From Spirochaetales bacterium (lineage in GTDB: Bacteria; Spirochaetota; Spirochaetia; Treponematales; Treponemataceae), in the NCBI GenBank assembly GCA_003252395.1, contig QKEL01000013.1, positions 189,698-253,697 of the forward strand: DNA of 64,000 nucleotides. Direction: 5' to 3'. Below are positions 1 to 64,000 of the stretch, piece by piece. Within the stretch, counting starts at the first letter, position 1. Every line of letters begins with the position of its first letter. Below the pieces are notes generated by a model. The model did not search any database, had not been told where the DNA came from, and saw nothing but the letters and a program-made list of their open reading frames with translations. The position numbers were made by a program, and so were the translations under genes.

Positions 1-198
1 GGGCATTCCACCTTTCGCGACGCCATGGACCTCGCGCTGGACGCGGGGGCGCGAAAGCTCGTGATGGTGCATCACGATCCGGACCATACCGACGATGACC
101 TTGACCGTATCGCCGACGAGTGCGCTCTCTACCTGAAAAGCAGGGGCGCCGCGCTGGATTTCGAGCTGTGCCGGGAAGGCAATTCGTACGACGTGTAG
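1..198 (+). CDS. MBL-fold metallohydrolase, C-terminal fragment
   Basis: The reading frame is open from base 1 and ends at TAG 196-198, giving the last 65 residues of a protein whose start lies outside the window. The tail has a GHST motif followed by an Ala-rich helix, a KLVMVHHDP strand with two histidines, and a TDDDLD acidic turn. This matches the end of metallo-beta-lactamase-fold hydrolases, where the late histidine completes the metal site. The substrate cannot be inferred. Only the truncation by the window edge is certain; the family call rests on the HHDP-TDDD pattern. Confidence 0.6.
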   Translation, partial: GHSTFRDAMDLALDAGARKLVMVHHDPDHTDDDLDRIADECALYLKSRGAALDFELCREGNSYDV

Positions 199-230
199 GG
201 CGCTTGCCCTTCTTCGCGGGCCATGGCATC

Positions 231-695
231 ATGGGTTTCATGAAAGACTTTTCGGCGGGCAAGGCACCGCCTCTATCCCGCTTTGGACGCTTCCGTTCAC
301 GGATGGCCTCGCTTATGCTTTTCGCGGTAATCCTCGCCGCTCCCCTGATCGCCTCCGGCGGCGCCGATTCGGGCGGTTATACCGAAGACTCCTATAAAAA
401 GGCGGTATCGCGGCAAATGGGCCACCGCCTGGACGAGAACGAAGAGGTCGTGGCCGCGGCGACCTGGCTTTGGTACGACCAAAAATGCGGCCATGAGTGG
501 GATAAGGAAGGCTTTTCCATGGCCGTGGAGGCTGGCGCGAAAAACTGCGCCAACGAGGCGATGCTCGCCGCGGCGAAAACCGGCAATTTCGGCGAAAAGC
601 TCTTAAAGGCCCTGGTAGTGGCCGCCGGCGACGCCGCGGACAACTTTACCCAGTGGGTGGAGAAAAACAGCGACCGATACGGGAAGGATAAGTAA
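231..695 (+). CDS. small secreted protein of unknown function
   Basis: The protein has 154 residues from ATG 231; ATG 240 and ATG 303 are alternatives. After a basic stretch there is a hydrophobic segment (MASLMLFAVILAAPLIASGG) that looks like a signal peptide, so the mature part is probably periplasmic or surface exposed. The mature region is Ala/Lys/Glu-rich and helical in appearance, with two isolated cysteines (DQKC and KNC). No family is recognised. There is no clear Shine-Dalgarno and the gene follows the preceding stop by only about 30 nt. It faces the convergent Gfo/Idh gene, whose stop is 10 nt away. A longer frame reaching back to 120 would overlap the upstream gene and is unlikely. 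Confidence 0.5.
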   Translation: MGFMKDFSAGKAPPLSRFGRFRSRMASLMLFAVILAAPLIASGGADSGGYTEDSYKKAVSRQMGHRLDENEEVVAAATWLWYDQKCGHEWDKEGFSMAVEAGAKNCANEAMLAAAKTGNFGEKLLKALVVAAGDAADNFTQWVEKNSDRYGKDK

Positions 696-705
696 CGGCG
701 CCGGT

Positions 706-1878
706 TCAGCACCTTACCCAGGCGCCGTTCGCGCGCGACGAATCGACGACCGCCTGAACGAAGCGCATGCCCGCGAGTCCGTCACGCGCGGTAGGGAAGT
801 GCAGGGCGAGGGGGTCGCATTCGGTTCCGCTCAGACGCGCCGCCATGGCCTCCGCCGCGTCGGAGAAGAGGTTGCCGAAGGCGGAGGGAAACCCCTCGGG
901 GTGGCCCGCGACGATGCGCGACGACCGCCGGGTCAGGGGATGGCTTCCCGGGCCGTTGGGCGTACGAACCTCGGCCGGGGCGCCGAAGGGCTTGTAGTCG
1001 AGCCGTTGCGGCAATTCCTGATGCCATTCCAGCGAACCCTTCGAGCCGCTTACCCGCAAGCGAAGGCCGTTCTCCACTCCCGCCGCCGCCTGGGTTACCC
1101 AAAAGCTTCCCCGCGCTCCGTTGGATAGGCGGAGCAGGGCTCCCGCGTAATCGTCCACGGTGTGGCCCGGCACGATGGCGCCTATCTCCGCGGCGACCTC
1201 CGCGACCTCGAGTCCGGTCACGAAGCGCAGGAGATTATGGGCGTGGGTGCCGATATCGCCCATTACCCGGGAAGGACCCGCCTTGGCCGGGTCGAACTTC
1301 CAGGACCGGGGCCCGTCCCGGTTTGCGGGCTGGGGGCCGGCGTTGCCGCCCTGCACGTATTCCGCCTGCACCAGCCGAATTTCGCCCAATTCGCCCGCGG
1401 CCACCATGGCCCTCGCCTGACGGACCATGGGGTAGCCGGTATAATTATGGGTCAAAAGGAATACGAGTCCCGTTTCTTCGGCCTTTCGCGCCAGGAGCGC
1501 CGCCTCTTCCACCGTATTGGTCATGGGCTTGTCGCAAATCACGTGAAATCCCGACTCCAGGGCCGCCATGGCATAGCGGTAATGGGAATCGTTCGGGGTC
1601 ATAATGTCCACCGCGTCGATCCGGTCTGCGCGCCCGGCCTCTTTCTCGATCAATTCCCCGAAGGTGCCGTACGTTCTGTCCGGGGCGAAGCCCAGCGCGC
1701 GTCCCTGTTCCCGGGCCTTATCGGCCTTGGAGGAAAGGACTCCCGTGACGATTTCGTACCGGTCGTCCAGCCTTGCGGCCAAACGGTGCATGGGGCCGAT
1801 GAACGAGGGTTCCGCGCCGCCGATCACGGCGAGGCGTATGCGTCGGCCCAGTTTTTCTATAACGGGATTAAGGCTCAT
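706..1878 (-). CDS. Gfo/Idh/MocA-family oxidoreductase
   Basis: A 390-residue NAD(P)-dependent dehydrogenase of the Gfo/Idh/MocA family, which oxidises or epimerises sugars, inositols or sugar acids. The N-terminal Rossmann strand LAVIGG is near residue 16. The conserved DKPMT motif, equivalent to the EKP catalytic lysine motif, is at 116-120. The GDIGTHAHN motif at 207-215 supplies the usual Asp/His pair. The length is typical. The start overlaps the stop of the upstream UPF0303 gene by 4 nt (ATGA), so the two are translationally coupled. The pair is divergent from the Lpl-type sugar transporter at 2543, which suggests a role in catabolising the imported glycan. The exact substrate is unknown. 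Confidence 0.88.
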   Translation of the reverse strand: MSLNPVIEKLGRRIRLAVIGGAEPSFIGPMHRLAARLDDRYEIVTGVLSSKADKAREQGRALGFAPDRTYGTFGELIEKEAGRADRIDAVDIMTPNDSHYRYAMAALESGFHVICDKPMTNTVEEAALLARKAEETGLVFLLTHNYTGYPMVRQARAMVAAGELGEIRLVQAEYVQGGNAGPQPANRDGPRSWKFDPAKAGPSRVMGDIGTHAHNLLRFVTGLEVAEVAAEIGAIVPGHTVDDYAGALLRLSNGARGSFWVTQAAAGVENGLRLRVSGSKGSLEWHQELPQRLDYKPFGAPAEVRTPNGPGSHPLTRRSSRIVAGHPEGFPSAFGNLFSDAAEAMAARLSGTECDPLALHFPTARDGLAGMRFVQAVVDSSRANGAWVRC

Positions 1879-2360
1879 TTGCTTCCTCCTTGCGCGCGCT
1901 TACCCGATAGGTAATCGCGTATGGTCCGGACGACCAGGGCATGGTCTTCCTCCTGGGGCAGCCCAGAGACGGTAACGGTTCCGATGGCGCCGCTTCCCCG
2001 CACGTTGACGGGAAAGCAGCCGCCGTGGGGCGCGTAGTCCCGTTCCGAAACGGCGTACCGCCCCTCAAGGGTCGAACCGTCCCGTTTGAGCTTTTGGCCG
2101 AAATACCAGGAGCTGTGGCCGAATCGATTCACCAAATTCTTTTTTCGTATGACCCAGTGGCCGTTGTCCGGGGCGGTGCCCCGGCACTCATAATGGAACA
2201 ATACCCTGTCCCGGGTAGAAATATCGATTACCACGGCCAGGCCCCCCGCGCGGGCGCGTTCGGCGAATAGGACGCCCAGGTCCCAGGCGTCGTCCTCATC
2301 GAAGGAATCGAAGGTCAGTTCATCCTCTTCCCGTAATAGTTCTTCTAGCGATTGCGTCAT
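1875..2360 (-). CDS. UPF0303 / heme-degrading-domain (GlcG/HbpS-like) protein
   Basis: A 161-residue protein of the UPF0303 family (DUF336 fold, related to GlcG/HbpS). Recognisable segments are the [13 protein letters not shown] strand, the [12 protein letters not shown] turn and the [31 protein letters not shown] block. The biochemical role of the family is poorly defined; yeast and bacterial members have been linked to chaperone or cofactor handling. ATG at 2360 is preferred to an upstream TTG at 2396 because a CATACT -10 box sits 7 nt before it with a TTG-type -35 at 2391-2396. That places the predicted transcript start at or next to the ATG. The gene is coupled to the downstream oxidoreductase by a 4-nt overlap. 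Confidence 0.75.
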   Translation of the reverse strand: [161 protein letters not shown]

Positions 2361-2367
2361 GCCCGTA

Positions 2368-2396
2368 AGTATGCGCCCGAATATCCTCGAGCGCAA
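2368..2396 (-). promoter_or_regulatory. putative leaderless promoter of the UPF0303 gene
   Basis: On the minus strand TTGCGC (2391-2396) is followed after 17 nt by CATACT (2368-2373), and ATG begins 7 nt later. No Shine-Dalgarno fits between the -10 box and the start codon. Confidence 0.5.
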
Positions 2397-2479
2397 GGAT
2401 CGGCTCGAAAAAGCCGGCGGTATTCGCGCGCGCCGGCCGCTTTCCGTTTTTTTAAGGTTTTTTGCCGTAAAATTTCGGG

Positions 2480-2508
2480 TTATCCGCCGCCGGGGCCGAT
2501 GCTACCAT
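2480..2508 (+). promoter_or_regulatory. possible promoter of the Lpl-type transporter operon
   Basis: TTATCC (2480-2485), a 17-nt spacer and TACCAT (2503-2508) lie about 35 nt before the TTG start, leaving room for the AGGGGAG ribosome site at 2529-2535. The boxes match the consensus weakly. Confidence 0.3.
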
Positions 2509-2542
2509 ACCCTCAACAAAAATAAGATAGGGGAGTCTTTTG

Positions 2543-4006
2543 TTGAGTAATCATGAATCGTCCGCCCCCGTCGCGAAAGGCGTGGCGGCGGAAACGGCGG
2601 AAATAGCGCTGAGAATCGCGATCCTTTTCCTGCTCGTGACCTTATTCCTGCCGGGGCTCAACCCCGCGAGGATCAGCGAGAAGATAAACCGCAACATGTC
2701 CCTTTTCACCTCGGGGGTGCTCTACGGGAGCTTAACCGCCGATATGGGCCGGCTCATCGCGAAGGGCTGGGTGCGGTCGGGTACCATGCAGCTCCTCTAC
2801 GCGGCCAGCCTTCTTTCCTGTCTCGGCATGTTCGCCGCCGGGGCCGGCGCGGCCATGACCATGGGGAACGCGCGGTTTAAGCGTTTGGCCCATATTATGG
2901 CCATGTTCGGCTCGGCCGCGGTTCTCGTTGGCCTATTCGGCATACGGCTCGCCCATGCCCAGCTATTAACCATGTCGGACCTGGCCAAGTCGAAGCCCGT
3001 CGAGCCCTTCGCCCTCACGCTGACGGCGATCGTCGCCGCCGCGGTCTTCGGCCTCGCGATACTCTCCCTTATCGCGGTTCCTGCGCCGAAAAAGGGTGAG
3101 GCCTACGCCATGGACACGCGCATGCAGCTTTTCCTGCTTCTGTTGCCCTTCGTCCTATTGGTATTTCTTTTCAACTACCTTCCGCTCTGGGGCTGGCGCT
3201 ACGCGTTTTTCGACTATAAGGTCGGCGACGCGCTCACCGCGGACCGGTTCGTCGGCTTTAAGTGGTTTAGCTACCTGTTCCAAAACGAGGCGACCAAGCG
3301 CGACGTGGTGCGGGTGCTCGTGAATACCCTCGCCATGAGCGGTTTGGGCATTCTCACGAGCTGGTTCCCCATGGCCTTCGCCATTTTCCTGGCGGAGATT
3401 CGCAGCATGAGGCTCAGGCGCTTTATCCAAACCCTGACCACCGTCCCGAATTTCATTTCCTGGGTGCTCGTTTACGCGGTGGCCTTTTGCATCTTCAGCA
3501 CCGACGGCTTCCTTTCCAGCGTCATGGTCAACGCGGGCGTCTGGAGCCAGGGGAAAAACCTATTGATGGGGGAATCGCATATTTGGCTCAAGATGCTCGG
3601 CTGGGGCGTCTGGAAGGGCCTGGGCTGGAGCGCGATCATGTACATCGCGGCCATTAGCGCGATCGATCCCCAGCTGTACGAGGCGGCCACCGTGGACGGC
3701 GCGGGCCGGTTCGGCAAGATGTGGCATATCACCCTGCCCGAGCTGATCCCCACCTACATGGTGCTCCTCCTCCTTTCCATAGCGGGCATTCTCAACAACG
3801 GCATGGAACAGTACCTGGTGTTCGAGAACGCCACCAATACCGACCCGATCACCGTCCTTGACCTGTACGTTTACAAGCTCGGGATCGGGAAGGGCTCCAT
3901 TCCGCTTTCGACCCTGATCGGCATGGTGAAATCCCTCGTCAGCGTCGCGCTCCTTTTCGGCGCGAACGCCATCTCAAAGGCCGTCCGCGGCTCGACCATC
4001 GTATAG
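2543..4006 (+). CDS. oligosaccharide ABC transporter permease (LplB-type) with N-terminal membrane extension
   Basis: An inner-membrane permease of the LplB/YteP class, which works with the next permease and the binding protein to import oligosaccharides. The C-terminal 300 residues carry the usual six-helix MetI-like fold with the EAA loop YEAATVDGAGRFGKMWHITLP-type signature near residue 390. The protein has 487 residues, about 180 more than usual. Residues 1-185 contain roughly four hydrophobic segments (near 20-40, 82-103, 112-135 and 153-178) that I cannot assign to a known domain. Two tandem TTG codons (2540, 2543) are possible starts; 2543 has the better 7-nt spacing from AGGGGAG. No ATPase gene is present nearby, as is normal for Lpl-type systems that use a shared MsmX-like ATPase. 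Confidence 0.85.
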   Translation: MSNHESSAPVAKGVAAETAEIALRIAILFLLVTLFLPGLNPARISEKINRNMSLFTSGVLYGSLTADMGRLIAKGWVRSGTMQLLYAASLLSCLGMFAAGAGAAMTMGNARFKRLAHIMAMFGSAAVLVGLFGIRLAHAQLLTMSDLAKSKPVEPFALTLTAIVAAAVFGLAILSLIAVPAPKKGEAYAMDTRMQLFLLLLPFVLLVFLFNYLPLWGWRYAFFDYKVGDALTADRFVGFKWFSYLFQNEATKRDVVRVLVNTLAMSGLGILTSWFPMAFAIFLAEIRSMRLRRFIQTLTTVPNFISWVLVYAVAFCIFSTDGFLSSVMVNAGVWSQGKNLLMGESHIWLKMLGWGVWKGLGWSAIMYIAAISAIDPQLYEAATVDGAGRFGKMWHITLPELIPTYMVLLLLSIAGILNNGMEQYLVFENATNTDPITVLDLYVYKLGIGKGSIPLSTLIGMVKSLVSVALLFGANAISKAVRGSTIV

Positions 4007-4020
4007 GGAGACGCAACGCG

Positions 4021-4923
4021 ATGAACCAAAAAAAGAATTCCGGCGACCTGGTCTTTAATACCCTGAACCATGGCTTTTTCCTCCTTTTCACGCTCCTGTG
4101 CGTGTTTCCCTTCTATTACCTTTTCATCAATACGGTCAGCTCCAACGACCTGGTCCGCAAGGGCCTGATCAACTTCTATCCGGTGGGCCTGCACGTGGAA
4201 AACTACGTGAAGCTTTCCCAGGTCGGCGACCTGTCCCGCTCCTTCCTCGTTTCCTTCTCCCGCACGGTCATCGGCACGGTGTTCACCGTGATAGCTTCCG
4301 GCTTCGTCGGCTACCTCATGACGAAGCGGGAACTGTGGAGGCGGAAATTCTGGTACCGGTTCATGGTAATCACGATGTACTTCAACGCGGGTATCGTTCC
4401 GTGGTTCACCAATATGCAAATGCTCGGGCTGACCAACACCTATCTCGCGTACATTATCCCGGGCATCGTGAACGTCTTCAACATCATCATGGTGAAGACC
4501 TATATCGAGTCGATTCCCGCGGAGCTCGAGGAAAGCGCGGCGATAGACGGGGCGACGGTGCTGACGATCTTTTACCGGATTATCTGGCCCCTTTCAAAGC
4601 CCATCCTCGCCACCATCGCGGTGTGGAGCGCGGTGGGAAACTGGAACTCCTTCATGGACTCCCTCATCCTCATGCAGGCCAAGCCGGAACTATACACGCT
4701 GCAGCATCGGCTCTGGATATACCTCAATACGACGAGCAACCTCAAGGCGATGATGTCGTCGTCCACCACGGGCCTCAGCGAGGCGGTCATGAACGACATG
4801 CTCAACGTGAAGGTCATCAAGTACACCATCGCCATGGTCACGGCGATCCCGATCCTCGCCGTGTACCCGTTCATGCAGCGGTATTTCGAGAAGGGAATCA
4901 TGCTCGGCGCCGTAAAGGGCTGA
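4021..4923 (+). CDS. carbohydrate ABC transporter permease (YtcP/LplC-type)
   Basis: The second permease of the Lpl-type importer, with 300 residues, a normal length. It begins with a short basic tail and a first membrane helix near residues 18-38. It contains the EAA motif (LEESAAIDGATVLTIFYRIIWPL region, about 160-185), which contacts the ATPase. It ends with the family-typical PFMQRYFEKGIMLGAVKG tail. The ATG is 14 nt after the previous stop, behind GGAGA. The order permease-permease-binding protein and the short gaps indicate one transcript. Confidence 0.92.
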   Translation: MNQKKNSGDLVFNTLNHGFFLLFTLLCVFPFYYLFINTVSSNDLVRKGLINFYPVGLHVENYVKLSQVGDLSRSFLVSFSRTVIGTVFTVIASGFVGYLMTKRELWRRKFWYRFMVITMYFNAGIVPWFTNMQMLGLTNTYLAYIIPGIVNVFNIIMVKTYIESIPAELEESAAIDGATVLTIFYRIIWPLSKPILATIAVWSAVGNWNSFMDSLILMQAKPELYTLQHRLWIYLNTTSNLKAMMSSSTTGLSEAVMNDMLNVKVIKYTIAMVTAIPILAVYPFMQRYFEKGIMLGAVKG

Positions 4924-4988
4924 GCCGCACTGGGCATCGTGCCGTCCGGCGCCCGTCGCCGTTCGGCAAAAAATAATCAGGAGGACTT

Positions 4989-6704
4989 ATGAAACGTTTG
5001 CAGACTCTCGCGGCGGCCCTGGTCGCCCTCGCGATCGCCGCTCTCCCCGCCGTCGCCGGCGGAAAGCCGGACGCGGGCAAGGCGGCCGGTTCCGCGGCCG
5101 ACGGCATTATCCCGAAGGAGACCGTTACCCTGCAGGTATTCGATCAGCTCGCCAACTATTCCGGCCTACAGACCGGCTGGTTCGGCGACGTGATGCTCGA
5201 GAAATTCAACGTCAAGCTCAACATCATTCCCGATCCGGACGGCGTGTACGAAACCAGAATGGCTTCCGGCAATTTGGGCGACCTCGTCATCTGGGGAAAC
5301 GACCAGGACGAGTACGCGAACGCCTGGAAGGCCGGGATGCTTTTCGACTGGGAAGACGAGGATCTCCTGGATAACTACGGCAAGTACGTCAAGGCGACCT
5401 TCCCCTACGCCCTGGAAAAGAACAAGAAGATTTCCGGCGGCAACCTCTACGGCTACGGCTACCGGGTCTCCAGCTCTTCCAAGAACCGCCAGGAGTTCTT
5501 CTACACCTGGGACCTCCGCTTCGACCTCTACGAAAAGCTCGGCAAGCCCCAGATCAAGACCCTTGACGACCTGGCGAGCGTGCTCAAGAAGATGAAGGAG
5601 ATTTGCCCCACCGACGACAACGGAAACCCCACCTACGGCGTGTCCCTCTTCAACGACTGGGACGGCAACATGGTCATGGCCGTCAAGTCTACCGCCACCG
5701 CCTTCTACGGGTACGACGAGTTCGACTTCGGCCTCTACGATCCCTCGAAACAGCAGTACCACCCCTTCAACGAAAAGAACGGCCCCTACCTAACCGCCCT
5801 CAAATTCTACAATAAGCTGAACCAGATGGGCCTCGTTGACCCGGACTCGCAGACCCAGAAGTATAACGGCATGAGCGAGGACTACCAGAACGGCACGGCC
5901 TTCTTCAATATCTTCAACTGGATGGCCAGCGGTACCTACAACTCCGACGCGCACAAGGCCGCCGGAAAGGCCATGTATCCCGTCGCGCCCGCCAACGCCG
6001 CCCCGATCGTGTACGGCCAGAACGTGTACGGCGGAAACCGCATTTGGTCCATCGGCGCCGACACCGAGTACCCCGAGCTTTGCATGGCGATCATCAATTG
6101 GCTTTCCACCCCCGAGGGCTTCCTCACCGCCCAGCGGGGACCGAAGGGCGTGATCTGGGATTACGATTCGAAGGGCTATACCTACCTGACCGAGCTCGGG
6201 AAGAAGAGCGTCGCCGACCCGAACGGCACCATGATGACCCCTCCCTACGCCAGTACCTGGCGCGAGGGCAGCTTCGCCATCAACAACGAGACCTGGGACT
6301 TCGACTCCGTTAATCCCGACTCGAAGGTGGGCGAGACCTTCAACTACAAGAAGTGGGCAAGCGAGCTCACGCCCCCCTCCACCGAGATCGAGGCGCGCTG
6401 GCGCGCGTGGGCCAAGGCCGCCACCGCCGACGAGTACCTCGGAAACCGAAAGTACGTCCTTTCCCCGGGAACCATGTTCTCCGAGGACCCGATCCCCGAG
6501 GACCTTAAGGTGAAGTGGAACCAGATCGCCGACTCGATCAAGAACAACAGCTGGAAGGCCATCTACGCCAAGACCGACGCCGAGTTCGATTCCTACGTCG
6601 CGAAGATGCTTTCCGAAACCGAATCGTACGGCTACGCCGACTGCCTCGCCTTCTCCAAGGCCCAGGTCGCCCGCCGCATCGCCGCCGAAAACGCGGTAAA
6701 GTAA
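4989..6704 (+). CDS. extracellular sugar-binding protein of the LplA type
   Basis: A 571-residue binding protein of the large LplA/YtcQ type. It has a cleavable signal peptide (MKRLQTLAAALVALAIAALPAVA) followed by GGKPDAGKA, a linker also seen in other binding proteins in this window. There is no lipobox cysteine. The mature chain is rich in aromatic residues (many WD, YGY and NW motifs), as expected for a glycan-binding cleft. A strong GGAGG lies 6 nt before the ATG. It is the third gene of the transporter operon and is followed by a strong terminator at 6763-6795. The ligand is unknown; a plant-type oligosaccharide is plausible from the nearby oxidoreductase and DUF624 genes. Confidence 0.9.
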   Translation: MKRLQTLAAALVALAIAALPAVAGGKPDAGKAAGSAADGIIPKETVTLQVFDQLANYSGLQTGWFGDVMLEKFNVKLNIIPDPDGVYETRMASGNLGDLVIWGNDQDEYANAWKAGMLFDWEDEDLLDNYGKYVKATFPYALEKNKKISGGNLYGYGYRVSSSSKNRQEFFYTWDLRFDLYEKLGKPQIKTLDDLASVLKKMKEICPTDDNGNPTYGVSLFNDWDGNMVMAVKSTATAFYGYDEFDFGLYDPSKQQYHPFNEKNGPYLTALKFYNKLNQMGLVDPDSQTQKYNGMSEDYQNGTAFFNIFNWMASGTYNSDAHKAAGKAMYPVAPANAAPIVYGQNVYGGNRIWSIGADTEYPELCMAIINWLSTPEGFLTAQRGPKGVIWDYDSKGYTYLTELGKKSVADPNGTMMTPPYASTWREGSFAINNETWDFDSVNPDSKVGETFNYKKWASELTPPSTEIEARWRAWAKAATADEYLGNRKYVLSPGTMFSEDPIPEDLKVKWNQIADSIKNNSWKAIYAKTDAEFDSYVAKMLSETESYGYADCLAFSKAQVARRIAAENAVK

Positions 6705-6762
6705 GCTTTAGTGCGCGGGGGCGCGCGGGCCGGATCCCGCGCGCCCTGCCCCCGCGCGACGG

Positions 6763-6795
6763 GCCGTCCGGCGCGGTGCCGGGCGGCTTTTTTTT
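6763..6795 (+). terminator. rho-independent terminator of the Lpl-type operon
   Basis: A 10-bp stem (6763-6772 with 6778-6787, one G-U pair), a 5-nt loop and a run of eight T residues (6788-6795) follow the binding-protein gene. Transcription into the DUF624 gene must read through it or start anew. Confidence 0.9.
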
Positions 6796-6822
6796 ATGGA
6801 TATACCGGGGAGGGGAGGGCCG

Positions 6823-7458
6823 ATGTTCTCGTTCAGCGCCGACAATCGTTTTTTCCAGTTCGTGAACCGCTTGATGGACGTGCTCTTCCTGAACCTGCTC
6901 TTTCTTTTGTTCTCGCTGCCGATCGTCACGGCGGGAGCCTCGCTGACGGCGGCCCACGCGGTTGCCCTGAAGATGGTGGACGACGAGGAAGGCTATCTTT
7001 TTAGGACCTTCTGGAAGGCGTTCCGGGAAAATTTCCGAAGGGCCACGCTGCTGTGGCTCGCTAATGCCGCGGTGGCCTACGCCCTCTGGATCGATTGGCA
7101 GATCGTCGCCACGGCAGCCGAACCGCCCGTCTCCGCGATCGTCGCCGGTGCGATCGTCGCCGTAGTCTCCTTTTGCGTTTTTACGTACGCGTATCCCCTC
7201 TTGGCCCGCTATGAGAACACGCTTGCCAATACGGCGCGAAACGCGTTGCGCATCGCCTTCCGGTTTCCCGGCAAAACGGCGCTGCTTTTCGCCCTGCTCG
7301 CCCTCGAGGCCGCCGTGTTCCTTTGGAACGTACCCATGCTCGTCGCGGGGAGCCTCATCGGGCCGATGATCGCCGTATATACGGTAAGCGGCGTGTCGAA
7401 ACGGATATTCCAGAAGATTGAATCGGAAAACGAAGCGCTCCCCCGAGGCGGGGCTTAA
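6823..7458 (+). CDS. DUF624 (YesL-type) membrane protein
   Basis: A 211-residue membrane protein of the DUF624/YesL family. It shows the family-typical start FFQFVNRLMDVLFLNLLFLLFSLPIVTAG and about five membrane helices. YesL-type genes commonly sit beside Lpl/Yes-type oligosaccharide transporters, as here, but their function is not established; an accessory role in transport is an inference. ATG 6823 is chosen over ATG 6796 because a GGGGAGGGGAG ribosome site lies just before it and the 6796 codon falls right at the end of the terminator T-run. The family homology begins at MFSF. Confidence 0.85.
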   Translation: MFSFSADNRFFQFVNRLMDVLFLNLLFLLFSLPIVTAGASLTAAHAVALKMVDDEEGYLFRTFWKAFRENFRRATLLWLANAAVAYALWIDWQIVATAAEPPVSAIVAGAIVAVVSFCVFTYAYPLLARYENTLANTARNALRIAFRFPGKTALLFALLALEAAVFLWNVPMLVAGSLIGPMIAVYTVSGVSKRIFQKIESENEALPRGGA

Positions 7459-7618
7459 CCGGCGGGCGCTAAGGGATCGGGAAGGCCTAAGCGCATGCGT
7501 TCGGCGTTGGATTCGTCGCAAACGGTAACCCGTATGGGGAATAATGCGTTATTATTTACCGTAGATAGATCGCGGGGGGTACCCCGCGCTACCCGTGCCG
7601 ATGCGTGAGGAGTGGCGA

Positions 7619-8290
7619 ATGAAAAGGGCGAATCCGTTCGTTTTTATGCTTTTCTCCGCGATTATCGGGGCCTCCGCCCAGGAGCTTAGGCTCGGGGCGA
7701 ACGAGTCGTCCAATGCTTTTGTGCCCCTGATGGAAAGGGTCTTGGCCGATGCGGGGATGCGCGTTTCCACGACGTCCCTTCCGACGCCCCGGGCGGTTAA
7801 ATCGGTATCGATCGGGGAATTGGACGGCCTATTCTTCGTGAGCGAGGAAACGCTCAAGACCGAGAGCGGCTTGCGCGCGGTTCCGGTGGTATTGCTCGAG
7901 CTGCCGTTCATCGCCATAGCCGCCGACCAAAACCTCACCGCTTCGTCTCCGGAGGAACTATCCGGCAAAACCGTGGGAATAGTCCGCACGGACACCGCGT
8001 CCCTCAGGCGTTTTGCCGGCGCTGATATCGTCCTCGTTCCCGATTACGTTTCGCTGACCAAAATGTTCGAGCAAAAACGGTTCGACGTCGCGATTATCGC
8101 CGCTCCCAACGCGCGCTTTTACCCTCAGTTCCTCAACGCGAAAATCCTGTTCACCGTTCATACGGTACCGTACTTTCTTGCCCTTTCCGTAAGGCGGCCC
8201 GATCTCGCCGGGCCGGTGGAGAAGGCCCTGAAGGCCTGGGTTCTGGACGGGCGGTGGGGCGAAGAGGTGAAACGCGTCATGAATCGATAG
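7619..8290 (+). CDS. periplasmic solute-binding-like protein (SBP_bac_3 fold)
   Basis: A 223-residue exported protein. The signal peptide MKRANPFVFMLFSAIIGASA is followed by a type-II periplasmic binding fold: a first lobe with strand ELRLGANES, then a GKTVGIVRTDTAS hinge segment and a second lobe ending in a VEKALKAWVLDGR helix. It is slightly shorter than transport binding proteins and has no permease or ATPase partner next to it. It may therefore be a stand-alone sensor or an orphan binding protein. ATG 7619 is chosen because GAGGAG lies 6-7 nt upstream; the earlier in-frame ATG at 7595 lacks a site. It converges on the CoA-disulfide reductase gene. Confidence 0.7.
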   Translation: MKRANPFVFMLFSAIIGASAQELRLGANESSNAFVPLMERVLADAGMRVSTTSLPTPRAVKSVSIGELDGLFFVSEETLKTESGLRAVPVVLLELPFIAIAADQNLTASSPEELSGKTVGIVRTDTASLRRFAGADIVLVPDYVSLTKMFEQKRFDVAIIAAPNARFYPQFLNAKILFTVHTVPYFLALSVRRPDLAGPVEKALKAWVLDGRWGEEVKRVMNR

Positions 8291-8321
8291 GCGACGCGTT
8301 TCAGCCCCCTCCCCGCGGTCC

Positions 8322-10643
8322 TTAGCGCCGGGCCATCATGTCGTGGAGCCCGCCGCCGTTCGTAACGTCGGTGAAGCCCATCTGGCCGAGCACCCGTGCC
8401 GCGTAGGCCGAGCGGGCCCCCGAGGCGCAGTAGACGATCACGGGACGGTCTTTCGCGCCGATCACCGCGTCCGCGTTGGCGGGAAGGTCGTCGAGCGGAA
8501 GGTTGACCGCGCCGGGAACCGCGCCCATGCCGTATTCGCCGGGCGTGCGCACGTCCAGGATCAGCGTTCCGCCCGCCGAATCGCCGGCGTCTTCTTCGTC
8601 TTCCCCGCCGTCGGATTCCGCCATGGCCATCATGTCGTGGAGCCCGCCGCCGTTGGTTACCTTCGCGAAACCCGCCTGCTTGAGCTGCCGCGCCGCGTAG
8701 GAAGAGCGGGCCCCCGAGGCGCAGTACACGATTATCTCCCGCCCCTTGTCGCCGAATTCGTCAAGGCGTTCCCCGATCTCGTCGAGCGGGATATTCACGG
8801 CCTTGGGATAGGCGCCCATGGAATATTCTTCCCTCGTGCGAACGTCCACTATCAGGCGTCCCGCGGACCGGGACTTTTTTTCTTCTTCGTCCTTGGCGGG
8901 GCCGCCCTTCGTGCCTTCAGCCCCATGCGAGCCGCCTTCGAGATCCCCGACGTTCTTTTTTTCCACGGGGAAAAGGCCGACTTCGAGCTGGGCGAAGGGA
9001 TAGGCGCGGGCCTGCCGCTCCAGGGAGATATAGCCTCCGGAAAGGTTGTATACCCGCTCGAAGCCCGCTTCCTTGAGCATGCGGAGCGAAACGTGGCCCT
9101 TCTGGCCGTCGTCGCTGATAAGGAGAATCGCCCGGTCCTTCGGAAGCTCGTCGAGGCTCTCCCTGAGCATATTCTGGCTCACGTTGCTCGACCCGGCGAG
9201 ATGCGCCTTCCGGAAGCTGATGGGGTCGCGCAGGTCGAGGGCGATGGGCTTGTTCTCGAGGGCGAAGGCCTCGAGGTCTTTGGCGAGCACGGCCGGGCTG
9301 AAGCCCGAACGCTTGTTGTTCGCCGTGAAGGCCGCCATGTTCACCGGGCCGTTCGGGCTGTTGAACGGCGGCGCGTAGGCCAGGTCCAGTTCCTCGAGGT
9401 CGTCAAGGGTAAGGCCGCCGGCGATGGCCGTGGCGATCACGTCGATCCGCTTGTCTACCCCGACCCGTCCCGCGACCTGGGCGCCGAGCACCTTGCCCGA
9501 TTCCTTGTCGTAGACCAGCATGAGGCTTACCTTCTGCGATCCGGGATAGTAGGCCGTATGGCTCGCCTTGTGCACCACGACCGCGTCGGCGTCGAAGCCC
9601 GCTTCCTTGGCCTGTTTCAGGTTGAGCCCGGTTGAACCGGCCACCGCGCCGAAAAGCTTGACTACCGAGGTTCCGCTCGCGCCCTTGTAGGCCTTGTCGC
9701 CGCCCAGGGCGTTTTCCGCCACGATGCGGCCCTGCCGGTTCGCCGGCCCGGCCAGGGGAATGCGGGCCTTTCGGTTGTTCACCCAATTCTCGATCTCGTT
9801 CATGTCGCCCGCGGCGTAAATGCTTTCGTCGCTCGTGCGGAGCCGGTCGTTCACCAAAAGGCCGCCCGCCTGGCCGATCTCGAGACCGGCTTCCTGGGCG
9901 AGCTTGAGGGTGGGCCGGACGCCCACCGAGAGGAGGACCATGTCGGCCTCGAGTTTCGTGCCGTCGTTTGCCGTCACGACGTTGCCCTCTACGCTCGCCA
10001 AGGCCTTGCCGAGGTGGAGTTTCACGCCGTAGTCCAGAAGTTCCTTTTCGATGAAGCCCGCCATCTCGCCCTCAAGGAGGGGCATGACCTGCGGGGCGAA
10101 CTCGAGGAGGTTGACCGAAAGGCCGCGCTTCGCGAGGGCCTCGACCATCTCGAGGCCGATAAAGCCGCCGCCAACCACCACCGCGGTCTTCGGGGCCTTT
10201 TTCGCGATAAAGTCGTTGATCCTGTCCATATCGTCCAAGGTCCATAGCTGGAACACGTTTTCCTGATCCACGCCGGGAAGGGGAGGGACGATGGGCTTTC
10301 CGCCCTGGGCCAATATCAGCGCGTCGTAGTCGAATACGGTTTTCTCGTCCGTCTTTTTATTGACCGCCGTCACCTTCTTTGCCTTCCGGTCCAGGGCGGT
10401 AGCCTCGGTGGCGGTGTGGACGGTCACGCGATACTGGTCGCGAAAGGTTTCGGGGCTGGCCAGAATGAGGTCCGAGCGGTTTTTCACGTCGCCGCCGATA
10501 AAGTAGGGAAGTCCGCAGTTGGCGAACGAAACGTCGTCTCCCGCCTCGAGCAGGGTAATTTCCGCCTCTCCGTCGATCCGTCGCGCCCGCGCCGCCGCCG
10601 TGGCTCCGGCCGCAACTCCTCCGATAATCAGTACCTTTTTCAT
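8322..10643 (-). CDS. CoA-disulfide reductase fused to three rhodanese domains
   Basis: A 773-residue fusion. Residues 1-440 are a pyridine-nucleotide disulfide oxidoreductase with the FAD-binding GGVAAGATAAARARR start and Cys43 in the SFANCGLPYFIGG motif, diagnostic for CoA-disulfide reductase/NADH oxidase. Three rhodanese domains follow at about 467-545, 597-675 and 694-773. The first has ISDDGQKG where the catalytic loop should be, so it lacks the cysteine. The second and third both have the CASGAR loop and share long identical stretches (29 nt identical at the 3' ends), indicating recent duplication. Linkers are Glu/Gly/Lys-rich. Family members reduce CoA disulfides, persulfides or polysulfides. 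AGGAG lies 11 nt before the ATG, so the start is firm. A possible activator site lies upstream (10750-10762). Confidence 0.92.
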   Translation of the reverse strand: MKKVLIIGGVAAGATAAARARRIDGEAEITLLEAGDDVSFANCGLPYFIGGDVKNRSDLILASPETFRDQYRVTVHTATEATALDRKAKKVTAVNKKTDEKTVFDYDALILAQGGKPIVPPLPGVDQENVFQLWTLDDMDRINDFIAKKAPKTAVVVGGGFIGLEMVEALAKRGLSVNLLEFAPQVMPLLEGEMAGFIEKELLDYGVKLHLGKALASVEGNVVTANDGTKLEADMVLLSVGVRPTLKLAQEAGLEIGQAGGLLVNDRLRTSDESIYAAGDMNEIENWVNNRKARIPLAGPANRQGRIVAENALGGDKAYKGASGTSVVKLFGAVAGSTGLNLKQAKEAGFDADAVVVHKASHTAYYPGSQKVSLMLVYDKESGKVLGAQVAGRVGVDKRIDVIATAIAGGLTLDDLEELDLAYAPPFNSPNGPVNMAAFTANNKRSGFSPAVLAKDLEAFALENKPIALDLRDPISFRKAHLAGSSNVSQNMLRESLDELPKDRAILLISDDGQKGHVSLRMLKEAGFERVYNLSGGYISLERQARAYPFAQLEVGLFPVEKKNVGDLEGGSHGAEGTKGGPAKDEEEKKSRSAGRLIVDVRTREEYSMGAYPKAVNIPLDEIGERLDEFGDKGREIIVYCASGARSSYAARQLKQAGFAKVTNGGGLHDMMAMAESDGGEDEEDAGDSAGGTLILDVRTPGEYGMGAVPGAVNLPLDDLPANADAVIGAKDRPVIVYCASGARSAYAARVLGQMGFTDVTNGGGLHDMMARR

Positions 10644-10721
10644 GGCTTCTACGCTCCTGGAATAAAAAAGTTCGGCCTCGCCCCTGCCCGGGGCAGCCGT
10701 TTGGTTCTTCTTGATACCTTT

Positions 10722-10762
10722 ATCATACGGAATGCGCGGCCGCGTTGCAGTGACAAAGTCAC
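10722..10762 (-). promoter_or_regulatory. promoter and inverted-repeat activator site of the CoA-disulfide reductase gene
   Basis: On the minus strand a perfect inverted repeat GTGAC-TTT-GTCAC (10750-10762) lies 22 nt upstream of TATGAT (10722-10727). There is no good -35 box. The repeat is centred near -41 from the expected transcript start at about 10715, the usual place of a class II CRP/FNR-type activator site. The same arrangement occurs at 52484-52525. Confidence 0.5.
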
Positions 10763-10841
10763 CCGCGCGGGCGTACAAGGAGCGACACGCGTTTCGGTTC
10801 TTCGATATAGGCTTTCATACCGCACGCATACGACGTTCCCG

Positions 10842-10871
10842 TAGACGCGCGCCTGTCCGCGGTGTTACCAT
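10842..10871 (+). promoter_or_regulatory. putative leaderless promoter of the DinB gene
   Basis: TAGACG (10842-10847), an 18-nt spacer and TACCAT (10866-10871) are followed after 6 nt (GCCCCC) by the ATG. No ribosome site can be fitted. Confidence 0.4.
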
Positions 10872-10877
10872 GCCCCC

Positions 10878-11393
10878 ATGGACACGCAAACCCTGGATCT
10901 CCTGGCGCGCTACAACGCCAAGGCAAACGCCGCCATGAACGCCCTCATCGCGCCCTTGGGCGACGAGGCGTGGCGGAAAAAATTCGACGGCTACTTCAGT
11001 TCCGTAAAGTCGATGTGCAACCATATTTATATCGGGGATCACAATTGGCTCCGACGCTTCGCCGGCCTTCGGGAATTCGCCTACGCGAAGGACCCGCTAT
11101 TGGCGGGCAAAATCGGCTTCGACGAGCGAGTGGTGGGCACGGTGGGCGAATACCTGGCCATGCGCGAAACCCTGGACCGAAAAATCCTCGAGTTCGCCGC
11201 GGAAGTCCGCCCCGACGATTTCGGCAAGAAACTCGCCTACCTCGATTCCCACGGCGACCGCCACGAACGGGACTTCGGCGGCCTCGTCCTCCACTTTTTC
11301 AATCATCAAACCCATCACCGGGGCATGGTTTCCCTCTACCTGGAATTCCTCGGCGTGCCGAACGACTTCAACAATCTGTACGACCTGCTCTAA
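10878..11393 (+). CDS. DinB-family protein
   Basis: A 171-residue four-helix-bundle protein of the DinB/YfiT superfamily. These metal-binding proteins act in damage responses or as thiol transferases. The conserved histidines are visible: H49 in the first helix (SMCNHIYIGDHNWLRR region) and the HFFNHQTHHRG motif near residues 136-146. The C-terminal NLYDLL is also family-like. ATG 10878 starts the homology. A -10-like box lies only 6 nt upstream, so the mRNA may be leaderless. The thiol partner or substrate is unknown. Confidence 0.85.
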   Translation: MDTQTLDLLARYNAKANAAMNALIAPLGDEAWRKKFDGYFSSVKSMCNHIYIGDHNWLRRFAGLREFAYAKDPLLAGKIGFDERVVGTVGEYLAMRETLDRKILEFAAEVRPDDFGKKLAYLDSHGDRHERDFGGLVLHFFNHQTHHRGMVSLYLEFLGVPNDFNNLYDLL

Positions 11394-11427
11394 GCGGCGC
11401 CGAAACACCACATAAGGATACTTTCAC

Positions 11428-11712
11428 ATGATCTTCACCGTCATAAGCTACATCGCCGCCACGCTCACCACCGTCGCCTTTCTCCCCCAGGCCATCATGA
11501 CCGTCCGCACGAGGGATACCTCGGGCATCTCGCTCGGCATGTACGTCATGTTCACCGTGGGGGTCAATTGCTGGATGGTCTACGGCCTCGCGACGGCCCA
11601 GTGGTCGATCGTCGTTTCCAACGCCATCACCTCGGCCTTCGCGATCACCATTCTCTGCTTTAAAATCGCCGGATTGCTCAAGGAACGAAAGGCCCGCCGC
11701 GCGGCGAACTGA
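11428..11712 (+). CDS. SemiSWEET sugar transporter
   Basis: A 94-residue membrane protein with three helices and the PQ-loop signature FLPQAIMTVRTRDTSGISLG in the first helix and loop. It also has Trp and Asn residues in helices 2 and 3 that line the sugar pocket in SemiSWEETs. These proteins dimerise to form a bidirectional sugar uniporter in the inner membrane. The length is normal. AAGGA lies upstream of the ATG. The last codons and the stop are repeated twice more downstream as degenerate copies (11724-11755). Confidence 0.9.
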   Translation: MIFTVISYIAATLTTVAFLPQAIMTVRTRDTSGISLGMYVMFTVGVNCWMVYGLATAQWSIVVSNAITSAFAITILCFKIAGLLKERKARRAAN

Positions 11713-11755
11713 GCGGCTCCTGACCGCGCGGCGAGCTGAGCCGCGCGGCGAGCTG
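11700..11755. repeat. degenerate tandem repeat of the SemiSWEET gene end
   Basis: The terminal CGCGCGGCGAACTGAGC of the gene recurs as two near-copies. The 15-base unit CCGCGCGGCGAGCTG at 11724-11738 is repeated exactly at 11741-11755. It separates the two convergent genes. Confidence 0.7.
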
Positions 11756-11760
11756 TTCGC

Positions 11761-12411
11761 CTAAGCCCGCTCAGGGGCGATAAAGTTCGTGCGCACCCGC
11801 TCTTCCCGCTTTGGAAGGGGAACGCCGGCCTTTTCGCCCGCTTCCTTGCAGCGCAGGAACCATGCCATGTTGCGCGCGAGCACCCGCATGGACTGCATGC
11901 CCTCCAGGTCCCTTTTCGCGTCGGCCGCGTTGGCGCCGTGCACCATGTTCCAGTATTGGGACGATATGACGGGCATATTCGAAACGGTAAAGTATTTATT
12001 GATCTGATCGAAGGCCGCGGTGGTCCCGCCCCGGCGCGCCGCGACGACGGCGGCGGCGGGCTTCAGGTAAAACCGCCCCTTGCCGCTATTGCCCTCGGCG
12101 TAAAAAAGCCGGTCCATGAACGCGACAAAGGCGCCGGCGGCGCCCGCGTAATGCACCGGGGAACCGAAAATGAAGCCGTCGGCGGACTCGGCCTTTTCCA
12201 TGAAGGCGTTCACCCCGTCGGTATCGCCGAAGGCGCACTTCCCCAAGGCCCTGCACTTCATGCACGCCGTGCACCCGATGAGCGCCGCAACGCCCAGCTG
12301 CGCGATTTCCGTCTCTATTCCTTCCTCGTTCAAAGTCGCCGCGATCTCGCTCAGCGCCGCGAACGTGGTTCCTTCCGCGTGCGGGCTCCCGTTGAGCATC
12401 AGTACCTTCAT
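11761..12411 (-). CDS. flavodoxin-fold NAD(P)H-dependent FMN reductase
   Basis: A 216-residue member of the NADPH-dependent FMN reductase / iron-sulfur-flavoprotein-like family. It begins with KVLMLNGSPHAEGTTFAAL, the FMN phosphate-binding loop. It has a C-x2-C-x5-C segment (GCTACMKCRALGKCAFGD, residues about 50-67) typical of this group, and a GSPVHYAGAAGAFVAFMDR flavin-loop motif. It probably transfers electrons from NAD(P)H to small acceptors. ATG 12411 is preferred over 12429 because GGGAG lies 6-9 nt before it. A CATACT box at 12442-12447 on the minus strand is a plausible -10 element. Confidence 0.85.
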   Translation of the reverse strand: MKVLMLNGSPHAEGTTFAALSEIAATLNEEGIETEIAQLGVAALIGCTACMKCRALGKCAFGDTDGVNAFMEKAESADGFIFGSPVHYAGAAGAFVAFMDRLFYAEGNSGKGRFYLKPAAAVVAARRGGTTAAFDQINKYFTVSNMPVISSQYWNMVHGANAADAKRDLEGMQSMRVLARNMAWFLRCKEAGEKAGVPLPKREERVRTNFIAPERA

Positions 12412-12493
12412 GTCACGCTCCCTCGTCATTGATTTTCCGGTAGTATGCCATCAATCGTACCGCGTCGAAAGGGGGCGGGCCGGTTCTTTTTTT

Positions 12494-12590
12494 TAAGATT
12501 GAGGCAGTCAGGGCCACTCGGGTCGATCGAACGACGCGCGGAGCCCCCGCGGAGGCGCCAAAGGACGGGCGTCGCGCGCGGTCCCGATTT
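12494..12590 (+). repeat. intergenic GAGGCAG/hairpin element, copy 1
   Basis: GAGGCAG at 12501-12507 is followed about 30 nt later by a CGCGGAGCCCCCGCGGAG hairpin. It resembles elements at 20722, 44632 and, inverted, at 14737 and 18896. Confidence 0.45.
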
Positions 12591-12593
12591 CGC

Positions 12594-12622
12594 TTCTCAA
12601 CTCCGGCCTACCGGTATATACT
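12594..12622 (+). promoter_or_regulatory. promoter of the leader ORF and hybrid lipoprotein
   Basis: TTCTCA (12594-12599), a 17-nt spacer and TATACT (12617-12622) give a start near 12629. That leaves a leader of about 78 nt containing a short reading frame. Confidence 0.6.
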
Positions 12623-12641
12623 GAAACGGTTTAGGACATTC

Positions 12642-12710
12642 ATGTCCCGTGAGAGCCTGTATTCAACGCATCGCAGCGAACAAAAGCGCAACGGAAAGGG
12701 GATTCCATGA
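12642..12710 (+). CDS. possible 22-residue leader peptide overlapping the lipoprotein start
   Basis: An ATG at 12642, 5-6 nt after AGGA, opens a 22-codon frame (MSRESLYSTHRSEQKRNGKG and two more residues). Its TGA stop (12708-12710) overlaps the ATG of the lipoprotein gene as ATGA. It lies entirely within the predicted 5' leader. Translational coupling is the simplest reading. No attenuator-like run of one amino acid is present. It could be chance, as the region is short. Confidence 0.35.
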   Translation: MSRESLYSTHRSEQKRNGKGIP

Positions 12711-13675
12711 AACCGGCAAAAATAGTGTGGGTTGTAGCCCTCGCGGCGATCGTTTTCGGCTGCGAAAATCCTTCGTCTACGAAAGACGAAACGGGAACGT
12801 TGAAGGTTCGTTCCTATTCCGACGGTTATGCGGACCCGTCGACCATATCGGCCGAGAGCCCGATTAACGCGATTCTCGACGTGACCTATCCCGACGGCTC
12901 GAAGCGCACCGTCGTTACCGACGAGCTTGGTTTTTACGATTTTGGGGCCGTTCCCGCCGGAACCTATGAGATCAAGCCCCGTTACCTAGACGACCTGGCG
13001 CCTACCCGGATATCCGTGGGAAAGGGCGAGGCGGTATCGAAAACCGTTCTTCTTCCGTATATTGAAATCGCGTACTACCTCTTTGACCCGGATACCGCAC
13101 CCGTGAACGGCGCGAACGTTCGGAAGGCCCTCTCCCTGGCGGTCGTTCGGCAGGATATTGCCGACGCGTCGGGGGGAACCAACGCGCCGCTGGCGAGTTG
13201 CATCCCCGCCCGCCTCGCCGGCCCCTGGTCGGCGGCCGCCCATGCGCATGCGGAATCGCTCGGCGAGGCGAGGACCACACTCGGAAACGGCGCCGCGGAC
13301 CTTGCGATATCCTATAACGATAACGTCGCGGTGAACGCACCCATCGCCGCAAAGGTTCGGGACCAATGGCAGGCTATCGGGAATGCCGTTACCGTATCGC
13401 TTTCGGCCTATTCTTGGGACGATTTCGTGCAGAAGCGCGACGTAAATAAATCCTTCCAGGCGGCGCGGGGCGGTTGGGGATACGATTCGAATAATCCCCT
13501 CCCCCTGTTCGCGGCCCAGGTATTCCTCGAAACCGCCGAGTACGCCTCGCTTTTGCAAGCCGCGGAGGCGGATCTCGCGCGCGGCGACTTTGGCGCGTTC
13601 GACGCCGATATCGTCGCGCTCAACGATTATCTCGTGGATAACTGCCTGCTTATCCCCTTGTACCAAAACCAATGA
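12707..13675 (+). CDS. hybrid lipoprotein: carboxypeptidase-regulatory-like domain plus reduced OppA-like tail
   Basis: A 322-residue lipoprotein; the signal peptide ends in IVFGC, so Cys20 or a neighbouring position is lipidated. Residues about 25-115 form a small beta-sandwich of the carboxypeptidase-regulatory type (INAILDVTYPDGSKRTVVTD, then AGTYEIKPRY). Residues about 125-322 resemble parts of family-5 oligopeptide-binding proteins: VRKALSLAVVRQDIADASGG, then VRDQWQAIGNAVTVSLS, a GGWGYDSNNPLPLF turn and a C-terminal LVDNCLLIPLYQNQ. An intact family-5 protein has over 500 residues, so most of the ligand-binding lobes are missing. It may be a domesticated remnant used for surface binding. 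GGGGA precedes the ATG. Confidence 0.65.
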   Translation: MKPAKIVWVVALAAIVFGCENPSSTKDETGTLKVRSYSDGYADPSTISAESPINAILDVTYPDGSKRTVVTDELGFYDFGAVPAGTYEIKPRYLDDLAPTRISVGKGEAVSKTVLLPYIEIAYYLFDPDTAPVNGANVRKALSLAVVRQDIADASGGTNAPLASCIPARLAGPWSAAAHAHAESLGEARTTLGNGAADLAISYNDNVAVNAPIAAKVRDQWQAIGNAVTVSLSAYSWDDFVQKRDVNKSFQAARGGWGYDSNNPLPLFAAQVFLETAEYASLLQAAEADLARGDFGAFDADIVALNDYLVDNCLLIPLYQNQ

Positions 13676-13713
13676 GGACGACGGGCGTTTAATGTATTAT
13701 AAGGATGCGGCAT

Positions 13714-14616
13714 ATGGGTAACTTTCTGAAGGTAGACGACCTTAGCGGCGACGAGTTGATCGCGGTGCTGGACCGCGCCGACGCGCTCAAGGAAATGTGG
13801 GATACGGGCCGCATGCCCCGGAGCCTCGCGGGGAAACGGGGGGCGCTTTGGTTTTACGGGCAGGGCTTTCGCAACCGCGTCGCCTTCGAGCTCGGCGCCC
13901 GCGCGCTCGGCGCCGACGTTTCCTTCATTCCCGGCGAACTCGGCGTTCATGAGCCGATCGAGGATATCGGGGCCTATCTCGACAATTGGTTCGACTTTTT
14001 CGCGATTCGCTGCAAAAGCCATGCCGATTTGGAAACCGTCGCCGCGCGGACGCGGGGCCCGGTGATCAACGCCCGCACTTCCTTCAACCATCCCTGCGAG
14101 ATCGTCGGCGACCTGCAGTATATCCGGAGGGAGCGGAAAAGCCTCGAGGGGCTCTCCGTCGTTTTCGTGGGCGAGCTGACCAACCTTTGCATGAGCTGGT
14201 TCGAGGCGGCCCGCGCGTTGCCCATTACCGTGACCCAGGTGGCCCCCGCGGGCTACGAGGCCCCTCCCGATCTACTGGCGCGTCTCAATGACGGGGCCGC
14301 GGGGCGCGTACGGGTTTCTCGCGATCTATACGGCAGCGTATCCGGCGAGACCGACGTACTCTACACCGACTGCTGGCCGAAGGGCGCAGACGCCGAGAAA
14401 ACCCGCGACGCCTTCTTGCCCTATCAGGTGACGAAAGACGTGGTCCTCCGCATGAACGGCGCGGGCTTCTTTTTGCCCTGCCCGCCTATTACCCGGGGCG
14501 AGGAAATCTCCGCCGATTCCCTCGGCGCGCGACAGTACCGCGACTATAGCGCCAAGGAATACCTTCTTCACGCGCAAAACGCCATTATGGAGTGGTGTAT
14601 GGGGCGGCTTGACTGA
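13714..14616 (+). CDS. aspartate/ornithine transcarbamylase-like protein with altered active site
   Basis: A protein of about 300 residues with the transcarbamylase fold: N-terminal carbamoyl-phosphate domain, the HPCE motif (equivalent to HPCQ), VVFVGELTNLCMSW and DVLYTDCWPKG. The carbamoyl-phosphate STRT loop, normally S-x-R-T-R, is replaced by GQGFRNR. The usual HCLP ornithine/transition-state motif is replaced by FFLPCPPITRGEE. These changes suggest a non-canonical acceptor or an inactive paralogue. ATG 13705 is an alternative start three codons upstream; 13714 has AAGGA at good spacing. It stands alone, without other arginine or pyrimidine genes nearby, so the pathway is unknown. Confidence 0.72.
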   Translation: MGNFLKVDDLSGDELIAVLDRADALKEMWDTGRMPRSLAGKRGALWFYGQGFRNRVAFELGARALGADVSFIPGELGVHEPIEDIGAYLDNWFDFFAIRCKSHADLETVAARTRGPVINARTSFNHPCEIVGDLQYIRRERKSLEGLSVVFVGELTNLCMSWFEAARALPITVTQVAPAGYEAPPDLLARLNDGAAGRVRVSRDLYGSVSGETDVLYTDCWPKGADAEKTRDAFLPYQVTKDVVLRMNGAGFFLPCPPITRGEEISADSLGARQYRDYSAKEYLLHAQNAIMEWCMGRLD

Positions 14617-14634
14617 GTCATGGCCGCGGCGCGG

Positions 14635-14745
14635 CCCGCGGCCAAGAGGTCGTCCCGCCGTTCCGCCCGCTCGGTAGCGGCCCGCTCAGCGGCGGCCCGC
14701 TCGGCGGGCTTTCGCGCGCCTTCGCCCGTTCTGCCTCGGTCCCGG
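14635..14745 (-). repeat. intergenic GAGGCAG/hairpin element, copy 2 (inverted)
   Basis: On the minus strand GACCGAGGCAG (ending at 14731) leads into GC-rich repeats of the form GCGGCCCGCTC. It fills the gap between the convergent transcarbamylase and MarC genes. Confidence 0.4.
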
Positions 14746-14760
14746 CCCTTCTTTTGACCG

Positions 14761-15378
14761 TTAGGGGATGAGGCTTACGCCGAAGACCTCGGAAATGCCC
14801 GCGATAAGGAAGTGGGCGCCGATCGCGGCGATGAAGATCCAGAGGATCCTGGCGACCACGAGGGTGCCGAGCCGGCCGAGAACGCGGGATATCCAGACGG
14901 AGGCGCGGATGGTGACGAAGCAGACGAGGAAGGTACATACCAGGGCGAGGCCGGCGACGAACCAGCCGTCCCGGTCCAGGATCAATATGGCCGTGACGAT
15001 GGAGCCGGGGCCGACCAATAGGGGTACCGCCATGGGAACCACGCCCATTTCCATGGCCTTCGCCGGGGTGCTTTGGTATTCGAGCGGGTCGTAAAAGACG
15101 ATTTGCTTTATGGCCAAAACGAGGAGGAGTATGCCGCCGGCGATCCGGAATTCGGCCATGTGAATCTGGAATACGTACTGCATGACCCACTGGCCCGTGT
15201 ACATGAGGACGAGCAGGGTAAAAAACCCGGCGAGCACCGCGGTATTGAAGAGCTTGTTCCGGGAGGCCTTGTCCAGGTCCTTGGTCAGTTCCGCGTACAT
15301 GGGAACCACGGTGATCGGGTTCAAAATGGCGATCAGGGCGAGAAAGGCGTTGAAAAACGCCTCAAAATTGAAGTTCAT
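14761..15378 (-). CDS. MarC-family integral membrane protein
   Basis: A 205-residue six-helix inner-membrane protein of the MarC/YchE family. It has the NPITVVPMYAELT motif after the first helix and the repeat-half counterpart MAVPLLVGPGSIVTAI. The family is of unknown transport function; an old link to multiple antibiotic resistance was not upheld. The start at ATG 15378 is supported by a TATACT -10 box 7 nt upstream on the same strand. There is no Shine-Dalgarno, so the transcript is predicted to be leaderless. Confidence 0.9.
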   Translation of the reverse strand: MNFNFEAFFNAFLALIAILNPITVVPMYAELTKDLDKASRNKLFNTAVLAGFFTLLVLMYTGQWVMQYVFQIHMAEFRIAGGILLLVLAIKQIVFYDPLEYQSTPAKAMEMGVVPMAVPLLVGPGSIVTAILILDRDGWFVAGLALVCTFLVCFVTIRASVWISRVLGRLGTLVVARILWIFIAAIGAHFLIAGISEVFGVSLIP

Positions 15379-15385
15379 ACGGGAA

Positions 15386-15414
15386 AGTATAGCGGATAAA
15401 CCCGTCTCGGAGAA
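15386..15414 (-). promoter_or_regulatory. putative leaderless promoter of marC-like gene
   Basis: TTCTCC (15409-15414) and TATACT (15386-15391) are 17 nt apart on the minus strand. The ATG begins 7 nt after the -10 box. Confidence 0.5.
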
Positions 15415-15473
15415 TAGATCCGGCACGGGAAACGCGGGGATACGCCCCGCGCTCACGAACAAGGAGGAATCGA

Positions 15474-15965
15474 ATGGGAGAATTTGAGGAAGGGTACGCG
15501 CTGCTCGAGCAAAAATTCGGCAACGGCAAGGACAATATCATTACGCTGGGAACCATCGCCCTGCAACGCGGCGAAAGCGGAAGGCCCCTTCCCGTCGTTC
15601 GGGGCCTGGACGCCTATTACGAGGACGGGGTTTTTTACGTTTCGACCAACGCGCAGTCGGGGAAGATGCGGCAAATCGCGGCAAACCCGGACGTTTTCGT
15701 CGCCTCGTGCGCGGAAATGTTCACCGCCTCCGGCCGCGGCGAGAACCTCGGCTGGGTAATGGACCCCAAAAACGCCGCGCTCCGCCTTAAGCTCCGCGCC
15801 GCGTTCGCCGCCTGGTACGATATGGCGAATAACGAAAAGGACGAGAATTGCTGCATATTGGCGATTCGCCTGACCAAGGGGATCCTCAACGTGAATCACT
15901 GGGAAAAGCTCTACCATATGGATTTCGTGAATAAGGCGATCGTGGAAAACGCGGGAATCGTCTGA
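15474..15965 (+). CDS. pyridoxamine 5'-phosphate oxidase-like flavoprotein
   Basis: A 163-residue split-barrel protein of the PNPOx-like family. The segment DGVFYVSTNAQSGKMRQIAANPDVFVAS is the common flavin-binding strand-loop-strand. The following ENLGWVMDPKN and RAAFAAWYD segments are typical of general-stress-type members. Such small PNPOx-like proteins bind FMN or F420 and reduce unknown substrates; it need not make vitamin B6. AAGGAGGA sits 5 nt before the ATG. It is divergent from the MarC gene and convergent with the chemoreceptor, with a 12-bp GC hairpin between. Confidence 0.8.
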   Translation: MGEFEEGYALLEQKFGNGKDNIITLGTIALQRGESGRPLPVVRGLDAYYEDGVFYVSTNAQSGKMRQIAANPDVFVASCAEMFTASGRGENLGWVMDPKNAALRLKLRAAFAAWYDMANNEKDENCCILAIRLTKGILNVNHWEKLYHMDFVNKAIVENAGIV

Positions 15966-15978
15966 CGCGGCGCGGCGC

Positions 15979-16006
15979 CGCGCGCGGGGCGCGTGCCCCG
16001 CGCGCG
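15979..16006. terminator. GC-rich hairpin between convergent genes
   Basis: A perfect 12-bp stem (15979-15990 with 15995-16006) and a GCGT loop lie in the 45-nt gap between two converging genes. There is no T-run, so it may act as a bidirectional pause or 3'-end barrier rather than a classical terminator. Confidence 0.5.
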
Positions 16007-16010
16007 TGAG

Positions 16011-17837
16011 TCACTCCTTCGTTTTAAAGAAGCCCACGTTGGTGACCAGTTCGTCGGCCTGATTGGAGAGGGCGAGGGAGGTCGCCGCCAGGCGTTCCGC
16101 GTTCGAGGCGTTTTTCTGGACGACCTGGTCCATCTGCCCGATTGATTTCGCGATCTCGTTCGCCCCGCTGGCCTGCTCGCGGGAGGCGTGGGATATCTCC
16201 TGGATTAGCTCGGCCGTTTTTTGGATATCGGGAACGAGCTCGGTGATTCCCTCCCCGGCCAGGGCCGCGACCTCCGTGCTCCGCACCGAAAGCCCGTTGA
16301 TTTCCCCCGCCGCCGCCTGCGAGCGTTCGGCGAGCTTTCTCACCTCGCTCGCGACCACCGCGAAGCCCTTGCCCGCGTCGCCGGCCCGGGCCGCCTCTAT
16401 CGCCGCGTTCAGGGCGAGTAGGTTCGTCTGCCGCGCGATTTCCTCGATAATGGAGATTCGGGAAGCGATCTCCGCCATACTAGACACCAATTCGCCGACC
16501 GCCTTACCCGAGTTTTCCGCGTTCTGCGACACGCGCCGGGAAAGGGCGTCGGCCTCGTTCGTGTTGTCCGCGTTTTGCTGAATGGTGGAGGCGAGTTGCT
16601 CCACCGACGCCGAAAGCTCCTCGATGCTCGCCGCTTGCTCGTTCGAGCCCTGGGCCATGTCTTCGGCGGTCGCCGAAAGCGACGAAGAGCCGGTGAATAC
16701 CTCGTCGGCGGCGCCCCGAATTCCCGAAACCACCGCCGATATCCCGGCGCGGAGGTTGAGTATGGAAGAGACGAGGTCGCCTATTTCGTCGCCGCGCGCG
16801 ACCATCCTTGATACGGACTCGTCGTCCAGGCCCTCGAGCGCGAGGTCGCCCCCCGCGATTTTCCCCATGGTAGCCCGCACCGCCTCTATCGGAACGACGA
16901 AGGAGCGGGCGACGAAGAAGGTCACCACGGCCGAGAAGACAAAGAAGATCGCCGCGGAGACGATCAGGCCCGTCAGGAGCATGGCGAGCCTGCCGCGATA
17001 TTCCGATACCGGCACCGTTGCCGCGAGCACCTGGCCGTCTTTCGTGTCGAAGGAGGCGAAATAGCGCGTTCCGTCCGCCTCGTATTCGGCCGTTCCCTCC
17101 TTGCGCGCGAGCATATCGGCGGCGAAGGATTCCCGCGAGAGATCCTGGCCGATACGGGCCGGGTCGCTATGCGCGGCGACGGTCATATCGGGGCCGAAGG
17201 CGAAGAAGAAGCCCGACTCCCCGACGGAAGCCCCTTCGATGAGCTTTTGGGCGCTTGCCTGGTCGAGCAGGTTCTGCAACTCCTTCGGCGTAACGCCGAT
17301 CTGCACGATTCCCGGCCTGTCCCGCCTCGACACGCTGATGTACTGGAACAGCGCCTTGTCGGCGCCCCGCGGTTCCGGGTCTTGGGCGAGTTCAAAGGCA
17401 GGGTCGGTCAGGATGGGGAGGAACGGCTTGGTCTGTTCGCTCGTATTGAAATCGAATCCGTAAAAGCCGGGAACGTTTCCCCAGCGGAGCACGCCCTTTT
17501 CGTCGGTAACGTGCACTTCGTCCACCCCGATATCGCGGGCCAGCCTCGTCATGTTCTTCGGCTCGAGCGCGGCGGGATCGGCTTGGATCAGGGCGGAGAC
17601 CGAACGGGCGATGCGGAGATAGTTCGAGTTCAGCGAGGCCTTGAGAATGTCGGCCGTATCTTTTTGGCGGTCGATTCTCTGCGTGAATTCGAGGAGTTTC
17701 GACTCCGTCGTCGCGTGCATGAGCTCGTCGAGGGTACGGGCCTGGAGGATGAACGCGATTGATCCGATGGCGATAATGGTCGAAGACAGGATGCCGAGGA
17801 CCGGGAAAACGATTCTCTGGCGTATGGTTAACTTCAT
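16011..17837 (-). CDS. methyl-accepting chemotaxis protein
   Basis: A 608-residue transmembrane chemoreceptor. It has TM1 at residues 9-31, then a periplasmic sensor of about 250 residues with Cache-like features ([14 protein letters not shown], then [13 protein letters not shown]). TM2 is near 283-310, followed by a HAMP domain and the cytoplasmic signalling hairpin. The conserved tip [21 protein letters not shown] is intact. It should bind a small ligand and control CheA. AAGGAGCTCCC precedes the ATG, and a TTGCAT/TACACT promoter lies upstream. No che genes are adjacent. Confidence 0.95.
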
Positions 17838-17892
17838 GGGAGCTCCTTAAAACCGCGTGGCCGGAACGGTATCCCGACGCGCGCATACCGTA

Positions 17893-17921
17893 AGTGTAGT
17901 GGGCGATATAGGTGAATGCAA
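17893..17921 (-). promoter_or_regulatory. promoter of the chemoreceptor gene
   Basis: On the minus strand TTGCAT (17916-17921), a 17-nt spacer and TACACT (17893-17898) lie about 55 nt before the ATG. The leader contains AAGGAG. Confidence 0.5.
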
Positions 17922-18079
17922 ACGGCGCGGGAATGCATTATCATTGCGTTATGGAAACGAACGCGTCACGGCCCGGTACGTTCGACATTCGGGCGGGCGA
18001 CGCATTGCGCTGCCTTGCCCTCGACATGGGGCATACGCCGACGCCGAAATAAAAAGCAGTAAGAGTTAAGGAGAAACCC

Positions 18080-18823
18080 ATGAAACACGCGAGAATTCTT
18101 GTCCTGACGGTCTTCGGTTTGCTCTGCGCGGCCGCGGCGGGGGCCCAGGCCTTCGTCGATATCGAGGGCGGGGCCGCCTTTACCGGCTACAACGACGTCG
18201 CCATCCCGGCCGAAACCGGGACCAAAATATCGCTCGCGACGGACACCGAATCCGCGCCCGCACCGGTCGCGCGGCTCCGCTTCGGCTCAACCTTCGGCGG
18301 ACGCCATACGGTTTCCGTTCTCTACGCGCCCCTCACCGTCCGCGGCTCCGGAACGCCGGACCGGGACCTTTCGTACCAGGGAAAGACCTTCGCCTCAGGC
18401 GAGAAGGTCGAGTCGGTATACCGTTTCGATTCCTATCGCCTGACCTATCGCTATACCTTTGTCGACTCCGAACGCTGGAATATCGGCGCTGGCCTCACGG
18501 GCAAGGTAAGAAGCGCCGACATCGCCTTAATGGGCGACTCGGGCTATGCCCACCGAAGCGATCTCGGCGTGGTGCCCCTCATCAATTTCCGCGCCCAATG
18601 GAATTTCGCCCGGCCATGGAGCGCCCTCCTCGAGGCCGACGCCCTCGTCACTCCCTTCGGGCGGGCGGAAGACGCACTTCTCGCCCTGCAGTACCGGTCT
18701 TCCGATCGCGTATCCTTCAGGGCGGGGTATCGGGTTCTCGAGGGCGGCTCCGACGGGGGAGGGAACGTGTATACCTTCGCGCTCTTCCATTACGCTACCG
18801 CGGGCATAACCGTGGGCCTGTAG
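18080..18823 (+). CDS. outer-membrane beta-barrel-like protein
   Basis: A 247-residue exported protein. The signal peptide (MKHARILVLTVFGLLCAAAAGAQA) is followed by alternating amphipathic strands such as HTVSVLYAPLTV, VYRFDSYRLTYRYTF and YTFALFHYATAGITVGL. The end in a strand with a hydrophobic last residue is typical of an outer-membrane barrel with about eight strands. No family is recognised. AAGGAG lies 7 nt before the ATG. The 240 bases upstream, back to the chemoreceptor start, hold the chemoreceptor promoter and no convincing gene. Confidence 0.65.
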   Translation: MKHARILVLTVFGLLCAAAAGAQAFVDIEGGAAFTGYNDVAIPAETGTKISLATDTESAPAPVARLRFGSTFGGRHTVSVLYAPLTVRGSGTPDRDLSYQGKTFASGEKVESVYRFDSYRLTYRYTFVDSERWNIGAGLTGKVRSADIALMGDSGYAHRSDLGVVPLINFRAQWNFARPWSALLEADALVTPFGRAEDALLALQYRSSDRVSFRAGYRVLEGGSDGGGNVYTFALFHYATAGITVGL

Positions 18824-18837
18824 TTCCCTTTAATAAG

Positions 18838-18905
18838 ACGGGCTGGGCGGCGGCTCCGCCCGTGGCCCCTTCGCGCCCCTTCACGCCTTCTGCCTCGATC
18901 CCGAA
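18838..18905 (-). repeat. intergenic GAGGCAG/hairpin element, copy 3 (inverted)
   Basis: On the minus strand GATCGAGGCAG is followed 26 nt later by ACGGGCGGAGCC-G-CCGCCCAG, which forms a hairpin. The same 12-mer and hairpin occur in the copy near 44632. Confidence 0.55.
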
Positions 18906-18995
18906 CGCGGTCCGTAACGCGTGCCCTTGACTCGCCCGCCCTCCATCGGGGAAAATGGCCTCGCCCATGCCCTGAACATGGGTAGGAGAAAAACT

Positions 18996-20708
18996 ATGGA
19001 AGAAACGACGGGTTTGACGAGCGACTTCATCCGCGAAGCGGTCAAGGAAGATTTAAGTAACGGAAAATGCGACGCGATCCGCACGAGGTTTCCGCCGGAG
19101 CCCAACGGCTGGCTCCATATCGGTCACGCGAAGGCCATCGCGGTAGACTTCGGGGTAGCCGCCCAATTCGGCGGCACCTGCAACCTCCGGTTCGACGACA
19201 CCAACCCGGAAAAAGAGGATATGTCCTACGTCGAGGCCATCAAGCGCGATGTGAAATGGCTGGGCCACGACTGGGAGAACCGCGAGTTCTTCGCCTCGGA
19301 CTATTACGAATACCTCTATGACCTCGCGGTCAAGCTGATCAAAAAGGGCCTGGCCTACGTGGACGACCTAAACGATCAGGAGATGCGCGAATACCGCGGC
19401 ACCGCCGTGCCGGACAAGCACAATATCACCCTGACGCCCCCGGGAAAGAACAGCCCCTGGCGCGACCGCACCGTCGAGGAAAACCTTGACCTGTTCGCCC
19501 GAATGCGCGCGGGCGAGTTCGCCGACGGCGAGAAGACGTTGCGGGCGAAAATCGACATGACCCACCCGAACCTGGTCATGCGCGACCCGGTCATGTACCG
19601 CATTCGCCGCGAGCCCCACTACCGGACCGGGAACGAGTGGTGCATCTACCCCATGTACGACTTTCAGCACCCCCTTTCGGACGCGAAGGAAGGCATTACG
19701 CACTCCCTGTGCTCCCTCGAGTACGAGATTCACCGGCCCCTCTACGACTGGTTTATCCAGGCCGCCGAGGTATATCCCTCGCGCCAGATCGAGTTCGCGC
19801 GGCTCAACATTACCCACGTGGTCCTTTCCAAGCGCTGGCTTTTACAGCTCGTCAAGGAAAAGCGCGTGTCCGGCTGGGACGACCCGCGCATGCCGACCAT
19901 CGCGGGTTTGCGCCGCCGGGGCTACACCCCCGAGGCGATTTCGGACTTTCTTTCCCGCATCGGCGTGTCGAAAACCGACAGCATGGTGGATATCCAGCTA
20001 TTGGAACATTGCCTCCGCGAGGACTTGAATAAGCGTGCCAACCGCGTGATGACCGTACTCAAGCCGTTGAAGCTCACGATCGAGGACTGGGAAGAGGGCA
20101 GGGTGGAGGAGCTCGAGGCGGTGAACAACCCCGAGGACGAGTCCGCCGGCAAGCGCATGGTACGCTTTGGCCGGGAGCTTTACATCGAGCGCGACGATTT
20201 CCAGGAAATCCCGCCGCCCAAGTACCACCGCCTGTATCCGGGCAACACCGTGCGCCTCCGCTGGGGCTACGTGGTGACCTGTACGGGCTTCAAGAAAAAC
20301 GACGCGGGCGAAATCGTTGAAGTGATCTGTTCCCACGACAAGGGTTCGAAGGGCGGCAACCCGTCGGACGGCAAGAAGGTAAAGGGCACGATCCACTGGG
20401 TGCACGCTCCCGACGCGGTCCGAGCCCGGATCAACCTGTACGATTACCTCTTCGCCCCTGAGCGGCCCATGGAAGTTGAGCCGGGAAAAACCTTCCTGGA
20501 TAACCTGAACCCCGACTCCCTCGAGACGATCACCGATGCCTTGGTGGAACCCGCAGTGGCCCATGCCGAACCGGGAACCAAGTTCCAGTTCGAACGACTT
20601 GGCTATTTCGTGGCGGACACGGATTCCACGTCCGGGGCCCCGGTCTTCAACCGCACGGTCTCGTTAAAGGATACCTGGGCGAAGATCGAGAAAAAGAACG
20701 AGCAATAG
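18996..20708 (+). CDS. glnS: glutaminyl-tRNA synthetase
   Basis: A 570-residue class I synthetase that charges tRNA-Gln directly. HIGH is at residues 41-44 within PPEPNGWLHIGHAKAI. The KMSKS equivalent VLSKR is near 275. GlnRS-specific segments follow: WDDPRMPTIAGLRRRGYTPEAI, and the C-terminal anticodon-binding beta-barrels with FQEIPPPKYHRLYPGNTVRLR. The length is close to that of E. coli GlnRS. AGGAG lies 7 nt before the ATG; upstream in-frame ATGs at 18921 and 18978 lack homology. A strong terminator follows at 20800. Confidence 0.96.
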   Translation: MEETTGLTSDFIREAVKEDLSNGKCDAIRTRFPPEPNGWLHIGHAKAIAVDFGVAAQFGGTCNLRFDDTNPEKEDMSYVEAIKRDVKWLGHDWENREFFASDYYEYLYDLAVKLIKKGLAYVDDLNDQEMREYRGTAVPDKHNITLTPPGKNSPWRDRTVEENLDLFARMRAGEFADGEKTLRAKIDMTHPNLVMRDPVMYRIRREPHYRTGNEWCIYPMYDFQHPLSDAKEGITHSLCSLEYEIHRPLYDWFIQAAEVYPSRQIEFARLNITHVVLSKRWLLQLVKEKRVSGWDDPRMPTIAGLRRRGYTPEAISDFLSRIGVSKTDSMVDIQLLEHCLREDLNKRANRVMTVLKPLKLTIEDWEEGRVEELEAVNNPEDESAGKRMVRFGRELYIERDDFQEIPPPKYHRLYPGNTVRLRWGYVVTCTGFKKNDAGEIVEVICSHDKGSKGGNPSDGKKVKGTIHWVHAPDAVRARINLYDYLFAPERPMEVEPGKTFLDNLNPDSLETITDALVEPAVAHAEPGTKFQFERLGYFVADTDSTSGAPVFNRTVSLKDTWAKIEKKNEQ

Positions 20709-20714
20709 AAGAAT

Positions 20715-20800
20715 CAAGATCGAGGCAGCGGGCCGCCGGGGTTCCCCCGGCTTCACGGGGGGCGAACTTCCCCGCGCGCAGCCGCGCGAGCGTTCGATCA
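20715..20800 (+). repeat. intergenic GAGGCAG/hairpin element, copy 4
   Basis: AAGATCGAGGCAG (GAGGCAG at 20722-20728) precedes GC-rich inverted repeats (CCGGGG-tt-CCCCCGG) directly before the glnS terminator. Confidence 0.4.
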
Positions 20801-20831
20801 AGCCGGGGCGGGCTCCGTTCCGGCTTTTTTT
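20800..20831 (+). terminator. rho-independent terminator of glnS
   Basis: An 11-bp stem (20800-20810 with 20816-20826, two G-U pairs), a GGCTC loop and a T-run ending at 20831. Confidence 0.9.
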
Positions 20832-20934
20832 ATGTCCCCGGGCGAGACTCTGCCTGCGAAATATCCCTTTTTGTTTTCCTTCCCGCATGGCATTCTCCCC
20901 GTTCCCCGCTTATACTTGGGAAAGCATTAAAAAC

Positions 20935-22338
20935 ATGAGGATGGTGTCCGAGATGGGAATCCCCGAAAATTCGCCGCGCGGGAAGATAACCCCGGCAATG
21001 ATTACGTATACCCTCGCTTTTTGCGTTCTCCTCGCGGGCCTGTACGCGCTCAGTCGGTACAATTATCTCGTGTTCCACAGCTTTATCGAGATTTTCAGCG
21101 TCGTTATATCCGGGAGTATTTTTGTCCTTTCGCGGTTGACGGACGATAAAAGGGGGAACGCCTTTACCGTTTTGGGAATCGGCTACGCCTTCGTCGGCAT
21201 GCTGGACCTCCTGCATACCCTGAGCTACGAGGGCATGCCCGTCTTCGCCGCCCACGCCTTTTACGGAAACCAGCTTTGGATATGCGCGAGAATCCTGGAA
21301 TCGCTGACCGTCTTGCTCTTTCTCCTTCTGCTCGGGAAAAAAAGCGTGCGCTTCGCTTTGTATCTCGCGCTCTACGTCGCCGTGTTCGCGGTAATGGTCG
21401 TTTCCATTTTCGCGCTTCGGATATTCCCCGTGTGCTTCATCGCCGGGGTCGGCCAAACGCCCTTCAAGATTATCGCCGAATACGTGGTCTGCGCGATTCT
21501 TGCCGCGTGCGCGGTCATGGCCAACCGGGGTAAGCGAATCGAGGACGCCGAAATCCGGTTGTACCTGACGGCGTCCATCGTGATCACCATTTTCAGCGAA
21601 ATCTGCTTTACCCTGTACACGGATAACTTTGGCGTGCTCAACGTGATCGGCCATTTATTAAAGCTCATATCCTTTTATTACATATACAAATCGGTATTGG
21701 TAGTGAACGTGCGGCGTCCCCTTACCCTCATTTTTAGGCAATTGGCGGAAAAAGAGGAAAAGATACTCTCCCTCATGGCGGATCTTGAGGCGGAACGAAA
21801 CGCGGCGGTATGGGCCTCGATCAGGGACGCGTTGACCGGAATTTACAACCGGGGCCATTTCAATGAAATACTCCCCAAGGTGGTGGCCGGGGCCAAACGG
21901 AAGGGACAGCCCCTTTCCATATTGATGATCGATATCGATTACTTCAAGAACTATAACGACCGGTACGGGCATATCCTCGGCGACGAATGCCTGCGAAAGG
22001 TCGTGGAAGCGCTGGGAGGCCCGCTTAACCGGCCCGGTGACCTGTTGGCCCGCTACGGGGGGGAGGAATTCGTCGCCTTGCTCGAGGATACCGAGGGCGA
22101 GGGGGCGGAGCATATCGCGAATCGTATGAAAGACGCGGTGGCGGCTCTGGGTATCGAGCATGCCGGGTCGGAATGCGCCGCCGTGGTGACCGTCAGCATC
22201 GGGTTGGTTACCCTGCGGGACCGCTTTCCCGATACCCCCGAGGGGGCGGTGGACCTTGCCGACAAGGCCCTGTACGCGGCAAAGGAAGAGGGCAGAAACC
22301 GGGTACATCGCCTGAGCTGGGACCCATCTGCGTTTTAA
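20935..22338 (+). CDS. membrane diguanylate cyclase (MASE3-like sensor plus GGDEF)
   Basis: A 467-residue protein that should make cyclic di-GMP at the inner membrane. Residues about 20-250 hold seven or so helices with the MASE3-like signatures YNYLVFHSFIEIFSVVI and GMLDLLHTLSYEGMP. A short coiled coil (RQLAEKEEKILSLMADLEAER) links to the GGDEF domain (about 290-460). The active site is GGEEF (YGGEEFVALLED), with an intact DALTGIYNRGHF start and DIDYFKNYND metal site. No RxxD inhibitory site is evident just upstream of GGEEF. A TATACT box at 20911-20916 makes the upstream ATG at 20887 unlikely. ATG 20935, 20941 or 20953 may be used. Confidence 0.88.
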   Translation: MRMVSEMGIPENSPRGKITPAMITYTLAFCVLLAGLYALSRYNYLVFHSFIEIFSVVISGSIFVLSRLTDDKRGNAFTVLGIGYAFVGMLDLLHTLSYEGMPVFAAHAFYGNQLWICARILESLTVLLFLLLLGKKSVRFALYLALYVAVFAVMVVSIFALRIFPVCFIAGVGQTPFKIIAEYVVCAILAACAVMANRGKRIEDAEIRLYLTASIVITIFSEICFTLYTDNFGVLNVIGHLLKLISFYYIYKSVLVVNVRRPLTLIFRQLAEKEEKILSLMADLEAERNAAVWASIRDALTGIYNRGHFNEILPKVVAGAKRKGQPLSILMIDIDYFKNYNDRYGHILGDECLRKVVEALGGPLNRPGDLLARYGGEEFVALLEDTEGEGAEHIANRMKDAVAALGIEHAGSECAAVVTVSIGLVTLRDRFPDTPEGAVDLADKALYAAKEEGRNRVHRLSWDPSAF

Positions 22339-22360
22339 CGGACTTTTCATCGTTTTTCGA

Positions 22361-22389
22361 TTGAACCGCGGTTTTTCGCGCGTTATATT
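22361..22389 (+). promoter_or_regulatory. promoter of the TetR-RND operon
   Basis: TTGAAC (22361-22366), a 17-nt spacer and TATATT (22384-22389) place the transcript start inside the tandem operator that follows. Confidence 0.75.
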
Positions 22390-22390
22390 C

Positions 22391-22421
22391 TGACCAGCGG
22401 TCATTTACTGACCAAAGGTCA
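22391..22421 (+). promoter_or_regulatory. tandem TetR-type operators
   Basis: Two perfect 13-bp inverted repeats, TGACC-AGC-GGTCA (22391-22403) and TGACC-AAA-GGTCA (22409-22421), lie 18 bp centre to centre between the -10 box and the TetR start codon. This is the expected layout for autorepression by the adjacent TetR protein. Confidence 0.85.
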
Positions 22422-22444
22422 GTTTGCCGCGAAGGGGAGGGGGC

Positions 22445-23152
22445 ATGGACGTTGAGAAACGCCGGGACCGAAAGAAAACGCGGCGTCGCGAGGATATTAT
22501 CGGGGTTACCCGCAACATGATCGTGGAACGGGGCGTGGACGGATTTACCCTGCAGGACGTGGCGAACGGCCTCGATCTTTCGAAGGGGACCCTCTATCTC
22601 AGCTTTTCGGGCAAAGAAGAGCTTTTACGCGCCGTTTTGGAAGAGGCGGGGACCGATTTTCTGGAGTACCTGAATGCCCGGACGGCGGATGCCGCTTCCG
22701 GTCTCGACACGATTTTGAGGATCGGTCGGGGCTATCTCGAATTCTACGAGGACCAGGAAGACGCCTTCCTCCTTTTCGGGCTTATGGACCATTTCGCGCC
22801 GGAATTTCCCTTCGCCCAGGGGGCGGGGAGCGGGCAGCTGCCCCAGGTCTTCGTCGAGCTGGTCCGCGAGAGCCTTGACCGGGGCGTGCGGGACGGGAGC
22901 GTCGATCCGTCGCTCGATCCGGACGGCATGACCTTCAATATCGTGTTCATGGCCACTTCCCTGATGGACAAGGTTTCGAAAATTCCCCGCGCGATTCGCG
23001 CCGGCATGGACGTTCCCGCGATTATCGCCCACGCATTCTCACTGCTCGTCCGTGCGGTGGCGAACCCCGCCATACCCCGCGATCTCATAGACCGCTATTT
23101 CGAGTCGGGAGCCCAGGTAAACCTGAGCCCCTATTGGAGGAATGAAAAATGA
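22445..23152 (+). CDS. TetR/AcrR-family repressor
   Basis: A 235-residue regulator. Residues about 15-60 form the TetR helix-turn-helix (GVDGFTLQDVANGLDLSKGTLYLSFSGKEELL). The rest is an all-helical ligand domain of usual length. It is the first gene of an operon with an RND exporter, and two TGACC-N3-GGTCA operators lie between its promoter and its start, so it very probably represses itself and the exporter. GGGAGGGGG precedes ATG 22445. Its stop overlaps the RND start (ATGA). The inducer is unknown; a fatty acid or hydrophobic exported compound is plausible. Confidence 0.93.
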   Translation: MDVEKRRDRKKTRRREDIIGVTRNMIVERGVDGFTLQDVANGLDLSKGTLYLSFSGKEELLRAVLEEAGTDFLEYLNARTADAASGLDTILRIGRGYLEFYEDQEDAFLLFGLMDHFAPEFPFAQGAGSGQLPQVFVELVRESLDRGVRDGSVDPSLDPDGMTFNIVFMATSLMDKVSKIPRAIRAGMDVPAIIAHAFSLLVRAVANPAIPRDLIDRYFESGAQVNLSPYWRNEK

Positions 23153-25908
23153 AACGCCTTTTTAGGCATCCGTGGGCCATCGTCGGCATAATCGGCGCGA
23201 TCACGGTTTTTTTCGCGTTCCAGTTGCCCCGCGCCGTGTTGGACAACAACACCTTCCGGTTCGTGCCAGAAGACGATCCCGAGCGCGTGGCCCTGCAACG
23301 GCTCGAGGACCGGTACGGGAGCCAGGTATTCGTCATGGTGGGCCTGAAGCGAACGTTCGGCACCGTATTCGAACCGGATTTTCTCCTGAAGCTGAGGAAC
23401 TTTTCCGCCGCGGCCGCGGAAATTCCCCACGTGGAGTCCGTTACTTCCCTGATGAACATCGACTACATTTCGGGCGACGCCGATACGGTGAGCGTGGAGC
23501 CCCTGGTTCCCGAGGCCTTTTCCGGCACCCGCGCGGAGATCGCGACCTTGAAGGAACGGCTCGCGGACTGGGACCTCTTTAAGGACTCGATCATATCGGC
23601 GGACGGGCGATCTACCTTGGTTCTGGTGAGCATCTCGAAGTTCGACGACGGGTCGGGCGACGCGGCTTCGGTGCGTATTTACCGGGAAGTAAAGGCGCTC
23701 GCCTCGTCTACCGCCTTCCCGGACACCGAAATATTCGTAACGGGGCTTCCCGCCTTCACCTCGGTCATTAATCAGTCCATGCGGTCCGACATCGTCGTCC
23801 TCATTCCCCTCGTCGCCCTGGTGGTAATCGCCACGCTGTTCCTCAGTTTCCGCCGCTTCGGCGGCGTGGCGCTCCCCCTGCTGACGGTCCTCGTTTCTAC
23901 GGTGTGGTCCTTGGGCCTCATGGCCCTTTTGGGGGTGAAGCTTTCCATGCTCGCCACCGTGCTACCCGTGATCCTCGTCGCGGTGGGAAGCGCGTACGGT
24001 ATCCACATAGTCAGCCACTATTACGACGAGATGGCGACATGGGGGGCCGTGAGCCGGGAACGACACGCCGAAATCGTGTTTCATGCCCTTTCCCGCGTAT
24101 CCTCGCCGACCCTTCTCGCGGCCTTGACCACCCTCGCGGGCTTCGTTTCCCTCGCCTTTACCTCGGTCGTGCCCATCCGCGAGTTTGGCCTTTTCGCCAG
24201 CGTGGGCGTCGCGGTCGCCTACGCCACCGCGGTATTCCTCATTCCCTCCCTCCTCCTCATTCGCGGCCCGGAGCCCGCGAAACGAGCAGTATCCGACGGA
24301 GCCCCTGGCGGAACGCCCGACGCTGAGAGCGACGCCCAGCTCGAGGCGGACTTCCTCTCGCGAAACGTCGCCAACGCCTTCGGCGCCGCGACGCGCCATC
24401 CCCTTCCCGTGGCCCTGTCGGTGATCGCCTTGGCCCTCCTTGCGGCGTGGGGTATCGGCAGGATCGTCATTGACAACGTGATTATCGAATACTTCAAGGA
24501 CGACACGGATATCGTGCGATCGGACAAGTTCATCCGCTCGGATTTCGCGGGCTCAGGATCGCTTTCCATCGTCGTTCGCGGAAAGGAGAAAGGCGACCTG
24601 ACCAAGAGCGAAATACTGAAGGCGATGGACGATTTATGCGCGTACCTGGAGAACGAGGTGCCCGAGGTCGGCAAGGTTACGGGCTTTCCGCAAATGATCA
24701 AGCGGATAAACCAGGTATTCAACGCCGGGGAACCCGCCGTGGGTTTGGCCTCCGCCGGCTATGCGTACGAAAGCGGGTCCGAGGGAACGGCAACGCCCGC
24801 TCGGTCGGCGCCTTCCGCCGTTTCCGCCGACGCCGTTTCCGGGACCCCCGACCAAGGTTTCGGCGACTGGAGCGCTTTCGGGGGCGAGGGCGACGCGGGG
24901 GCCTTCGGCGATTGGGGTTCCTACGAGGAGAGCCTCCCGGTCCCCGCCATGGGCGGCGGTTCGGGCGATTCCTTCGACAATCCCGACTCGTTTACCCGCC
25001 TTCAGGCGGCCGCCCTCCTATCCCGGGCACTCGCCGACGCCGCGGGTAAAAATCCCTCCGCCGAGGATCTCGTGAAGGCCGTCGCGCGGGCGACCAATTA
25101 CCGCGGCGCCGCGTATTACGAAATTCCGACCGACCCGGCGCGGTACGGCAAGGCCGATTCGGAAGGGCTTAAGCGGCTTATCGGGAACTATCTCGTGCTC
25201 CTTTCGGGGGATATTTCCGATTGGGCCGACGATCCCCTCGAACCCCGCGAGGCGAGGCTGAACGTGCTTCTCCGCACGGTGGGGCAGCGCGATACCCTCC
25301 GCGCGGTTAACGCGATGCGGGGCTTTATCGACGCGCGGTTTCCCCCGGGCTACGAAACGGAGATCGCCGGGGCCGTCCTGGTGGAAAATTCCCTGAACAC
25401 CCAGGTGGTGTATTCCCAGGCGATTTCGATCGTCAGCTCGCTGCTGCTCGTGTTCCTGATCCTCGCGGCGTATTACCGTTCCCTGGTCGCCGGTTTCCTG
25501 GGCATTTTCACCCTGGGCCTCGCGGTGGCGGTAAACTTCACGATCATGGGAATCGCGGGGATTAAGCTCAATCTCGGGACGGCCCTCGTGGGCTCCATCT
25601 GCGTGGGAACGGGCATTGACTACATAATCCACTATCTCGCGGCCTATAGGCACGAGACGCTCGCCTGTCAGGACCAAAGCCGGGTGCTGAGGCGGACCTT
25701 CCTCACGTCGGGGAAGGCGATCATCTTCAACGCGGTTTCCGTGGGCGCCGGTTTCGCCGTGCTCGCCCTTTCCCGGTTCAACATGCTCGCGTATTTGGGC
25801 GCTCTCGTGGCGGCGGCCATGATCGTTTCCGCCGCGATATCGCTCACCGTTTTGCCCGTTCTCCTGAATTTGCTTAAGCCCGCGTTCACGAGAAAGCCAT
25901 ACGATTAA
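23149..25908 (+). CDS. RND-superfamily (MMPL/HAE3-type) exporter
   Basis: A 919-residue inner-membrane transporter with two RND halves: TM1 at 8-25, a periplasmic loop, TM2-6 at about 208-380, TM7 near 422-440, a second periplasmic loop, and TM8-12 at about 757-910. Family motifs include GSAYGIHIVSHYYDEM in the first half and GTGIDYIIHYLAAYRHE in the second. HAE3 members export lipids, hopanoids or hydrophobic drugs using proton flux. The second loop carries a Gly/Ser/Ala/acid-rich insert (residues about 537-609), probably disordered and unusual for the family. It is translationally coupled to the TetR gene and followed by LolA-like and porin-like genes. Confidence 0.9.
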   Translation: MKRLFRHPWAIVGIIGAITVFFAFQLPRAVLDNNTFRFVPEDDPERVALQRLEDRYGSQVFVMVGLKRTFGTVFEPDFLLKLRNFSAAAAEIPHVESVTSLMNIDYISGDADTVSVEPLVPEAFSGTRAEIATLKERLADWDLFKDSIISADGRSTLVLVSISKFDDGSGDAASVRIYREVKALASSTAFPDTEIFVTGLPAFTSVINQSMRSDIVVLIPLVALVVIATLFLSFRRFGGVALPLLTVLVSTVWSLGLMALLGVKLSMLATVLPVILVAVGSAYGIHIVSHYYDEMATWGAVSRERHAEIVFHALSRVSSPTLLAALTTLAGFVSLAFTSVVPIREFGLFASVGVAVAYATAVFLIPSLLLIRGPEPAKRAVSDGAPGGTPDAESDAQLEADFLSRNVANAFGAATRHPLPVALSVIALALLAAWGIGRIVIDNVIIEYFKDDTDIVRSDKFIRSDFAGSGSLSIVVRGKEKGDLTKSEILKAMDDLCAYLENEVPEVGKVTGFPQMIKRINQVFNAGEPAVGLASAGYAYESGSEGTATPARSAPSAVSADAVSGTPDQGFGDWSAFGGEGDAGAFGDWGSYEESLPVPAMGGGSGDSFDNPDSFTRLQAAALLSRALADAAGKNPSAEDLVKAVARATNYRGAAYYEIPTDPARYGKADSEGLKRLIGNYLVLLSGDISDWADDPLEPREARLNVLLRTVGQRDTLRAVNAMRGFIDARFPPGYETEIAGAVLVENSLNTQVVYSQAISIVSSLLLVFLILAAYYRSLVAGFLGIFTLGLAVAVNFTIMGIAGIKLNLGTALVGSICVGTGIDYIIHYLAAYRHETLACQDQSRVLRRTFLTSGKAIIFNAVSVGAGFAVLALSRFNMLAYLGALVAAAMIVSAAISLTVLPVLLNLLKPAFTRKPYD

Positions 25909-25950
25909 GCGCCGGTTTACGAGCCGGAGCGTTTTTGAAGGAGTGAATAT

Positions 25951-26778
25951 ATGAAGAACGACCGTCGCGCCTTACGTTCCCGATCCCTCGGACTTTCCGT
26001 CGCCGCGCGCTTCCCGGCCCTCGCGGCGGGAATGCTCTTCCTGGCGATTTTCCCGCTCGCCGCCCAGACCGCGGACGAGATCGTGGAGAAATCAAAGACC
26101 GTGAACGAGGCGAAATCGACCCAAATCCAGATGCAGCTTACCGTGACCGACAGGAAGGGCGGGGTAAAGACCATGCTGGTGGAACAGTACGGAATCGACG
26201 CGGGCGGGCTTTCGAAATCGGTCATCGTTTTCAAGCAGCCCGCGAGCGTCGCCGGTACCCGCTTCCTGGTGGAAGAGGCGGACGGCGGGGCCGAAAACCG
26301 CAAGATTTTCCTGCCCGAGTTGGGGAAGGTCCGCCGGATCTCGGCCAGCGAGGGGGGCGGAAGCTTCATGGGCACCGATTTCAGTTATGACGATATTTCC
26401 ACGGCCGCCCGCGATACGGCCCGCGATACGCATAACGTCGTGCGGGAGGAATCGGTGAACGGCTCGGCGTGCTGGGTGATCCAGTCGGTGCCCAAGGAAA
26501 AGGGCGATTCCCAATACTCGAAAAGCCTGCGCTGGATTTCCAAAGACCATTACCTGACGTTGAAATCGGAGATGTACGACAAGGGCGGTTCCCTCCTGAA
26601 AACCCTCGATATCGGGAAATACGAAAACAAGTCCGGCTATTGGACGCCGATCGTCACTACCATATCCAACGTACAGGAAAACACCTCCACGGCCATGGAA
26701 CTCAAGGCGGTCATTTACGACAAGCCGATACCCGCCGGGGTGTTTACCGAGAAATTTCTCATGACGGGCAGACCGTAA
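25951..26778 (+). CDS. LolA-like outer-membrane lipoprotein-sorting-type protein
   Basis: A 275-residue exported protein with a signal peptide ending in PLAAQT. The mature chain has the LolA/LolB-like half-barrel pattern of the family linked to RND exporters: TQIQMQLTVTDRKG, KIFLPELGKVRRI and GSFMGTDFSYDDIS. It then has paired strands such as WTPIVTTISNVQENTST. It probably ferries a lipid or hydrophobic substrate across the periplasm between the RND pump and the outer membrane. GAAGGAGTG lies before the ATG, 42 nt after the RND stop, and 11 nt separate it from the next gene. Confidence 0.85.
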   Translation: MKNDRRALRSRSLGLSVAARFPALAAGMLFLAIFPLAAQTADEIVEKSKTVNEAKSTQIQMQLTVTDRKGGVKTMLVEQYGIDAGGLSKSVIVFKQPASVAGTRFLVEEADGGAENRKIFLPELGKVRRISASEGGGSFMGTDFSYDDISTAARDTARDTHNVVREESVNGSACWVIQSVPKEKGDSQYSKSLRWISKDHYLTLKSEMYDKGGSLLKTLDIGKYENKSGYWTPIVTTISNVQENTSTAMELKAVIYDKPIPAGVFTEKFLMTGRP

Positions 26779-26789
26779 GGGGGCGTACG

Positions 26790-28529
26790 ATGAAACGATG
26801 CACGGCCGGAAGGCGTTCACTTCGCTCTCGTCGGGGCTTCTCCTTCCCGCTCTCCGTCGCCCTCTTTGGGCTCTTCCTTGTCGCTTCCGTTCCCCTGTCG
26901 GCCCAATCCGCGGAAGAAGCGGAAACGGCTCCCTTCGATCCCTTCGGCGCGGTCGACTCCGGCGACGGCTTCGGCTTCGGCGGCGTTCAGGACGCGACCG
27001 GCGCCGAAGCCGGCCAAAGCCTTTCGATAGGCGGCGAGCTGCGCTTTTCCGCGGTTCAGTTCGTCGGCGGCCTCGAACCGAAAGACGGCCTGGCGGACGC
27101 GGCCGCTTCCTCCGCGAGCCTCGCGAATTCCGCCGGCAAGCTCCGGTTCGACGCCTCGGGCAAGGACGTGGACGCCTCGCTCCGCCTCGCCGTGAGTCCC
27201 GCCCTCCTCTCGGGCGATCCCGCGCGGGTAATCGACGAGGCCTGGGTACGGCTTTGGATTGGCGACGGCATGCTGGACGGCGGCCTTATGAAGGTTTCCT
27301 GGGGCAAGGCCGATTCCCTGAGCGTGCTGGACGTATTGAATCCGAGGGATTTGTCCGATCTAACGATAACCGATCCCAAGGACCAAAAGATCGCCCGCCC
27401 CATGCTCCGCGCGAGCGTGCCCGTGGGCGGCGCGACGGTGGAGGCGGCCTGGCTCCCGGTATACGAATCGGATCGCGTCGCCTGGGACGGCCCGTGGGCG
27501 CCGAAACAGGTTAAGGACTTGAAGGCCCGTGGGTATACCATGCTGTACTACGGCGCGGATCCCGCGGCCAACGGAGGGCTCGGTAACGGCCTCTACGCGA
27601 ATTACTATTCGACCGCGTGGTCGACGGCGTACGCGGGCGCGCAGGCGCAAATATACCAAACCGCCTATCAGACGTATCTTGGAACGCATCCCGGCGATAC
27701 CGTTGGGGCTGCCTCTGCCGGTACGGCCGCGGTAAACGGCGGCATATCCCAGGCAATGGCCACCGCGAATGCGGTCGTCGCCGGCATGGCGGCCCAGCTC
27801 GCGGCGCAGGCCGACGCGGACGCGAATAGCCGTCTCGCTGAGTTGATCGCGTACCCCGAGGGGAATACCCTCGATTGGTCCCAGGTCGGCATAAGGCTGA
27901 CCGGAACGGTCGGCCAGGTTGATCTCGGCTTTCAGTATTTCTGGGGCTTCCTTCCCAATCCGGTAATCGACGCGGCGGGCGCCCTGGCGAGCCAAACCTT
28001 CCCGGTAACGGTGGCGTATAACCGCTACCATCAGGTCGGGGCCGACCTCGCGGCGGTGATCTTCGGACTGAACGCGCGCTTCGAGGCGGGGGCCAACCTG
28101 ACCGACGATTTCGCGGGCGACGATCCCCTGACCTACAATCCCTCCCTCGCGTGGGCGGCCGGTTTCGACCGGGACCTTTTCGCGGGCATAAACCTGAACG
28201 CGCAGGCGAAGGGTTCTTACGCGCTTGGCTACGGCAAGATCGATGACGGAGCGACGAGCGCCGACGTTCAGGCGTCGGCCGCTCCCACCGATACCCTCGT
28301 TATCCTCCGGCTCGCGCAAAGCCTGAACCGTGACGCGGTCCGGTGGGAGCTCGCGGGGGTGTGGGCGCCGGAAAACCGGGACTTCGCCGTGGCCCCCTCG
28401 CTGACCTTCGCGATCGGCGAGGCGGAACTCAAGCTCGCGGGCCGCTGGTTCGGCGGCGATGCGGACGGTAACCTGGGACAGTACGCGGACCAATCATACG
28501 CCGAGGTTTCCCTGCGGTACGTCTTCTGA
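26790..28529 (+). CDS. outer-membrane porin-like protein (DUF1302-like) of the RND operon
   Basis: A 579-residue predicted outer-membrane protein. A twin-basic N-terminus and signal peptide end in PLSAQS. The segment KVSWGKADSLSVLDVLNPRD resembles the DUF1302 barrels that accompany HAE3/LolA-like gene sets. Beta-strands with aromatic girdles follow (VDLGFQYFWGFLP, YAEVSLRYVF end). Residues about 269-354 form an Ala/Gln/Tyr-rich insert (TAYAGAQAQIYQTAYQTYLG, then AQADADANSRL) that looks helical and interrupts the barrel pattern. It would be the outer-membrane component of this export set. The large in-frame extension upstream to 26469 overlaps the LolA-like gene and is not real. Confidence 0.72.
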   Translation: MKRCTAGRRSLRSRRGFSFPLSVALFGLFLVASVPLSAQSAEEAETAPFDPFGAVDSGDGFGFGGVQDATGAEAGQSLSIGGELRFSAVQFVGGLEPKDGLADAAASSASLANSAGKLRFDASGKDVDASLRLAVSPALLSGDPARVIDEAWVRLWIGDGMLDGGLMKVSWGKADSLSVLDVLNPRDLSDLTITDPKDQKIARPMLRASVPVGGATVEAAWLPVYESDRVAWDGPWAPKQVKDLKARGYTMLYYGADPAANGGLGNGLYANYYSTAWSTAYAGAQAQIYQTAYQTYLGTHPGDTVGAASAGTAAVNGGISQAMATANAVVAGMAAQLAAQADADANSRLAELIAYPEGNTLDWSQVGIRLTGTVGQVDLGFQYFWGFLPNPVIDAAGALASQTFPVTVAYNRYHQVGADLAAVIFGLNARFEAGANLTDDFAGDDPLTYNPSLAWAAGFDRDLFAGINLNAQAKGSYALGYGKIDDGATSADVQASAAPTDTLVILRLAQSLNRDAVRWELAGVWAPENRDFAVAPSLTFAIGEAELKLAGRWFGGDADGNLGQYADQSYAEVSLRYVF

Positions 28530-28547
28530 GATCGCGCGGAGAGCCGT

Positions 28548-30323
28548 TCATTCGCAGGCGTAGCGCACGTCGTCGATGCACCAGTCGTGCGCTCCGGTCT
28601 TGCGAATCCTGAACTGAAGGGGGTAGGATTCCGGACCCGTTTCGGCCAATTCGGGTGTTTTGGGATTGTCCCAGTCCACCGCGGATAGGTCCAATCGGAC
28701 CAGGGTCCAGCCTTCCGCGGATACGGGACTCGTCGAGAAGGGGACGGCCGATACGCATTCTGGTTCCCATATCGCGCCTTCCAAGCCGTTGAGGTCAAAG
28801 TAGTTTTTTTCCGAGCTACCGCCGGGGCCAACCTGGACCCGTAGCCCCGGCGCGTCGCCCGACGCGGCGCCGCGGAACCGGAACGTGAGGTACCGTGGCC
28901 TTTCCGGTAGCGGCCGTAAAGGGCTTCCGGAAAAGTTGAGGGTTTTATCCGAACCGGCTACGGCTTGATAGCCCACGGAGGCTTCTCCTTCCCAGGGGCT
29001 TTCCGCGCGTGCGGCGAAGCCGGCCGAGGCTCCCTCCGCGCGTTCCTCGCAGTCGCCGCCCTCGAAGGCGAGCACGCTGGTTCCCGCCTCGAGCGTCTCG
29101 GCCGCGAACGGCTCCCCGGTTATGCCGCGCGCCTCGTCTGAGGCGGTAACGGTCACCGCGTACCGTCCCGGCGCCAGTTCCCGGGGAATCGTGAGCCGGC
29201 AGGCCCAAAGCTCGCCCCCCGTCGCCGAATCCCCCGCTTCGCGGGTCAGGGCGATATCGCGCTCCAGGCCAAGGCTCGAGGCGTCCGCGTGAACCCCGCT
29301 CACGGCGGCGCCGTATTGACCCGCAGCCCTGGCGAAAAGCGTAACGGTCTGCCCCGAAAGGGCCGCCCGATAGTCGAACCAGGCTTCATTGACGGTAACC
29401 GTAGGGGCGGGGGGCTCCACGGTAAATGCGGCGCGTGCAACGCGGACGATGCCTGCGCCGGAGAGGGTGATCGAAATGGGGTAGTTTCCGGGCTCGAGCC
29501 CGGCGGGAAGCGCATAGGCAAGGGAGAAACCGTCCCGGCTCCTCGCGAGCGCCGCTTCCGCATCCCCGCCAAGGGCGCTAAGGTCGGCCCGAGCCTCGGC
29601 CGCGACGTTTTCTTCCGCGGTCGATACGCTGAGCAGAATGTCCGTCGGCGCGACGCTGGATGCCCTGTCGGGGGAGCATGCCGCGCCCTGGATCGAAAGC
29701 GCGCGCCGCTCCCAATCCCCTCCTTCGGTTCCGTCGCTCACGCCGGGCCTCAGCGCGGCATAATCGCCCGCGGCCGGATCGCCCGCGAAAAAGGCGCACT
29801 CGATTCCGGTCCCCGGCCAGAGCCCCGCATTCACCGCGTCGGCCAGCGGTAAGGCTTTCCCGCCGTCAAACCAGGGTGGCGAGGCTTGTCGATCGGTGGT
29901 AAACGCCGCGAAATCGACGAATCCGTCCGCGTCTTCAAGGAAGAGTGCCCCGAAGTCGGCCGCCTCTATCCCCGGGGAAAAACGGATTTCCCCGCCGTCC
30001 CGGACGGTAGCCCAATCGGGCAGGGAGGAAAGCGCGGCGAGATTCACGGTTTCGCCGTCGCCGCGCAGGAAACCGACGGCCATATCGGAAGGAATCGAGC
30101 CCTTATCGAGTACCCGAATCCCCACCCAGCGGTCTTCCGCCCGGGGAGCCCAACTGAAAGAAGACAAAACCGCCGGCGGCGTTTCGGCTTTTTTAGTCTC
30201 GGCGCCGCCGGGAATTAGCGCGGGGTCAGGCGGGACCGCGTCGCCTTCCAAGGCGGCCCTGCATGATCCAAAGCACAATAACGCGGCCGCCAGGGCCACG
30301 GTCAGCGTAAACCGTTCGTTCAT
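28548..30323 (-). CDS. large lipoprotein with Ig-like and carbohydrate-binding-like domains
   Basis: A 591-residue lipoprotein: signal peptide ending in LLCFGSC, then a Pro/Ala-rich linker. The body contains repeated beta-sandwich motifs, for example GLEPGNYPISITLSGAG and ELAPGRYAVTVTASDEARG, which look like two Ig-like repeats. The C-terminal 160 residues (DKTLNFSGSPLRPLPERPRY, then WTLVRLDLSAVDW and CIDDVRYACE) resemble a jelly-roll carbohydrate-binding module. It is likely a cell-surface or periplasmic adhesin or glycan-binding protein. GGAGGAATT precedes the ATG. It is convergent with the porin gene, 18 nt apart. No exact family is recognised. Confidence 0.6.
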   Translation of the reverse strand: MNERFTLTVALAAALLCFGSCRAALEGDAVPPDPALIPGGAETKKAETPPAVLSSFSWAPRAEDRWVGIRVLDKGSIPSDMAVGFLRGDGETVNLAALSSLPDWATVRDGGEIRFSPGIEAADFGALFLEDADGFVDFAAFTTDRQASPPWFDGGKALPLADAVNAGLWPGTGIECAFFAGDPAAGDYAALRPGVSDGTEGGDWERRALSIQGAACSPDRASSVAPTDILLSVSTAEENVAAEARADLSALGGDAEAALARSRDGFSLAYALPAGLEPGNYPISITLSGAGIVRVARAAFTVEPPAPTVTVNEAWFDYRAALSGQTVTLFARAAGQYGAAVSGVHADASSLGLERDIALTREAGDSATGGELWACRLTIPRELAPGRYAVTVTASDEARGITGEPFAAETLEAGTSVLAFEGGDCEERAEGASAGFAARAESPWEGEASVGYQAVAGSDKTLNFSGSPLRPLPERPRYLTFRFRGAASGDAPGLRVQVGPGGSSEKNYFDLNGLEGAIWEPECVSAVPFSTSPVSAEGWTLVRLDLSAVDWDNPKTPELAETGPESYPLQFRIRKTGAHDWCIDDVRYACE

Positions 30324-30410
30324 CGATCAAAATTCCTCCATCGGGGTGTCTTGTCGGCGCGAATCGGGTTACTGCCCGGGAAACCGGCTTTAGAAAAGAG
30401 GGCTTACCCC

Positions 30411-30830
30411 TTAGCCTATTTGCTTGAGCGCGACGGCCACGGAGGGGTTGGACGGGCCGAGGAAGAGCTTGTGTTTGCTGAATCCCCCGGGTATGCTCTT
30501 GCCGTCGTAATTGGCGATGCCCACCGGTTCTTTCGGCATGCCGATAAAATTGGTATCGAGCTTCCCGTTATCGTTCGCGTCCTGGTACGCGGTTACGTAA
30601 TACTCGCCCGCGCTCAGGCTGACCGTCCCCGTCACGGATTCGGCGTCGGCGGAGAGGACAAGGGTCGCGACGGGCTTGTTTTTTTTCAAGGCCTGGTCCG
30701 AGTCGTATAAGGCGACGTAAATAGGCGCCTTCCCGGCGGCAACGCCGGTTACCGTAACCGTTACGTCCGCGTTCTGGGCGAAGGCGATTCCCGCCGCCGT
30801 AATCATCGCGATAATAAACAAACGTTTCAT
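30411..30830 (-). CDS. secreted DUF2141-family protein
   Basis: A 139-residue exported protein with signal peptide MKRLFIIAMITAAGIAFA. The mature chain matches DUF2141: VTVTGVAAGKAPIYVALYDS, YYVTAYQDANDNGKLDTNFIGMPKEPVG and GFSKHKLFLGPSN. The family is periplasmic with an Asp-rich putative calcium loop (DANDNGKLD) and has no known function. GGAGAT lies before the ATG. The 232 bases beyond it, up to the PAS-like gene, contain a TATAAT at 30914-30919 but no convincing gene. Confidence 0.88.
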   Translation of the reverse strand: MKRLFIIAMITAAGIAFAQNADVTVTVTGVAAGKAPIYVALYDSDQALKKNKPVATLVLSADAESVTGTVSLSAGEYYVTAYQDANDNGKLDTNFIGMPKEPVGIANYDGKSIPGGFSKHKLFLGPSNPSVAVALKQIG

Positions 30831-31062
30831 GATACCGATCTCCTTTCGATATGAGGTCCCTACACGAAACCCCGTACGCGCCTCATTTCGCTACCGCGGG
30901 GTTGCCGTTACGCTATAATGTAATGTCGGGAGACTCGGTTTGGAAGAAAAAAAAAGAGTCGCGCCAAAAGCGAACGGTGCATGGTCGGGATACGTGCCCA
31001 GGGGTATAAAGCCGGAAGGGGCGTTCCGCGACAGGCGTCGATCCGGCGCGAAAATCCGCTTT

Positions 31063-31470
31063 CTACAGGAGGGGAATGTAGGGGATGCTTTGTCCCTCGG
31101 CCAGAAACATTACGAAAAACCAACCGGGGCAGGGGCATAGTACCGTTCCGGTAAAGGTAGTCTCGCGGTTGGGAGAATACATGGTATAGCGCCGCGGCCG
31201 GCCTTCCAGGGCGACCGGCGCGAATATTTCGAGCCAGTGGCTCAATTCCTCCGGGGACAGGTGCTCGCTCGCGGGGACGCCTTCCACCGTCTCCGCCTTC
31301 GCGCCGAGAAGCGCCGTGAACATGGCGTTCACTTCGGTGGTTACGTAATCCACCGGCCTCCCGCTTGCGTCGCATACCAGGCGGTGCATGGCGGCGCCGC
31401 AGGGCATATCCATGAATATTCTGCCGAGAACGGGCTTTTTCTTGATGCCCTCCAGTTCGGGTACGCTCAC
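31063..31470 (-). CDS. stand-alone PAS-domain-like protein
   Basis: A 135-residue soluble protein that consists almost wholly of a PAS-like fold: GAAMHRLVCDASGRPVDYV, then VNAMFTALLGAKAETVEGV, then WLEIFAPVALEGRPRRYTMYSP and a final strand pair ending in FFVMFLAEGQ. The start is GTG 31470 with AAAGGATG upstream. There is no output domain, so it could act with a separate kinase or GGDEF partner. Two cysteines (CPCPGWF) in the last strand could take part in redox or metal sensing, but this is speculation. It is divergent from YitT. Confidence 0.6.
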   Translation of the reverse strand: MSVPELEGIKKKPVLGRIFMDMPCGAAMHRLVCDASGRPVDYVTTEVNAMFTALLGAKAETVEGVPASEHLSPEELSHWLEIFAPVALEGRPRRYTMYSPNRETTFTGTVLCPCPGWFFVMFLAEGQSIPYIPLL

Positions 31471-31603
31471 TTTATTTCATCCTTTCGCCCGATCCGGAAA
31501 CGGAGGCGGGGCGCATGGTCCATGATACACCCCTCGCTTTGCATCTGTAAACGGAACCTTTCGCGGGCGTCGATCGTACCCCGTTCGAGGTCCCGTCCCC
31601 CCA

Positions 31604-31632
31604 AGACTTTCGCCCGAAAGCCATGGTATACT
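31604..31632 (+). promoter_or_regulatory. putative leaderless promoter of the YitT-like gene
   Basis: TATACT (31627-31632) with an extended TGG before it lies 6 nt from the ATG. A weak -35 (GAC core near 31605) is present. Confidence 0.5.
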
Positions 31633-31638
31633 CCGGCC

Positions 31639-32529
31639 ATGAAAGCTCAATCGTCCAAATGGTTCGTTTCCCTCTTTTATGCGCTCTTGACGGGCATTGT
31701 GTACGCCGTGGGGATAAAGTATTTTATCCGTCCTGCCGGGGTAATCCTGACGGGAACCGAGGGTATCGCCATATCCACTTCGTATTATTTCGAGAGCGAG
31801 ACCCTTTTCGTTATCCTCTATTCCGTCTTTCAGGCGATATTGATCGCGTTTTCCTTCAAGAAGATCGGGCTCTCGTTTAGCCTGAAAACCCTGATTACCG
31901 TCGCGGTCGTCGCGGTATTGGTCGCCGCGCTTCCCACCTTCCGGGTGGCCTCGCCCGAGAGCGAGAAGGAGCGGATCGTTCTGGTGCTTTTCGGCTCGAT
32001 CATCATGGGCGCGGGGAAGGCCCTGGCCTTGCGAAACCGCGGCTCGGTGGGGGACGAGGATATCGTCGCCGTATATTTTTCCGAGCGGCTGAGGAAGCCC
32101 GTGGGAAACGTGATTCTTATCGCGGGGTGCATAGCCGCGTTCTACGGCCTGGTGCTCGATTATTTGAAGTTCGGGAGCCTGGAACGCACGTTGAATACCC
32201 TGATCTACACGGTTATCTTCCTATTCGTCACCGCCGAGACGGTTAATCTCGTGTATAAGCGCTACCGGTTCTCCGCCCTTGAGATAGTCACGGAGCACGC
32301 GGCGGAGATAGAGGCGGCGCTCTTGCGCATTTTGCCGGGACGGAGCCTTACCCGTTCCACGGCGGTCGGAAGTTTCTCGGGTACCGAGAAGGTGCGGATC
32401 GTGGTGGTGCTGACCCAGGAGGAGCTGCCTGAGGCGCTGGAGGCGGTAGCCGAGTCCGACGCCAAGTGCTTCGCGTATCACTATGAGCTTCAGGGCATTC
32501 AGGGAAGATTCGTCTGGCGGAATTTCTAA
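31639..32529 (+). CDS. YitT-family membrane protein (DUF161/DUF2179)
   Basis: A 296-residue protein with about five to six membrane helices (YALLTGIVYAVGIKYFIRPAGVILTGTEGIAIS start, typical of YitT). A C-terminal DUF2179 ferredoxin-like domain ends in FAYHYELQGIQGRFVWRNF. The transported substrate of the family is not known. The ATG at 31639 begins the homology. Only 6 nt separate it from TATACT, so the message is predicted to be leaderless. The YdcF-like gene follows after 12 nt and may share the transcript. Confidence 0.87.
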   Translation: MKAQSSKWFVSLFYALLTGIVYAVGIKYFIRPAGVILTGTEGIAISTSYYFESETLFVILYSVFQAILIAFSFKKIGLSFSLKTLITVAVVAVLVAALPTFRVASPESEKERIVLVLFGSIIMGAGKALALRNRGSVGDEDIVAVYFSERLRKPVGNVILIAGCIAAFYGLVLDYLKFGSLERTLNTLIYTVIFLFVTAETVNLVYKRYRFSALEIVTEHAAEIEAALLRILPGRSLTRSTAVGSFSGTEKVRIVVVLTQEELPEALEAVAESDAKCFAYHYELQGIQGRFVWRNF

Positions 32530-32541
32530 CCGGTATCAGTC

Positions 32542-33405
32542 GTGCAATCCATGCTCTTCTGGGTATCCAAGCTGATTAATCCCCTCCTTTCGCCCCTCAC
32601 TTTGGCGATTTTGGTTCCGGCCGCGGCGTTGGCGTGGACCCTTTTCGGGGGGAAACGGTCTCAGGCGTCCGCGGACCGGGACTCTGCGGGGCCCGCCGCG
32701 CCCGTTCTCTCCCTCCGGGAAACCCGGGGCAGGCGCTTCGCGGCCGCGGGCCTCGTCGCCTTGGGTTTGCTCTATCTCGCCTCGCTCCCGGCGGCGTCGA
32801 ACCTCCTCGTTCGCATGTGGGAAACCGAACGGACCGACCCGGCGGCGCTCGAATCGGACCCGAACGCCCCCTTCGACGCTATCGTCGTTTTGGGCGGCTC
32901 GGTCAGCGTGGAACTGAGCGAGGGCTGGCACGTCGAAACGGGCCAGTCCATGGAACGGATCGTTGCGGCCGCGCGGCTCTATCGAGCGCTTTCCGCCCCG
33001 AAGGTTATCGTAACCGGCGGCTCGGGCAATCCCGCCTTTCAGGACCGGGCCGAGGCTCCCCTCATGCTCCGGTTGCTGACCCTTATGGGCGTAAAGGAGG
33101 AAGACGTGCTTTTGGAGGCTACGTCCCGAAATACGTACGAGAACGCGGTTTTCACCAAGAAAGTCATGGAAGGCGCGGGCCTTCGCTCGGCGCTCCTGGT
33201 CACTTCCGCCCTGCACATGCCGCGCGCCCGGGCGGTCTTCGCGAAGCAGGGCATCGCGTTCGCCCCCTTCGCCGTGGACACCTCCCTCGACGTGGTCACG
33301 CCGCCGAACGGCCTTTTCCCCGACACCGTCGCCTTGGACAATACGTACCGGACCCTGCGGGAGATGGCCGGCTACGTCGCGTACCGGGCCATGGGGAGGC
33401 TCTAG
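32542..33405 (+). CDS. YdcF/ElyC-type DUF218 protein
   Basis: A 287-residue membrane-anchored protein. Two N-terminal helices (LINPLLSPLTLAILVPAAALAW and a second near residue 68-85) precede a periplasmic DUF218 domain. That domain has FDAIVVLGG, KVIVTGGSGNPAFQDRAEA, EATSRNTYENA and LVTSALHMPRARAVF. ElyC/SanA relatives affect envelope integrity and lipid-carrier metabolism. The start may be GTG 32542 or ATG 32551; neither has a good ribosome site, and coupling to YitT 12 nt upstream is likely. Confidence 0.88.
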   Translation: MQSMLFWVSKLINPLLSPLTLAILVPAAALAWTLFGGKRSQASADRDSAGPAAPVLSLRETRGRRFAAAGLVALGLLYLASLPAASNLLVRMWETERTDPAALESDPNAPFDAIVVLGGSVSVELSEGWHVETGQSMERIVAAARLYRALSAPKVIVTGGSGNPAFQDRAEAPLMLRLLTLMGVKEEDVLLEATSRNTYENAVFTKKVMEGAGLRSALLVTSALHMPRARAVFAKQGIAFAPFAVDTSLDVVTPPNGLFPDTVALDNTYRTLREMAGYVAYRAMGRL

Positions 33406-33479
33406 GGCATCGTTCCCGCTTTTCTCGCGCGGCCAAAATCGGTATAGTATCCCGGACACGCATTCCCGGGGGTTTTACC

Positions 33480-34349
33480 ATGATAGACCGTTCCAAGGCC
33501 GCGCTCGCGGCGATACTGCTTCTTTCTTCGCTTTCCCTTTCCTTCGCGGCCGGAAAAAAAGACGCGGCGGCCGCGGCGGGTAACGGGCCGACGGTTGACT
33601 CCGCGCGCCGGGTAACGGTGGCGCATACCCACTCGTACCCGCCCTACGATTTCGTGAACGAGCGGGGGCAGTCCGACGGCTTCGAGGTGGCGGTTCTCAA
33701 GGCCGTAGACGAAATTCTCCCGGAATACGAGTTTTCCTTCGCCGCGACCGCCGACGAGGACCTGCTCATCGGCATTGAGTCGGGCAAATACGCCCTGGGC
33801 ACCAAGGGCGCCTGGATGACCGAGGAACGGAAAAAGAAATTCCTGTTTCCCGCCCAGTACCTCGCGGTAAGCGTTATCGGCATCGCCTATCGGGCCGCCG
33901 ACTCGGACCGCATCCGCGACTTTGACAGCTTCGCCGCGACTTCGGGAAAACTCGTTCCCATCTCGCCCCAGAGCGCCCAGTTCGCCCTGGTCAAAGAGTA
34001 CAACGCCTCCCATCCCGACTCGCCGGTCGCCCTGGTGCCCTCGGATACCTTCATCATCAACGACGCGTACCAGTGGGTTCTCGAGGGCCGCTACGACGCC
34101 TTCCTGGATATCAAGCTTTCATTCCTCAATTCGGTGGTTTCCGAGAAGGGGCCCTACCATGGCCTGGCCGGAAAGCTCGCCTACGCGCCCTACAAGGGAA
34201 TCCCGACCTGGCCCCTGTTCAACCGGAACGAAACGGCCCTCGCCGCTGCCTACGATCGCGCCATGGAGACCCTGAAGGCCGACGGAACCCTGGAACGGTT
34301 GTCCAATCAGTACTTCGGCGAGAATATCTTCCTCTACGGGGCCGAGTAA
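33480..34349 (+). CDS. amino-acid ABC transporter binding protein (family 3)
   Basis: A 289-residue periplasmic binding protein. The signal peptide (AALAAILLLSSLSLSFA) is followed by AGKKDAAAAAGN, the spirochaete-type linker also seen at 59171. The family-3 fold is clear: VAHTHSYPPYDFVNERGQSD, then GIESGKYALGTKGAWMTEER, and a C-terminal LERLSNQYFGENIF. It delivers a polar amino acid or cystine-like solute to the two permeases and ATPase that follow. A TATAGT box at 33443-33448 is a plausible -10. Long frames extending upstream overlap the YdcF-like gene and are not real. Confidence 0.92.
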   Translation: MIDRSKAALAAILLLSSLSLSFAAGKKDAAAAAGNGPTVDSARRVTVAHTHSYPPYDFVNERGQSDGFEVAVLKAVDEILPEYEFSFAATADEDLLIGIESGKYALGTKGAWMTEERKKKFLFPAQYLAVSVIGIAYRAADSDRIRDFDSFAATSGKLVPISPQSAQFALVKEYNASHPDSPVALVPSDTFIINDAYQWVLEGRYDAFLDIKLSFLNSVVSEKGPYHGLAGKLAYAPYKGIPTWPLFNRNETALAAAYDRAMETLKADGTLERLSNQYFGENIFLYGAE

Positions 34350-34418
34350 CGATGGCCCAGTCGCCGCTTCCGGCGGCCCGGGGCGCCGGAACCGGCCTGT
34401 TGCCTGCCTGAAACCGCC

Positions 34419-35126
34419 ATGGATCGCCCCTTCGACCCCGTATTCGCCCTAACGCTGCTCCCCCGCCTGCTCGCGTTTTTGCCCGTCACCGTGGGCATCA
34501 CCGTCGCCTCGGCCCTGGTCGGGAGCCTGATCGGGCTTCTCGTGGCCCGCCTTCGCCTTTCTTCCCGTTGCCTGCCCGCGGCGCTAGGCGTCGCCTACGT
34601 TTCCCTCCTTCGGTGTACCCCGTCCATCGTCCTCCTTTTCGTGGTCTATTACGGCCTTCCCGCCCTGCTCGAGTCGGCTTTTTCCGTTCCTGCCCAGGCG
34701 TGGCACCGCGCGACCTTCGTGATAATCGCCCTATCCCTGCTTTTTTCCGCCACCATGGCGGAGGTGTTCCGTTCCGCCTGGCTTTCGGTGGACCGGGGCC
34801 AGGCGGAGGCCGCCTTGAGCGCGGGACTCAGCCCGCTCCAGGCCCAGCTCAGGATTGTCCTTCCCCAGGCTGCCGTGAGCGCCCTGCCCAATTTCGGCAA
34901 CGCCCTCATCGCCCTCATGAAAGAGGGCGCCCTTGCCTACCTGGTGGGCCTTATCGACATGATGGGGCAGGGGTTTTTGACCATCGCGCGCAATTACGGC
35001 GCCCGCTCCCTCGAAACCTACCTCGCCCTCGCGGCGGTGTACTGGTGCCTTACGGTCGCCCTTGAGCGGCTGTTCCGTTTCGCCGAGCGCCGGCTGACCC
35101 GCGGCATGAAGGGCCTTTCCTCATGA
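34419..35126 (+). CDS. amino-acid ABC transporter permease 1
   Basis: A 235-residue HisM/GlnP-type permease with about five helices. The EAA loop AEAALSAGLSPLQAQLRIVLPQA (residues about 128-150) contacts the ATPase. It pairs with the next permease to form the heterodimeric channel. Its stop overlaps the start of the second permease (ATGA). The ribosome site is weak. Confidence 0.93.
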   Translation: MDRPFDPVFALTLLPRLLAFLPVTVGITVASALVGSLIGLLVARLRLSSRCLPAALGVAYVSLLRCTPSIVLLFVVYYGLPALLESAFSVPAQAWHRATFVIIALSLLFSATMAEVFRSAWLSVDRGQAEAALSAGLSPLQAQLRIVLPQAAVSALPNFGNALIALMKEGALAYLVGLIDMMGQGFLTIARNYGARSLETYLALAAVYWCLTVALERLFRFAERRLTRGMKGLSS

Positions 35127-35833
35127 GCCTCGATTACGGTTTCATGGCCGGCCTGAGCCTTTCGATCCTCAAGGGGCTTCCCGTAACGATAGGCCTTTCC
35201 CTGTGGACCCTTGCGCTCGCGCTTCCCGCGGGCTTAGGCCTCGCCCTCGTCCGGATTTACCGGCCGCGGGGCTTCGATCGCGCCGCCGCGCTGTGGGTAT
35301 CCTTCTTCCGGGGCACGCCCATCGTCCTGCAAATACTGATCGTTTACAGTCTCCTGCCGAGCCTTCTCAACGCGCTTTCGGTCCGGTACGGTCTCGGCTG
35401 GCGCGTTTTTGACGTAAACCCCTTCTGGTACGCCGTGATCGTCTTCGCGCTGAATACCTCCGCCACCTTCTCCGAGGCGTTTCGCTCCGCCATTCTCACC
35501 GTGGACCGCGGCCAGCTCGAAGCGGCCCTCGCGGCCGGCCTTTCGACTCCCCGTGCCTGGCGCCGCATCCTCCTCCCGCAGGCCTTTCTCGTGGCCCTGC
35601 CGAACCTGGCCAACGGCACCGTCAACCTGCTCAAGGGCACGTCGTTGGCCTTTATGATGACGGTCAAGGACGTGACCGCCGTCGCGCGGATCGAGGCCTC
35701 GTACGGGTATCAGTACATCGAGGCGTATCTGGTGGTTTTCGCCTGCTACGCGGCGCTGGGCCTGACCATCCAGGCCGGATTCGCCCTGGCCGAGCGGGCC
35801 CTGGGCGCGTACCGGCGAACCGTTATATATTGA
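35123..35833 (+). CDS. amino-acid ABC transporter permease 2
   Basis: A 236-residue HisQ/GlnP-type permease with the EAA loop [22 protein letters not shown] (about 132-153) and the conserved [17 protein letters not shown] segment. It is translationally coupled to permease 1 and lies 26 nt before the ATPase gene, so the four genes are one operon. Confidence 0.93.
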
Positions 35834-35859
35834 AGGCTCGGGACATTCGGGAAGGAACC

Positions 35860-36603
35860 ATGCTTACCATACGGAATTTGAGAAAAAGCTATCACCGCCA
35901 CGAGGTTCTCAAGGGCATTGACCTCACCGTCCGCAAGGGCGACGTGGTGGCCATCCTCGGGCCCTCTGGATCGGGCAAGACCACCCTCCTCAAGACCGTC
36001 AATTTCCTGGAACGGGCCGACGAGGGCAAGATGAATTTCGACGGGATAGAGGTAAACCTCGCCAAGGCCTCCGCCTCGACCATCGCGCGGCTCCGGAAAA
36101 AAACCGCCTTCGTGTTCCAAAGCTATAATCTTTTCAACAATAAGACCGCACTCGAAAACGTGACCGAGGGGCTTATCTACGGGCGGGGCATGAACCCCGC
36201 GGAGGCGAGCGCCGTCGCGCTTCGGGCCCTGGAAAAGGTAGGCCTTTCCGACCGGCTCGACTATTATCCCTCGCGGCTTTCGGGCGGCCAGCAGCAGCGC
36301 GTGGGAATCGCCCGCGCCATCGCGTGCGATCCCGACGTTATTCTCTTCGACGAGCCGACGAGCGCGCTGGACCCTGAGCTGGTGGGGGAAATACTGGCCA
36401 TCATGCGGGACCTGGCGCGGGAAGGCACGACCATGGTGGTGGTTACCCACGAAATGGGCTTTGCCCGCGAGGTCGCCAGCAACGTGGTATTTTTGGACGG
36501 CGGGGTTATCGTAGAGGAAGGCCCTCCCGAGCTTTTTTTCGGCGCGCCTAAGGAAGAGCGTACCCGACAGTTTCTCAAGCGTTTTCTGCCCGTCGCTCCT
36601 TGA
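35860..36603 (+). CDS. amino-acid ABC transporter ATP-binding protein
   Basis: A 247-residue GlnQ/HisP-type ATPase. Walker [10 protein letters not shown] is at residues 34-42, signature LSGGQQQR follows, Walker B is [12 protein letters not shown], and the H-loop is VVVTHEM. It energises polar amino-acid uptake with the preceding three genes. ATG 35860 has GGAAGGAA upstream; a TTG at 35830 is less likely. Confidence 0.95.
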
Positions 36604-36629
36604 CCCGCCACCCCGCGGAGCCCTATCAT
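36600..36629 (+). promoter_or_regulatory. putative leaderless promoter of the pyridoxal-kinase-like gene
   Basis: TTGACC (36600-36605) overlaps the preceding stop. After 18 nt comes TATCAT (36624-36629), and the ATG follows 7 nt later without a ribosome site. Confidence 0.55.
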
Positions 36630-36636
36630 CGACCCC

Positions 36637-37464
36637 ATGACAGGTAACCGCAGCATTGGTCCCGTTCTCGCCGTCAGCGATCTTTCCACCTGGGGCCGCG
36701 TCGCCCTTTCCGCCGGCATTCCGCCCCTGGAGCGCCGGGGCATTCAGGTTTGCGCCCTTCCGACCGCCCTTCTTTCCTCGCACGGCGCCTATCCCGGCGC
36801 GGTAATCCATGCCCAAACCGCTTTTATGGAAGCGGCCCTCGCCCATGTGGAAGGCCTTAATCCCCGTTTCTCCGCGCTTTTCACGGGTTTTATCGCCGAA
36901 GCCGCCCAATTCGCGCTCTTAGGTCCCCTTGCCGCGCGAATCCGGGACAACGGGGGGCTTATCCTCGCCGACCCGGTAATAGGCGACAACGGGCGGCTCT
37001 ACGGTTTTTTCGACGATTCTTTCGTGGAGGCCATGCGGCGCCACGTCGCGGGGGCCGACCTTATTACCCCGAACCTGACGGAGGCCGCCCTGCTCCTGGG
37101 GAAGGCCCCCGACGCCGTCCCCGCCGACCGCATCGAGCTTCGCCGGTGGCTTGAGCGCCTTTCGGGCCTCGGCCCGCGGTACGTCGCCCTCACGAGCGCC
37201 CCCGTTCACGGCCGCGAAGAGCGTACCGGGGTCGCCCTCTACGACGCGAAGCCCCGCCGGTTTTCCCTCCTTACCCATAGCCGGCTTGCCGGGGGTTATC
37301 CGGGAACCGGCGACTTTTTCGCCGCCGAACTCCTGGCCCGCATGCTGAAAGGGGCCCCCTTCCTCCTTGCCGCCCGTTTCGCCGCGGCCCGGGTACGCCG
37401 CGCCATCGGACGCACCCGCCGTATCGGCGCCGATCCCCGCGAGGGCTTGAAAACCCGTTTGTGA
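36637..37464 (+). CDS. pyridoxal/pyridoxamine kinase-like protein
   Basis: A 275-residue ribokinase-fold enzyme most like PdxY/pyridoxamine kinase, which phosphorylates B6 vitamers. Visible family traits are VLAVSDLSTWGRVALSAGIP at the start, the LPTALLSSHGAYPG loop, LADPVIGDNGRLYGFF, ADLITPNLTEAALLLG and the C-terminal GGYPGTGDFFAA anion-hole motif with catalytic Asp. Most relatives have VGRLTAVQG-like variation in the first motif, so substrate specificity is not certain. The message is predicted to be leaderless. Confidence 0.85.
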   Translation: MTGNRSIGPVLAVSDLSTWGRVALSAGIPPLERRGIQVCALPTALLSSHGAYPGAVIHAQTAFMEAALAHVEGLNPRFSALFTGFIAEAAQFALLGPLAARIRDNGGLILADPVIGDNGRLYGFFDDSFVEAMRRHVAGADLITPNLTEAALLLGKAPDAVPADRIELRRWLERLSGLGPRYVALTSAPVHGREERTGVALYDAKPRRFSLLTHSRLAGGYPGTGDFFAAELLARMLKGAPFLLAARFAAARVRRAIGRTRRIGADPREGLKTRL

Positions 37465-37486
37465 ACCCCTTTTTTCCGCTTGGCCC

Positions 37487-37545
37487 TTGACGGGATGTTA
37501 CTATCGTCATAAGATAGCAATGTGATATCAAAAAGATATCAAAAG
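37487..37545 (+). promoter_or_regulatory. promoter and repeats upstream of the SPFH gene
   Basis: TTGACG (37487-37492), a 17-nt spacer and TAAGAT (37510-37515). The -10 box is inside a CTATC-N7-GATAG inverted repeat (37501-37517). A GATATCAAAA direct repeat follows at about 37524-37544, between the likely transcript start and the GGAGGA ribosome site. Together these look like operator half-sites, perhaps for the ribbon-helix-helix protein encoded second in the operon. Confidence 0.5.
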
Positions 37546-37565
37546 CCGAAACGTGGAGGAAGAAT

Positions 37566-38588
37566 ATGGTCAAGGATACTGTCGAGACGGAAAAAGAGGC
37601 CCCTGCCTCGAACGGAATGCGCGCCCTGGTTTTCAATACCCTCGCGATGCTCGCCTCGGTCGGTTTATTCTCGTACGCCATCGTTCTGATGGCGAACGAC
37701 GCCGCGCTGGTTTTGGGTATCGCCATCCTCGTCGTGACGAGCCTTTATTTTAGCGTCGTGGGCCCCATTCTGTATTGCGGCCTCAAGATTCTGAAACCGA
37801 ACGAGGCCATGGTACTCACTTTTTTCGGCGAGTATTACGGGACCCTCAAGGGTTCGGGCTTTTTCTTCGTTAATCCCTTCGTGACCGCCACCGCGCCGAC
37901 CAAGGCGGCGGTAGCCCCGTCCGGGACGGATAAAGGCGCCCAAAGCGTGTCGGTCAGCGGGATCAGCGTGCCGCTCTCTTCCGTCTCCTCCGCTCAATCG
38001 AAGAAAATCTCCCTAAAGGCCCTTACCCTGAACAACGACAAGCAGAAGGTAAACGACGCCGCCGGCAATCCGATCATCATCGGGATCGTCGTGGTCTGGA
38101 AGGTCGTCAATACCGCGAAGGCCGTATTCAACGTCGATAACTTCGCGGAGTATCTTTCCATCCAGAGCGATTCGGCCCTGAGGAACATCGTCCGCCTGTA
38201 TCCCTACGACGCTTCCGACGAGGAAAACGAGCGCTCGCTCCGCGGCTCGAGCCAGGAGATCGCCGAAAGCCTCAAGCGCGAGATCCAGGAAAAGGTGAAC
38301 GTCGCCGGCCTTGAAATTTTGGAGGCCCGCATAACCCACCTTTCCTACGCTCCCGAAATCGCCCAGGCCATGCTTCAAAAGCAGCAGGCGTCGGCGGTGG
38401 TCGCGGCGCGCCAGCTCATCGTCGAGGGCGCCGTGGGCATGGTGGACATGGCCCTTTCGAAACTGAGCGAGAAGGATATCGTGGAGCTTGACGAGGAGCG
38501 GAAGGCGGCCATGGTCAGCAATCTCCTGGTCGTGCTCTGCGGCAATCGCGATGCCCAGCCCGTGGTCAATTCCGGTTCCCTGTACTGA
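37566..38588 (+). CDS. SPFH/band-7 domain membrane protein
   Basis: A 340-residue protein. Two N-terminal membrane helices (about residues 18-42 and 46-72) are followed by an SPFH/band-7 domain ([19 protein letters not shown] through the [21 protein letters not shown] segment). A helical C-terminus follows. SPFH proteins form cage-like oligomers on membranes that organise lipids and proteases. GGAGGAAGA precedes the ATG. Its stop codon overlaps the start of the Arc-like gene (TGATG), so the two are coupled, an arrangement that suggests a joint function. Confidence 0.92.
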
Positions 38589-38779
38589 TGGGTCGGGAGG
38601 GAAATTCCGCCGAGGGTAAGGGCGAGGGGGCGAAGAAACAGGTCCCCTTAAGGCTCTCTCCGAAGCTCTGGCAGGAACTGAACGCCTGGGCCGAGGACGA
38701 TTTCCGTTCCCTGAACGGGCAAATCGAGTATCTCTTGACGGAATGCGTGCGCCAGCGAAAAAAACGGGATCGGGAGTGA
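38588..38779 (+). CDS. Arc-like ribbon-helix-helix protein
   Basis: A 63-residue basic protein. After a charged tail, residues about 17-55 show a ribbon-helix-helix pattern: [22 protein letters not shown] followed by [20 protein letters not shown]. It should bind DNA as a dimer. It is translationally coupled to the SPFH gene by a 1-nt overlap. It may autoregulate the pair through the repeats upstream of the SPFH gene, which is an inference. Confidence 0.75.
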
Positions 38780-38791
38780 CCGTCGGGTCCC

Positions 38792-38820
38792 TTGCCATTT
38801 TCGTCCCGTCCGCACATACT
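38792..38820 (+). promoter_or_regulatory. leaderless promoter of the YwbE gene
   Basis: TTGCCA (38792-38797), exactly 17 nt, CATACT (38815-38820), then 7 nt (GTGCGCC) and ATG 38828. The start is fixed by homology, so this is the cleanest example of the -10-next-to-ATG pattern in the window. Confidence 0.7.
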
Positions 38821-38827
38821 GTGCGCC

Positions 38828-39022
38828 ATGACGGGACAAAGCAGACAAGACATTCGCGCGGGGCTCCGGGTTTCCATCGTATTGAAAGAGGATCAGCGCA
38901 CGGGCAAGCGGACCGAGGGGGTGGTTCGGGACATTCTTACCAACTCCCCCAACCATCCGCATGGCATCAAGGTCAGGCTGGAATCGGGCTTGGTCGGCCG
39001 GGTTCAGGAGATACTCGGGTGA
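38828..39022 (+). CDS. ywbE: YwbE-family protein
   Basis: A 64-residue protein that matches the YwbE family (DUF2196) along its full length: RQDIRAGLRVSIVLKEDQRT, GVVRDILTNSPNHPHGIKV and RLESGLVGRVQEIL. The function is unknown; the small beta-barrel pattern suggests nucleic-acid binding. Homology begins at this ATG. The stop overlaps the GTG start of the NUDIX gene, so the two are co-translated. Confidence 0.92.
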   Translation: MTGQSRQDIRAGLRVSIVLKEDQRTGKRTEGVVRDILTNSPNHPHGIKVRLESGLVGRVQEILG

Positions 39023-39597
39023 AGGGGGCGCAAGCCGTCCCCGGGGCGCCTGAAATCAGGACCCTTTCGACCCGGGAAGTCTATGCGAACCGGTGGATGA
39101 GGGTGCGGGAAGACGCCATTCTCCGTGCCGACGGTTCTCGGGGCCTCTACGGCGTAGTGGAGAAGGCCGATTTCGCCACGGTAATCCCCCTCGGTCCCGA
39201 GGGCATCACCATGGTCGAACAGTACCGCTATACCGTGGGCGGCCGCTATTGGGAATTTCCCCAGGGATCAAAAGAGGAGGGGAGCTACTCCCCGGAAGAG
39301 CTTGCCCGGGCCGAACTGCGGGAGGAAACGGGATTGACCGCCGACCGTATCGAGGAAATCGGAACGCTCTTTACCGCGTACGGATACTCAAACCAGCGCT
39401 ATCGGGTATTCGTGGCCACGGGCCTTACCCCGGGCAGCGCCTCGTTGGACCCGGAAGAGCTGGGCCTCATTTCCCAGACGTTTCCGGTCGCCGAGGTGGA
39501 GCGCATGATCCTTTCCGGCGAGATCCGGGACGCGAGCACCGTCGCGGCGTTCGGCCTCCTGAAAATGCGTGGCTTGGCCGAAACGCCGGGGGCGTAA
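39019..39597 (+). CDS. NUDIX hydrolase (ADP-ribose pyrophosphatase-like)
   Basis: A 192-residue NUDIX enzyme starting at GTG 39019, which overlaps the YwbE stop (GTGA) and has CAGGAG 8 nt upstream. Segments ANRWMRVREDAI, FATVIPLGPEGITMVEQYRY and WEFPQGSKEEG match ADP-ribose/nucleoside-diphosphate-sugar pyrophosphatases. The NUDIX helix reads ARAELREETGL: the glutamates of the REUxEE core are kept, but the first Arg is replaced by Ala. Activity is still likely. The longer frame upstream to 38743 is out of context. Confidence 0.88.
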   Translation: MKGAQAVPGAPEIRTLSTREVYANRWMRVREDAILRADGSRGLYGVVEKADFATVIPLGPEGITMVEQYRYTVGGRYWEFPQGSKEEGSYSPEELARAELREETGLTADRIEEIGTLFTAYGYSNQRYRVFVATGLTPGSASLDPEELGLISQTFPVAEVERMILSGEIRDASTVAAFGLLKMRGLAETPGA

Positions 39598-39650
39598 GGC
39601 CTTGGGTAGAAAAAATGCCTATCGACGCTCCCTTTTGCCCGCAGAGGGTT

Positions 39651-39656
39651 TATACT
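39651..39656 (+). promoter_or_regulatory. -10 box of the GAF-GGDEF gene
   Basis: TATACT lies 9 nt before ATG 39666, so at most a very short 5' leader is possible. No convincing -35 is seen. Confidence 0.4.
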
Positions 39657-39665
39657 AAAGCCAGT

Positions 39666-40889
39666 ATGGACCGACAACTTCTTCCTCGGCGATTTACCGT
39701 CGGATGCGTGCTCATAATCAACGCCGCCATTTGGATGTCCATTGACGCCTTGAATACGGTAGTCATGGGAAATCCCCGCGTCTTAGGTTCCCTCATTCCC
39801 TGGGTTCTCGGCATTGGCTGGTTCGGCGTGACGCTTCTCGCCTGGGGCCTCTTCCTCGGCATGCGGAAATCCCGGCGCTACGGCCTGATGGTTGACATGA
39901 ACCTTCAAATCAACCGCGCCATCCTCATCGACGAGGACATAGACAGAATCTACGACACGGTGCTCGATTACGTGTTCATGATCTTTCCCAACGCGAAATT
40001 CGGTTCAGTCCTTACCCTAGACGAGAAGGGGTATCTCACCTTCGCGGCCTCCAAGGGCTACGCGGGCAATTACGTGAATAACTTCTGCCTCAAGCTGGAA
40101 GAGTCCTTCATCTTCCAGGAATCGAGGGGCGCCATAGAACGCGCCCTCTTGATCCGCAAAAAGGCCCTCAAGCGGCTTTTTACCCGGTTTTACCCCGATA
40201 CCTGGAAGTTTCAATCGGTAATCAGCGCCCCGCTTTTCGTGAACGGGCGGCTATTCGGCCTTTTAAATCTCGATTCCGGTAAGCCAAACACCTTCGCGCC
40301 TTCCGACGTGGCCATCGTGGAGCGGGTCGCCTCGCAGATAGAGGTGTGCCTCTATGCCCGGGGAATCTACCTCGAGCGCCTGGAAGAGTCCCGGGAAGAC
40401 GCGTTAACCGGCCTTTTAACCCGTCGCGCGTTCGAAGAACTGCTTTGCCGGGAAATATCGCGGGCAAGCCGGTATTCCCAGTGTTTTGTCCTCGCCCTCA
40501 TCGACGCGGACGGCCTGAAGCGGGTGAACGACTCCCTCGGGCACCGCGCCGGGGACCGGTTCCTCATGACGATCGCCCAACGCCTCCGGTACGGGAACCG
40601 AACCAGCGATATTACCGGCAGGTTCGGCGGCGACGAGTTCGTGGTCCTCTATCACGGCTGCGACACCGAGGCGATACGGCATAAGCTGGACGCGGACCTC
40701 GCCGCCCTCCGTTCCTCCCCGGTGGCTTTCGAGGGCGCGTCGATCGTCCCCTCATTCTCCTACGGGCTGGCGAGCTTTCCCGAAGAGGGCGTTTCTCTCG
40801 ACGAATTGACCGACGTGGCGGACCGGCGGCTTTACGAAATGAAGAACCTGAGGCGTTCCGTCAATTCGAACCGGCATACGGAGGCGTAA
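39666..40889 (+). CDS. diguanylate cyclase with two membrane helices and GAF domain
   Basis: A 407-residue protein. Helices at about residues 10-30 and 40-62 are followed by a GAF domain (about 75-235: FPNAKFGSVLTLDEKGYLTF, then VISAPLFVNGRLFGLLNLDS). A GGDEF domain (about 245-400) follows with an intact FGGDEF and DALTGLLTRRAF start. It should make cyclic di-GMP in response to a ligand of the GAF domain. The DUF4256 gene begins on the base after its stop, so the two are likely co-transcribed. Confidence 0.9.
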   Translation: MDRQLLPRRFTVGCVLIINAAIWMSIDALNTVVMGNPRVLGSLIPWVLGIGWFGVTLLAWGLFLGMRKSRRYGLMVDMNLQINRAILIDEDIDRIYDTVLDYVFMIFPNAKFGSVLTLDEKGYLTFAASKGYAGNYVNNFCLKLEESFIFQESRGAIERALLIRKKALKRLFTRFYPDTWKFQSVISAPLFVNGRLFGLLNLDSGKPNTFAPSDVAIVERVASQIEVCLYARGIYLERLEESREDALTGLLTRRAFEELLCREISRASRYSQCFVLALIDADGLKRVNDSLGHRAGDRFLMTIAQRLRYGNRTSDITGRFGGDEFVVLYHGCDTEAIRHKLDADLAALRSSPVAFEGASIVPSFSYGLASFPEEGVSLDELTDVADRRLYEMKNLRRSVNSNRHTEA

Positions 40890-41456
40890 ATGGGCGCGAA
40901 TGCGGGCAAAAACGCGGAGATACGCGCGGAAAGCGTACGGGATATCCTGCGCGCGCGCTTCGAAGGGCATCCCGATCGCCATGAGGGCATCGCGTGGGAG
41001 GCCGTGGAAAGGCGGCTTGAAGCCAATCCCGAAAAGCTGTCCTCCCTCGCCGCGATGGAAGCGAGCGGCGGCGAACCCGACGTGGTCGGCGTTGACGCGG
41101 CCACGGGAGAAATCGTCTTTTACGATTGCGCGAGCGAAAGCCCGGCGGGAAGGCGAAGCCTGTGCTACGACCGCGCGGCCCTTGAGGGCAGAAAGGAAGC
41201 GAGGCCGCGCGATTCGGCCGCCGACATGGCCGCCGCCCTGGGGGGCGTCCTGGCGGACGAGGGGCAATACCGCGATCTTCAGCGGTTCGGTCCCTTTGAC
41301 CAAAAAACCTCGAGTTGGCTGCGTACCCCCGATTCGGTCCGCCGTCTCGGAGGGGCCCTGTTCGGCGACTGGCGGTACGGCCGCGCGTTTATCTATCACA
41401 ACGGCGCCGAATCGTACTATGCGGCGCGGGGCTTTCGGGTTATCCTGAAGGTGTGA
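40890..41456 (+). CDS. DUF4256-family protein
   Basis: A 188-residue cytosolic protein matching DUF4256: ASGGEPDVVGVDAATGEIVF, YDCASESPAGRRSLCYDRAA, DQKTSSWLRTPDSVRRLGGA and YHNGAESYYAARGFRVILKV. The family has no known function. GGAGGCGTAA precedes the ATG, overlapping the end of the previous gene. The length is normal. Confidence 0.92.
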   Translation: MGANAGKNAEIRAESVRDILRARFEGHPDRHEGIAWEAVERRLEANPEKLSSLAAMEASGGEPDVVGVDAATGEIVFYDCASESPAGRRSLCYDRAALEGRKEARPRDSAADMAAALGGVLADEGQYRDLQRFGPFDQKTSSWLRTPDSVRRLGGALFGDWRYGRAFIYHNGAESYYAARGFRVILKV

Positions 41457-41487
41457 GCGCGTTCCCCCCCGGCGACCGGTTTTGCCC

Positions 41488-41898
41488 ATGCGATTGAGCG
41501 ACCGTATCCCCCTTCTCAGGCGGCTGAACCGTACCGCCCGGCGGCTGAAGTCCCGCCTTCTGGAACTCTACTACGCCTACCGGGACCCGGCGCTCCCCTG
41601 GAAGGCGAAAATACCCGTCGCCGCGGCGCTCCTCTACGCCCTGAGCCCCATCGACCTCATACCCGATTTCATACCCGTTCTCGGCTACCTTGACGACGTG
41701 ATTATCCTGAGCGCCCTCTTTGCCTGGGCCCTCCGCTCCATTCCCCCGGAAATTCTGGAATCGGCACGGGAACGGGCGCGGAAGGAACCCTTTCGGCTTA
41801 CGGCCCATTGGTACTTCGCCGTGCCCGTAGTCGCCCTGTGGGCCGTAGTGGCGTTCTTCCTGATCCGCGCCTGCCTCGGCCTCTTCGGGGGTGAGTAA
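41488..41898 (+). CDS. DUF1232 (YkvA-type) membrane protein
   Basis: A 136-residue protein with the DUF1232 signature AALLYALSPIDLIPDFIPVLGYLDDVIILS in its middle and a C-terminal membrane helix (YFAVPVVALWAVVAFFLIRAC). The basic N-terminus is rich in Arg/Leu. The function is unknown. ATG 41488 is the best start, though no Shine-Dalgarno is visible. Confidence 0.88.
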   Translation: MRLSDRIPLLRRLNRTARRLKSRLLELYYAYRDPALPWKAKIPVAAALLYALSPIDLIPDFIPVLGYLDDVIILSALFAWALRSIPPEILESARERARKEPFRLTAHWYFAVPVVALWAVVAFFLIRACLGLFGGE

Positions 41899-41935
41899 CG
41901 TTCGATCGCGAAAAAAATACGATTTCCAAAAAGCT

Positions 41936-41988
41936 TGAAAGTCAAGATACTTGACATCGCGTGGTAATTCTCTTATTCTCTGGAATAA
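41936..41988 (+). promoter_or_regulatory. promoter and palindromic operators of the MarR-ATPase operon
   Basis: A near-perfect promoter, TTGACA (41951-41956), 17 nt and TATTCT (41974-41979). GTCAAG-ATA-CTTGAC (41941-41955) is a perfect palindrome over the -35 box; with CTTGA at 41936 it makes three half-sites. TTATTC-TCTG-GAATAA (41973-41988) is a second perfect palindrome over the -10 box. Both are good candidates for binding by the MarR protein encoded next. Confidence 0.75.
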
Positions 41989-42000
41989 GAAGGAGCGCCC

Positions 42001-42468
42001 ATGAACGCGACAAATGGCGATACACCCGCCGGCAATTCCAACCCCAACCATAACCCCAATAGCCAATCCCTCTCGGAAGTCATGGTCGAACTCTTCGAGC
42101 GCCTTTCTTCCTGGGAACTTTCCGTCGTGGCGGAATCGGGCCTTTCGCTGCCCCTCATGCACGCCGTGGAATTATTGGGAATCTACGGGCCCATGAAAAT
42201 GCGCGACCTATGCGCCCGCCTCGGCGTTACCACCGGAACCCTCACCGTTACCGTGGACAAACTGGAAAAGGCGGGGCTCGTGGCCCGGGTGGCGAATCCC
42301 GAAGACCGCCGCTCCTGGTTCATAGAGTTGACCGAGGCGGGAAAGAAAACCCAGGCAGAGCATTCGGCCTATCATGGGCGACTGGTGGCTGAAGCCACCT
42401 CCGGCTTTAGCGAAGAGGAGCTCGCCCGCTTCGCCGATTTTATCAGGCGCTTCGTCGAGAACATGTGA
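42001..42468 (+). CDS. MarR-family regulator of the metal ATPase
   Basis: A 155-residue winged-helix regulator. An Asn-rich leader (PNHNPNSQ) is followed by the MarR helices, the recognition helix in RDLCARLGVTTGTLTVTVDKL and the wing ANPEDRRSWFIELT. Its stop lies 30 nt before the ATPase start, with the AAGGAG site between. The pairing suggests metal sensing as in AdcR/ZitR. Candidate ligands are the histidines near the start and in AEHSAYHGR; this is an inference. AAGGAG precedes the ATG. Confidence 0.9.
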   Translation: MNATNGDTPAGNSNPNHNPNSQSLSEVMVELFERLSSWELSVVAESGLSLPLMHAVELLGIYGPMKMRDLCARLGVTTGTLTVTVDKLEKAGLVARVANPEDRRSWFIELTEAGKKTQAEHSAYHGRLVAEATSGFSEEELARFADFIRRFVENM

Positions 42469-42497
42469 CGGAACGCCGTATCGCAAGGAGAGAGAAC

Positions 42498-44618
42498 ATG
42501 GCCAAATATAGGATACGGGGCTTGGACTGCGCGAACTGCGCGCTTACGATAGAGAAGGCCCTCAATAGGGAAGCGGGGCTCGAGAACGCCCGGGTAAACT
42601 TCGCCGCGGCCACCGTCGAGTTCGACGGCGCCTACGAGGCCGAGGCCCGGGCCGTCATTTCCAGCATCGAGCCGGGAGCCGCGGTATCGGCCGCGGATAA
42701 CGAAGCGCTTCCCGACCCCGACGCCGAAGCCGACGCCCTCGGCGCGGGGGCCCTGGTCCGAATCGCGGTCGCGGGCGCGCTTTTCGCGGTCGGCACGGCC
42801 TTTCACGACGCCCTGCACGCCACGCCCCTTTCCGTCGCCGAATACGCCGTGCTCCTTCCCGCCTACGTGCTCATCGGCTTTCCCGTGCTCCGGAGCGCCT
42901 TTACGAGTATATTGCGCGGGCAGGTGTTCAACGAGATGTTCCTCATGAGCGTCGCCACCGTGGGCGCCATCGCGATCCACCAGATACCCGAGGCCGTGGG
43001 CGTAATGCTCTTTTACTCCCTGGGCGAATACTTCCAGGACCGGGCCGTGGCAAAGTCCCGGCGCAATATTTCCACGCTCATGGATCTGCGGCCCGATAGC
43101 GCCCGCCTCGTGGTTAACGGCCGCCGCGAGACCGTTCCCCCCGCATCGGTCGCCGTGGGCTCGCTTATCGAGATCCTTCCCGGCGAGCGAATCCCCCTGG
43201 ACGGCTCGGTGGCCGAGGGCGAATCCTTTATCGATACTTCCTCGCTCACGGGCGAGTCCGTGCCCCGCCGCGTCGTTCCCGGCGACCCGGTCCTTTCCGG
43301 GTGCGTGAACGACGAGGGAAAGATTATCGTGCGGACGGAAAAGACCTTCGCCCAGTCCGCCGCCTCCCGGATACTCGAATTGGTGGAAGACGCGGCGGGC
43401 AGAAAGGCCCCGACCGAGCGGTTTATCTCCCGGTTCGCCGCGGTCTATACGCCCGCCGTGGTAATCGGCGCGGCGCTCATCGCCTTCGTGCCGCCCCTCC
43501 TGGTTCCCGGGGCTTCCCTCGCGGATTGGGCCTACCGCGCGCTGATACTCCTCGTTATCTCCTGCCCCTGCGCCCTGGTAATCTCGGTGCCCCTGGGCTA
43601 CTTCGGCGGCATCGGCGGCGCGGCGCGGCACAAGATACTCATAAAGGGGGCGAACTACCTGGACTCCCTCGCGCGGGCCGATACCGTCGTCTTCGACAAA
43701 ACGGGCACCCTCACCGAAGGGGTCTTCGCGGTAAACGAGACGGTTACCCGGAACGGCTTTACGGAGGATGGTCTTTTAGCCTGGGCCGCCGCCGCGGAAA
43801 GCCACTCGAGCCATCCCATCGCCCGCTCCATCCGGGAAGCCTACCGGGCCTCGCGCGAATCGAATACCCTCCGCTCGGCCGAATCGACGGCCGAATCGGT
43901 CGCGGAGATCAAGGGTCACGGCGTTATGGCCCGCGTGGAAGGACGCGCCGTTCTCGTCGGGAACGACCGGTTCCTCCACCGCGAAGACATCGCCCACGGG
44001 GACTGCGACGTTCCGGGAACCGTTACCTATATCGCCGTGGACGGAACATACGCCGGTTACCTCGTTATCTCGGACCGGGTCAAGGCGAACGCCGCGGCCA
44101 CCGTGGCGGACTTAAAGTCGCTCAGCGTACGGCGGACCGTCATGCTCACCGGCGACGACCGCGGCGCGGCGGAGAAGGTGGCCGAGGAAACCGGAATAGA
44201 CGGCGCGTACGCGGAACTGCTCCCCGCCGACAAGGTGGAACGCCTTGAGGAACTCCTTTCCGCCGCGCCGAAGGGAAAAACCACCGTATTCGTGGGCGAC
44301 GGCATGAACGACGCCCCGGTACTCGTCCGCGCCGACGTGGGAATCGCCATGGGCGGCCTCGGTTCCGACGCGGCCATCGAGGCGGCCGACGCGGTCATCA
44401 TGGACGACGATATCTCCCGCGTCCCCCATGCCATCCGAATCGCCCGGTTCACCCGCCGCGTGGTCGTCCAGAACATCGTCCTCGCCATGGCGGTCAAGGG
44501 CGCCTTCATCGCCCTCGGTTCCTTCGGCGTTGCCAATATGTGGGAAGCGGTCATCGCCGACGTGGGCGTCGCCCTCCTGGCCGTCCTCAATTCCCTGCGC
44601 ACCGTCCGGGTCAAATAA
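42498..44618 (+). CDS. Zn/Cd/Pb-type P1B ATPase
   Basis: A 706-residue heavy-metal efflux pump. The N-terminal HMA domain has the GLDCANCA metal motif. The membrane CPC motif (SCPCALVIS) is near residue 355, the phosphorylated Asp is in FDKTGTLTEG near 400, SSHPIA and the GDGMNDAP hinge near 600 follow, and the C-terminal GVANMWEAVIADVGVALLAVLNSLR is typical of ZntA/CadA. It exports Zn(II), Cd(II) or Pb(II) to the periplasm. AAGGAG sits 7 nt before ATG 42498. It is regulated with the MarR gene upstream. Confidence 0.94.
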   Translation: MAKYRIRGLDCANCALTIEKALNREAGLENARVNFAAATVEFDGAYEAEARAVISSIEPGAAVSAADNEALPDPDAEADALGAGALVRIAVAGALFAVGTAFHDALHATPLSVAEYAVLLPAYVLIGFPVLRSAFTSILRGQVFNEMFLMSVATVGAIAIHQIPEAVGVMLFYSLGEYFQDRAVAKSRRNISTLMDLRPDSARLVVNGRRETVPPASVAVGSLIEILPGERIPLDGSVAEGESFIDTSSLTGESVPRRVVPGDPVLSGCVNDEGKIIVRTEKTFAQSAASRILELVEDAAGRKAPTERFISRFAAVYTPAVVIGAALIAFVPPLLVPGASLADWAYRALILLVISCPCALVISVPLGYFGGIGGAARHKILIKGANYLDSLARADTVVFDKTGTLTEGVFAVNETVTRNGFTEDGLLAWAAAAESHSSHPIARSIREAYRASRESNTLRSAESTAESVAEIKGHGVMARVEGRAVLVGNDRFLHREDIAHGDCDVPGTVTYIAVDGTYAGYLVISDRVKANAAATVADLKSLSVRRTVMLTGDDRGAAEKVAEETGIDGAYAELLPADKVERLEELLSAAPKGKTTVFVGDGMNDAPVLVRADVGIAMGGLGSDAAIEAADAVIMDDDISRVPHAIRIARFTRRVVVQNIVLAMAVKGAFIALGSFGVANMWEAVIADVGVALLAVLNSLRTVRVK

Positions 44619-44624
44619 GGGGAA

Positions 44625-44735
44625 GGGGGAAGAGGCAGCGCGGGGCGCGGCGGCGCTCGACGCACGGGCGGAGCCCCCGCCCAGGGCGTCATTCCGGGGA
44701 GAAGGCGGAACGGAATCGGTCCCGTACGGGCGCTT
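44625..44735 (+). repeat. intergenic GAGGCAG/hairpin element, copy 5
   Basis: GAGGCAG (44632-44638) is followed 25 nt later by ACGGGCGGAGCC-C-CCGCCCAG, a hairpin shared with the inverted copy at 18838-18905. It lies downstream of the ATPase gene. Confidence 0.55.
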
Positions 44736-44744
44736 GCGCCGTAT

Positions 44745-44773
44745 TTGTTAAATCTTACTAAAACCATTATATT
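44745..44773 (+). promoter_or_regulatory. promoter of the DOMON-protein gene
   Basis: TTGTTA (44745-44750), a 17-nt spacer and TATATT (44768-44773), with CGGAGG about 10 nt before the ATG. Confidence 0.55.
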
Positions 44774-44803
44774 GAAGCATATACGGTATCCGGAGGTACT
44801 CAT

Positions 44804-45346
44804 ATGATTCGACGTCTTTCATCCGCATTGTTCGTTCTCGCCGCGTTCCTGACCGGTTTTGGCCTGCAGGCGCAGGAAGCCGGCTCTTGGGCGGCCCCAA
44901 AGACCGACGGCGTTCTTTCCGCGGGGGAATACCGCTACGAAAAAACCGCGTCCGGCATCACCCTGGGCGTAACGCTTTCTCCCGACGGAAAAACCCTTTT
45001 CGTGGCCGTGCGGGCCCCGACCGCGGGCTGGGTCGCCGCCGGGATCGGTTCCCTGAAGATGAACGGCGCCTTTATGGTTATCGCCTACGATGCCAACGGC
45101 GCGCCGACCGTCAGCGAGCAGACCGGCAAGGGACACGGCCATTCGCCCAACGCGACGAACAAACTGGCCGCGAGCGCCGTCCGGGAATCCGACGGCGTCA
45201 CCACGCTCGAACTGGTCGTGCCCGCCGCGGGCTATACCGAGGGAAACGCGATCAAACTGATCGCCGCCTACGGAAAGGCGGACAATCTCACCTCCATGCA
45301 CCGCGGCTTTCTCTCCGCCGAAGCGCCCCTCTCGGCAGCCCGATAA
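44804..45346 (+). CDS. exported DOMON-domain protein
   Basis: A 180-residue exported protein. The signal peptide ends in GLQAQ. The rest is a DOMON beta-sandwich: TDGVLSAGEYRYEKTASG, SPDGKTLFVAVRAPTAGWVAAG, GSLKMNGAFMVIAYD and TLELVVPAAG. DOMON domains bind heme or sugars; Met and His residues in KMNG and GKGHGHSPN could be heme ligands, but this is not certain. It converges with the DUF72 gene, 7 nt between stops, and an AGGCG-CGCCT hairpin spans the junction. Confidence 0.82.
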   Translation: MIRRLSSALFVLAAFLTGFGLQAQEAGSWAAPKTDGVLSAGEYRYEKTASGITLGVTLSPDGKTLFVAVRAPTAGWVAAGIGSLKMNGAFMVIAYDANGAPTVSEQTGKGHGHSPNATNKLAASAVRESDGVTTLELVVPAAGYTEGNAIKLIAAYGKADNLTSMHRGFLSAEAPLSAAR

Positions 45347-45353
45347 GGCGGTA

Positions 45354-46223
45354 TTACGCCTCGAGGGAGCGGAGCCGTTCTATCGTGAGCGGCGCGCTTC
45401 CCTCGAAATGGTTATTCACGTATACCTGCACCAGGCGGCTTCCCCGCGCGAGTTCCGCGATCGCCTCGGCCGTCCGCCTGAGGTCTTCTTTCGGTTCCGC
45501 GAGCCGGTTCCATTCGCCCTTGGTCTTCTCCTCTATCGCTTTTCGGTCCCCGCCTAAAAGCCGTACCGCGCACCGTTCCCCGATGAGGTCCCCGTGCCTT
45601 TCCACCAGCTCGTGGACGCGGGGAAGGTATATCTTTTCGGAAAATACGTGGCTCAGCCCCGAATCTTTCAGGAAACGGAAGTATTCCCGGGTCAGGTAAT
45701 TCGCGTTCCGGCATTCAATGCCCAGGGGCACCCGCCGCTCACGCGGAATTTCCCGTTCCACCGCCTCGGCGAAGGCCCCGAGCCGTTTCATGAACTCGTC
45801 GACCCCGGGCATTTTTTGTTTATTGAGATACTCGAATTCGAGTTCCGCGAGAAAGACGCGGTCACGCAGGGGAGCCAATCCGCGCAGGTATTCGTCGTAC
45901 GCGCTCGCCGAAAGAAAATCCGGGTTGGGAATAAGGGGCGCGCCTTTGTCCCTGCTCCTTTCATGGGTTAGGCTAACGCGCTCGCTCACCTTGCAGGCAA
46001 AGGTAAACCCTTCCGGCGTGCGCTCGCGGTACTCTCGCGCGTCTTGGGTGTCGGGCATGCGGTAGAACCAGCTATCCACCTCCACGGTGGGGTACCGGGA
46101 CGAATACTCCGTAAGGTACGCGGCAGAGTAGGGCTCCTTGCGGGAGTACACCAGGCCGATCCAGGAATCGTAATTCCAGGAACAGGTGCCCAGGGGAACC
46201 CGCTCCAAAAGGTTTGCGCTCAT
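45354..46223 (-). CDS. DUF72-family protein (YecE-like)
   Basis: A 289-residue TIM-barrel-like protein of the DUF72 family: LGTCSWNYDSWIGLVYS, the YSSRYPTVEVDSWFYRMPD motif, EGFTFACKVSERVS and the C-terminal VQVYVNNHFEGSAPLTIERL. The family has no established function. The ATG at 46223 is preceded 6 nt away by CATACT on the same strand and lacks a ribosome site. It is divergent from the RMD1-like gene, 69 nt apart. Confidence 0.92.
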   Translation of the reverse strand: MSANLLERVPLGTCSWNYDSWIGLVYSRKEPYSAAYLTEYSSRYPTVEVDSWFYRMPDTQDAREYRERTPEGFTFACKVSERVSLTHERSRDKGAPLIPNPDFLSASAYDEYLRGLAPLRDRVFLAELEFEYLNKQKMPGVDEFMKRLGAFAEAVEREIPRERRVPLGIECRNANYLTREYFRFLKDSGLSHVFSEKIYLPRVHELVERHGDLIGERCAVRLLGGDRKAIEEKTKGEWNRLAEPKEDLRRTAEAIAELARGSRLVQVYVNNHFEGSAPLTIERLRSLEA

Positions 46224-46229
46224 GGCTTA

Positions 46230-46235
46230 AGTATG
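46230..46235 (-). promoter_or_regulatory. -10 box of the DUF72 gene, leaderless
   Basis: CATACT on the minus strand ends 6 nt before the ATG. The -35 match is weak. Confidence 0.45.
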
Positions 46236-46280
46236 GCGCATTCCGGCGAAACGCGCGGGAACCTATCGCGAAAAAACGTG

Positions 46281-46286
46281 TATACT
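46281..46286 (+). promoter_or_regulatory. -10 box of the RMD1-like gene, leaderless
   Basis: TATACT is followed by GGTGGT and ATG 46293. The GGTGG could resemble a ribosome site but is too close to the start to work as one. Confidence 0.45.
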
Positions 46287-46292
46287 GGTGGT

Positions 46293-47456
46293 ATGGCCAA
46301 AAAAAGTAACGCTAACCGGTTGCATGAACTCGTTTTTTTCAGGATTTTCGACGTTGGTAGGGCCATTAACCTGCCTTCTTTGCAAAAAAGCCTCGCGGTG
46401 AGGGAGGAAGGCCCCACCGTCAGGGCTCCCTCTCGCCGCGACACGCCCGCCTCTTTGTCGCTTCCCCGCCCGCTGTTGGTTCCGCTCAAATCCGCCGCCT
46501 CAGAAGGGTACGGAACGCTCAAGGCCGAGGCGAAGGTCTACGAAGACGGCGCCATTACCGTGTGCCTCCGCCTTCGCGTCGCGACGAGCCTAGCGGGGCT
46601 CGAAACCATCGCCGGGGCGCCCATCGTCCGCGCGGACCGGCCGGGGGAAGCCTCCGGGAGCGCCGCGCCGGGCGAAACGATTACCCTCTCGGCATGGGCC
46701 GACCGGCTCTTCGGCGAAATGATCGATTTAATACGCCCCGCCATCCTTGATCCCGCCTCAAACCCCGGCAAGGATTTTGAGACCTATATCGCGTTTTGCA
46801 TGCTGGAATGCCCCGAGGGCCCGGAACGGTACGTGGAAAAAAACCGGACCGCCATCGCCTCGTTGATGATGGGCGCCCCGGCCGGCGAGGAGATTCACGA
46901 GCAAAAGATCGCCGAAACCCTCGCGAAGCCCTTTTCCTACGCCGCGACCGACATGGCGGTCTTCGACCTTGACCGCTGCTTTATCATAGATCCCCGGGGC
47001 GAGTACGAGGATATCCTTCTCATGATCGAGCACGCGAACTATCGCCTTCTGGAACTGCGGGTTCTGGACCGCCTCTTGGACAAGCGGCTCGACGAGGCGG
47101 AACGCGACCTCGGCTCCTTCTCCCGCCGGGGTCGGGCCCCCGTGGGCGCCGTGCGTAAGAAATTCGCGCGCATTCAATCCCTCCGCTTCGTCGCCCTGTT
47201 CGTGCTGGAAAACCTGGAAAACTCCTCGAAAATCATCGGCGACTACTACCTCGGCCAGATTTACGACCGCCTCTGCGCCCTGTTCAACACCGACGGTTGG
47301 AGCCGGTCGGTGGAACGCCGGCTGGATATATTGACCTCGGTATACGAGATGGTGAAGACCGACAACGCGGAGCGCCGGACCCTGGTCCTGGAAATCGTGT
47401 TTATCGCGGTGTGCATTATCCTCCCGGTCATCCAGATCTGGCAGGCTCTCTTATAG
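46293..47456 (+). CDS. RMD1/DUF155-like membrane-anchored protein
   Basis: A 387-residue protein with a single C-terminal membrane helix (LVLEIVFIAVCIILPVIQIW) preceded by RLDILTSVYEMVKTDNAERR. The middle has YAATDMAVFDLDRCFIIDP and a long helix pair (NYRLLELRVLDRLLDKRLDEAERDL). This layout matches the RMD1/YagE (DUF155) family known from fungi and some bacteria, with no defined bacterial role. The N-terminal third is Ala/Arg/Pro-rich and less conserved. The message is predicted to be leaderless. The family call is moderately sure. Confidence 0.65.
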   Translation: MAKKSNANRLHELVFFRIFDVGRAINLPSLQKSLAVREEGPTVRAPSRRDTPASLSLPRPLLVPLKSAASEGYGTLKAEAKVYEDGAITVCLRLRVATSLAGLETIAGAPIVRADRPGEASGSAAPGETITLSAWADRLFGEMIDLIRPAILDPASNPGKDFETYIAFCMLECPEGPERYVEKNRTAIASLMMGAPAGEEIHEQKIAETLAKPFSYAATDMAVFDLDRCFIIDPRGEYEDILLMIEHANYRLLELRVLDRLLDKRLDEAERDLGSFSRRGRAPVGAVRKKFARIQSLRFVALFVLENLENSSKIIGDYYLGQIYDRLCALFNTDGWSRSVERRLDILTSVYEMVKTDNAERRTLVLEIVFIAVCIILPVIQIWQALL

Positions 47457-47496
47457 GCGCGCTTTCGAAAGGGTTTCCCCCGCCGCCGTTTCCGTG

Positions 47497-47502
47497 TATA
47501 CT
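47497..47502 (+). promoter_or_regulatory. -10 box of the histidine-phosphatase gene
   Basis: TATACT, with TTTCCC 17 nt upstream at 47474-47479. The leader of about 40 nt carries a small TCCCG-CGGGA hairpin and GGGAGAGAGG. Confidence 0.45.
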
Positions 47503-47551
47503 GCCGGTCCCGCGAAACGGGATCGCGGTAACCGCTTGGGAGAGAGGGTTC

Positions 47552-48151
47552 ATGAGACTATTGTTCGCGAGGCACGGCGAAACCGACTGGAACGTCGCCG
47601 GCAGGATACAGGGCAGCGCCGATATCGCCCTCAACGAAAACGGCAGGGCTCAGGCGGTCGAGTTGGCCCAAAAAATCCGGGACATGCGCATTCCCGACCT
47701 GGTACTGTATTCCAGCCCCCAAAAACGAGCCTTCGAGACCGCACGTATCGTGGCCGAACGCGTCGGCGCCCCCCTTTCGGCGAAAAACGGGTTTGAGGAA
47801 ATCTCGTTCGGAAACTGGGAGGGCCTGTCCTGGAACGAGATCGAGCGGGTGTATCCCCGCGAATACGCCCGGTGGCGCGCGGACCGGCGGTACGACAAGT
47901 CCCATGGGGGAGAGTCCTACGAAGAAATGCTCCGCCGCGCGGGCGAGGCGGTTAGAAGCGTCGTCGCTTCCGCCGTCGGTACCCCGCTGATCGTTTCCCA
48001 CGGCGGGGTTATCCTCGCCCTGAAATGCATCGCGTTCGACATGCCCTTTTCGCAAATGCATCGGTACCGGTTGGGAAACGCGGAGGTCGTAACGTTCGAA
48101 AGCGAAACGCTACTGGGAAAACTGCCGGAACCGGACGCCATAACCGCGTAG
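47552..48151 (+). CDS. histidine phosphatase (phosphoglycerate-mutase-like)
   Basis: A 199-residue enzyme with the RHGE motif at residues 7-10, RIQGSADIALNENGRAQA, SSPQKRAFETA and the second catalytic histidine in IVSHGGVI. These are all features of the histidine phosphatase superfamily (GpmB/CobC-like). The substrate may be a sugar phosphate or an alpha-ribazole phosphate; context does not decide. GGGAGAGAGGG precedes the ATG. The long frame upstream to 47297 overlaps the previous gene and is rejected. Confidence 0.92.
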   Translation: MRLLFARHGETDWNVAGRIQGSADIALNENGRAQAVELAQKIRDMRIPDLVLYSSPQKRAFETARIVAERVGAPLSAKNGFEEISFGNWEGLSWNEIERVYPREYARWRADRRYDKSHGGESYEEMLRRAGEAVRSVVASAVGTPLIVSHGGVILALKCIAFDMPFSQMHRYRLGNAEVVTFESETLLGKLPEPDAITA

Positions 48152-48192
48152 CGGCGGTTACCGTACCGTATACAAGCCCAAGGAGGCACCGA

Positions 48193-48681
48193 ATAAACGA
48201 GTTTGAAACCATACTGGAACGAAGCAAGGCGAAACACCGGGAAATCATGAAAAAGCTTCGCCTGCTGTCAAAGCGGAATATTCCGGGCATCGAGCGGCAA
48301 ATCCACGCGTGGCACGAAGAGGTCTTCGGCACAATCGACTGTACCGCCTGCGGCCTTTGCTGCCGCAATATGGGCCCCATCTTCCGCAACACCGACGTAA
48401 AGCACATCTGCGCGGCCATCGGCGCCGACCCCAAGCGCTTTCACGAGGATTACCTGCAACAGGATCCCGACGGGGTCGGCTTTATGCTCCGCGAACTGCC
48501 CTGTCCCTTTCAGAACGCCGACAATACCTGCTCGATCTACGACGTGAGAACCCTCTCCTGCGTCAATTTTCCCCATACCAATTCGGTAAACATACGCCGA
48601 AAGCTCGGCGGCCTCGCCCTTGATTCCCTGTATTGCCCCGCCGCCTTCATGATTTGCGAGAAAATCATGGAAACCTACTAA
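48193..48681 (+). CDS. YkgJ-type cysteine-cluster protein with probable AUA start
   Basis: A protein of about 162 residues with the cysteine cluster DCTACGLCCRN and later cysteines in LPCPFQNADNTCSIYDVRTLSC and LYCPAAFMIC. This is typical of the YkgJ/DUF3109-like zinc/iron-cluster family of unknown function. The helical N-terminus NEFETILERSKAKHREIMKK is in frame. The codon at the right distance (6 nt) from a perfect AGGAGG (48181-48186) is ATA at 48193. The next ATG, 48247, has no ribosome site and would delete the helix. No GTG, TTG or ATG lies near. The start is therefore probably AUA. Confidence 0.75.
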   Translation: MNEFETILERSKAKHREIMKKLRLLSKRNIPGIERQIHAWHEEVFGTIDCTACGLCCRNMGPIFRNTDVKHICAAIGADPKRFHEDYLQQDPDGVGFMLRELPCPFQNADNTCSIYDVRTLSCVNFPHTNSVNIRRKLGGLALDSLYCPAAFMICEKIMETY

Positions 48682-48723
48682 GGCGGTTTCCCCGCCGCCG
48701 TGGCAAAGACGACGGCGCGCGAC

Positions 48724-48729
48724 TATACT
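48724..48729 (+). promoter_or_regulatory. -10 box of the DUF523 gene, leaderless
   Basis: TATACT ends 6 nt (TGATCC) before ATG 48736. TGGCAA at 48701-48706 is a possible -35 with a 17-nt spacer. Confidence 0.45.
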
Positions 48730-48735
48730 TGATCC

Positions 48736-49734
48736 ATGGACGCGATCATAAAAGAGAAGATACACATCGGGATATCCGCCTGCCAATTCGGGGCGAAGGT
48801 ACGCTATAACGGCAAGGGCCAGGACGTAACCCGCCTGATCGGGAGGGAGCGCGCCGATTTCGTGTGGCATCCCGTCTGTCCCGAAGTCATGAGCGGCCTC
48901 GGCGTTCCCCGGGTGCCGGTGAGCCTTCGGGGCGGCAACGGCGACGATTTTTGGGCCGGAAAGGCCGAAGTCAAATCCCGGGACGGGGACGTACTCGGGG
49001 AATGGATGCGCATGGGCTGCGCGGCCTGCCTCGATTCCCTGGAACGCGCCGGGATCAAGGCCTTCGTTTTTATGGAAGGAAGCCCCTCCTGCGGCGTGTA
49101 CCGCACCTCGCTCAAAAACCGCCGCCTTGGCCATCCGCCCGGCATTTTCGGCTCCCTCCTTTTAGAAAAGGGCTTTTTCCTGATACCCGCTCCCGACCTG
49201 CAAAGCCCCATACGGTGGTGGGACTGGCGGCGCAGGCTCTTCGCCTTTCTGTGGCTCGACGCAAAGCCCTTTGACCGGGCGGGAGAGGTCGTGGAGTGCT
49301 GGCATATCCTCAAATTCCTCTGCCAGGAACTTTCGCGCTCCGAAGCCGATGGCATGGGAAAGGAAATCGCGAGCCTGAAAGGGGTTGGACCGGAGGCCCT
49401 GCAGGCGCTGAAGCGGCGGATGCTCGACCTTTTGCGCAGGCCCTCGGACATTCAGAATATAAAGCAGTCGCTTTGGAAAAATTACCGATTCCTGAATAAA
49501 CGGTTCGGGATCGAGTCGGAAACCGTCAAAATGCCCGCCGAGGAGCGCGGCATGACCCGTATCGCGGCGGAATTGCTCTCCCTCGAGATCGTGACGTCGC
49601 GGCAAAACCTGCTGTTCGGTCCCGTTCCCGTCCATTACGACCGGTCCGGTTCCGGTACTCCCGAAGCGGACGAAGCGGACGAAGCGGACGCGGCGAATGA
49701 CCCGGAGCCCGCCGGGGACGCTGAATCGAACTAA
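48736..49734 (+). CDS. DUF523-domain protein with long C-terminal extension
   Basis: A 332-residue protein. Residues about 8-160 are a DUF523 domain: IGISACQFGAKVRYNG, HPVCPEVMSGLGVPRVPV, RMGCAACLDSLERAGIKAFV and MEGSPSCGVYRT, with conserved cysteines that may bind a metal cluster. The C-terminal part is helical and ends in an acidic tail with EADEADEADAAND. The function is unknown. Its stop overlaps the convergent RlmN stop by 4 nt. The transcript is predicted to be leaderless. Confidence 0.85.
   Translation: MDAIIKEKIHIGISACQFGAKVRYNGKGQDVTRLIGRERADFVWHPVCPEVMSGLGVPRVPVSLRGGNGDDFWAGKAEVKSRDGDVLGEWMRMGCAACLDSLERAGIKAFVFMEGSPSCGVYRTSLKNRRLGHPPGIFGSLLLEKGFFLIPAPDLQSPIRWWDWRRRLFAFLWLDAKPFDRAGEVVECWHILKFLCQELSRSEADGMGKEIASLKGVGPEALQALKRRMLDLLRRPSDIQNIKQSLWKNYRFLNKRFGIESETVKMPAEERGMTRIAAELLSLEIVTSRQNLLFGPVPVHYDRSGSGTPEADEADEADAANDPEPAGDAESN
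49663..49689. repeat. 9-bp coding tandem repeat
   Basis: GAAGCGGAC is repeated three times without change in the DUF523 gene and encodes a Glu-Ala-Asp tail. Slippage here would change the length but keep the frame. Confidence 0.8.
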
Positions 49735-50834
49735 GCCCCCGTTCGGGGCGGAGAGCCGCGTTCCGGGGCGAGTTGGCCGCAGGAAGCGCGGATTCCCGCT
49801 CCCTTTCCCTTGCGCGTGAAGGCCGGAATGCCCCGTTCCCGCAGAAGGCGCCAGAACCGTTCCACGTCGCCTTCCGTCGCGGAAGGCAGGGCGCTCCGCT
49901 CCGGGGCCACGAAGGCGATCAGGTTAACCTTTGCCGTGAGCCCCTCGAGATAGGCGCACAGGGCGTCCGCGGCCCCTGCCGTATCGTTCAAACCGGGAAT
50001 GACCAGGTACTCGAAATACAGCCGGTCCTTGACGCGGGAGTGGGGGAGGGCCAGCAGGGCCTCTTTTAATCGCGCGAGCGGCCACGTTTGATTGACCGGC
50101 ATGAGGGAACCGCGCACGCCGTCCAGGGCCGAATGAAGGCTTATTGCCACGGTTACCAGGTCGAAGCGGGCCGTTCCGTCCGCGCCCGCCCCGCGCCGCT
50201 TCGCGAGTTCGGCGAACCGCTCCAAGCCCGGAACGTGACCGCAGGTGGAAACGCTGACGTTCCCGCTCAAAAGCGCCGCTCCCCGGGGATCGGTAAGAAT
50301 CTCAACCGCCGTTCGTACCGCGCCGAAATTGTCGAAGGGCTCCCCCATCCCCATGAAAACGGCGTTCTCGATATCCGCGCCGAAGAAAAAGCGCGCCGTC
50401 AGGTACTGGGCCGTAATTTCCCCCGCGCTCAGGTTCCTCCCGAGGCCCATGGCCCCCGTTCTGCAGAAGGCGCACCCCCGGGCGCAGCCCGCCTGGGTCG
50501 AGACGCACAGGGTCGTGTGGGTCGCCATGGGAACGATTACCGCCTCGATCTCGTAGCCGTCTTCCAGGGCAAGGGTAAACTTCACGGTATCGCCTTCCCG
50601 CTCCGTTCTGGCGACGGGGGGGAGGGCGCGGCCGAAATCCTCGGTTATGCGGGTCGCCAGCGCCCGATTGTCCCGGAATTCTTCCCGGTCGATGAGCCCC
50701 GCTAGGGAACCCTTCCCGTAGAGGTGGTTCACTGTCGCGCGCGCGTGGAAGCGGCCCTTGCCGTAGCGGCGGGCAAATTCCGCGGCGAGGTCCGATTCCG
50801 TCATGCCGAATATATCCGGGCGGGGAAGGTTCAT
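49731..50834 (-). CDS. rlmN: RlmN-type 23S rRNA (A2503-C2)-methyltransferase
   Basis: A 367-residue radical-SAM methyltransferase that methylates A2503 of 23S rRNA and, in some bacteria, A37 of tRNAs. The cluster motif C-x3-C-x2-C is at residues 117, 121 and 124 within STQAGCARGCAFCRTGAMG, and the second catalytic cysteine is C352 in RASCGQL. The MGMGEPFDNF motif is also present. Length is normal. ATG 50834 begins the homology; TATACT lies 6 nt upstream and no Shine-Dalgarno exists, so the message looks leaderless. Confidence 0.92.
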   Translation of the reverse strand: MNLPRPDIFGMTESDLAAEFARRYGKGRFHARATVNHLYGKGSLAGLIDREEFRDNRALATRITEDFGRALPPVARTEREGDTVKFTLALEDGYEIEAVIVPMATHTTLCVSTQAGCARGCAFCRTGAMGLGRNLSAGEITAQYLTARFFFGADIENAVFMGMGEPFDNFGAVRTAVEILTDPRGAALLSGNVSVSTCGHVPGLERFAELAKRRGAGADGTARFDLVTVAISLHSALDGVRGSLMPVNQTWPLARLKEALLALPHSRVKDRLYFEYLVIPGLNDTAGAADALCAYLEGLTAKVNLIAFVAPERSALPSATEGDVERFWRLLRERGIPAFTRKGKGAGIRASCGQLAPERGSPPRTGA

Positions 50835-50840
50835 GGGGTG

Positions 50841-50846
50841 AGTATA
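50841..50846 (-). promoter_or_regulatory. -10 box of rlmN, leaderless
   Basis: TATACT on the minus strand is separated from the ATG by CACCCC (6 nt). TTCCCC at 50865-50870 is the nearest -35-like match. Confidence 0.5.
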
Positions 50847-50886
50847 AAGGATGAGGGCCGGTGCGGGGAATAGCCGCCGTGCCGGG

Positions 50887-51894
50887 CTACAGGGCCTCGA
50901 TTTTTCGCCACAGGCCGTCCGGGATTTCCACGCCCTTCATGAAGTGCTCCTTTCGGGAGCGCGCGCTCCGTTCCCCGGGGTAGTGGATAGCCTCGAATCC
51001 TTCGGCAAGGGCGGCGCCCTTTACGTATTCGAGCGTAGCCCGTATCAGGTTGCTCCGCCGGTCGCCCGCTCCGAAGAAGTCGGGTTTAAAGCACATGAAG
51101 GCCTGGGATATGCCGAATTCGCGCTCTCCCTCGCCCAATTCCTCGATCTCCCGGGTGGTTCTGCCGTCGGAAAGGATCGAGACGAATAGATCGAGGAGAA
51201 GCGAAAGGCCAGAGCCCTTCCAATAGCCGATGGGGAGCATCCTTCCCGATTCCGCGATGGCTTCGGGCTTAACGGTGAGCCGTCCGTCCGCGTCAAAGCC
51301 GCCGGGAAAGGGAAAGTCGCGCCTTTCTTCCAGGTGATTGGAAAGTTTACCGTAAGAATACTGGGAGATAGCGGTATCGAGGATGATCGTCCGGTCCCCG
51401 TCCGGTACGGCGAGCACGAAGGGATTGTTGCCGATCCTGGGTTCCTTGGCTCCCCAGGGGGGCATATTGGCCTTGGTGTTCGTGAAGGAAACGCTCAGCA
51501 TGCCCCGGGAGGCGGCGTACAGTCCGTAGGTCGCGGCGCGCATCCAGTGGTTGGTGTTGCGAAGCGTCACGAGGGAAAAGCCCTTGCGCTTCGCGATACG
51601 CACCGCTCGGTCCATGGCGAGCAAGGCGTTTAGGGGGCCGGCGCCGAGCCGGCCGTCCCATTGTTCAAAGTTTCCCTTTTTCCGGAGCCGCGCCGGTTTC
51701 GCGCCCGGCTTTACCAGGCCAAGCTCGACGTACTGGACGAAGCCCGGAAAACGCTTGATCCCGTGGGAGAATACCCCGTCGAAGGTATTGTCGGTAAATA
51801 TTTCGGCGAGACTCGAGGCGTCGGCCTCGGAGAACCCGCATTTTATCAAGACCCCGAAAAAGGTCCCGGACATCTGTTCATACGAAACGTTCAT
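50887..51894 (-). CDS. 2,3-diketo-L-gulonate reductase-like protein (LDH2/MDH2 family)
   Basis: A 335-residue NAD(P)-dependent oxidoreductase of the LDH2/MDH2 (type II malate/lactate dehydrogenase) family, closest to YiaK/DlgD, which reduces 2,3-diketo-L-gulonate in ascorbate or pentose catabolism. Key segments are SHGIKRFPGFVQYVELG, LRNTNHWMRAATYGLYAASR, NMPPWGAKEPRIGNNPFVLA and GYWKGSGLSLLLDLFVSILS. GGGGAGCGACC precedes ATG 51894. A lone gene here; it could serve the pentose system downstream. Confidence 0.88.
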   Translation of the reverse strand: MNVSYEQMSGTFFGVLIKCGFSEADASSLAEIFTDNTFDGVFSHGIKRFPGFVQYVELGLVKPGAKPARLRKKGNFEQWDGRLGAGPLNALLAMDRAVRIAKRKGFSLVTLRNTNHWMRAATYGLYAASRGMLSVSFTNTKANMPPWGAKEPRIGNNPFVLAVPDGDRTIILDTAISQYSYGKLSNHLEERRDFPFPGGFDADGRLTVKPEAIAESGRMLPIGYWKGSGLSLLLDLFVSILSDGRTTREIEELGEGEREFGISQAFMCFKPDFFGAGDRRSNLIRATLEYVKGAALAEGFEAIHYPGERSARSRKEHFMKGVEIPDGLWRKIEAL

Positions 51895-51990
51895 GGTCGC
51901 TCCCCGCATCCGCGATGCTGTTCATAGTATCGGCGCGCGCCTCTCTATGTTGAGATCAATTACTGATAAGACGGATTGTCCGAGCATGGC

Positions 51991-52026
51991 GGATTGGCCG
52001 ATCAAGCCGGATTGGCCGATCAAGCC
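51991..52026. repeat. 18-bp perfect tandem repeat
   Basis: GGATTGGCCGATCAAGCC occurs twice head to tail in the gap between the diketogulonate-reductase-like gene and the rhodanese stop. A degenerate third version (GGATTGTCCGA) lies at 51973. Confidence 0.85.
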
Positions 52027-52039
52027 GGGGCCGTGCCGC

Positions 52040-52447
52040 TCACCGCGCGTAGGGTCCCGTTTCGGTAGGGTAGGGCCAGGCGTTTATTCCGCCCGCGTCG
52101 TATACGCGGGTATAACCGGCTTGCAGCAATCTCAGCGCCGCGTTCCTGCTTCGGTTGCCTGACCGGCAATAGACGATAATGGGCGCGTTTTTATCCGGCA
52201 GTTCCTTTCCCATGCGGGCGGCCAGTTCGTAATCCGGAATCAGCACGCTGCCGGGAATATGTCTTTGCGCGTACTCGTCGGGAGTCCGCACGTCCAGGAG
52301 AACGGCGGTCTTGTCCTGTTCGAGCATCCTCTTGGCCTCCGCCGGGGAAAGCGCGCGATAGGGGGCTATTGCCGACGCGCCTTGGGCCGCAACGGACAGT
52401 GAGGCGACAACCATGGAAACGATTAGGAAACCGAGGGTTTTCTTCAT
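52040..52447 (-). CDS. exported single-domain rhodanese
   Basis: A 135-residue exported protein. Signal peptide MKKTLGFLIVSMVVASLSVAA is followed by one rhodanese domain with VLLDVRTPDEYAQRHIPGSV and the catalytic loop CRSGNRS. It acts in the periplasm, probably as a sulfurtransferase or persulfide carrier. AAGGAGTGAATT precedes the ATG. Upstream lies a GTGAC-GTCAC inverted repeat 22 nt from a TATGTT -10 box, matching the arrangement in front of the CoA-disulfide reductase-rhodanese gene. The two may be co-regulated. Confidence 0.92.
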   Translation of the reverse strand: MKKTLGFLIVSMVVASLSVAAQGASAIAPYRALSPAEAKRMLEQDKTAVLLDVRTPDEYAQRHIPGSVLIPDYELAARMGKELPDKNAPIIVYCRSGNRSRNAALRLLQAGYTRVYDAGGINAWPYPTETGPYAR

Positions 52448-52483
52448 GAATTCACTCCTTCTCGCAGTGCCCTGCGTACCGTA

Positions 52484-52526
52484 AACATAAAACAAGGAGG
52501 GTCGAGGGACCGTGACAAACGTCACG
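52484..52526 (-). promoter_or_regulatory. promoter and inverted-repeat activator site of the periplasmic rhodanese gene
   Basis: On the minus strand CGTGAC-GTTT-GTCACG (52511-52526) is a perfect inverted repeat. Its core ends 22 nt before TATGTT (52484-52489), so the centre lies at about -41.5. No -35 box is seen. This matches the site at 10722-10762. Confidence 0.5.
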
Positions 52527-52540
52527 AACTTACAAACGCA

Positions 52541-52569
52541 TTGCCGAATCCGGTCGAACGTGCGAATAT
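52541..52569 (+). promoter_or_regulatory. putative leaderless promoter of the QueG-like gene
   Basis: TTGCCG (52541-52546), 17 nt, and GAATAT (52564-52569) with an extended TGC before it. The ATG at 52577 follows 7 nt later. Confidence 0.5.
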
Positions 52570-52576
52570 GGGGGCC

Positions 52577-53299
52577 ATGAACCCGTCCGCGACAGACTTT
52601 TTCGATTCGGTAAAATCCTGGGGCGCGAGCGACGCGGCCGTTTCCCGGCCGGGCGACGGCCCCGCGGGCCTGGCGTTCGCCGTGTCCCTCGCGCTTCGCC
52701 TCTCCGACGCGGTGATCGACGAGATCGCCGACGAGCCGACCTATACCTATTTCCATCATTATCGAACCGCGAACGCCTTTCTCGACCGTCTCGCCCTGCA
52801 GGCCGGCCTCTTCCTCCAGGATACGGGGGCGCGCTACCTTCCCGTCGCCGCGTCCCAGAGCGCGCCCGATTCAGGCGCCGACGGCGCGTTCCCGTACGGT
52901 GGCCCCTTCGCGGGGCGTTACTCCCATAAAAAGGCCGCCTGCCTTTCCGGCCTTGGCGCCATGGGACGGAGCAATCTCTTTCTTCACCGCCAATGGGGGC
53001 CCCGGGTTCGGCTCGTGACCGTATTCACGGATTGGAAGGAGCTGGAGGCCCTCTGCGGGAGCGGGAGCGAAACGGCGGGCGCGGTTCCCGAGCGGACGGG
53101 CCCGGCGCTTTCCCATCGGTGCGCCGGCTGCGAGCGGTGCGTCGCCGCCTGTCCCGCCCTCGCCATCGGCCTCTCGCCCGACGGACCGGTATTCGATCCG
53201 GCGAAATGCAGCGCTTGGATGAAAAAGGAATACCGACATATCGGCCGCGGCGCGGTGTGCGGAATTTGCATGCGCGTGTGTCCTTCCAGAGCGGAATAG
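52577..53299 (+). CDS. 4Fe-4S protein related to epoxyqueuosine reductase
   Basis: A 240-residue protein with a QueG-like layout, but shorter. The N-terminal part has YTYFHHYRTANAFLDRLALQ and CLSGLGAMGRSNLFLH. The C-terminal double-cluster ferredoxin has CAGCERCVAACP and CGICMRVCPS. It likely carries two [4Fe-4S] clusters and perhaps a cobamide or other cofactor. Whether it reduces epoxyqueuosine is not certain; the length and N-terminus suggest a paralogue. It is divergent from the periplasmic rhodanese. Alternative starts are at 52541 (TTG) and 52568. Confidence 0.75.
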   Translation: MNPSATDFFDSVKSWGASDAAVSRPGDGPAGLAFAVSLALRLSDAVIDEIADEPTYTYFHHYRTANAFLDRLALQAGLFLQDTGARYLPVAASQSAPDSGADGAFPYGGPFAGRYSHKKAACLSGLGAMGRSNLFLHRQWGPRVRLVTVFTDWKELEALCGSGSETAGAVPERTGPALSHRCAGCERCVAACPALAIGLSPDGPVFDPAKCSAWMKKEYRHIGRGAVCGICMRVCPSRAE

Positions 53300-53345
53300 C
53301 GCCGTAAAAAACCGAAAAAGGCGTTATGGAACGATAAAAGTCGTG

Positions 53346-53351
53346 TATAAT
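53346..53351 (+). promoter_or_regulatory. -10 box of the GH43 gene, leaderless
   Basis: TATAAT ends 7 nt (GCTTCCT) before ATG 53359. The earlier in-frame ATG at 53350 lies inside the -10 box and cannot be used by this transcript. Confidence 0.5.
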
Positions 53352-53358
53352 GCTTCCT

Positions 53359-54777
53359 ATGGAAAACTTCAGAACCTTCGGAAATCCGTACATGCCTTCC
53401 TGGGAGTACGTACCCGACGGCGAACCCCACGTGTTCGGCAATCGGGTCTATGTATACGGCTCTCATGACCGGTTTAACGGTCATGTGTTTTGCCTGGGCG
53501 ATTACGTATGCTGGTCTGCCCCGGTAGACGATCTAACGCTCTGGACGTACGAGGGCGTAATCTACAAAAAGACCGACGACCCGTTGAATCCGCTCGGGGC
53601 CATGTGCCTGTACGCCCCCGACGTTACCCGGGGAACCGACGGACGCTATTACCTCTATTACGTGCTCGACAAGGTTTCGGTGGTTTCGGTGGCCGTTTCC
53701 GCCAAACCCGCCGGTCCCTTCTCGTTTTACGGGTACGTCAGGCATGAAAACGGCGAACTCCTCGGCGCGGCCGAGGGCGACGAGCCCCAATTCGACCCGG
53801 GGGTCCTGACCGAGGGCGATCTGACCTATCTCTATACCGGGTTTTGCGGGGTCGGGGATCGGTCGAGAACCGGGCCCATGCTCAGCGTAATCGGTCCCGA
53901 TATGCTCACGCTCCAACGCGGGCCGGAGCGGTTGCTGCCGAGCCAGCCCTTTTCCCAGGGTTCCGGTTTCGAGGGACACGAATACTTCGAGGCGGCCAGC
54001 ATTCGAAAATACCGGGGCCTGTATTATTTTATCTATTCCTCGGTGGTCATGCACGAGCTCTGCTACGCGACCAGCGATCGGCCGGACGGGGGCTTCCGCT
54101 ACCGGGGCGTCCTCGTGAGCAATAACGATTCGCACGTCGGCGGTTACAAGGACCCGGAGGAACCGGCCTATTACGGCGGCAACAACCACGGGAGCATCGC
54201 CGAAATCGGCGGTCGCTGGTACGTCTTCTACCACCGCCATACCCACGGCACCACCTTTTGCAGGCAGGCGTGCGCCGAGCCGCTGGTACCGGGCCCCGAC
54301 GGCACCTTCCTGCAGGCGGAGCTTACCTCGCAGGGCCTTCGCGGGGAACCCTTCCCCGCCCGGGGCAGGTACCCGGCCTATATCGCCTGCAACCTTTCCT
54401 GCGGCGTGGTTTCGCCCTACACCGCGCAGTCCGCCTGGCCCGACAACCGGTTCCCCCTGATTACCCAGGAGGGAAAGGACGGCGACCGGGTGGACGGATA
54501 CGTGGCGAACATGATGGCCGGCGCGGAGGCGGGGTTCAAATACTTCGATTTCCGCGGCGTTACGGCCCTTTCGATCCGGGTCCGGGGATATTGCAAGGGG
54601 GACTTTGTCGTTGCCCTCTCCCGCAAGGGGCCCGCGGCGGCCAGAATCCGGGTGGATTTCACCAACGTCTGGACCGACTACCGCGCGCCGCTTGCCGTTC
54701 CCGACGGCACGTATCCGCTCTATCTCCGATTCGAGGGAGACGGATTGGCGAGCCTGGAGTCCTTCGAGTTCGAATGA
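53359..54777 (+). CDS. GH43-family glycoside hydrolase with C-terminal CBM-like domain
   Basis: A 472-residue cytosolic enzyme (no signal peptide) of glycoside hydrolase family 43, which cleaves alpha-L-arabinofuranosyl or beta-xylosyl bonds. The five-bladed propeller part (residues about 1-310) has FGNRVYVYGSHDRFNG, CLYAPDVTRGTDGRYYLYYV, EGHEYFEAASIRKYRGLYYF and YFIYSS. The usual acidic triad is probably Asp35-36 region, Asp90 and Glu near 210. A C-terminal CBM6-like sandwich follows (YFDFRGVTALSIRVRGY to the end). It faces the sensor-kinase operon and likely processes imported arabinoside or xyloside for the neighbouring transporter. Confidence 0.9.
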   Translation: MENFRTFGNPYMPSWEYVPDGEPHVFGNRVYVYGSHDRFNGHVFCLGDYVCWSAPVDDLTLWTYEGVIYKKTDDPLNPLGAMCLYAPDVTRGTDGRYYLYYVLDKVSVVSVAVSAKPAGPFSFYGYVRHENGELLGAAEGDEPQFDPGVLTEGDLTYLYTGFCGVGDRSRTGPMLSVIGPDMLTLQRGPERLLPSQPFSQGSGFEGHEYFEAASIRKYRGLYYFIYSSVVMHELCYATSDRPDGGFRYRGVLVSNNDSHVGGYKDPEEPAYYGGNNHGSIAEIGGRWYVFYHRHTHGTTFCRQACAEPLVPGPDGTFLQAELTSQGLRGEPFPARGRYPAYIACNLSCGVVSPYTAQSAWPDNRFPLITQEGKDGDRVDGYVANMMAGAEAGFKYFDFRGVTALSIRVRGYCKGDFVVALSRKGPAAARIRVDFTNVWTDYRAPLAVPDGTYPLYLRFEGDGLASLESFEFE

Positions 54778-54819
54778 TCCGGGGGCCCGCTCGGCGCGAC
54801 GCGCGTTCCGGGCGCTCCC

Positions 54820-56457
54820 TTACGTTCCCTTCGCCGGGGCGGCCGCCCGCGCCGCCGCGGGCGAAGCGGTCTTTTGCTGCCGGAATTCCTTCGGGGTCAG
54901 GCCTTCCCGTTTTTTGAAAATATAGCTCAGGTAGTTCGGCTCGTTGTATCCCACCGAGAAGGCGATATTCACGATCTTGTCGTCGGTCGAAAGGAGCAGC
55001 TCCTTTACCTTCTCCATGCGCACCGAGGTGAGGTGGTCTATGAAGGTTTCCGACATTTCCTGCGAGAAGATCGTGCTGAAATGGGTCGGGCTCAGGGAAA
55101 CGTGGGCGGCCACCGTGTTCAGTGAAATATCGGGGTCGTTGTAGTTTTCCGCGATATACTCGCAGGCCTTTTGCACGAGCTTGCGGTGGTGGCAGTCCTT
55201 GCCCTGGTCCCGCAGCTCGATGAATTTCATGCAGATTTGCGTCGCGAGTTCCGTGCACTCCTGGGCCGTTACCGACGAGGAAATCACCTGTTCGCGGTCC
55301 ACGAATTTCTCGGTAAGCTCGTTCCAGTCCATGCCGGGGTTAAAGCTCCGTATGATCCTCATGGCCGAGGCCGTCAGGTCCATCAAAACGTAATAGCGGT
55401 AGAGCATGCCCTGCATTTCGTCGCTGCACAGGTTCTTGGTGAATTCCGCCACGATCGAGGGAACGTCGTCGGCCCTGGCGAACTTGAGCCGCGATTCCAT
55501 GTCGGTATTGAATAGCTCGTCCAGCGACGCCACCAGGGGCGAATCCCTGCGGCTGAGGTCCCCGGTGCGGAAAATCCTGCCCCGCTGCGTGTGGGAGAAC
55601 GTCTTAAGCAGTACCGAGGCTTCGCGCCAGGCTTCGTGTATTCCCGAGAGCCGCTCGGTCACCCCGCTTATGCCCACGGTCACGACGGTGGAGCCGCCGT
55701 CCTCCACCTCGTGCTTGAGGGTCTGGGAAACGTGGTAGGCGCGGCCCACCGTGTCCATCTCGCTCGCCCCCTTCACGATCAGCGCCACGTGGTCCATCCC
55801 GCTCATGAAATACAGCACGTCCTCGGCGTCGGAGAAAAGGTACTTTACCTTGGAGGCGATAGCCTGGCGGTTCGGGTACCCTTCCTTTTCCTCGCAGTAG
55901 GCTATGGCCACGGCGTAATGCCTCCCCAACAGGTTGACCGACAGCTCACCGGCGCGGCGGAGCGTTTCGTCGGGATCGAGCACGCCGTTGCACACCTGCT
56001 CGAGAAAGGTCCCGACCAGCGCGTTCCGCACGGTTTCCTCGTTCGAGAGGTTCTGCATGGACGAAAGGCTCCGTCTCTTGTACTCGGTGATCTTCTCGCC
56101 CGAGGCGCGCAGGGCGGCGAAAAGGTCCTTATTCGACACGGGCTTCAGGATATATTGGTCAACGCCGATGCCGATGGCCTGGCGGGCCAGGTCAAAGTCG
56201 TCGTGACCGCTCACGATGATGATTCTCAGCCAGGGTATGATGGACTTCGCGTGGCGGGCCAGCGTGAGCCCGTCCATGAACGGCATCTTGATATCGGTTA
56301 TGAGTATGTCGGGTTTCACGTCCTGAATAATGGTGAGCGCGAGCTCGCCGTCCGCTGCCTCGCCCGCGCAGGTAAAGGGCTCGCCGCCGTTCTCGATCGC
56401 GTTTCTCATGTTTTGCCGTATCAGCGTCTCGTCCTCTACGAGGAATACCGTGAACAT
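54820..56457 (-). CDS. YesN-type AraC response regulator
   Basis: A 545-residue regulator. The receiver domain (1-125) has phosphorylatable Asp55 in ILITDIKMPFMDG. A long linker domain of about 280 residues and a C-terminal AraC-type double helix-turn-helix (about 430-530) follow: YIAENYNDPDISLNTVAAHV, then VGYNEPNYLSYIFKKREGLT. Phosphorylated by the adjacent kinase, it should control the sugar-uptake genes. It is last in the minus-strand operon sensor-kinase-regulator; 15 nt separate it from the kinase gene. The C-terminal tail is Ala/Pro-rich. Confidence 0.94.
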   Translation of the reverse strand: MFTVFLVEDETLIRQNMRNAIENGGEPFTCAGEAADGELALTIIQDVKPDILITDIKMPFMDGLTLARHAKSIIPWLRIIIVSGHDDFDLARQAIGIGVDQYILKPVSNKDLFAALRASGEKITEYKRRSLSSMQNLSNEETVRNALVGTFLEQVCNGVLDPDETLRRAGELSVNLLGRHYAVAIAYCEEKEGYPNRQAIASKVKYLFSDAEDVLYFMSGMDHVALIVKGASEMDTVGRAYHVSQTLKHEVEDGGSTVVTVGISGVTERLSGIHEAWREASVLLKTFSHTQRGRIFRTGDLSRRDSPLVASLDELFNTDMESRLKFARADDVPSIVAEFTKNLCSDEMQGMLYRYYVLMDLTASAMRIIRSFNPGMDWNELTEKFVDREQVISSSVTAQECTELATQICMKFIELRDQGKDCHHRKLVQKACEYIAENYNDPDISLNTVAAHVSLSPTHFSTIFSQEMSETFIDHLTSVRMEKVKELLLSTDDKIVNIAFSVGYNEPNYLSYIFKKREGLTPKEFRQQKTASPAAARAAAPAKGT

Positions 56458-56472
56458 CGCGCTTCTCCCCCC

Positions 56473-57921
56473 TTAGCCGATTTGCGCCTGCGCCTGGGCG
56501 GGCGAGCGGACCAGGGGCAGCCGCAGGGTTATCGTGCAGCCCTTGTCCAACTCGCTTTCCACCGTGAGCCCCTGCTCGGTTTCGTAATACAGCTGAACGC
56601 GCTTGTACACGTTATACAGGCCGAAACCGGATATCGGGTTCGCCACGTCGTAATGCGTCAGGCTGCCCCGCAGCGTCTCGAGTTCCTCGGCGCTCATGCC
56701 GCGCCCGTTGTCTTCCACCGAAAAGACCATCACGTCGCCTTCCAGGTCGCCCTTCAGCGAAATGAAGCCCCGTCGCCGCTTTTTCTTGATGCCGTGGTAA
56801 ATCGCGTTTTCCACCAGGGGCTGCAGGAGCAGTTTCAGCATGGATTCCTGCAGAATCCGGGGGCTAAAGTCTATGCGGTAGTCGAGGATCGCGCCGTACC
56901 GCATTTTCTGAATCGCGAGATAGCTTTCCACGTGCGATTTTTCTTCCGCCACCGTAACCCAATCCCGGCCCTTATTCAACGAGAGCCGGAAAAAGCTCGA
57001 GAGGGCCAGGGTGGTTGTTATCACGTCGTCGGTCTGTCCTTCCTCCGCGAGGGAAAGGATGGTCCCGAGGGTATTGTACATGAAGTGCGGCGCGATCTGG
57101 GCCTGCAGCGCCTTCATCTCCGCCTTCTGTAAATTCCGCTGCTTTTGCACGTTCTGCTCTATGAGCTCTATAAGCTTTCCCGCCATGGTATTGAGGCTGT
57201 CCGTCAGCTCGTCAAGCTCGCTTACCTCCGGCTTTTCGGCGCGGATAGACAGGTCGCCCTGGGCGATCCGCGAGGCCATGGTCTTGAGCCGGTCGATGGG
57301 GTCGTTGACGCTCCGGTTGAGCTGGCGGTAATTGCGCATGAGGAACATGAGGATCGACGCGAACAGCACGGTCTGCACCAGCGTCATGATATCCATGGAC
57401 CGCTGCAGCTTCGTGTTCTGGATATGGGCGAGCACCATTTCCGCGGCGACGAACTTTTGCAGCACGTCGTAGAGAAGGTCGCTTACCGAGCTTATTTCCG
57501 CGAGAATTTTCTCGTTGTCGCGAACCGGCGCGTTCCCGGCGATATTGTCGCCGATCTTTCGCACGTACCCCTCCATCGTATCCAGGGTATTTCTCGCGAC
57601 CAGGATCAGGTAGCTGTTGTCGGCGCTATTGGCGTTTCGTTCCAAAAGGTCGAGCTTTTCCTTGATGCGCTCGATCAATTCGTACTGGGTGTTGTCCCCG
57701 AATTCGGTCTTCCCCGTAACGATATTCCACATGGTCGTGTAGGTTTCTTCCTTCAGCCCGCTCGAGAGGCTGTTCGCGTCGTACACGTTTTCGATGATCC
57801 GTTCGTACTGGTTCAGGACGATGTTGTAATAGAGGGTATTGAATAGGAAGGGCACCAGCGTCGCGATAATGATGACGATATTGGTTACCTTCAGGGTCTT
57901 GCGTATGCTGTTGGTACGCAT
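56473..57921 (-). CDS. YesM-type sensor histidine kinase
   Basis: A 482-residue membrane kinase. TM1 is at residues 12-34, an extracytoplasmic helical sensor at 35-175, TM2 at about 179-195, HAMP at 196-250 (DPIDRLKTMASRIAQGDLS). The His_kinase domain has phospho-His279 in IAPHFMYNTLGTILS, and the ATPase domain has VENAIYHGI, SVEDNGRGMS and GFGLYNVYKR. It phosphorylates the YesN-type regulator. It lies 19 nt downstream of a binding-protein gene, which probably acts as its ligand-receiving partner. Confidence 0.94.
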   Translation of the reverse strand: MRTNSIRKTLKVTNIVIIIATLVPFLFNTLYYNIVLNQYERIIENVYDANSLSSGLKEETYTTMWNIVTGKTEFGDNTQYELIERIKEKLDLLERNANSADNSYLILVARNTLDTMEGYVRKIGDNIAGNAPVRDNEKILAEISSVSDLLYDVLQKFVAAEMVLAHIQNTKLQRSMDIMTLVQTVLFASILMFLMRNYRQLNRSVNDPIDRLKTMASRIAQGDLSIRAEKPEVSELDELTDSLNTMAGKLIELIEQNVQKQRNLQKAEMKALQAQIAPHFMYNTLGTILSLAEEGQTDDVITTTLALSSFFRLSLNKGRDWVTVAEEKSHVESYLAIQKMRYGAILDYRIDFSPRILQESMLKLLLQPLVENAIYHGIKKKRRRGFISLKGDLEGDVMVFSVEDNGRGMSAEELETLRGSLTHYDVANPISGFGLYNVYKRVQLYYETEQGLTVESELDKGCTITLRLPLVRSPAQAQAQIG

Positions 57922-57940
57922 GGTGAAAACGCGCCTGATA

Positions 57941-58915
57941 TCAATACCCCCTGGCTGGGATCGAATCGAGGTCGCCGAATTCGTCGAAGGTGGTTTCCTG
58001 GACGTACAGCCTCTTTTCCACCTTCTCGCCGGCGACGATTCTCTTCGCCAGTTCCATGACCTGCTGGCCGCTGTTGGGATTGCACTCTATGACGCAATTG
58101 ATCGTTCCCGCCTTGAGGTAGTCGATGCTTCGCTGGGTCGCGTCCACCGAGACGATCGCGATATCCTTGCCCGGGACGAGCCCCGCCTCGGACATCACCT
58201 CTATCGCGCCGAAGGTCATGTCGTCGTTATGGGAATAAAGGACGTTGATGTCCTTGGGGTTGAACCGCTTGAGGACCTGGCGCATGATTTCCCGGCCCTT
58301 GCTCTGCATGAAGTCGCCGTCTTCCGAATACACCACCTTGAACTTCGGGTACTGCTCGAGCACCTTCCTGAAGCCCTCCGAACGCCCGATCGCGGGTGTG
58401 GAATAGGCCGTGCCCGCGAGTTCCACGATATTGACCGGGGCGGCGCGGTCCTTGAATTTCCTGATCAGGAATTCGCCCGCCTTGCGGCCCTCGAGATCGA
58501 AATCGGAACACAGCGCCGTAGCGTACAGGCTCTCGTCGTCCGTGTCTATCATGCGGTCCACGATCATCACGGGAATGCCCGCCGCCTTCGCCTCGCCGAG
58601 CACCGTGTCCCAGCCGGTTTCCACCAGGGGCGAGAACGCGATTATGTCCACCTTATACGCGATAAAGGACCTGAGCGCCTTGATCTGGTTCGCGGGATCC
58701 TGCATCGCGTCCTCGAACATGATCTTGATTCCCGTTCGCTTCGCCGCCGCCTTTATGGAAAAGCTGTTTTGCGTCCTCCAGGAACTCTCGTCGCCCAGCT
58801 GCGAATAGCCGAGCACGATCGGATCCTGAACGCTCGTGACGTTCCGAACCCGGTCGCAGGCGGAGACCGTAAGCAGTATGAATAGAATGGCGGAAAACGG
58901 GGCGCGGCGTTTCAT
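57941..58915 (-). CDS. lipoprotein sugar-binding sensor (YtfQ-like) of a three-component system
   Basis: A 324-residue lipoprotein with a signal peptide ending in LLTVSAC. It has a periplasmic-binding-protein fold of the ribose/galactofuranose type: VLGYSQLGDESSWRTQNS, DIIAFSPLVETGWDTVLGEA, VMIVDRMIDTDDESLY and YSHNDDMTFGAIEVMSEAGL. This is the YtfQ pattern. There is no permease in its own transcript; instead the kinase and regulator follow, so it probably hands sugar occupancy to the kinase. The importer with its own binding protein is divergent from it. TTGCGC/TACTAT (58932-58959, minus strand) is a candidate promoter. Confidence 0.88.
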   Translation of the reverse strand: MKRRAPFSAILFILLTVSACDRVRNVTSVQDPIVLGYSQLGDESSWRTQNSFSIKAAAKRTGIKIMFEDAMQDPANQIKALRSFIAYKVDIIAFSPLVETGWDTVLGEAKAAGIPVMIVDRMIDTDDESLYATALCSDFDLEGRKAGEFLIRKFKDRAAPVNIVELAGTAYSTPAIGRSEGFRKVLEQYPKFKVVYSEDGDFMQSKGREIMRQVLKRFNPKDINVLYSHNDDMTFGAIEVMSEAGLVPGKDIAIVSVDATQRSIDYLKAGTINCVIECNPNSGQQVMELAKRIVAGEKVEKRLYVQETTFDEFGDLDSIPARGY

Positions 58916-58931
58916 GGGTAACCTTCAATCT

Positions 58932-58959
58932 ATAGTACCACACCTTCCGGGGAGCGCAA
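58932..58959 (-). promoter_or_regulatory. candidate promoter of the sensor-kinase-regulator operon
   Basis: TTGCGC (58954-58959), 16 nt and TACTAT (58932-58937) on the minus strand, with GAAGG before the ATG. Confidence 0.4.
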
Positions 58960-58992
58960 CTGGAAACGTCGCGGCGGCCGGCACAAAAATCG

Positions 58993-59123
58993 CTTCCGTA
59001 AAAAATCGTAGTTTTTTCGGAAGAAAACGGAGTTTTCGCGCCCTCCCCGCCGCTTCGCCTTAAAAGATCGTAGTAAGTGCGGATGGATGTGGGTAGCGGG
59101 CGCGAAAATTCGGGGTCCATACT
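58993..59123 (+). promoter_or_regulatory. control region of the sugar importer: nested inverted repeats and activator-dependent promoter
   Basis: A long inverted repeat CTTCCG-T-A6-TCGTAG-T6-CGGAAG (58993-59023) is followed by GAAAAC-GGA-GTTTTC (59023-59037). TTTTCGCGCCC (59033-59043) pairs with GGGCGCGAAAA (59098-59108) 54 nt away. The box ATCGTAGT at 59005-59012 recurs at 59067-59074. CATACT (59118-59123) is a likely -10 box but its -35 position has no match and is covered by the right arm, suggesting activator dependence, perhaps on the YesN-type regulator. Confidence 0.5.
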
Positions 59124-59170
59124 GATGCTCGGGGCAGGTGCCCTACAGAAACGAAAACGGAGGAAAAGTG

Positions 59171-60196
59171 ATGAAAAAGAACCAAAACATCGGTATCGCC
59201 GCGTTAGTCGCGGTGCTGCTGCTGACCCCGGCGACGGTATTCGCGGGCGGTAAAAAAGACGCGGGCGCCGCGAGCGGCGGGCTTATCAAGGTAGGTATCG
59301 TAAACCTTCCCCCCGAAGAGTCCGGCTATCGCCAGGCCAACGTAGAAGACATGAACGCCGTGTTCTCCAAGGCGAACGGCTATGACGCGAAACAGACCAA
59401 TACCGGCGACAACAGCGAGCAGATCGCCGCCGCCCAGGGCTACATTCGCGACGGCGTGGACTATCTCCTTATCTCCGCCGCCAACGCTTCCGGTTGGGAC
59501 AACGTCCTCAAGCAGGCCAAGTCCGCCGGCGTGACCGTGTTCCTCTTTGACCGCCTGATCCAGACCGACGTCGCGAACTACCAGGCCGCGCTCGTGTCCG
59601 ATATGGCCACCGAAGGCAACACCGCCATGTCGTGGGTACTCTCCCAGAACCTTCCCGCGTACAACGTGATCCTCATCCGCGGACAGCTCGGCTCCGCCGC
59701 CGAACTCGGCCGCAGCGCCGCCGTCCTCAAGGCCCGCGACGCCGGAAAGATCAAGATCGTCGCCGACGGTACCGGCGGGGACAGCTGGAGCCTCGAAGAG
59801 GCGCGCAAGGTGGTGGAAGCCGCCATCGCCGCCGGTAAGGATTTCAACGTGATCTACGCCGAGAACGACGGTATGGCCCAGGGCGCCGTGCAGGCCCTCG
59901 ACGCCGCCGGCATTACCCACGGTAAGGGCGGCAAGGTCAAGGTCCTCGGGTTCGACTTCAACCGTTTCGCCCTGCGGAACGTACAGGCCGGATACTGGGA
60001 TTGCGACGTGCAGTGCAGCCCCCGCCAGGCCGCCGAGATCTCCAAGTGGATCAAGGACGCCGCCAACGGCATGCCCCTTCCCAGCGGAACGGTCTTCCAG
60101 AAGGAAGTATTCGCCGACACCGCCTCGATCACCGATGACCTGATCACCAAGTTGGGCATCAACGCCGATCCCGGAAAGGGCGTCGTGACGAAGTAA
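59171..60196 (+). CDS. sugar ABC transporter binding protein (YtfQ-type)
   Basis: A 341-residue periplasmic sugar-binding protein. Signal peptide ends in ATVFA and is followed by GGKKDAGAASGG. The ribose/galactofuranose-type fold shows VGIVNLPPEESGYRQANVED, YLLISAANASGWDNVLKQAK, VFLFDRLIQTDVANY and YAENDGMAQGAVQALDAAG. It feeds the ATPase and two permeases that follow. AGGAGGAAAAGTG-type spacing (GGAGGA, 7-9 nt) precedes ATG 59171. A hairpin at 60248-60264 after this gene may raise its share of the mRNA. Confidence 0.93.
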   Translation: MKKNQNIGIAALVAVLLLTPATVFAGGKKDAGAASGGLIKVGIVNLPPEESGYRQANVEDMNAVFSKANGYDAKQTNTGDNSEQIAAAQGYIRDGVDYLLISAANASGWDNVLKQAKSAGVTVFLFDRLIQTDVANYQAALVSDMATEGNTAMSWVLSQNLPAYNVILIRGQLGSAAELGRSAAVLKARDAGKIKIVADGTGGDSWSLEEARKVVEAAIAAGKDFNVIYAENDGMAQGAVQALDAAGITHGKGGKVKVLGFDFNRFALRNVQAGYWDCDVQCSPRQAAEISKWIKDAANGMPLPSGTVFQKEVFADTASITDDLITKLGINADPGKGVVTK

Positions 60197-60247
60197 TCCC
60201 TCTCTGACAGGATTTCTAAATCGCTAGATTGCGTACGCGGTGCGGTT

Positions 60248-60264
60248 ACCGGCCCTCGGCCGGT
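60248..60264 (+). repeat. intercistronic hairpin between binding-protein and ATPase genes
   Basis: ACCGGCC-CTC-GGCCGGT is a perfect inverted repeat flanked by weaker GCGG/CCGC arms. No T-run follows, so it is more likely an mRNA-stability or partial-termination element. Confidence 0.6.
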
Positions 60265-60305
60265 TATCGCGCCGCGATTGGTTTATTGGGCATCTGAAGG
60301 AGGGC

Positions 60306-61814
60306 ATGAAAGTGCAGTCGGAAACAGTGCTGGAAATGCGGGGCATATGCAAGACCTTCCCGGGGGTCAAGGCCCTGCAAAACGTGGATTTCACGTTGCG
60401 AAAAGGTGAGATACATGCCCTCATGGGCGAGAACGGGGCGGGAAAATCCACCCTAGTTAAGGTCATGACCGGGGTTTACGAGAAGGATGCGGGCAGCATC
60501 GCCATAGAGGGGAAGGATATCCATTTCCGATCGCCCCAAGACGCGCAAAACAACGGCATTGGCACGGTGTATCAGGAAATTACCCTGTGCCCCAACCTTA
60601 CCGTCGCGGAAAACATGTTTATAGGACGGGGCAAGGACCTGCTCGTCCACTGGAACGAAATGAACGTACGGGCGGCGAAGCTGCTGGAATCGCTCAGCAT
60701 TCCCGCCAGGCCGACCCAGGAACTGTCGAATTGTTCCCTTGCGGTCCAGCAGATGATCGCCATCGCGCGCGCGGTGGACATGGACTGCAAGATTCTTATA
60801 TTGGACGAGCCCACTTCGTCCCTCGACACGGACGAGGTTAAAACCCTTTTCGACCTCATGCGGCAATTGAGGGACCGGGGCGTCGGGATCGTGTTTATTA
60901 CCCACTTTCTCGATCAGGTGTACGAAATTAGCGACCGGATCACCGTGCTCAGGAACGGCGAGCTGATCGGCGAATACGAGGCTTCGGAGCTCCCCCAATT
61001 CGATTTGATTTCGAAGATGATGGGCAAGGCCCTGGAGGATATGGAACAGCTCCATAAGCGGGACCTTTCCGCCGTCGCCGGCTCTGAGCCGGTTTTTGAG
61101 GCGTCGTCCCTCGCGAGCAACGCGGGCATACGGCCCTTCGACTTCGCGATTCGCAAGGGAGAGGTCAACGGCTTTACGGGCCTTCTCGGCTCGGGCCGCA
61201 GCGAAAGCGTCAGGGCTATCTACGCCGCCGACAAGGTGATCGGCGGAGCGACGAAACTACACGGCAAGACAGTTAAGATACGGGAGCCGATCGACGCCAT
61301 GAAACTCGGCATCGCGTACCTTCCCGAAGACCGCAAGGGCGACGGCATCATCGCCGACCTCTCGGTCCGGGACAATATAATCCTGGCGCTGCAGGTCATG
61401 AAGGGCTTCTTCAAGCCGTTCACGCGCAAACAGGCCGAGGCCTTCGCCGACGAATACATAAAACGGCTGAATATCAAGACCGCGTCTACCAATACGCCCA
61501 TCAAGTCCCTGTCCGGCGGAAACCAGCAAAAGGTTATCCTGGCCCGCTGGCTTATCACCCACCCCGAGTACCTCATCCTCGACGAGCCTACCCGGGGAAT
61601 CGATATCGGTACGAAGGTGGAAATACAGAAACTGGTGCTCAAGCTCGCGGAAGAGGGCGTCAGCGTGACCTTCATCTCCTCTGAAATCGAGGAAATGCTC
61701 AGGACCTGTTCCCGGCTGATCGTCATGAAGGACCGCCAAATCGCGGGCGAGCTGACCGGCGAGAACATAACGCAAGGGGAAGTAATGAACATGATCGCAG
61801 GGGGTAGGGAATGA
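60306..61814 (+). CDS. sugar ABC transporter ATP-binding protein (YtfR/MglA-type)
   Basis: A 502-residue double ATPase. The first half has Walker A GENGAGKST at residues 41-49 and Walker B ILILDEPTSSLD. The second half has the degenerate Walker A GLLGSGRSE usual for this family, the signature LSGGNQQKVILARW and LILDEPTRGIDIG. It drives uptake of a monosaccharide such as a furanose, arabinose or galactose. GAAGGAGGGC precedes ATG 60306. Its stop overlaps the next start (ATGA). Confidence 0.95.
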   Translation: MKVQSETVLEMRGICKTFPGVKALQNVDFTLRKGEIHALMGENGAGKSTLVKVMTGVYEKDAGSIAIEGKDIHFRSPQDAQNNGIGTVYQEITLCPNLTVAENMFIGRGKDLLVHWNEMNVRAAKLLESLSIPARPTQELSNCSLAVQQMIAIARAVDMDCKILILDEPTSSLDTDEVKTLFDLMRQLRDRGVGIVFITHFLDQVYEISDRITVLRNGELIGEYEASELPQFDLISKMMGKALEDMEQLHKRDLSAVAGSEPVFEASSLASNAGIRPFDFAIRKGEVNGFTGLLGSGRSESVRAIYAADKVIGGATKLHGKTVKIREPIDAMKLGIAYLPEDRKGDGIIADLSVRDNIILALQVMKGFFKPFTRKQAEAFADEYIKRLNIKTASTNTPIKSLSGGNQQKVILARWLITHPEYLILDEPTRGIDIGTKVEIQKLVLKLAEEGVSVTFISSEIEEMLRTCSRLIVMKDRQIAGELTGENITQGEVMNMIAGGRE

Positions 61815-62869
61815 ACAAGGCAAGACCGCACGGGCAGGGGTCGCATTTATTGTTTCCGCTGTCCATCTTGGGAATTCTCGTGATTATCAACCTTATCAAG
61901 GGGGCCGATTACTTCAGTATCACCATGATAAACGGCGCGCTGTACGGGAATATCCCGAATATCCTATTCGGCGCCTCGGAACTGGTCATACTCTCCATCG
62001 GCATGACCTTGGTCACCGCGTCGTCGCGGGGGCAAGACATCAGCGTGGGCGTCGCCGCGGCCATTACCTCGGCGGTATTCGTCCAAGTCCTTCTCGGGGC
62101 GCCGGAGATAACCTGGCTCGTGATACTGTACGGTTTCGCCGTCAGTTGCGTGGTGGGCATGGTTATCGGCGCCTTCAACGGCTCCCTCGTGGCGATATTC
62201 AAGGTGCAGCCCATGGTCGCGACCCTCATCCTCTTCACGGCGGGGCGCTCCATCTCCTTCATGATCGACGGTAAGCTCTCGCCCATCCTGGCAAACCCGC
62301 TCACGAGCCAGATCGGCGGCGTCATGCCGGGAATACCGATACCGACGCCGATCATCCTCACCGCGATTTTCATAATCCTGACGGCCGTGGTGCTGAAGAC
62401 GACCAATCTGAGGCTGTACGTCGAAACCGTGGGCATTAACGAAAAGGCCGCGCGGCTCAACGGCATAAACCCGGTGGCGGTGAAATTCCTGACCTACGTT
62501 ATCCTCGGCGTTTGCTGCGCCGTGGCGGGCTTTATCGCCGTAACCAAGGCGGGTAGGCACGATAGCGTGAATATCCTCAAGTTCGTGGAAATGGACGCGA
62601 TACTCGCGGTGGCCATCGGCGGGAACGCCCTGTCGGGCGGCAAGTTCAGCATTACCGGCTCCATCATCGGCGCCTATACCATAGAAATGCTGAGCCGCAC
62701 CCTCCTGCGCCTCGAGGTGGGCACGGAGACGATCAAGGCCTTTAAGGCGGTCTTCATTATCATCCTTATGGTCATTTCCTCGCCCGTTCTCCGGGTACAA
62801 CTGGCCAAGGCCAAGCGGTGGCTTGAAACCGGGGGCCTTAAGGGCCTTCTGACGAAGAGGGAGGCGTAA
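61811..62869 (+). CDS. sugar ABC transporter permease 1 (YtfT-type)
   Basis: A 352-residue membrane permease of the ribose/galactofuranose family with 8-10 helices. It has SIGMTLVTASSRGQDISVGV, GAFNGSLVAIFKVQPMVATL, VGINEKAARLNGINPVAVKF and LAVAIGGNALSGGKFSITGS. It is translationally coupled to the ATPase gene and ends 1 nt before permease 2, so all four genes are one operon. Confidence 0.94.
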   Translation: MNKARPHGQGSHLLFPLSILGILVIINLIKGADYFSITMINGALYGNIPNILFGASELVILSIGMTLVTASSRGQDISVGVAAAITSAVFVQVLLGAPEITWLVILYGFAVSCVVGMVIGAFNGSLVAIFKVQPMVATLILFTAGRSISFMIDGKLSPILANPLTSQIGGVMPGIPIPTPIILTAIFIILTAVVLKTTNLRLYVETVGINEKAARLNGINPVAVKFLTYVILGVCCAVAGFIAVTKAGRHDSVNILKFVEMDAILAVAIGGNALSGGKFSITGSIIGAYTIEMLSRTLLRLEVGTETIKAFKAVFIIILMVISSPVLRVQLAKAKRWLETGGLKGLLTKREA

Positions 62870-62870
62870 G

Positions 62871-63947
62871 ATGGGCGCGAACGGAATGCAAAAGAAGCGC
62901 GAGGCCCTCACCAATTCGAACCTCCTTTTCATCATCGCGGCGGTCATATTCGTCTGCATGTACGCCTTCGCCATGGTCCGCTACCCGGGGAGCTTCCTCC
63001 AGTTTCAGACTTTCTTCGACCTTTTTAGCCTGAACGCCCCGCTCATTATCATAACGCTCGGCATCAGTATCGTGATGATCGGCGGCGGCATCGACATTTC
63101 CGTCGGCGCCGTCACGGGCCTCGTTACCATGTGCTGCGCGGTATTTCTCGAGTCGGGCGGCGGAAATATCTTCGGCGCCGTGCTGCTCGCGCTGGGAATC
63201 GGGATCGCCTTCGGCCTCCTGCAGGGCTTTCTCATTTCCTATCTGGAGATACAGCCGTTCATCATCACCCTCGCGGGAATGTTCCTCGCCAACGGATTGC
63301 TCACCACGATCCACAAGGACCCGATAAACGTGACCCTGGCCGAATTCGTCGCCCTGCGCGATTACGAGGTCGTGGTGCCCTGGCTCGGAACCTATAACCG
63401 GCTGGGAAAATTCATACCTTTGGAGATTAAGCTCGGAACCGTCATCGTCGTCCTTCTCGTCCTCCTCCTCGTGGCGTTGATGAAATGGTCCCGTTTCGGG
63501 CGGAATCTCTACGCGGTGGGCGGCAATAGCCAAAGCGCCCTGATGCTCGGAATAAACGTGAGAAAGACGAAGTTTTATTCGTACCTTCTTTCCGGCGTGC
63601 TTTCCGGCATCGCGGGCTTCGTGTATATCATGACCACCGGCGCGGGTAACGTGGGCAACGCCTCCGGCTTCGAAATGAAGGCCATCGCCGGGTCGATCAT
63701 CGGCGGAACCATGCTTTCCGGCGGCGTCGGCAACCTCTTCGGCTCGCCGATCGGCGCCCTCACGCTGCTGACGATCAATGAACTGATCCGGGCGGCGGGG
63801 GTAAACTCCAATTATCAGGCCATCGTCAGCGGGCTCTTGCTCTACGTCTTCATCGTATTGCAGAGCATCGTCGTGTGGCTTCGCGGTAGCAAGGATATCC
63901 GCCTCGCGCTTCCGCCCTGGCTTCGCTTCGGCGCCAAAGCCGGGTAA
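62871..63947 (+). CDS. sugar ABC transporter permease 2 (YjfF-type)
   Basis: A 358-residue permease of the same family as the preceding gene, closest to YjfF. It has ITLGISIVMIGGGIDISVGA, FLISYLEIQPFIITLAGMFL, YAVGGNSQSALMLGINVRKT and IAGSIIGGTMLSGGVGNLFG. The presence of two different permeases matches the YtfQRT-YjfF galactofuranose importer rather than single-permease RbsC systems. A strong terminator follows at 63964. Confidence 0.94.
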   Translation: MGANGMQKKREALTNSNLLFIIAAVIFVCMYAFAMVRYPGSFLQFQTFFDLFSLNAPLIIITLGISIVMIGGGIDISVGAVTGLVTMCCAVFLESGGGNIFGAVLLALGIGIAFGLLQGFLISYLEIQPFIITLAGMFLANGLLTTIHKDPINVTLAEFVALRDYEVVVPWLGTYNRLGKFIPLEIKLGTVIVVLLVLLLVALMKWSRFGRNLYAVGGNSQSALMLGINVRKTKFYSYLLSGVLSGIAGFVYIMTTGAGNVGNASGFEMKAIAGSIIGGTMLSGGVGNLFGSPIGALTLLTINELIRAAGVNSNYQAIVSGLLLYVFIVLQSIVVWLRGSKDIRLALPPWLRFGAKAG

Positions 63948-63963
63948 GGCAGCGTTCGAGGGG

Positions 63964-63997
63964 CACCCATGACACACGTTCATGGGTGTTTTTTTTT
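63964..63997 (+). terminator. rho-independent terminator of the sugar importer operon
   Basis: A 9-bp perfect stem CACCCATGA/TCATGGGTG (63964-63972 with 63980-63988), a 7-nt loop and a run of nine T residues. Confidence 0.92.
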
Positions 63998-64000
63998 AGG

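Follow-up and report, generated by a model that had tools for sequence, protein, structure and literature searches.

Promoter-like -10 hexamers adjacent to start codons mark a candidate class of leaderless genes in treponeme-like spirochaetes

Background

Leaderless initiation, on an mRNA that opens with its start codon, is an established though less common route into translation. In Deinococcus, nearly a third of genes carry a -10-like hexamer, most commonly TACACT, some 6-7 bp ahead of the ORF. These genes stand beside a class with ribosome binding sites (RBS), and their transcripts are assumed to be leaderless (PMC12340547). For mycobacteria, the published account describes either a -10 hexamer or a Shine-Dalgarno (SD) sequence upstream, the two being mutually exclusive, with a 5'-terminal ATG or GTG (PMC4633059). 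Leaderless genes are already known in spirochaetes, from a 2011 prediction and a transcript-start map of Leptospira. The prediction puts TANNNT some 12 bp ahead of the start, reports such genes in 6 of 18 spirochaete genomes (1.8-6.9% of genes), and describes orthologues in Actinobacteria and Streptococcaceae in which SD and TA signals replace each other (PMC3160421). By dRNA-seq in Leptospira interrogans, some 440 genes have a 5' UTR shorter than 10 nt, and 170-184 begin exactly at the start codon; sigma-54 is the sole promoter motif reported in the available portion of that paper (PMC5243855). No transcript-start map for the lineage of the host studied here was found in the open-access literature searched.

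The genes described below resemble those of Deinococcus in the placement of a -10 hexamer about 6-7 bp from the ORF and in coexisting with an RBS class; their share is 3-14% here, compared to nearly a third there. A TTG-type -35 box at a spacer of 17 nt is common here. As in the mycobacterial account, -10 and SD elements exclude each other, but the starts here were ATG in 94 of 94 sites chosen for a TTG -35, with no clear excess of GTG. L. interrogans belongs to the same phylum by name; compared to the sigma-54 motif reported there, a TTGAC-N17-TATACT-N6-ATG pattern is clear here in treponeme-like spirochaetes. Compared to the 6 of 18 spirochaete genomes in the earlier prediction, all 11 samples studied here peak at gap 6 by a combined -35/-10 score.

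Sequences and gene calls

The window is a stretch of 64,000 nt from Spirochaetales bacterium GCA_003252395.1 (contig QKEL01000013.1, positions 189,698-253,697, forward strand). A sample of the same genome (13.6% of it, 357 genes) and a pooled set of 11 spirochaete samples (1715 genes) were also analyzed; relatives of the host were found by a RecA search. The gap is the number of nucleotides between the end of the -10 hexamer and the start codon, and the main motif scored was TANNNT at gap 6-7, with gaps 15-69 as background for the gap counts. Gene starts were taken from a 3-periodic Markov caller blind to upstream motifs, which replaced an earlier caller based on codon usage alone that had less coverage and gave results in the same direction. 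The Markov caller agreed with E. coli annotation for 31 of 38 starts; its accuracy set held 42 of 45 E. coli CDS, two cut CDS and one very short CDS being omitted. The E. coli control was a 200 kb sample with 148 genes. Genes less than 80 nt from the end of a stretch were excluded from counts. An upstream region was termed SD-like if it contained GGAG, GAGG or AGGA at -20 to -4 (-18 to -5 in the homologue comparison). A "first-like" gene was judged by orientation and a 60-nt gap alone, and a gene with no known neighbour was scored as not first. A scan of the genome contigs for RlmN gave no match, and an Rfam search of the window gave none at gathering score.

Twelve sites in the window

The initial annotation had reported at least twelve genes with no SD in which a TATACT-like hexamer ends 6 or 7 nt ahead of the start codon. 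The twelve listed sites and their -35 boxes are as follows.

2368..2373, minus strand: -10 CATACT, gap 7 to ATG 2360 of an HbpS-like gene (1875-2360; Pfam); the G006 homologue has TATACT at gap 6
2391-2396, minus strand: -35 TTGCGC, spacer 17 to the -10 CATACT at 2368
10866..10871, plus strand: -10 TACCAT, gap 6 to ATG 10878 of a DinB family gene (10878-11393); the G003 homologue has TAGGAT at gap 6, which the rule scores as SD-like
15386..15391, minus strand: -10 TATACT, gap 7 to ATG 15378 of a MarC family membrane protein gene (14761-15378); homologues have TATAGT at gap 6 (G002) and an SD-like region (G003)
31627..31632, plus strand: -10 TATACT, gap 6 to ATG 31639 of a YitT family membrane protein gene (31639-32529)
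36600..36605, plus strand: -35 TTGACC, spacer 18 to the -10 at 36624
36624..36629, plus strand: -10 TATCAT, gap 7 to ATG 36637 of a pyridoxamine-kinase-like gene (36637-37464; below the NCBIfam cut-off)
38792..38797, plus strand: -35 TTGCCA, spacer 17 to the -10 at 38815
38815..38820, plus strand: -10 CATACT, gap 7 to ATG 38828 of a DUF2196/YwbE-like gene (38828-39022)
46230..46235, minus strand: -10 CATACT, gap 6 to ATG 46223 of a DUF72 gene (45354-46223), divergent from the gene at 46293
46281..46286, plus strand: -10 TATACT, gap 6 to ATG 46293 of a gene (46293-47456) with no Pfam or NCBIfam match
48724..48729, plus strand: -10 TATACT, gap 6 to ATG 48736 of a 2-thiouracil desulfurase family gene (48736-49734)
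50841..50846, minus strand: -10 TATACT, gap 6 to ATG 50834 of an RlmN/Cfr-type radical SAM paralogue (49731-50834)
52541..52546, plus strand: -35 TTGCCG, spacer 17 to the weak -10 at 52564 (scored at spacer 18 with the hexamer shifted one base)
52564..52569, plus strand: weak -10 GAATAT, gap 7 to ATG 52577 of a 4Fe-4S protein gene (52577-53299)
53346..53351, plus strand: -10 TATAAT, gap 7 to ATG 53359 of a GH43 gene (53359-54777)

All twelve hexamers were found at the stated positions, each with 6 or 7 nt between it and an ATG. The strict motif TANNNT accounts for eight of them (six TATACT or TATAAT, TACCAT and TATCAT) and CATACT for three more; GAATAT at 52564 is a poor -10, and this site is the least certain among the twelve. 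The absence of SD held for 11 of the 12, the gene at 36637 having GGAG at -20 to -17. The three TTG -35 boxes previously noted were borne out and TTGCGC is a fourth, giving a TTG -35 at spacer 15-19 in just 4 of the 12 sites. The motif-blind caller gave 10 of the 12 starts, and differed at 46293 (46380 chosen) and 52577 (52568 chosen). The argument that homology fixes the starts of YwbE and RlmN is fair for the YwbE (DUF2196) gene and for the RlmN-like gene, the latter being a divergent paralogue.

Excess of -10 hexamers at gap 6-7

The -10/ATG geometry is real and genome-wide. TANNNT at gap 6-7 was found in 9 of 60 called genes in the window, compared to a mean of 1.18 over 200 dinucleotide shuffles, the highest of which reached 5; two of the nine, 39708 (GTG) and 46380 (TTG), which are not among the twelve, are probably start mis-calls. 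The scan against shuffled upstream regions proposed with the initial annotation gave, in 13.6% of the genome, 37 of 357 starts with the motif compared to 9.1 expected (P=3e-12), with a mean of 8.16 and a maximum of 17 in the shuffles. The sample outside the window contributed 28 of 297, and we claim no special enrichment of the window.

In the pooled set, gap 6 holds 109 hexamers and gap 7 holds 67, compared to 32.8 per position. A weak excess is also present at gap 9 (48 vs 32.8, P=0.008), although this and the other pooled P-values are rough because the pooled genes are related. The excess amounts to 3-14% of genes, a conservative count because the background gaps themselves hold real promoters. 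TANNNT rates at gene starts were 0.0636 (gap 6) and 0.0391 (gap 7), compared to 0.0082 and 0.0158 at internal in-frame ATGs (n=12084), where the gap 7 rate is one among equal 3-periodic codon peaks. The E. coli genes showed no peak at gap 6-7 (2 seen, 4.9 expected). The TANNNT excess is small in G008 and G012 and absent, for TANNNT alone, in G049, a family member with 38% GC (10 vs 10.4 expected); the combined score still peaks there at gap 6 (7 vs 1.5).

We also scanned the 11 samples without gene calls. For 1834 TTG[AC]-N16-18-TANNNT sites, scored by whether a following ATG opens a frame of at least 60 codons, ATG was found 65 times at gap 6, 49 at gap 7, 22 at gap 8 and 20 at gap 9, compared to 12.2 on average over gaps 15-39. 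No comparable excess at gaps 6 and 7 was seen for GTG (6 and 8 vs 5.6), TTG (9 and 6 vs 5.8) or CTG (8 and 12 vs 6.6). The same scan of E. coli yielded 77 sites, none of them at gaps 6-7, numbers too few to weigh.

-35 boxes and start-codon context

A sigma-70 type -35 box (TTGACA-like, 16-18 nt from the -10) accompanies the hexamers: spacer counts were 51 at 17, 20 at 18 and 8 at 16, with 0-4 at every other spacing from 8 to 29. TTG was found at spacer 15-19, peaking at 17, in 82 of the 156 genes of the -10 class in nine samples. The evidence for the -35 box rests on the own-genome, gap-peak and spacer counts rather than on this set of 82 or the set of 94 TTG-bearing sites, because both were chosen for a TTG -35. 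Within the latter, the base at -1 is a pyrimidine at 84 of 94 sites, compared to 500 of 796 SD genes (p=4e-8), and this holds in both gap classes (56/61 and 28/33). All 94 start with ATG, compared to 796 of 889 SD genes (p=1e-4). The whole class of 156 includes 4 GTG and 2 TTG starts; for GTG as a 5'-terminal start, the counts (0/94 and 4/156) are too small to detect a low GTG share with confidence. Codons 2-6 showed no large difference in base composition.

Homologues in same-genus genomes

Among the matches listed, 23 homologous places, representing ten of the twelve window genes, were scored: the -10/ATG geometry is retained at 15, an SD-like region replaces it at 7, no place has both and one has neither. 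The same rule applied at eight shifted positions gave 0-3. The places are the best tblastn places from the best 30 loci per search, reciprocity not being checked; a single genome (G001) supplies two of them, one is a short match (G005), and one duplicate locus was dropped. The protein alignment starts at residue 1 in 16 of the 23, among the matches listed. The six pairs scored as leaderless in both members are not independent, three coming from one family.

The -10 is retained for the DUF2196/YwbE-like gene in G002 (gap 8), G003 (gap 7) and G005 (gap 7, the short match), with an SD-like region in G007; for the RlmN/Cfr-type paralogue in G003 (gap 7) and G002 (TACACT, gap 6); and for the GH43 gene in G002 (gap 6) and G008 (gap 7), with SD-like regions in G001 and G009. 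Homologues of the gene at 46293 have TATACT at gap 6 in G002 and G003 and are SD-like in G006, and two G001 homologues of the DUF72 gene at 46223 have GATACT, at gaps 8 and 7. For the pyridoxamine-kinase-like gene at 36637, TATCAT lies at gap 7 in G002 and G008 before an in-frame ATG 3 or 5 codons off. The 2-thiouracil desulfurase homologue in G008 is SD-like; in G009, TATACT lies 7 nt before an ATG outside the scored frame and was counted as neither. The 4Fe-4S gene at 52577 has no homologue among the matches listed, and the YitT gene (31639-32529) lies outside the two stretches used as homologue queries, so that no homologue was scored.

Shine-Dalgarno sites, gene position and protein type

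In the host genome, 5 of 37 genes with the -10 are SD-like, compared to 173 of 309 other genes (p=8e-7). The coexistence of two initiation modes is supported by the 173 SD-like genes, and relatives G008 and G014 keep a CCTCC anti-SD; the anti-SD was read in these relatives because no 16S was found in the host genome, a MAG. The suggestion that operonic genes keep SD sites holds as a tendency, with SD-like regions in 462 of 758 not-first and 441 of 957 first-like genes. The SD-free, TTG-bearing candidate leaderless genes are found in 71 of 957 first-like and 16 of 758 not-first genes; they tend to stand first in the transcription unit, as judged by orientation and distance alone. The own-genome -10 class is just mildly richer in first-like genes (24/35 vs 170/314). 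A similar suggestion for exported proteins is weakly favoured, with hydrophobic N-termini in 16 of 87 SD-free, TTG-bearing genes and 264 of 903 SD genes (p=0.034); as a divider between the initiation modes this feature is weak, and the twelve window genes themselves include two for membrane proteins, MarC and YitT.

Leaderless initiation and its alternatives

The geometry, -35 box, AUG, -1 pyrimidine, scarcity of SD and conservation in homologues are features of the sequence itself; from them we infer the transcription start and leaderless translation. The sites are very likely promoters of the housekeeping (sigma-A/70) type, joined directly to the start codon and giving leaderless mRNAs, and the -10/ATG genes are very probably leaderless genes. 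RNA polymerase would bind TTGAC-N17-TANNNT and start transcription 6-7 nt further on, at the A of the ATG, leaving at most about one nt before the AUG, on which the ribosome would start directly without SD pairing. More than half of the genome's other genes, chiefly those that do not head a run of genes, carry an SD-like site, and a gene could switch between the two modes over evolution. The leaderless proposal of the initial annotation gains support, at the level of sequence, from the 17-nt spacer, the -1 pyrimidine, the exclusive use of ATG in the TTG-bearing set, the alternation among homologues and the caller-free scan.

These genes form a concrete list of candidate leaderless genes for the host lineage, in which start-site annotation should model a -10/ATG class. 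Same-genus homologues with -10/ATG and with SD are natural pairs for asking what drives a switch of mode. The AUG bias, if it holds, sets the lineage apart from mycobacteria and raises the question of which ribosomal features set start-codon tolerance when initiation is leaderless. We suggest only tentatively, and consider it rather less than an even bet, that promoter and start codon are joined in a single ancient cis-element, TTGAC-N17-TANNNT-N6-AUG, shared by treponeme-type spirochaetes; it would be AUG-only, serve first genes and alternate with SD within a genus. Its usage might then be well above 3-14%, and the ribosome of the lineage might be adapted to handle 5'-AUG messages with the same efficiency as leadered ones.

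TANNNT is short and the picks CATACT and GAATAT are imperfect, as might be expected of AT-rich hexamers near starts selected by eye; such a chance origin has a negligible probability, since the peak is missing at other gaps, where counts are flat, and from the 200 shuffles, internal ATGs and E. coli, and the -35 boxes and caller-free scan agree with it. The motif might instead be an A/U-rich enhancer bound by ribosomal protein S1 on leadered transcripts from promoters further upstream, and AT-rich upstream biases have been discussed as S1 sites or leaderless promoters (PMC5397173). An S1 site needs neither a -35 peak at exactly 17 nt from a -10, nor SD scarcity, nor enrichment at first-like genes, and we regard this reading as highly improbable.

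Misplaced starts, with the true starts downstream behind their own SD and the promoters making short leaders, would fit the caller's disagreement at 46293 and 52577 and its imperfect match to E. coli annotation (31/38). They are very improbable given the alignments from residue 1 (16/23) and the ATG kept 6-8 nt after the -10 (15/23) among the matches listed, as well as the tie between the -1 pyrimidine and the ATG at gap 6-7. It is unlikely, too, that the promoters are real and the RNA 5' end falls 2-3 nt to either side of the ATG, giving a tiny leader or a partly lost codon, a reading that partly overlaps with the preferred one: the gap 6 peak and the -1 pyrimidine in both gap classes fit a start at the A, whereas the variation of the gap from 6 to 8 and the weak excess at gap 9 would suit a shifted end. 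So would the TATACT at gap 9 in G000 and G008, before a gene that we take to be GyrB-like.

Hexamers at the twelve window sites

All twelve -10 hexamers proposed in the initial annotation lie at the positions given there and end 6 or 7 nt upstream of an ATG (this distance is termed the gap). Eight of them fit TANNNT strictly; of the remainder, three read CATACT and one GAATAT. The accompanying statement that these genes lack a Shine-Dalgarno (SD) site stands for 11 of them and fails for one, which has an SD-like 4-mer (GGAG, GAGG or AGGA at -20 to -4). A TTG-type -35 box, reported for several sites, is found at four of the 12 with a spacer of 15-19. A gene caller that set starts by coding potential alone agrees with 10 of the 12 starts, differing at 46293 (unnamed; called at 46380) and 52577 (4Fe-4S; called at 52568). 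On one E. coli stretch this caller recovered 38 of 42 annotated genes by stop and placed 31 of the 38 starts correctly.

The divergent genes 46223 and 46293 (a DUF72 gene and one for an unknown protein) have ATGs separated by 69 nt and a -10 hexamer at gap 6 each, so two leaderless promoters would share 45 nt between their -10 boxes.

Host genome and genome samples

The host assembly comprises 3.41 Mb in 15 contigs, with a completeness of 93%; GC is 58% in the host-genome sample and 61% in the window. The best relatives of its RecA, in a comparison set from which the host's own record was possibly left out, are spirochaetes: an uncultured Treponema MAG (82% identity), a Spirochaetaceae MAG (79%) and Treponema parvum (78%). 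The host is therefore a treponeme-like spirochaete. Its sample consisted of the window plus 20 stretches (357 genes); a further ten, drawn from the same genus (one), family (five), order (three) and class (one), brought the total to 11.

Position of the -10 hexamer

The initial finding is correct and of an ordinary kind, namely a class of leaderless genes within a spirochaete lineage. To it we add a clear -35/-10/ATG pattern across 11 samples, an AUG bias of the class, and alternation with SD sites among homologues of one genus. We infer that these genes are both transcribed and translated without leaders.

In the host sample TANNNT occurs at gap 6 in 23 genes and at gap 7 in 14, over a background of 4.55 per position (gaps 15-69). 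The comparison with shuffled upstream sequence, proposed earlier, bears this out: 37 genes at gaps 6-7 against a mean of 8.16 and a maximum of 17 in 200 shuffles, and, for the window alone, 9 of 60 genes against a mean of 1.18 and a maximum of 5. The excess has P <0.02 in 10 of 11 samples, the sole exception being G049, a family member of 38% GC (10 observed, 10.4 expected). In E. coli (148 genes) two were seen and 4.9 expected. A combined -35/-10 score, computed leave-one-genome-out over gaps 0-14, peaks at gap 6 in all 11 samples; the excess amounts to 3.3-14.2% of their genes, against -4.2% in E. coli.

The pooled samples also show a weak second TANNNT excess at gap 9 (48 vs 32.8, P=0.008). 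TATACT lies at this gap in G000 and the same-genus G008, before a gene that we take to be GyrB-like.

Promoter and start-codon signals

When the 156 genes (nine samples) that carry TANNNT at gap 6-7 are aligned, a TTGAC-like box stands out as the strongest signal besides the hexamer. Its spacing is sharply peaked, with 51 sites at a 17-nt spacer and 20 at 18 nt. In the host genome, TTG occurs at spacer 15-19 in 11 of 37 class genes, compared with 0-3 when the search was shifted. A caller-free scan for TTG[AC]-N16-18-TANNNT followed by a start codon opening a frame of >=60 codons found ATG 65 times at gap 6 and 49 times at gap 7, vs 12.2; GTG, TTG and CTG had no comparable excess at these gaps (highest, CTG at gap 7, 12 vs 6.6).

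A gap of 6-7 puts the A of the ATG at or beside the usual +1 of sigma-70 promoters, so transcripts would be expected to begin there. A pyrimidine precedes the ATG in 84 of 94 TTG-bearing cases, vs 500/796 SD genes and 330/511 others, an excess that reflects RNA polymerase's Y(-1)R(+1) preference. ATG is the start codon in each of the 94, compared with 796 of 889 SD genes; the whole class of 156 has 150 ATG, four GTG and two TTG. SD-like sites are rare among genes with TANNNT at gap 6-7. The SD-free, TTG-bearing part of the class accounts for 71 of 957 first-like genes vs 16 of 758 others, as judged by orientation and a 60-nt gap only, with genes lacking a known neighbour counted as not first.

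Alternation with SD sites among homologues

Homologues were scored by rule at 23 places in same-genus genomes where the N-terminus could be aligned, covering 10 of the 12 window genes (SD-like sites at -18 to -5). At 15 of them a -10-like hexamer precedes an in-frame ATG at gap 6-8 and an SD-like site is absent; seven have an SD-like site without such a hexamer, and at one the scored frame lacks an ATG. Applied at eight shifted positions, the rule yielded 0, 0, 0, 3, 0, 0, 0 and 1. Genes 15378 (MarC), 38828 (DUF2196/YwbE-like), 46293 and 53359 (GH43) differ between species, some having the -10 form and others the SD form. Of the seven SD calls, the one for the homologue of 10878 (DinB family) in the same-genus G003 is ambiguous because its AGGA sits within TAGGAT at gap 6. 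The samples yielded 88 reciprocal-best pairs, of which six are leaderless-leaderless vs 1.1 expected (three of the six from one family) and four are leaderless-SD vs 13.9 expected.

Comparison with known systems

A prediction of 2011 assigned TANNNT leaderless genes to 207 of 953 bacterial genomes; among the Spirochaetes, 6 of 18 genomes had them, at 1.8-6.9% of genes. SD/TA substitution among orthologues was measured for Actinobacteria and Streptococcaceae (PMC3160421). dRNA-seq of Leptospira interrogans gave UTRs of <10 nt for about 440 genes (PMC5243855), and a ribosome paper states that leaderless transcripts occur at high frequency in Borrelia (PMC10618245). The 6-7 bp geometry of the host spirochaete is also described for Deinococcus (PMC12340547); mycobacteria are described as using ATG or GTG, with -10 and SD mutually exclusive (PMC4633059). 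A partial search of the open-access literature found no treponemal transcript-start map.

Other observations

The RlmN-like gene (49731-50834, - strand) is a second, divergent copy in the host genome, scoring 209 bits against an RlmN cut-off of 290 and also falling short of the Cfr cut-offs. It matches the other copy (C1:729949-730761) at 36%; among 11 same-genus genomes, several incomplete, close copies occur only in G002 (62%) and G003 (69%). In the G008 sample (L132-L141) called coding sequence is only 66%, vs 77-87% in other spirochaete samples, which may reflect many decayed genes or a poor fit of the gene caller.
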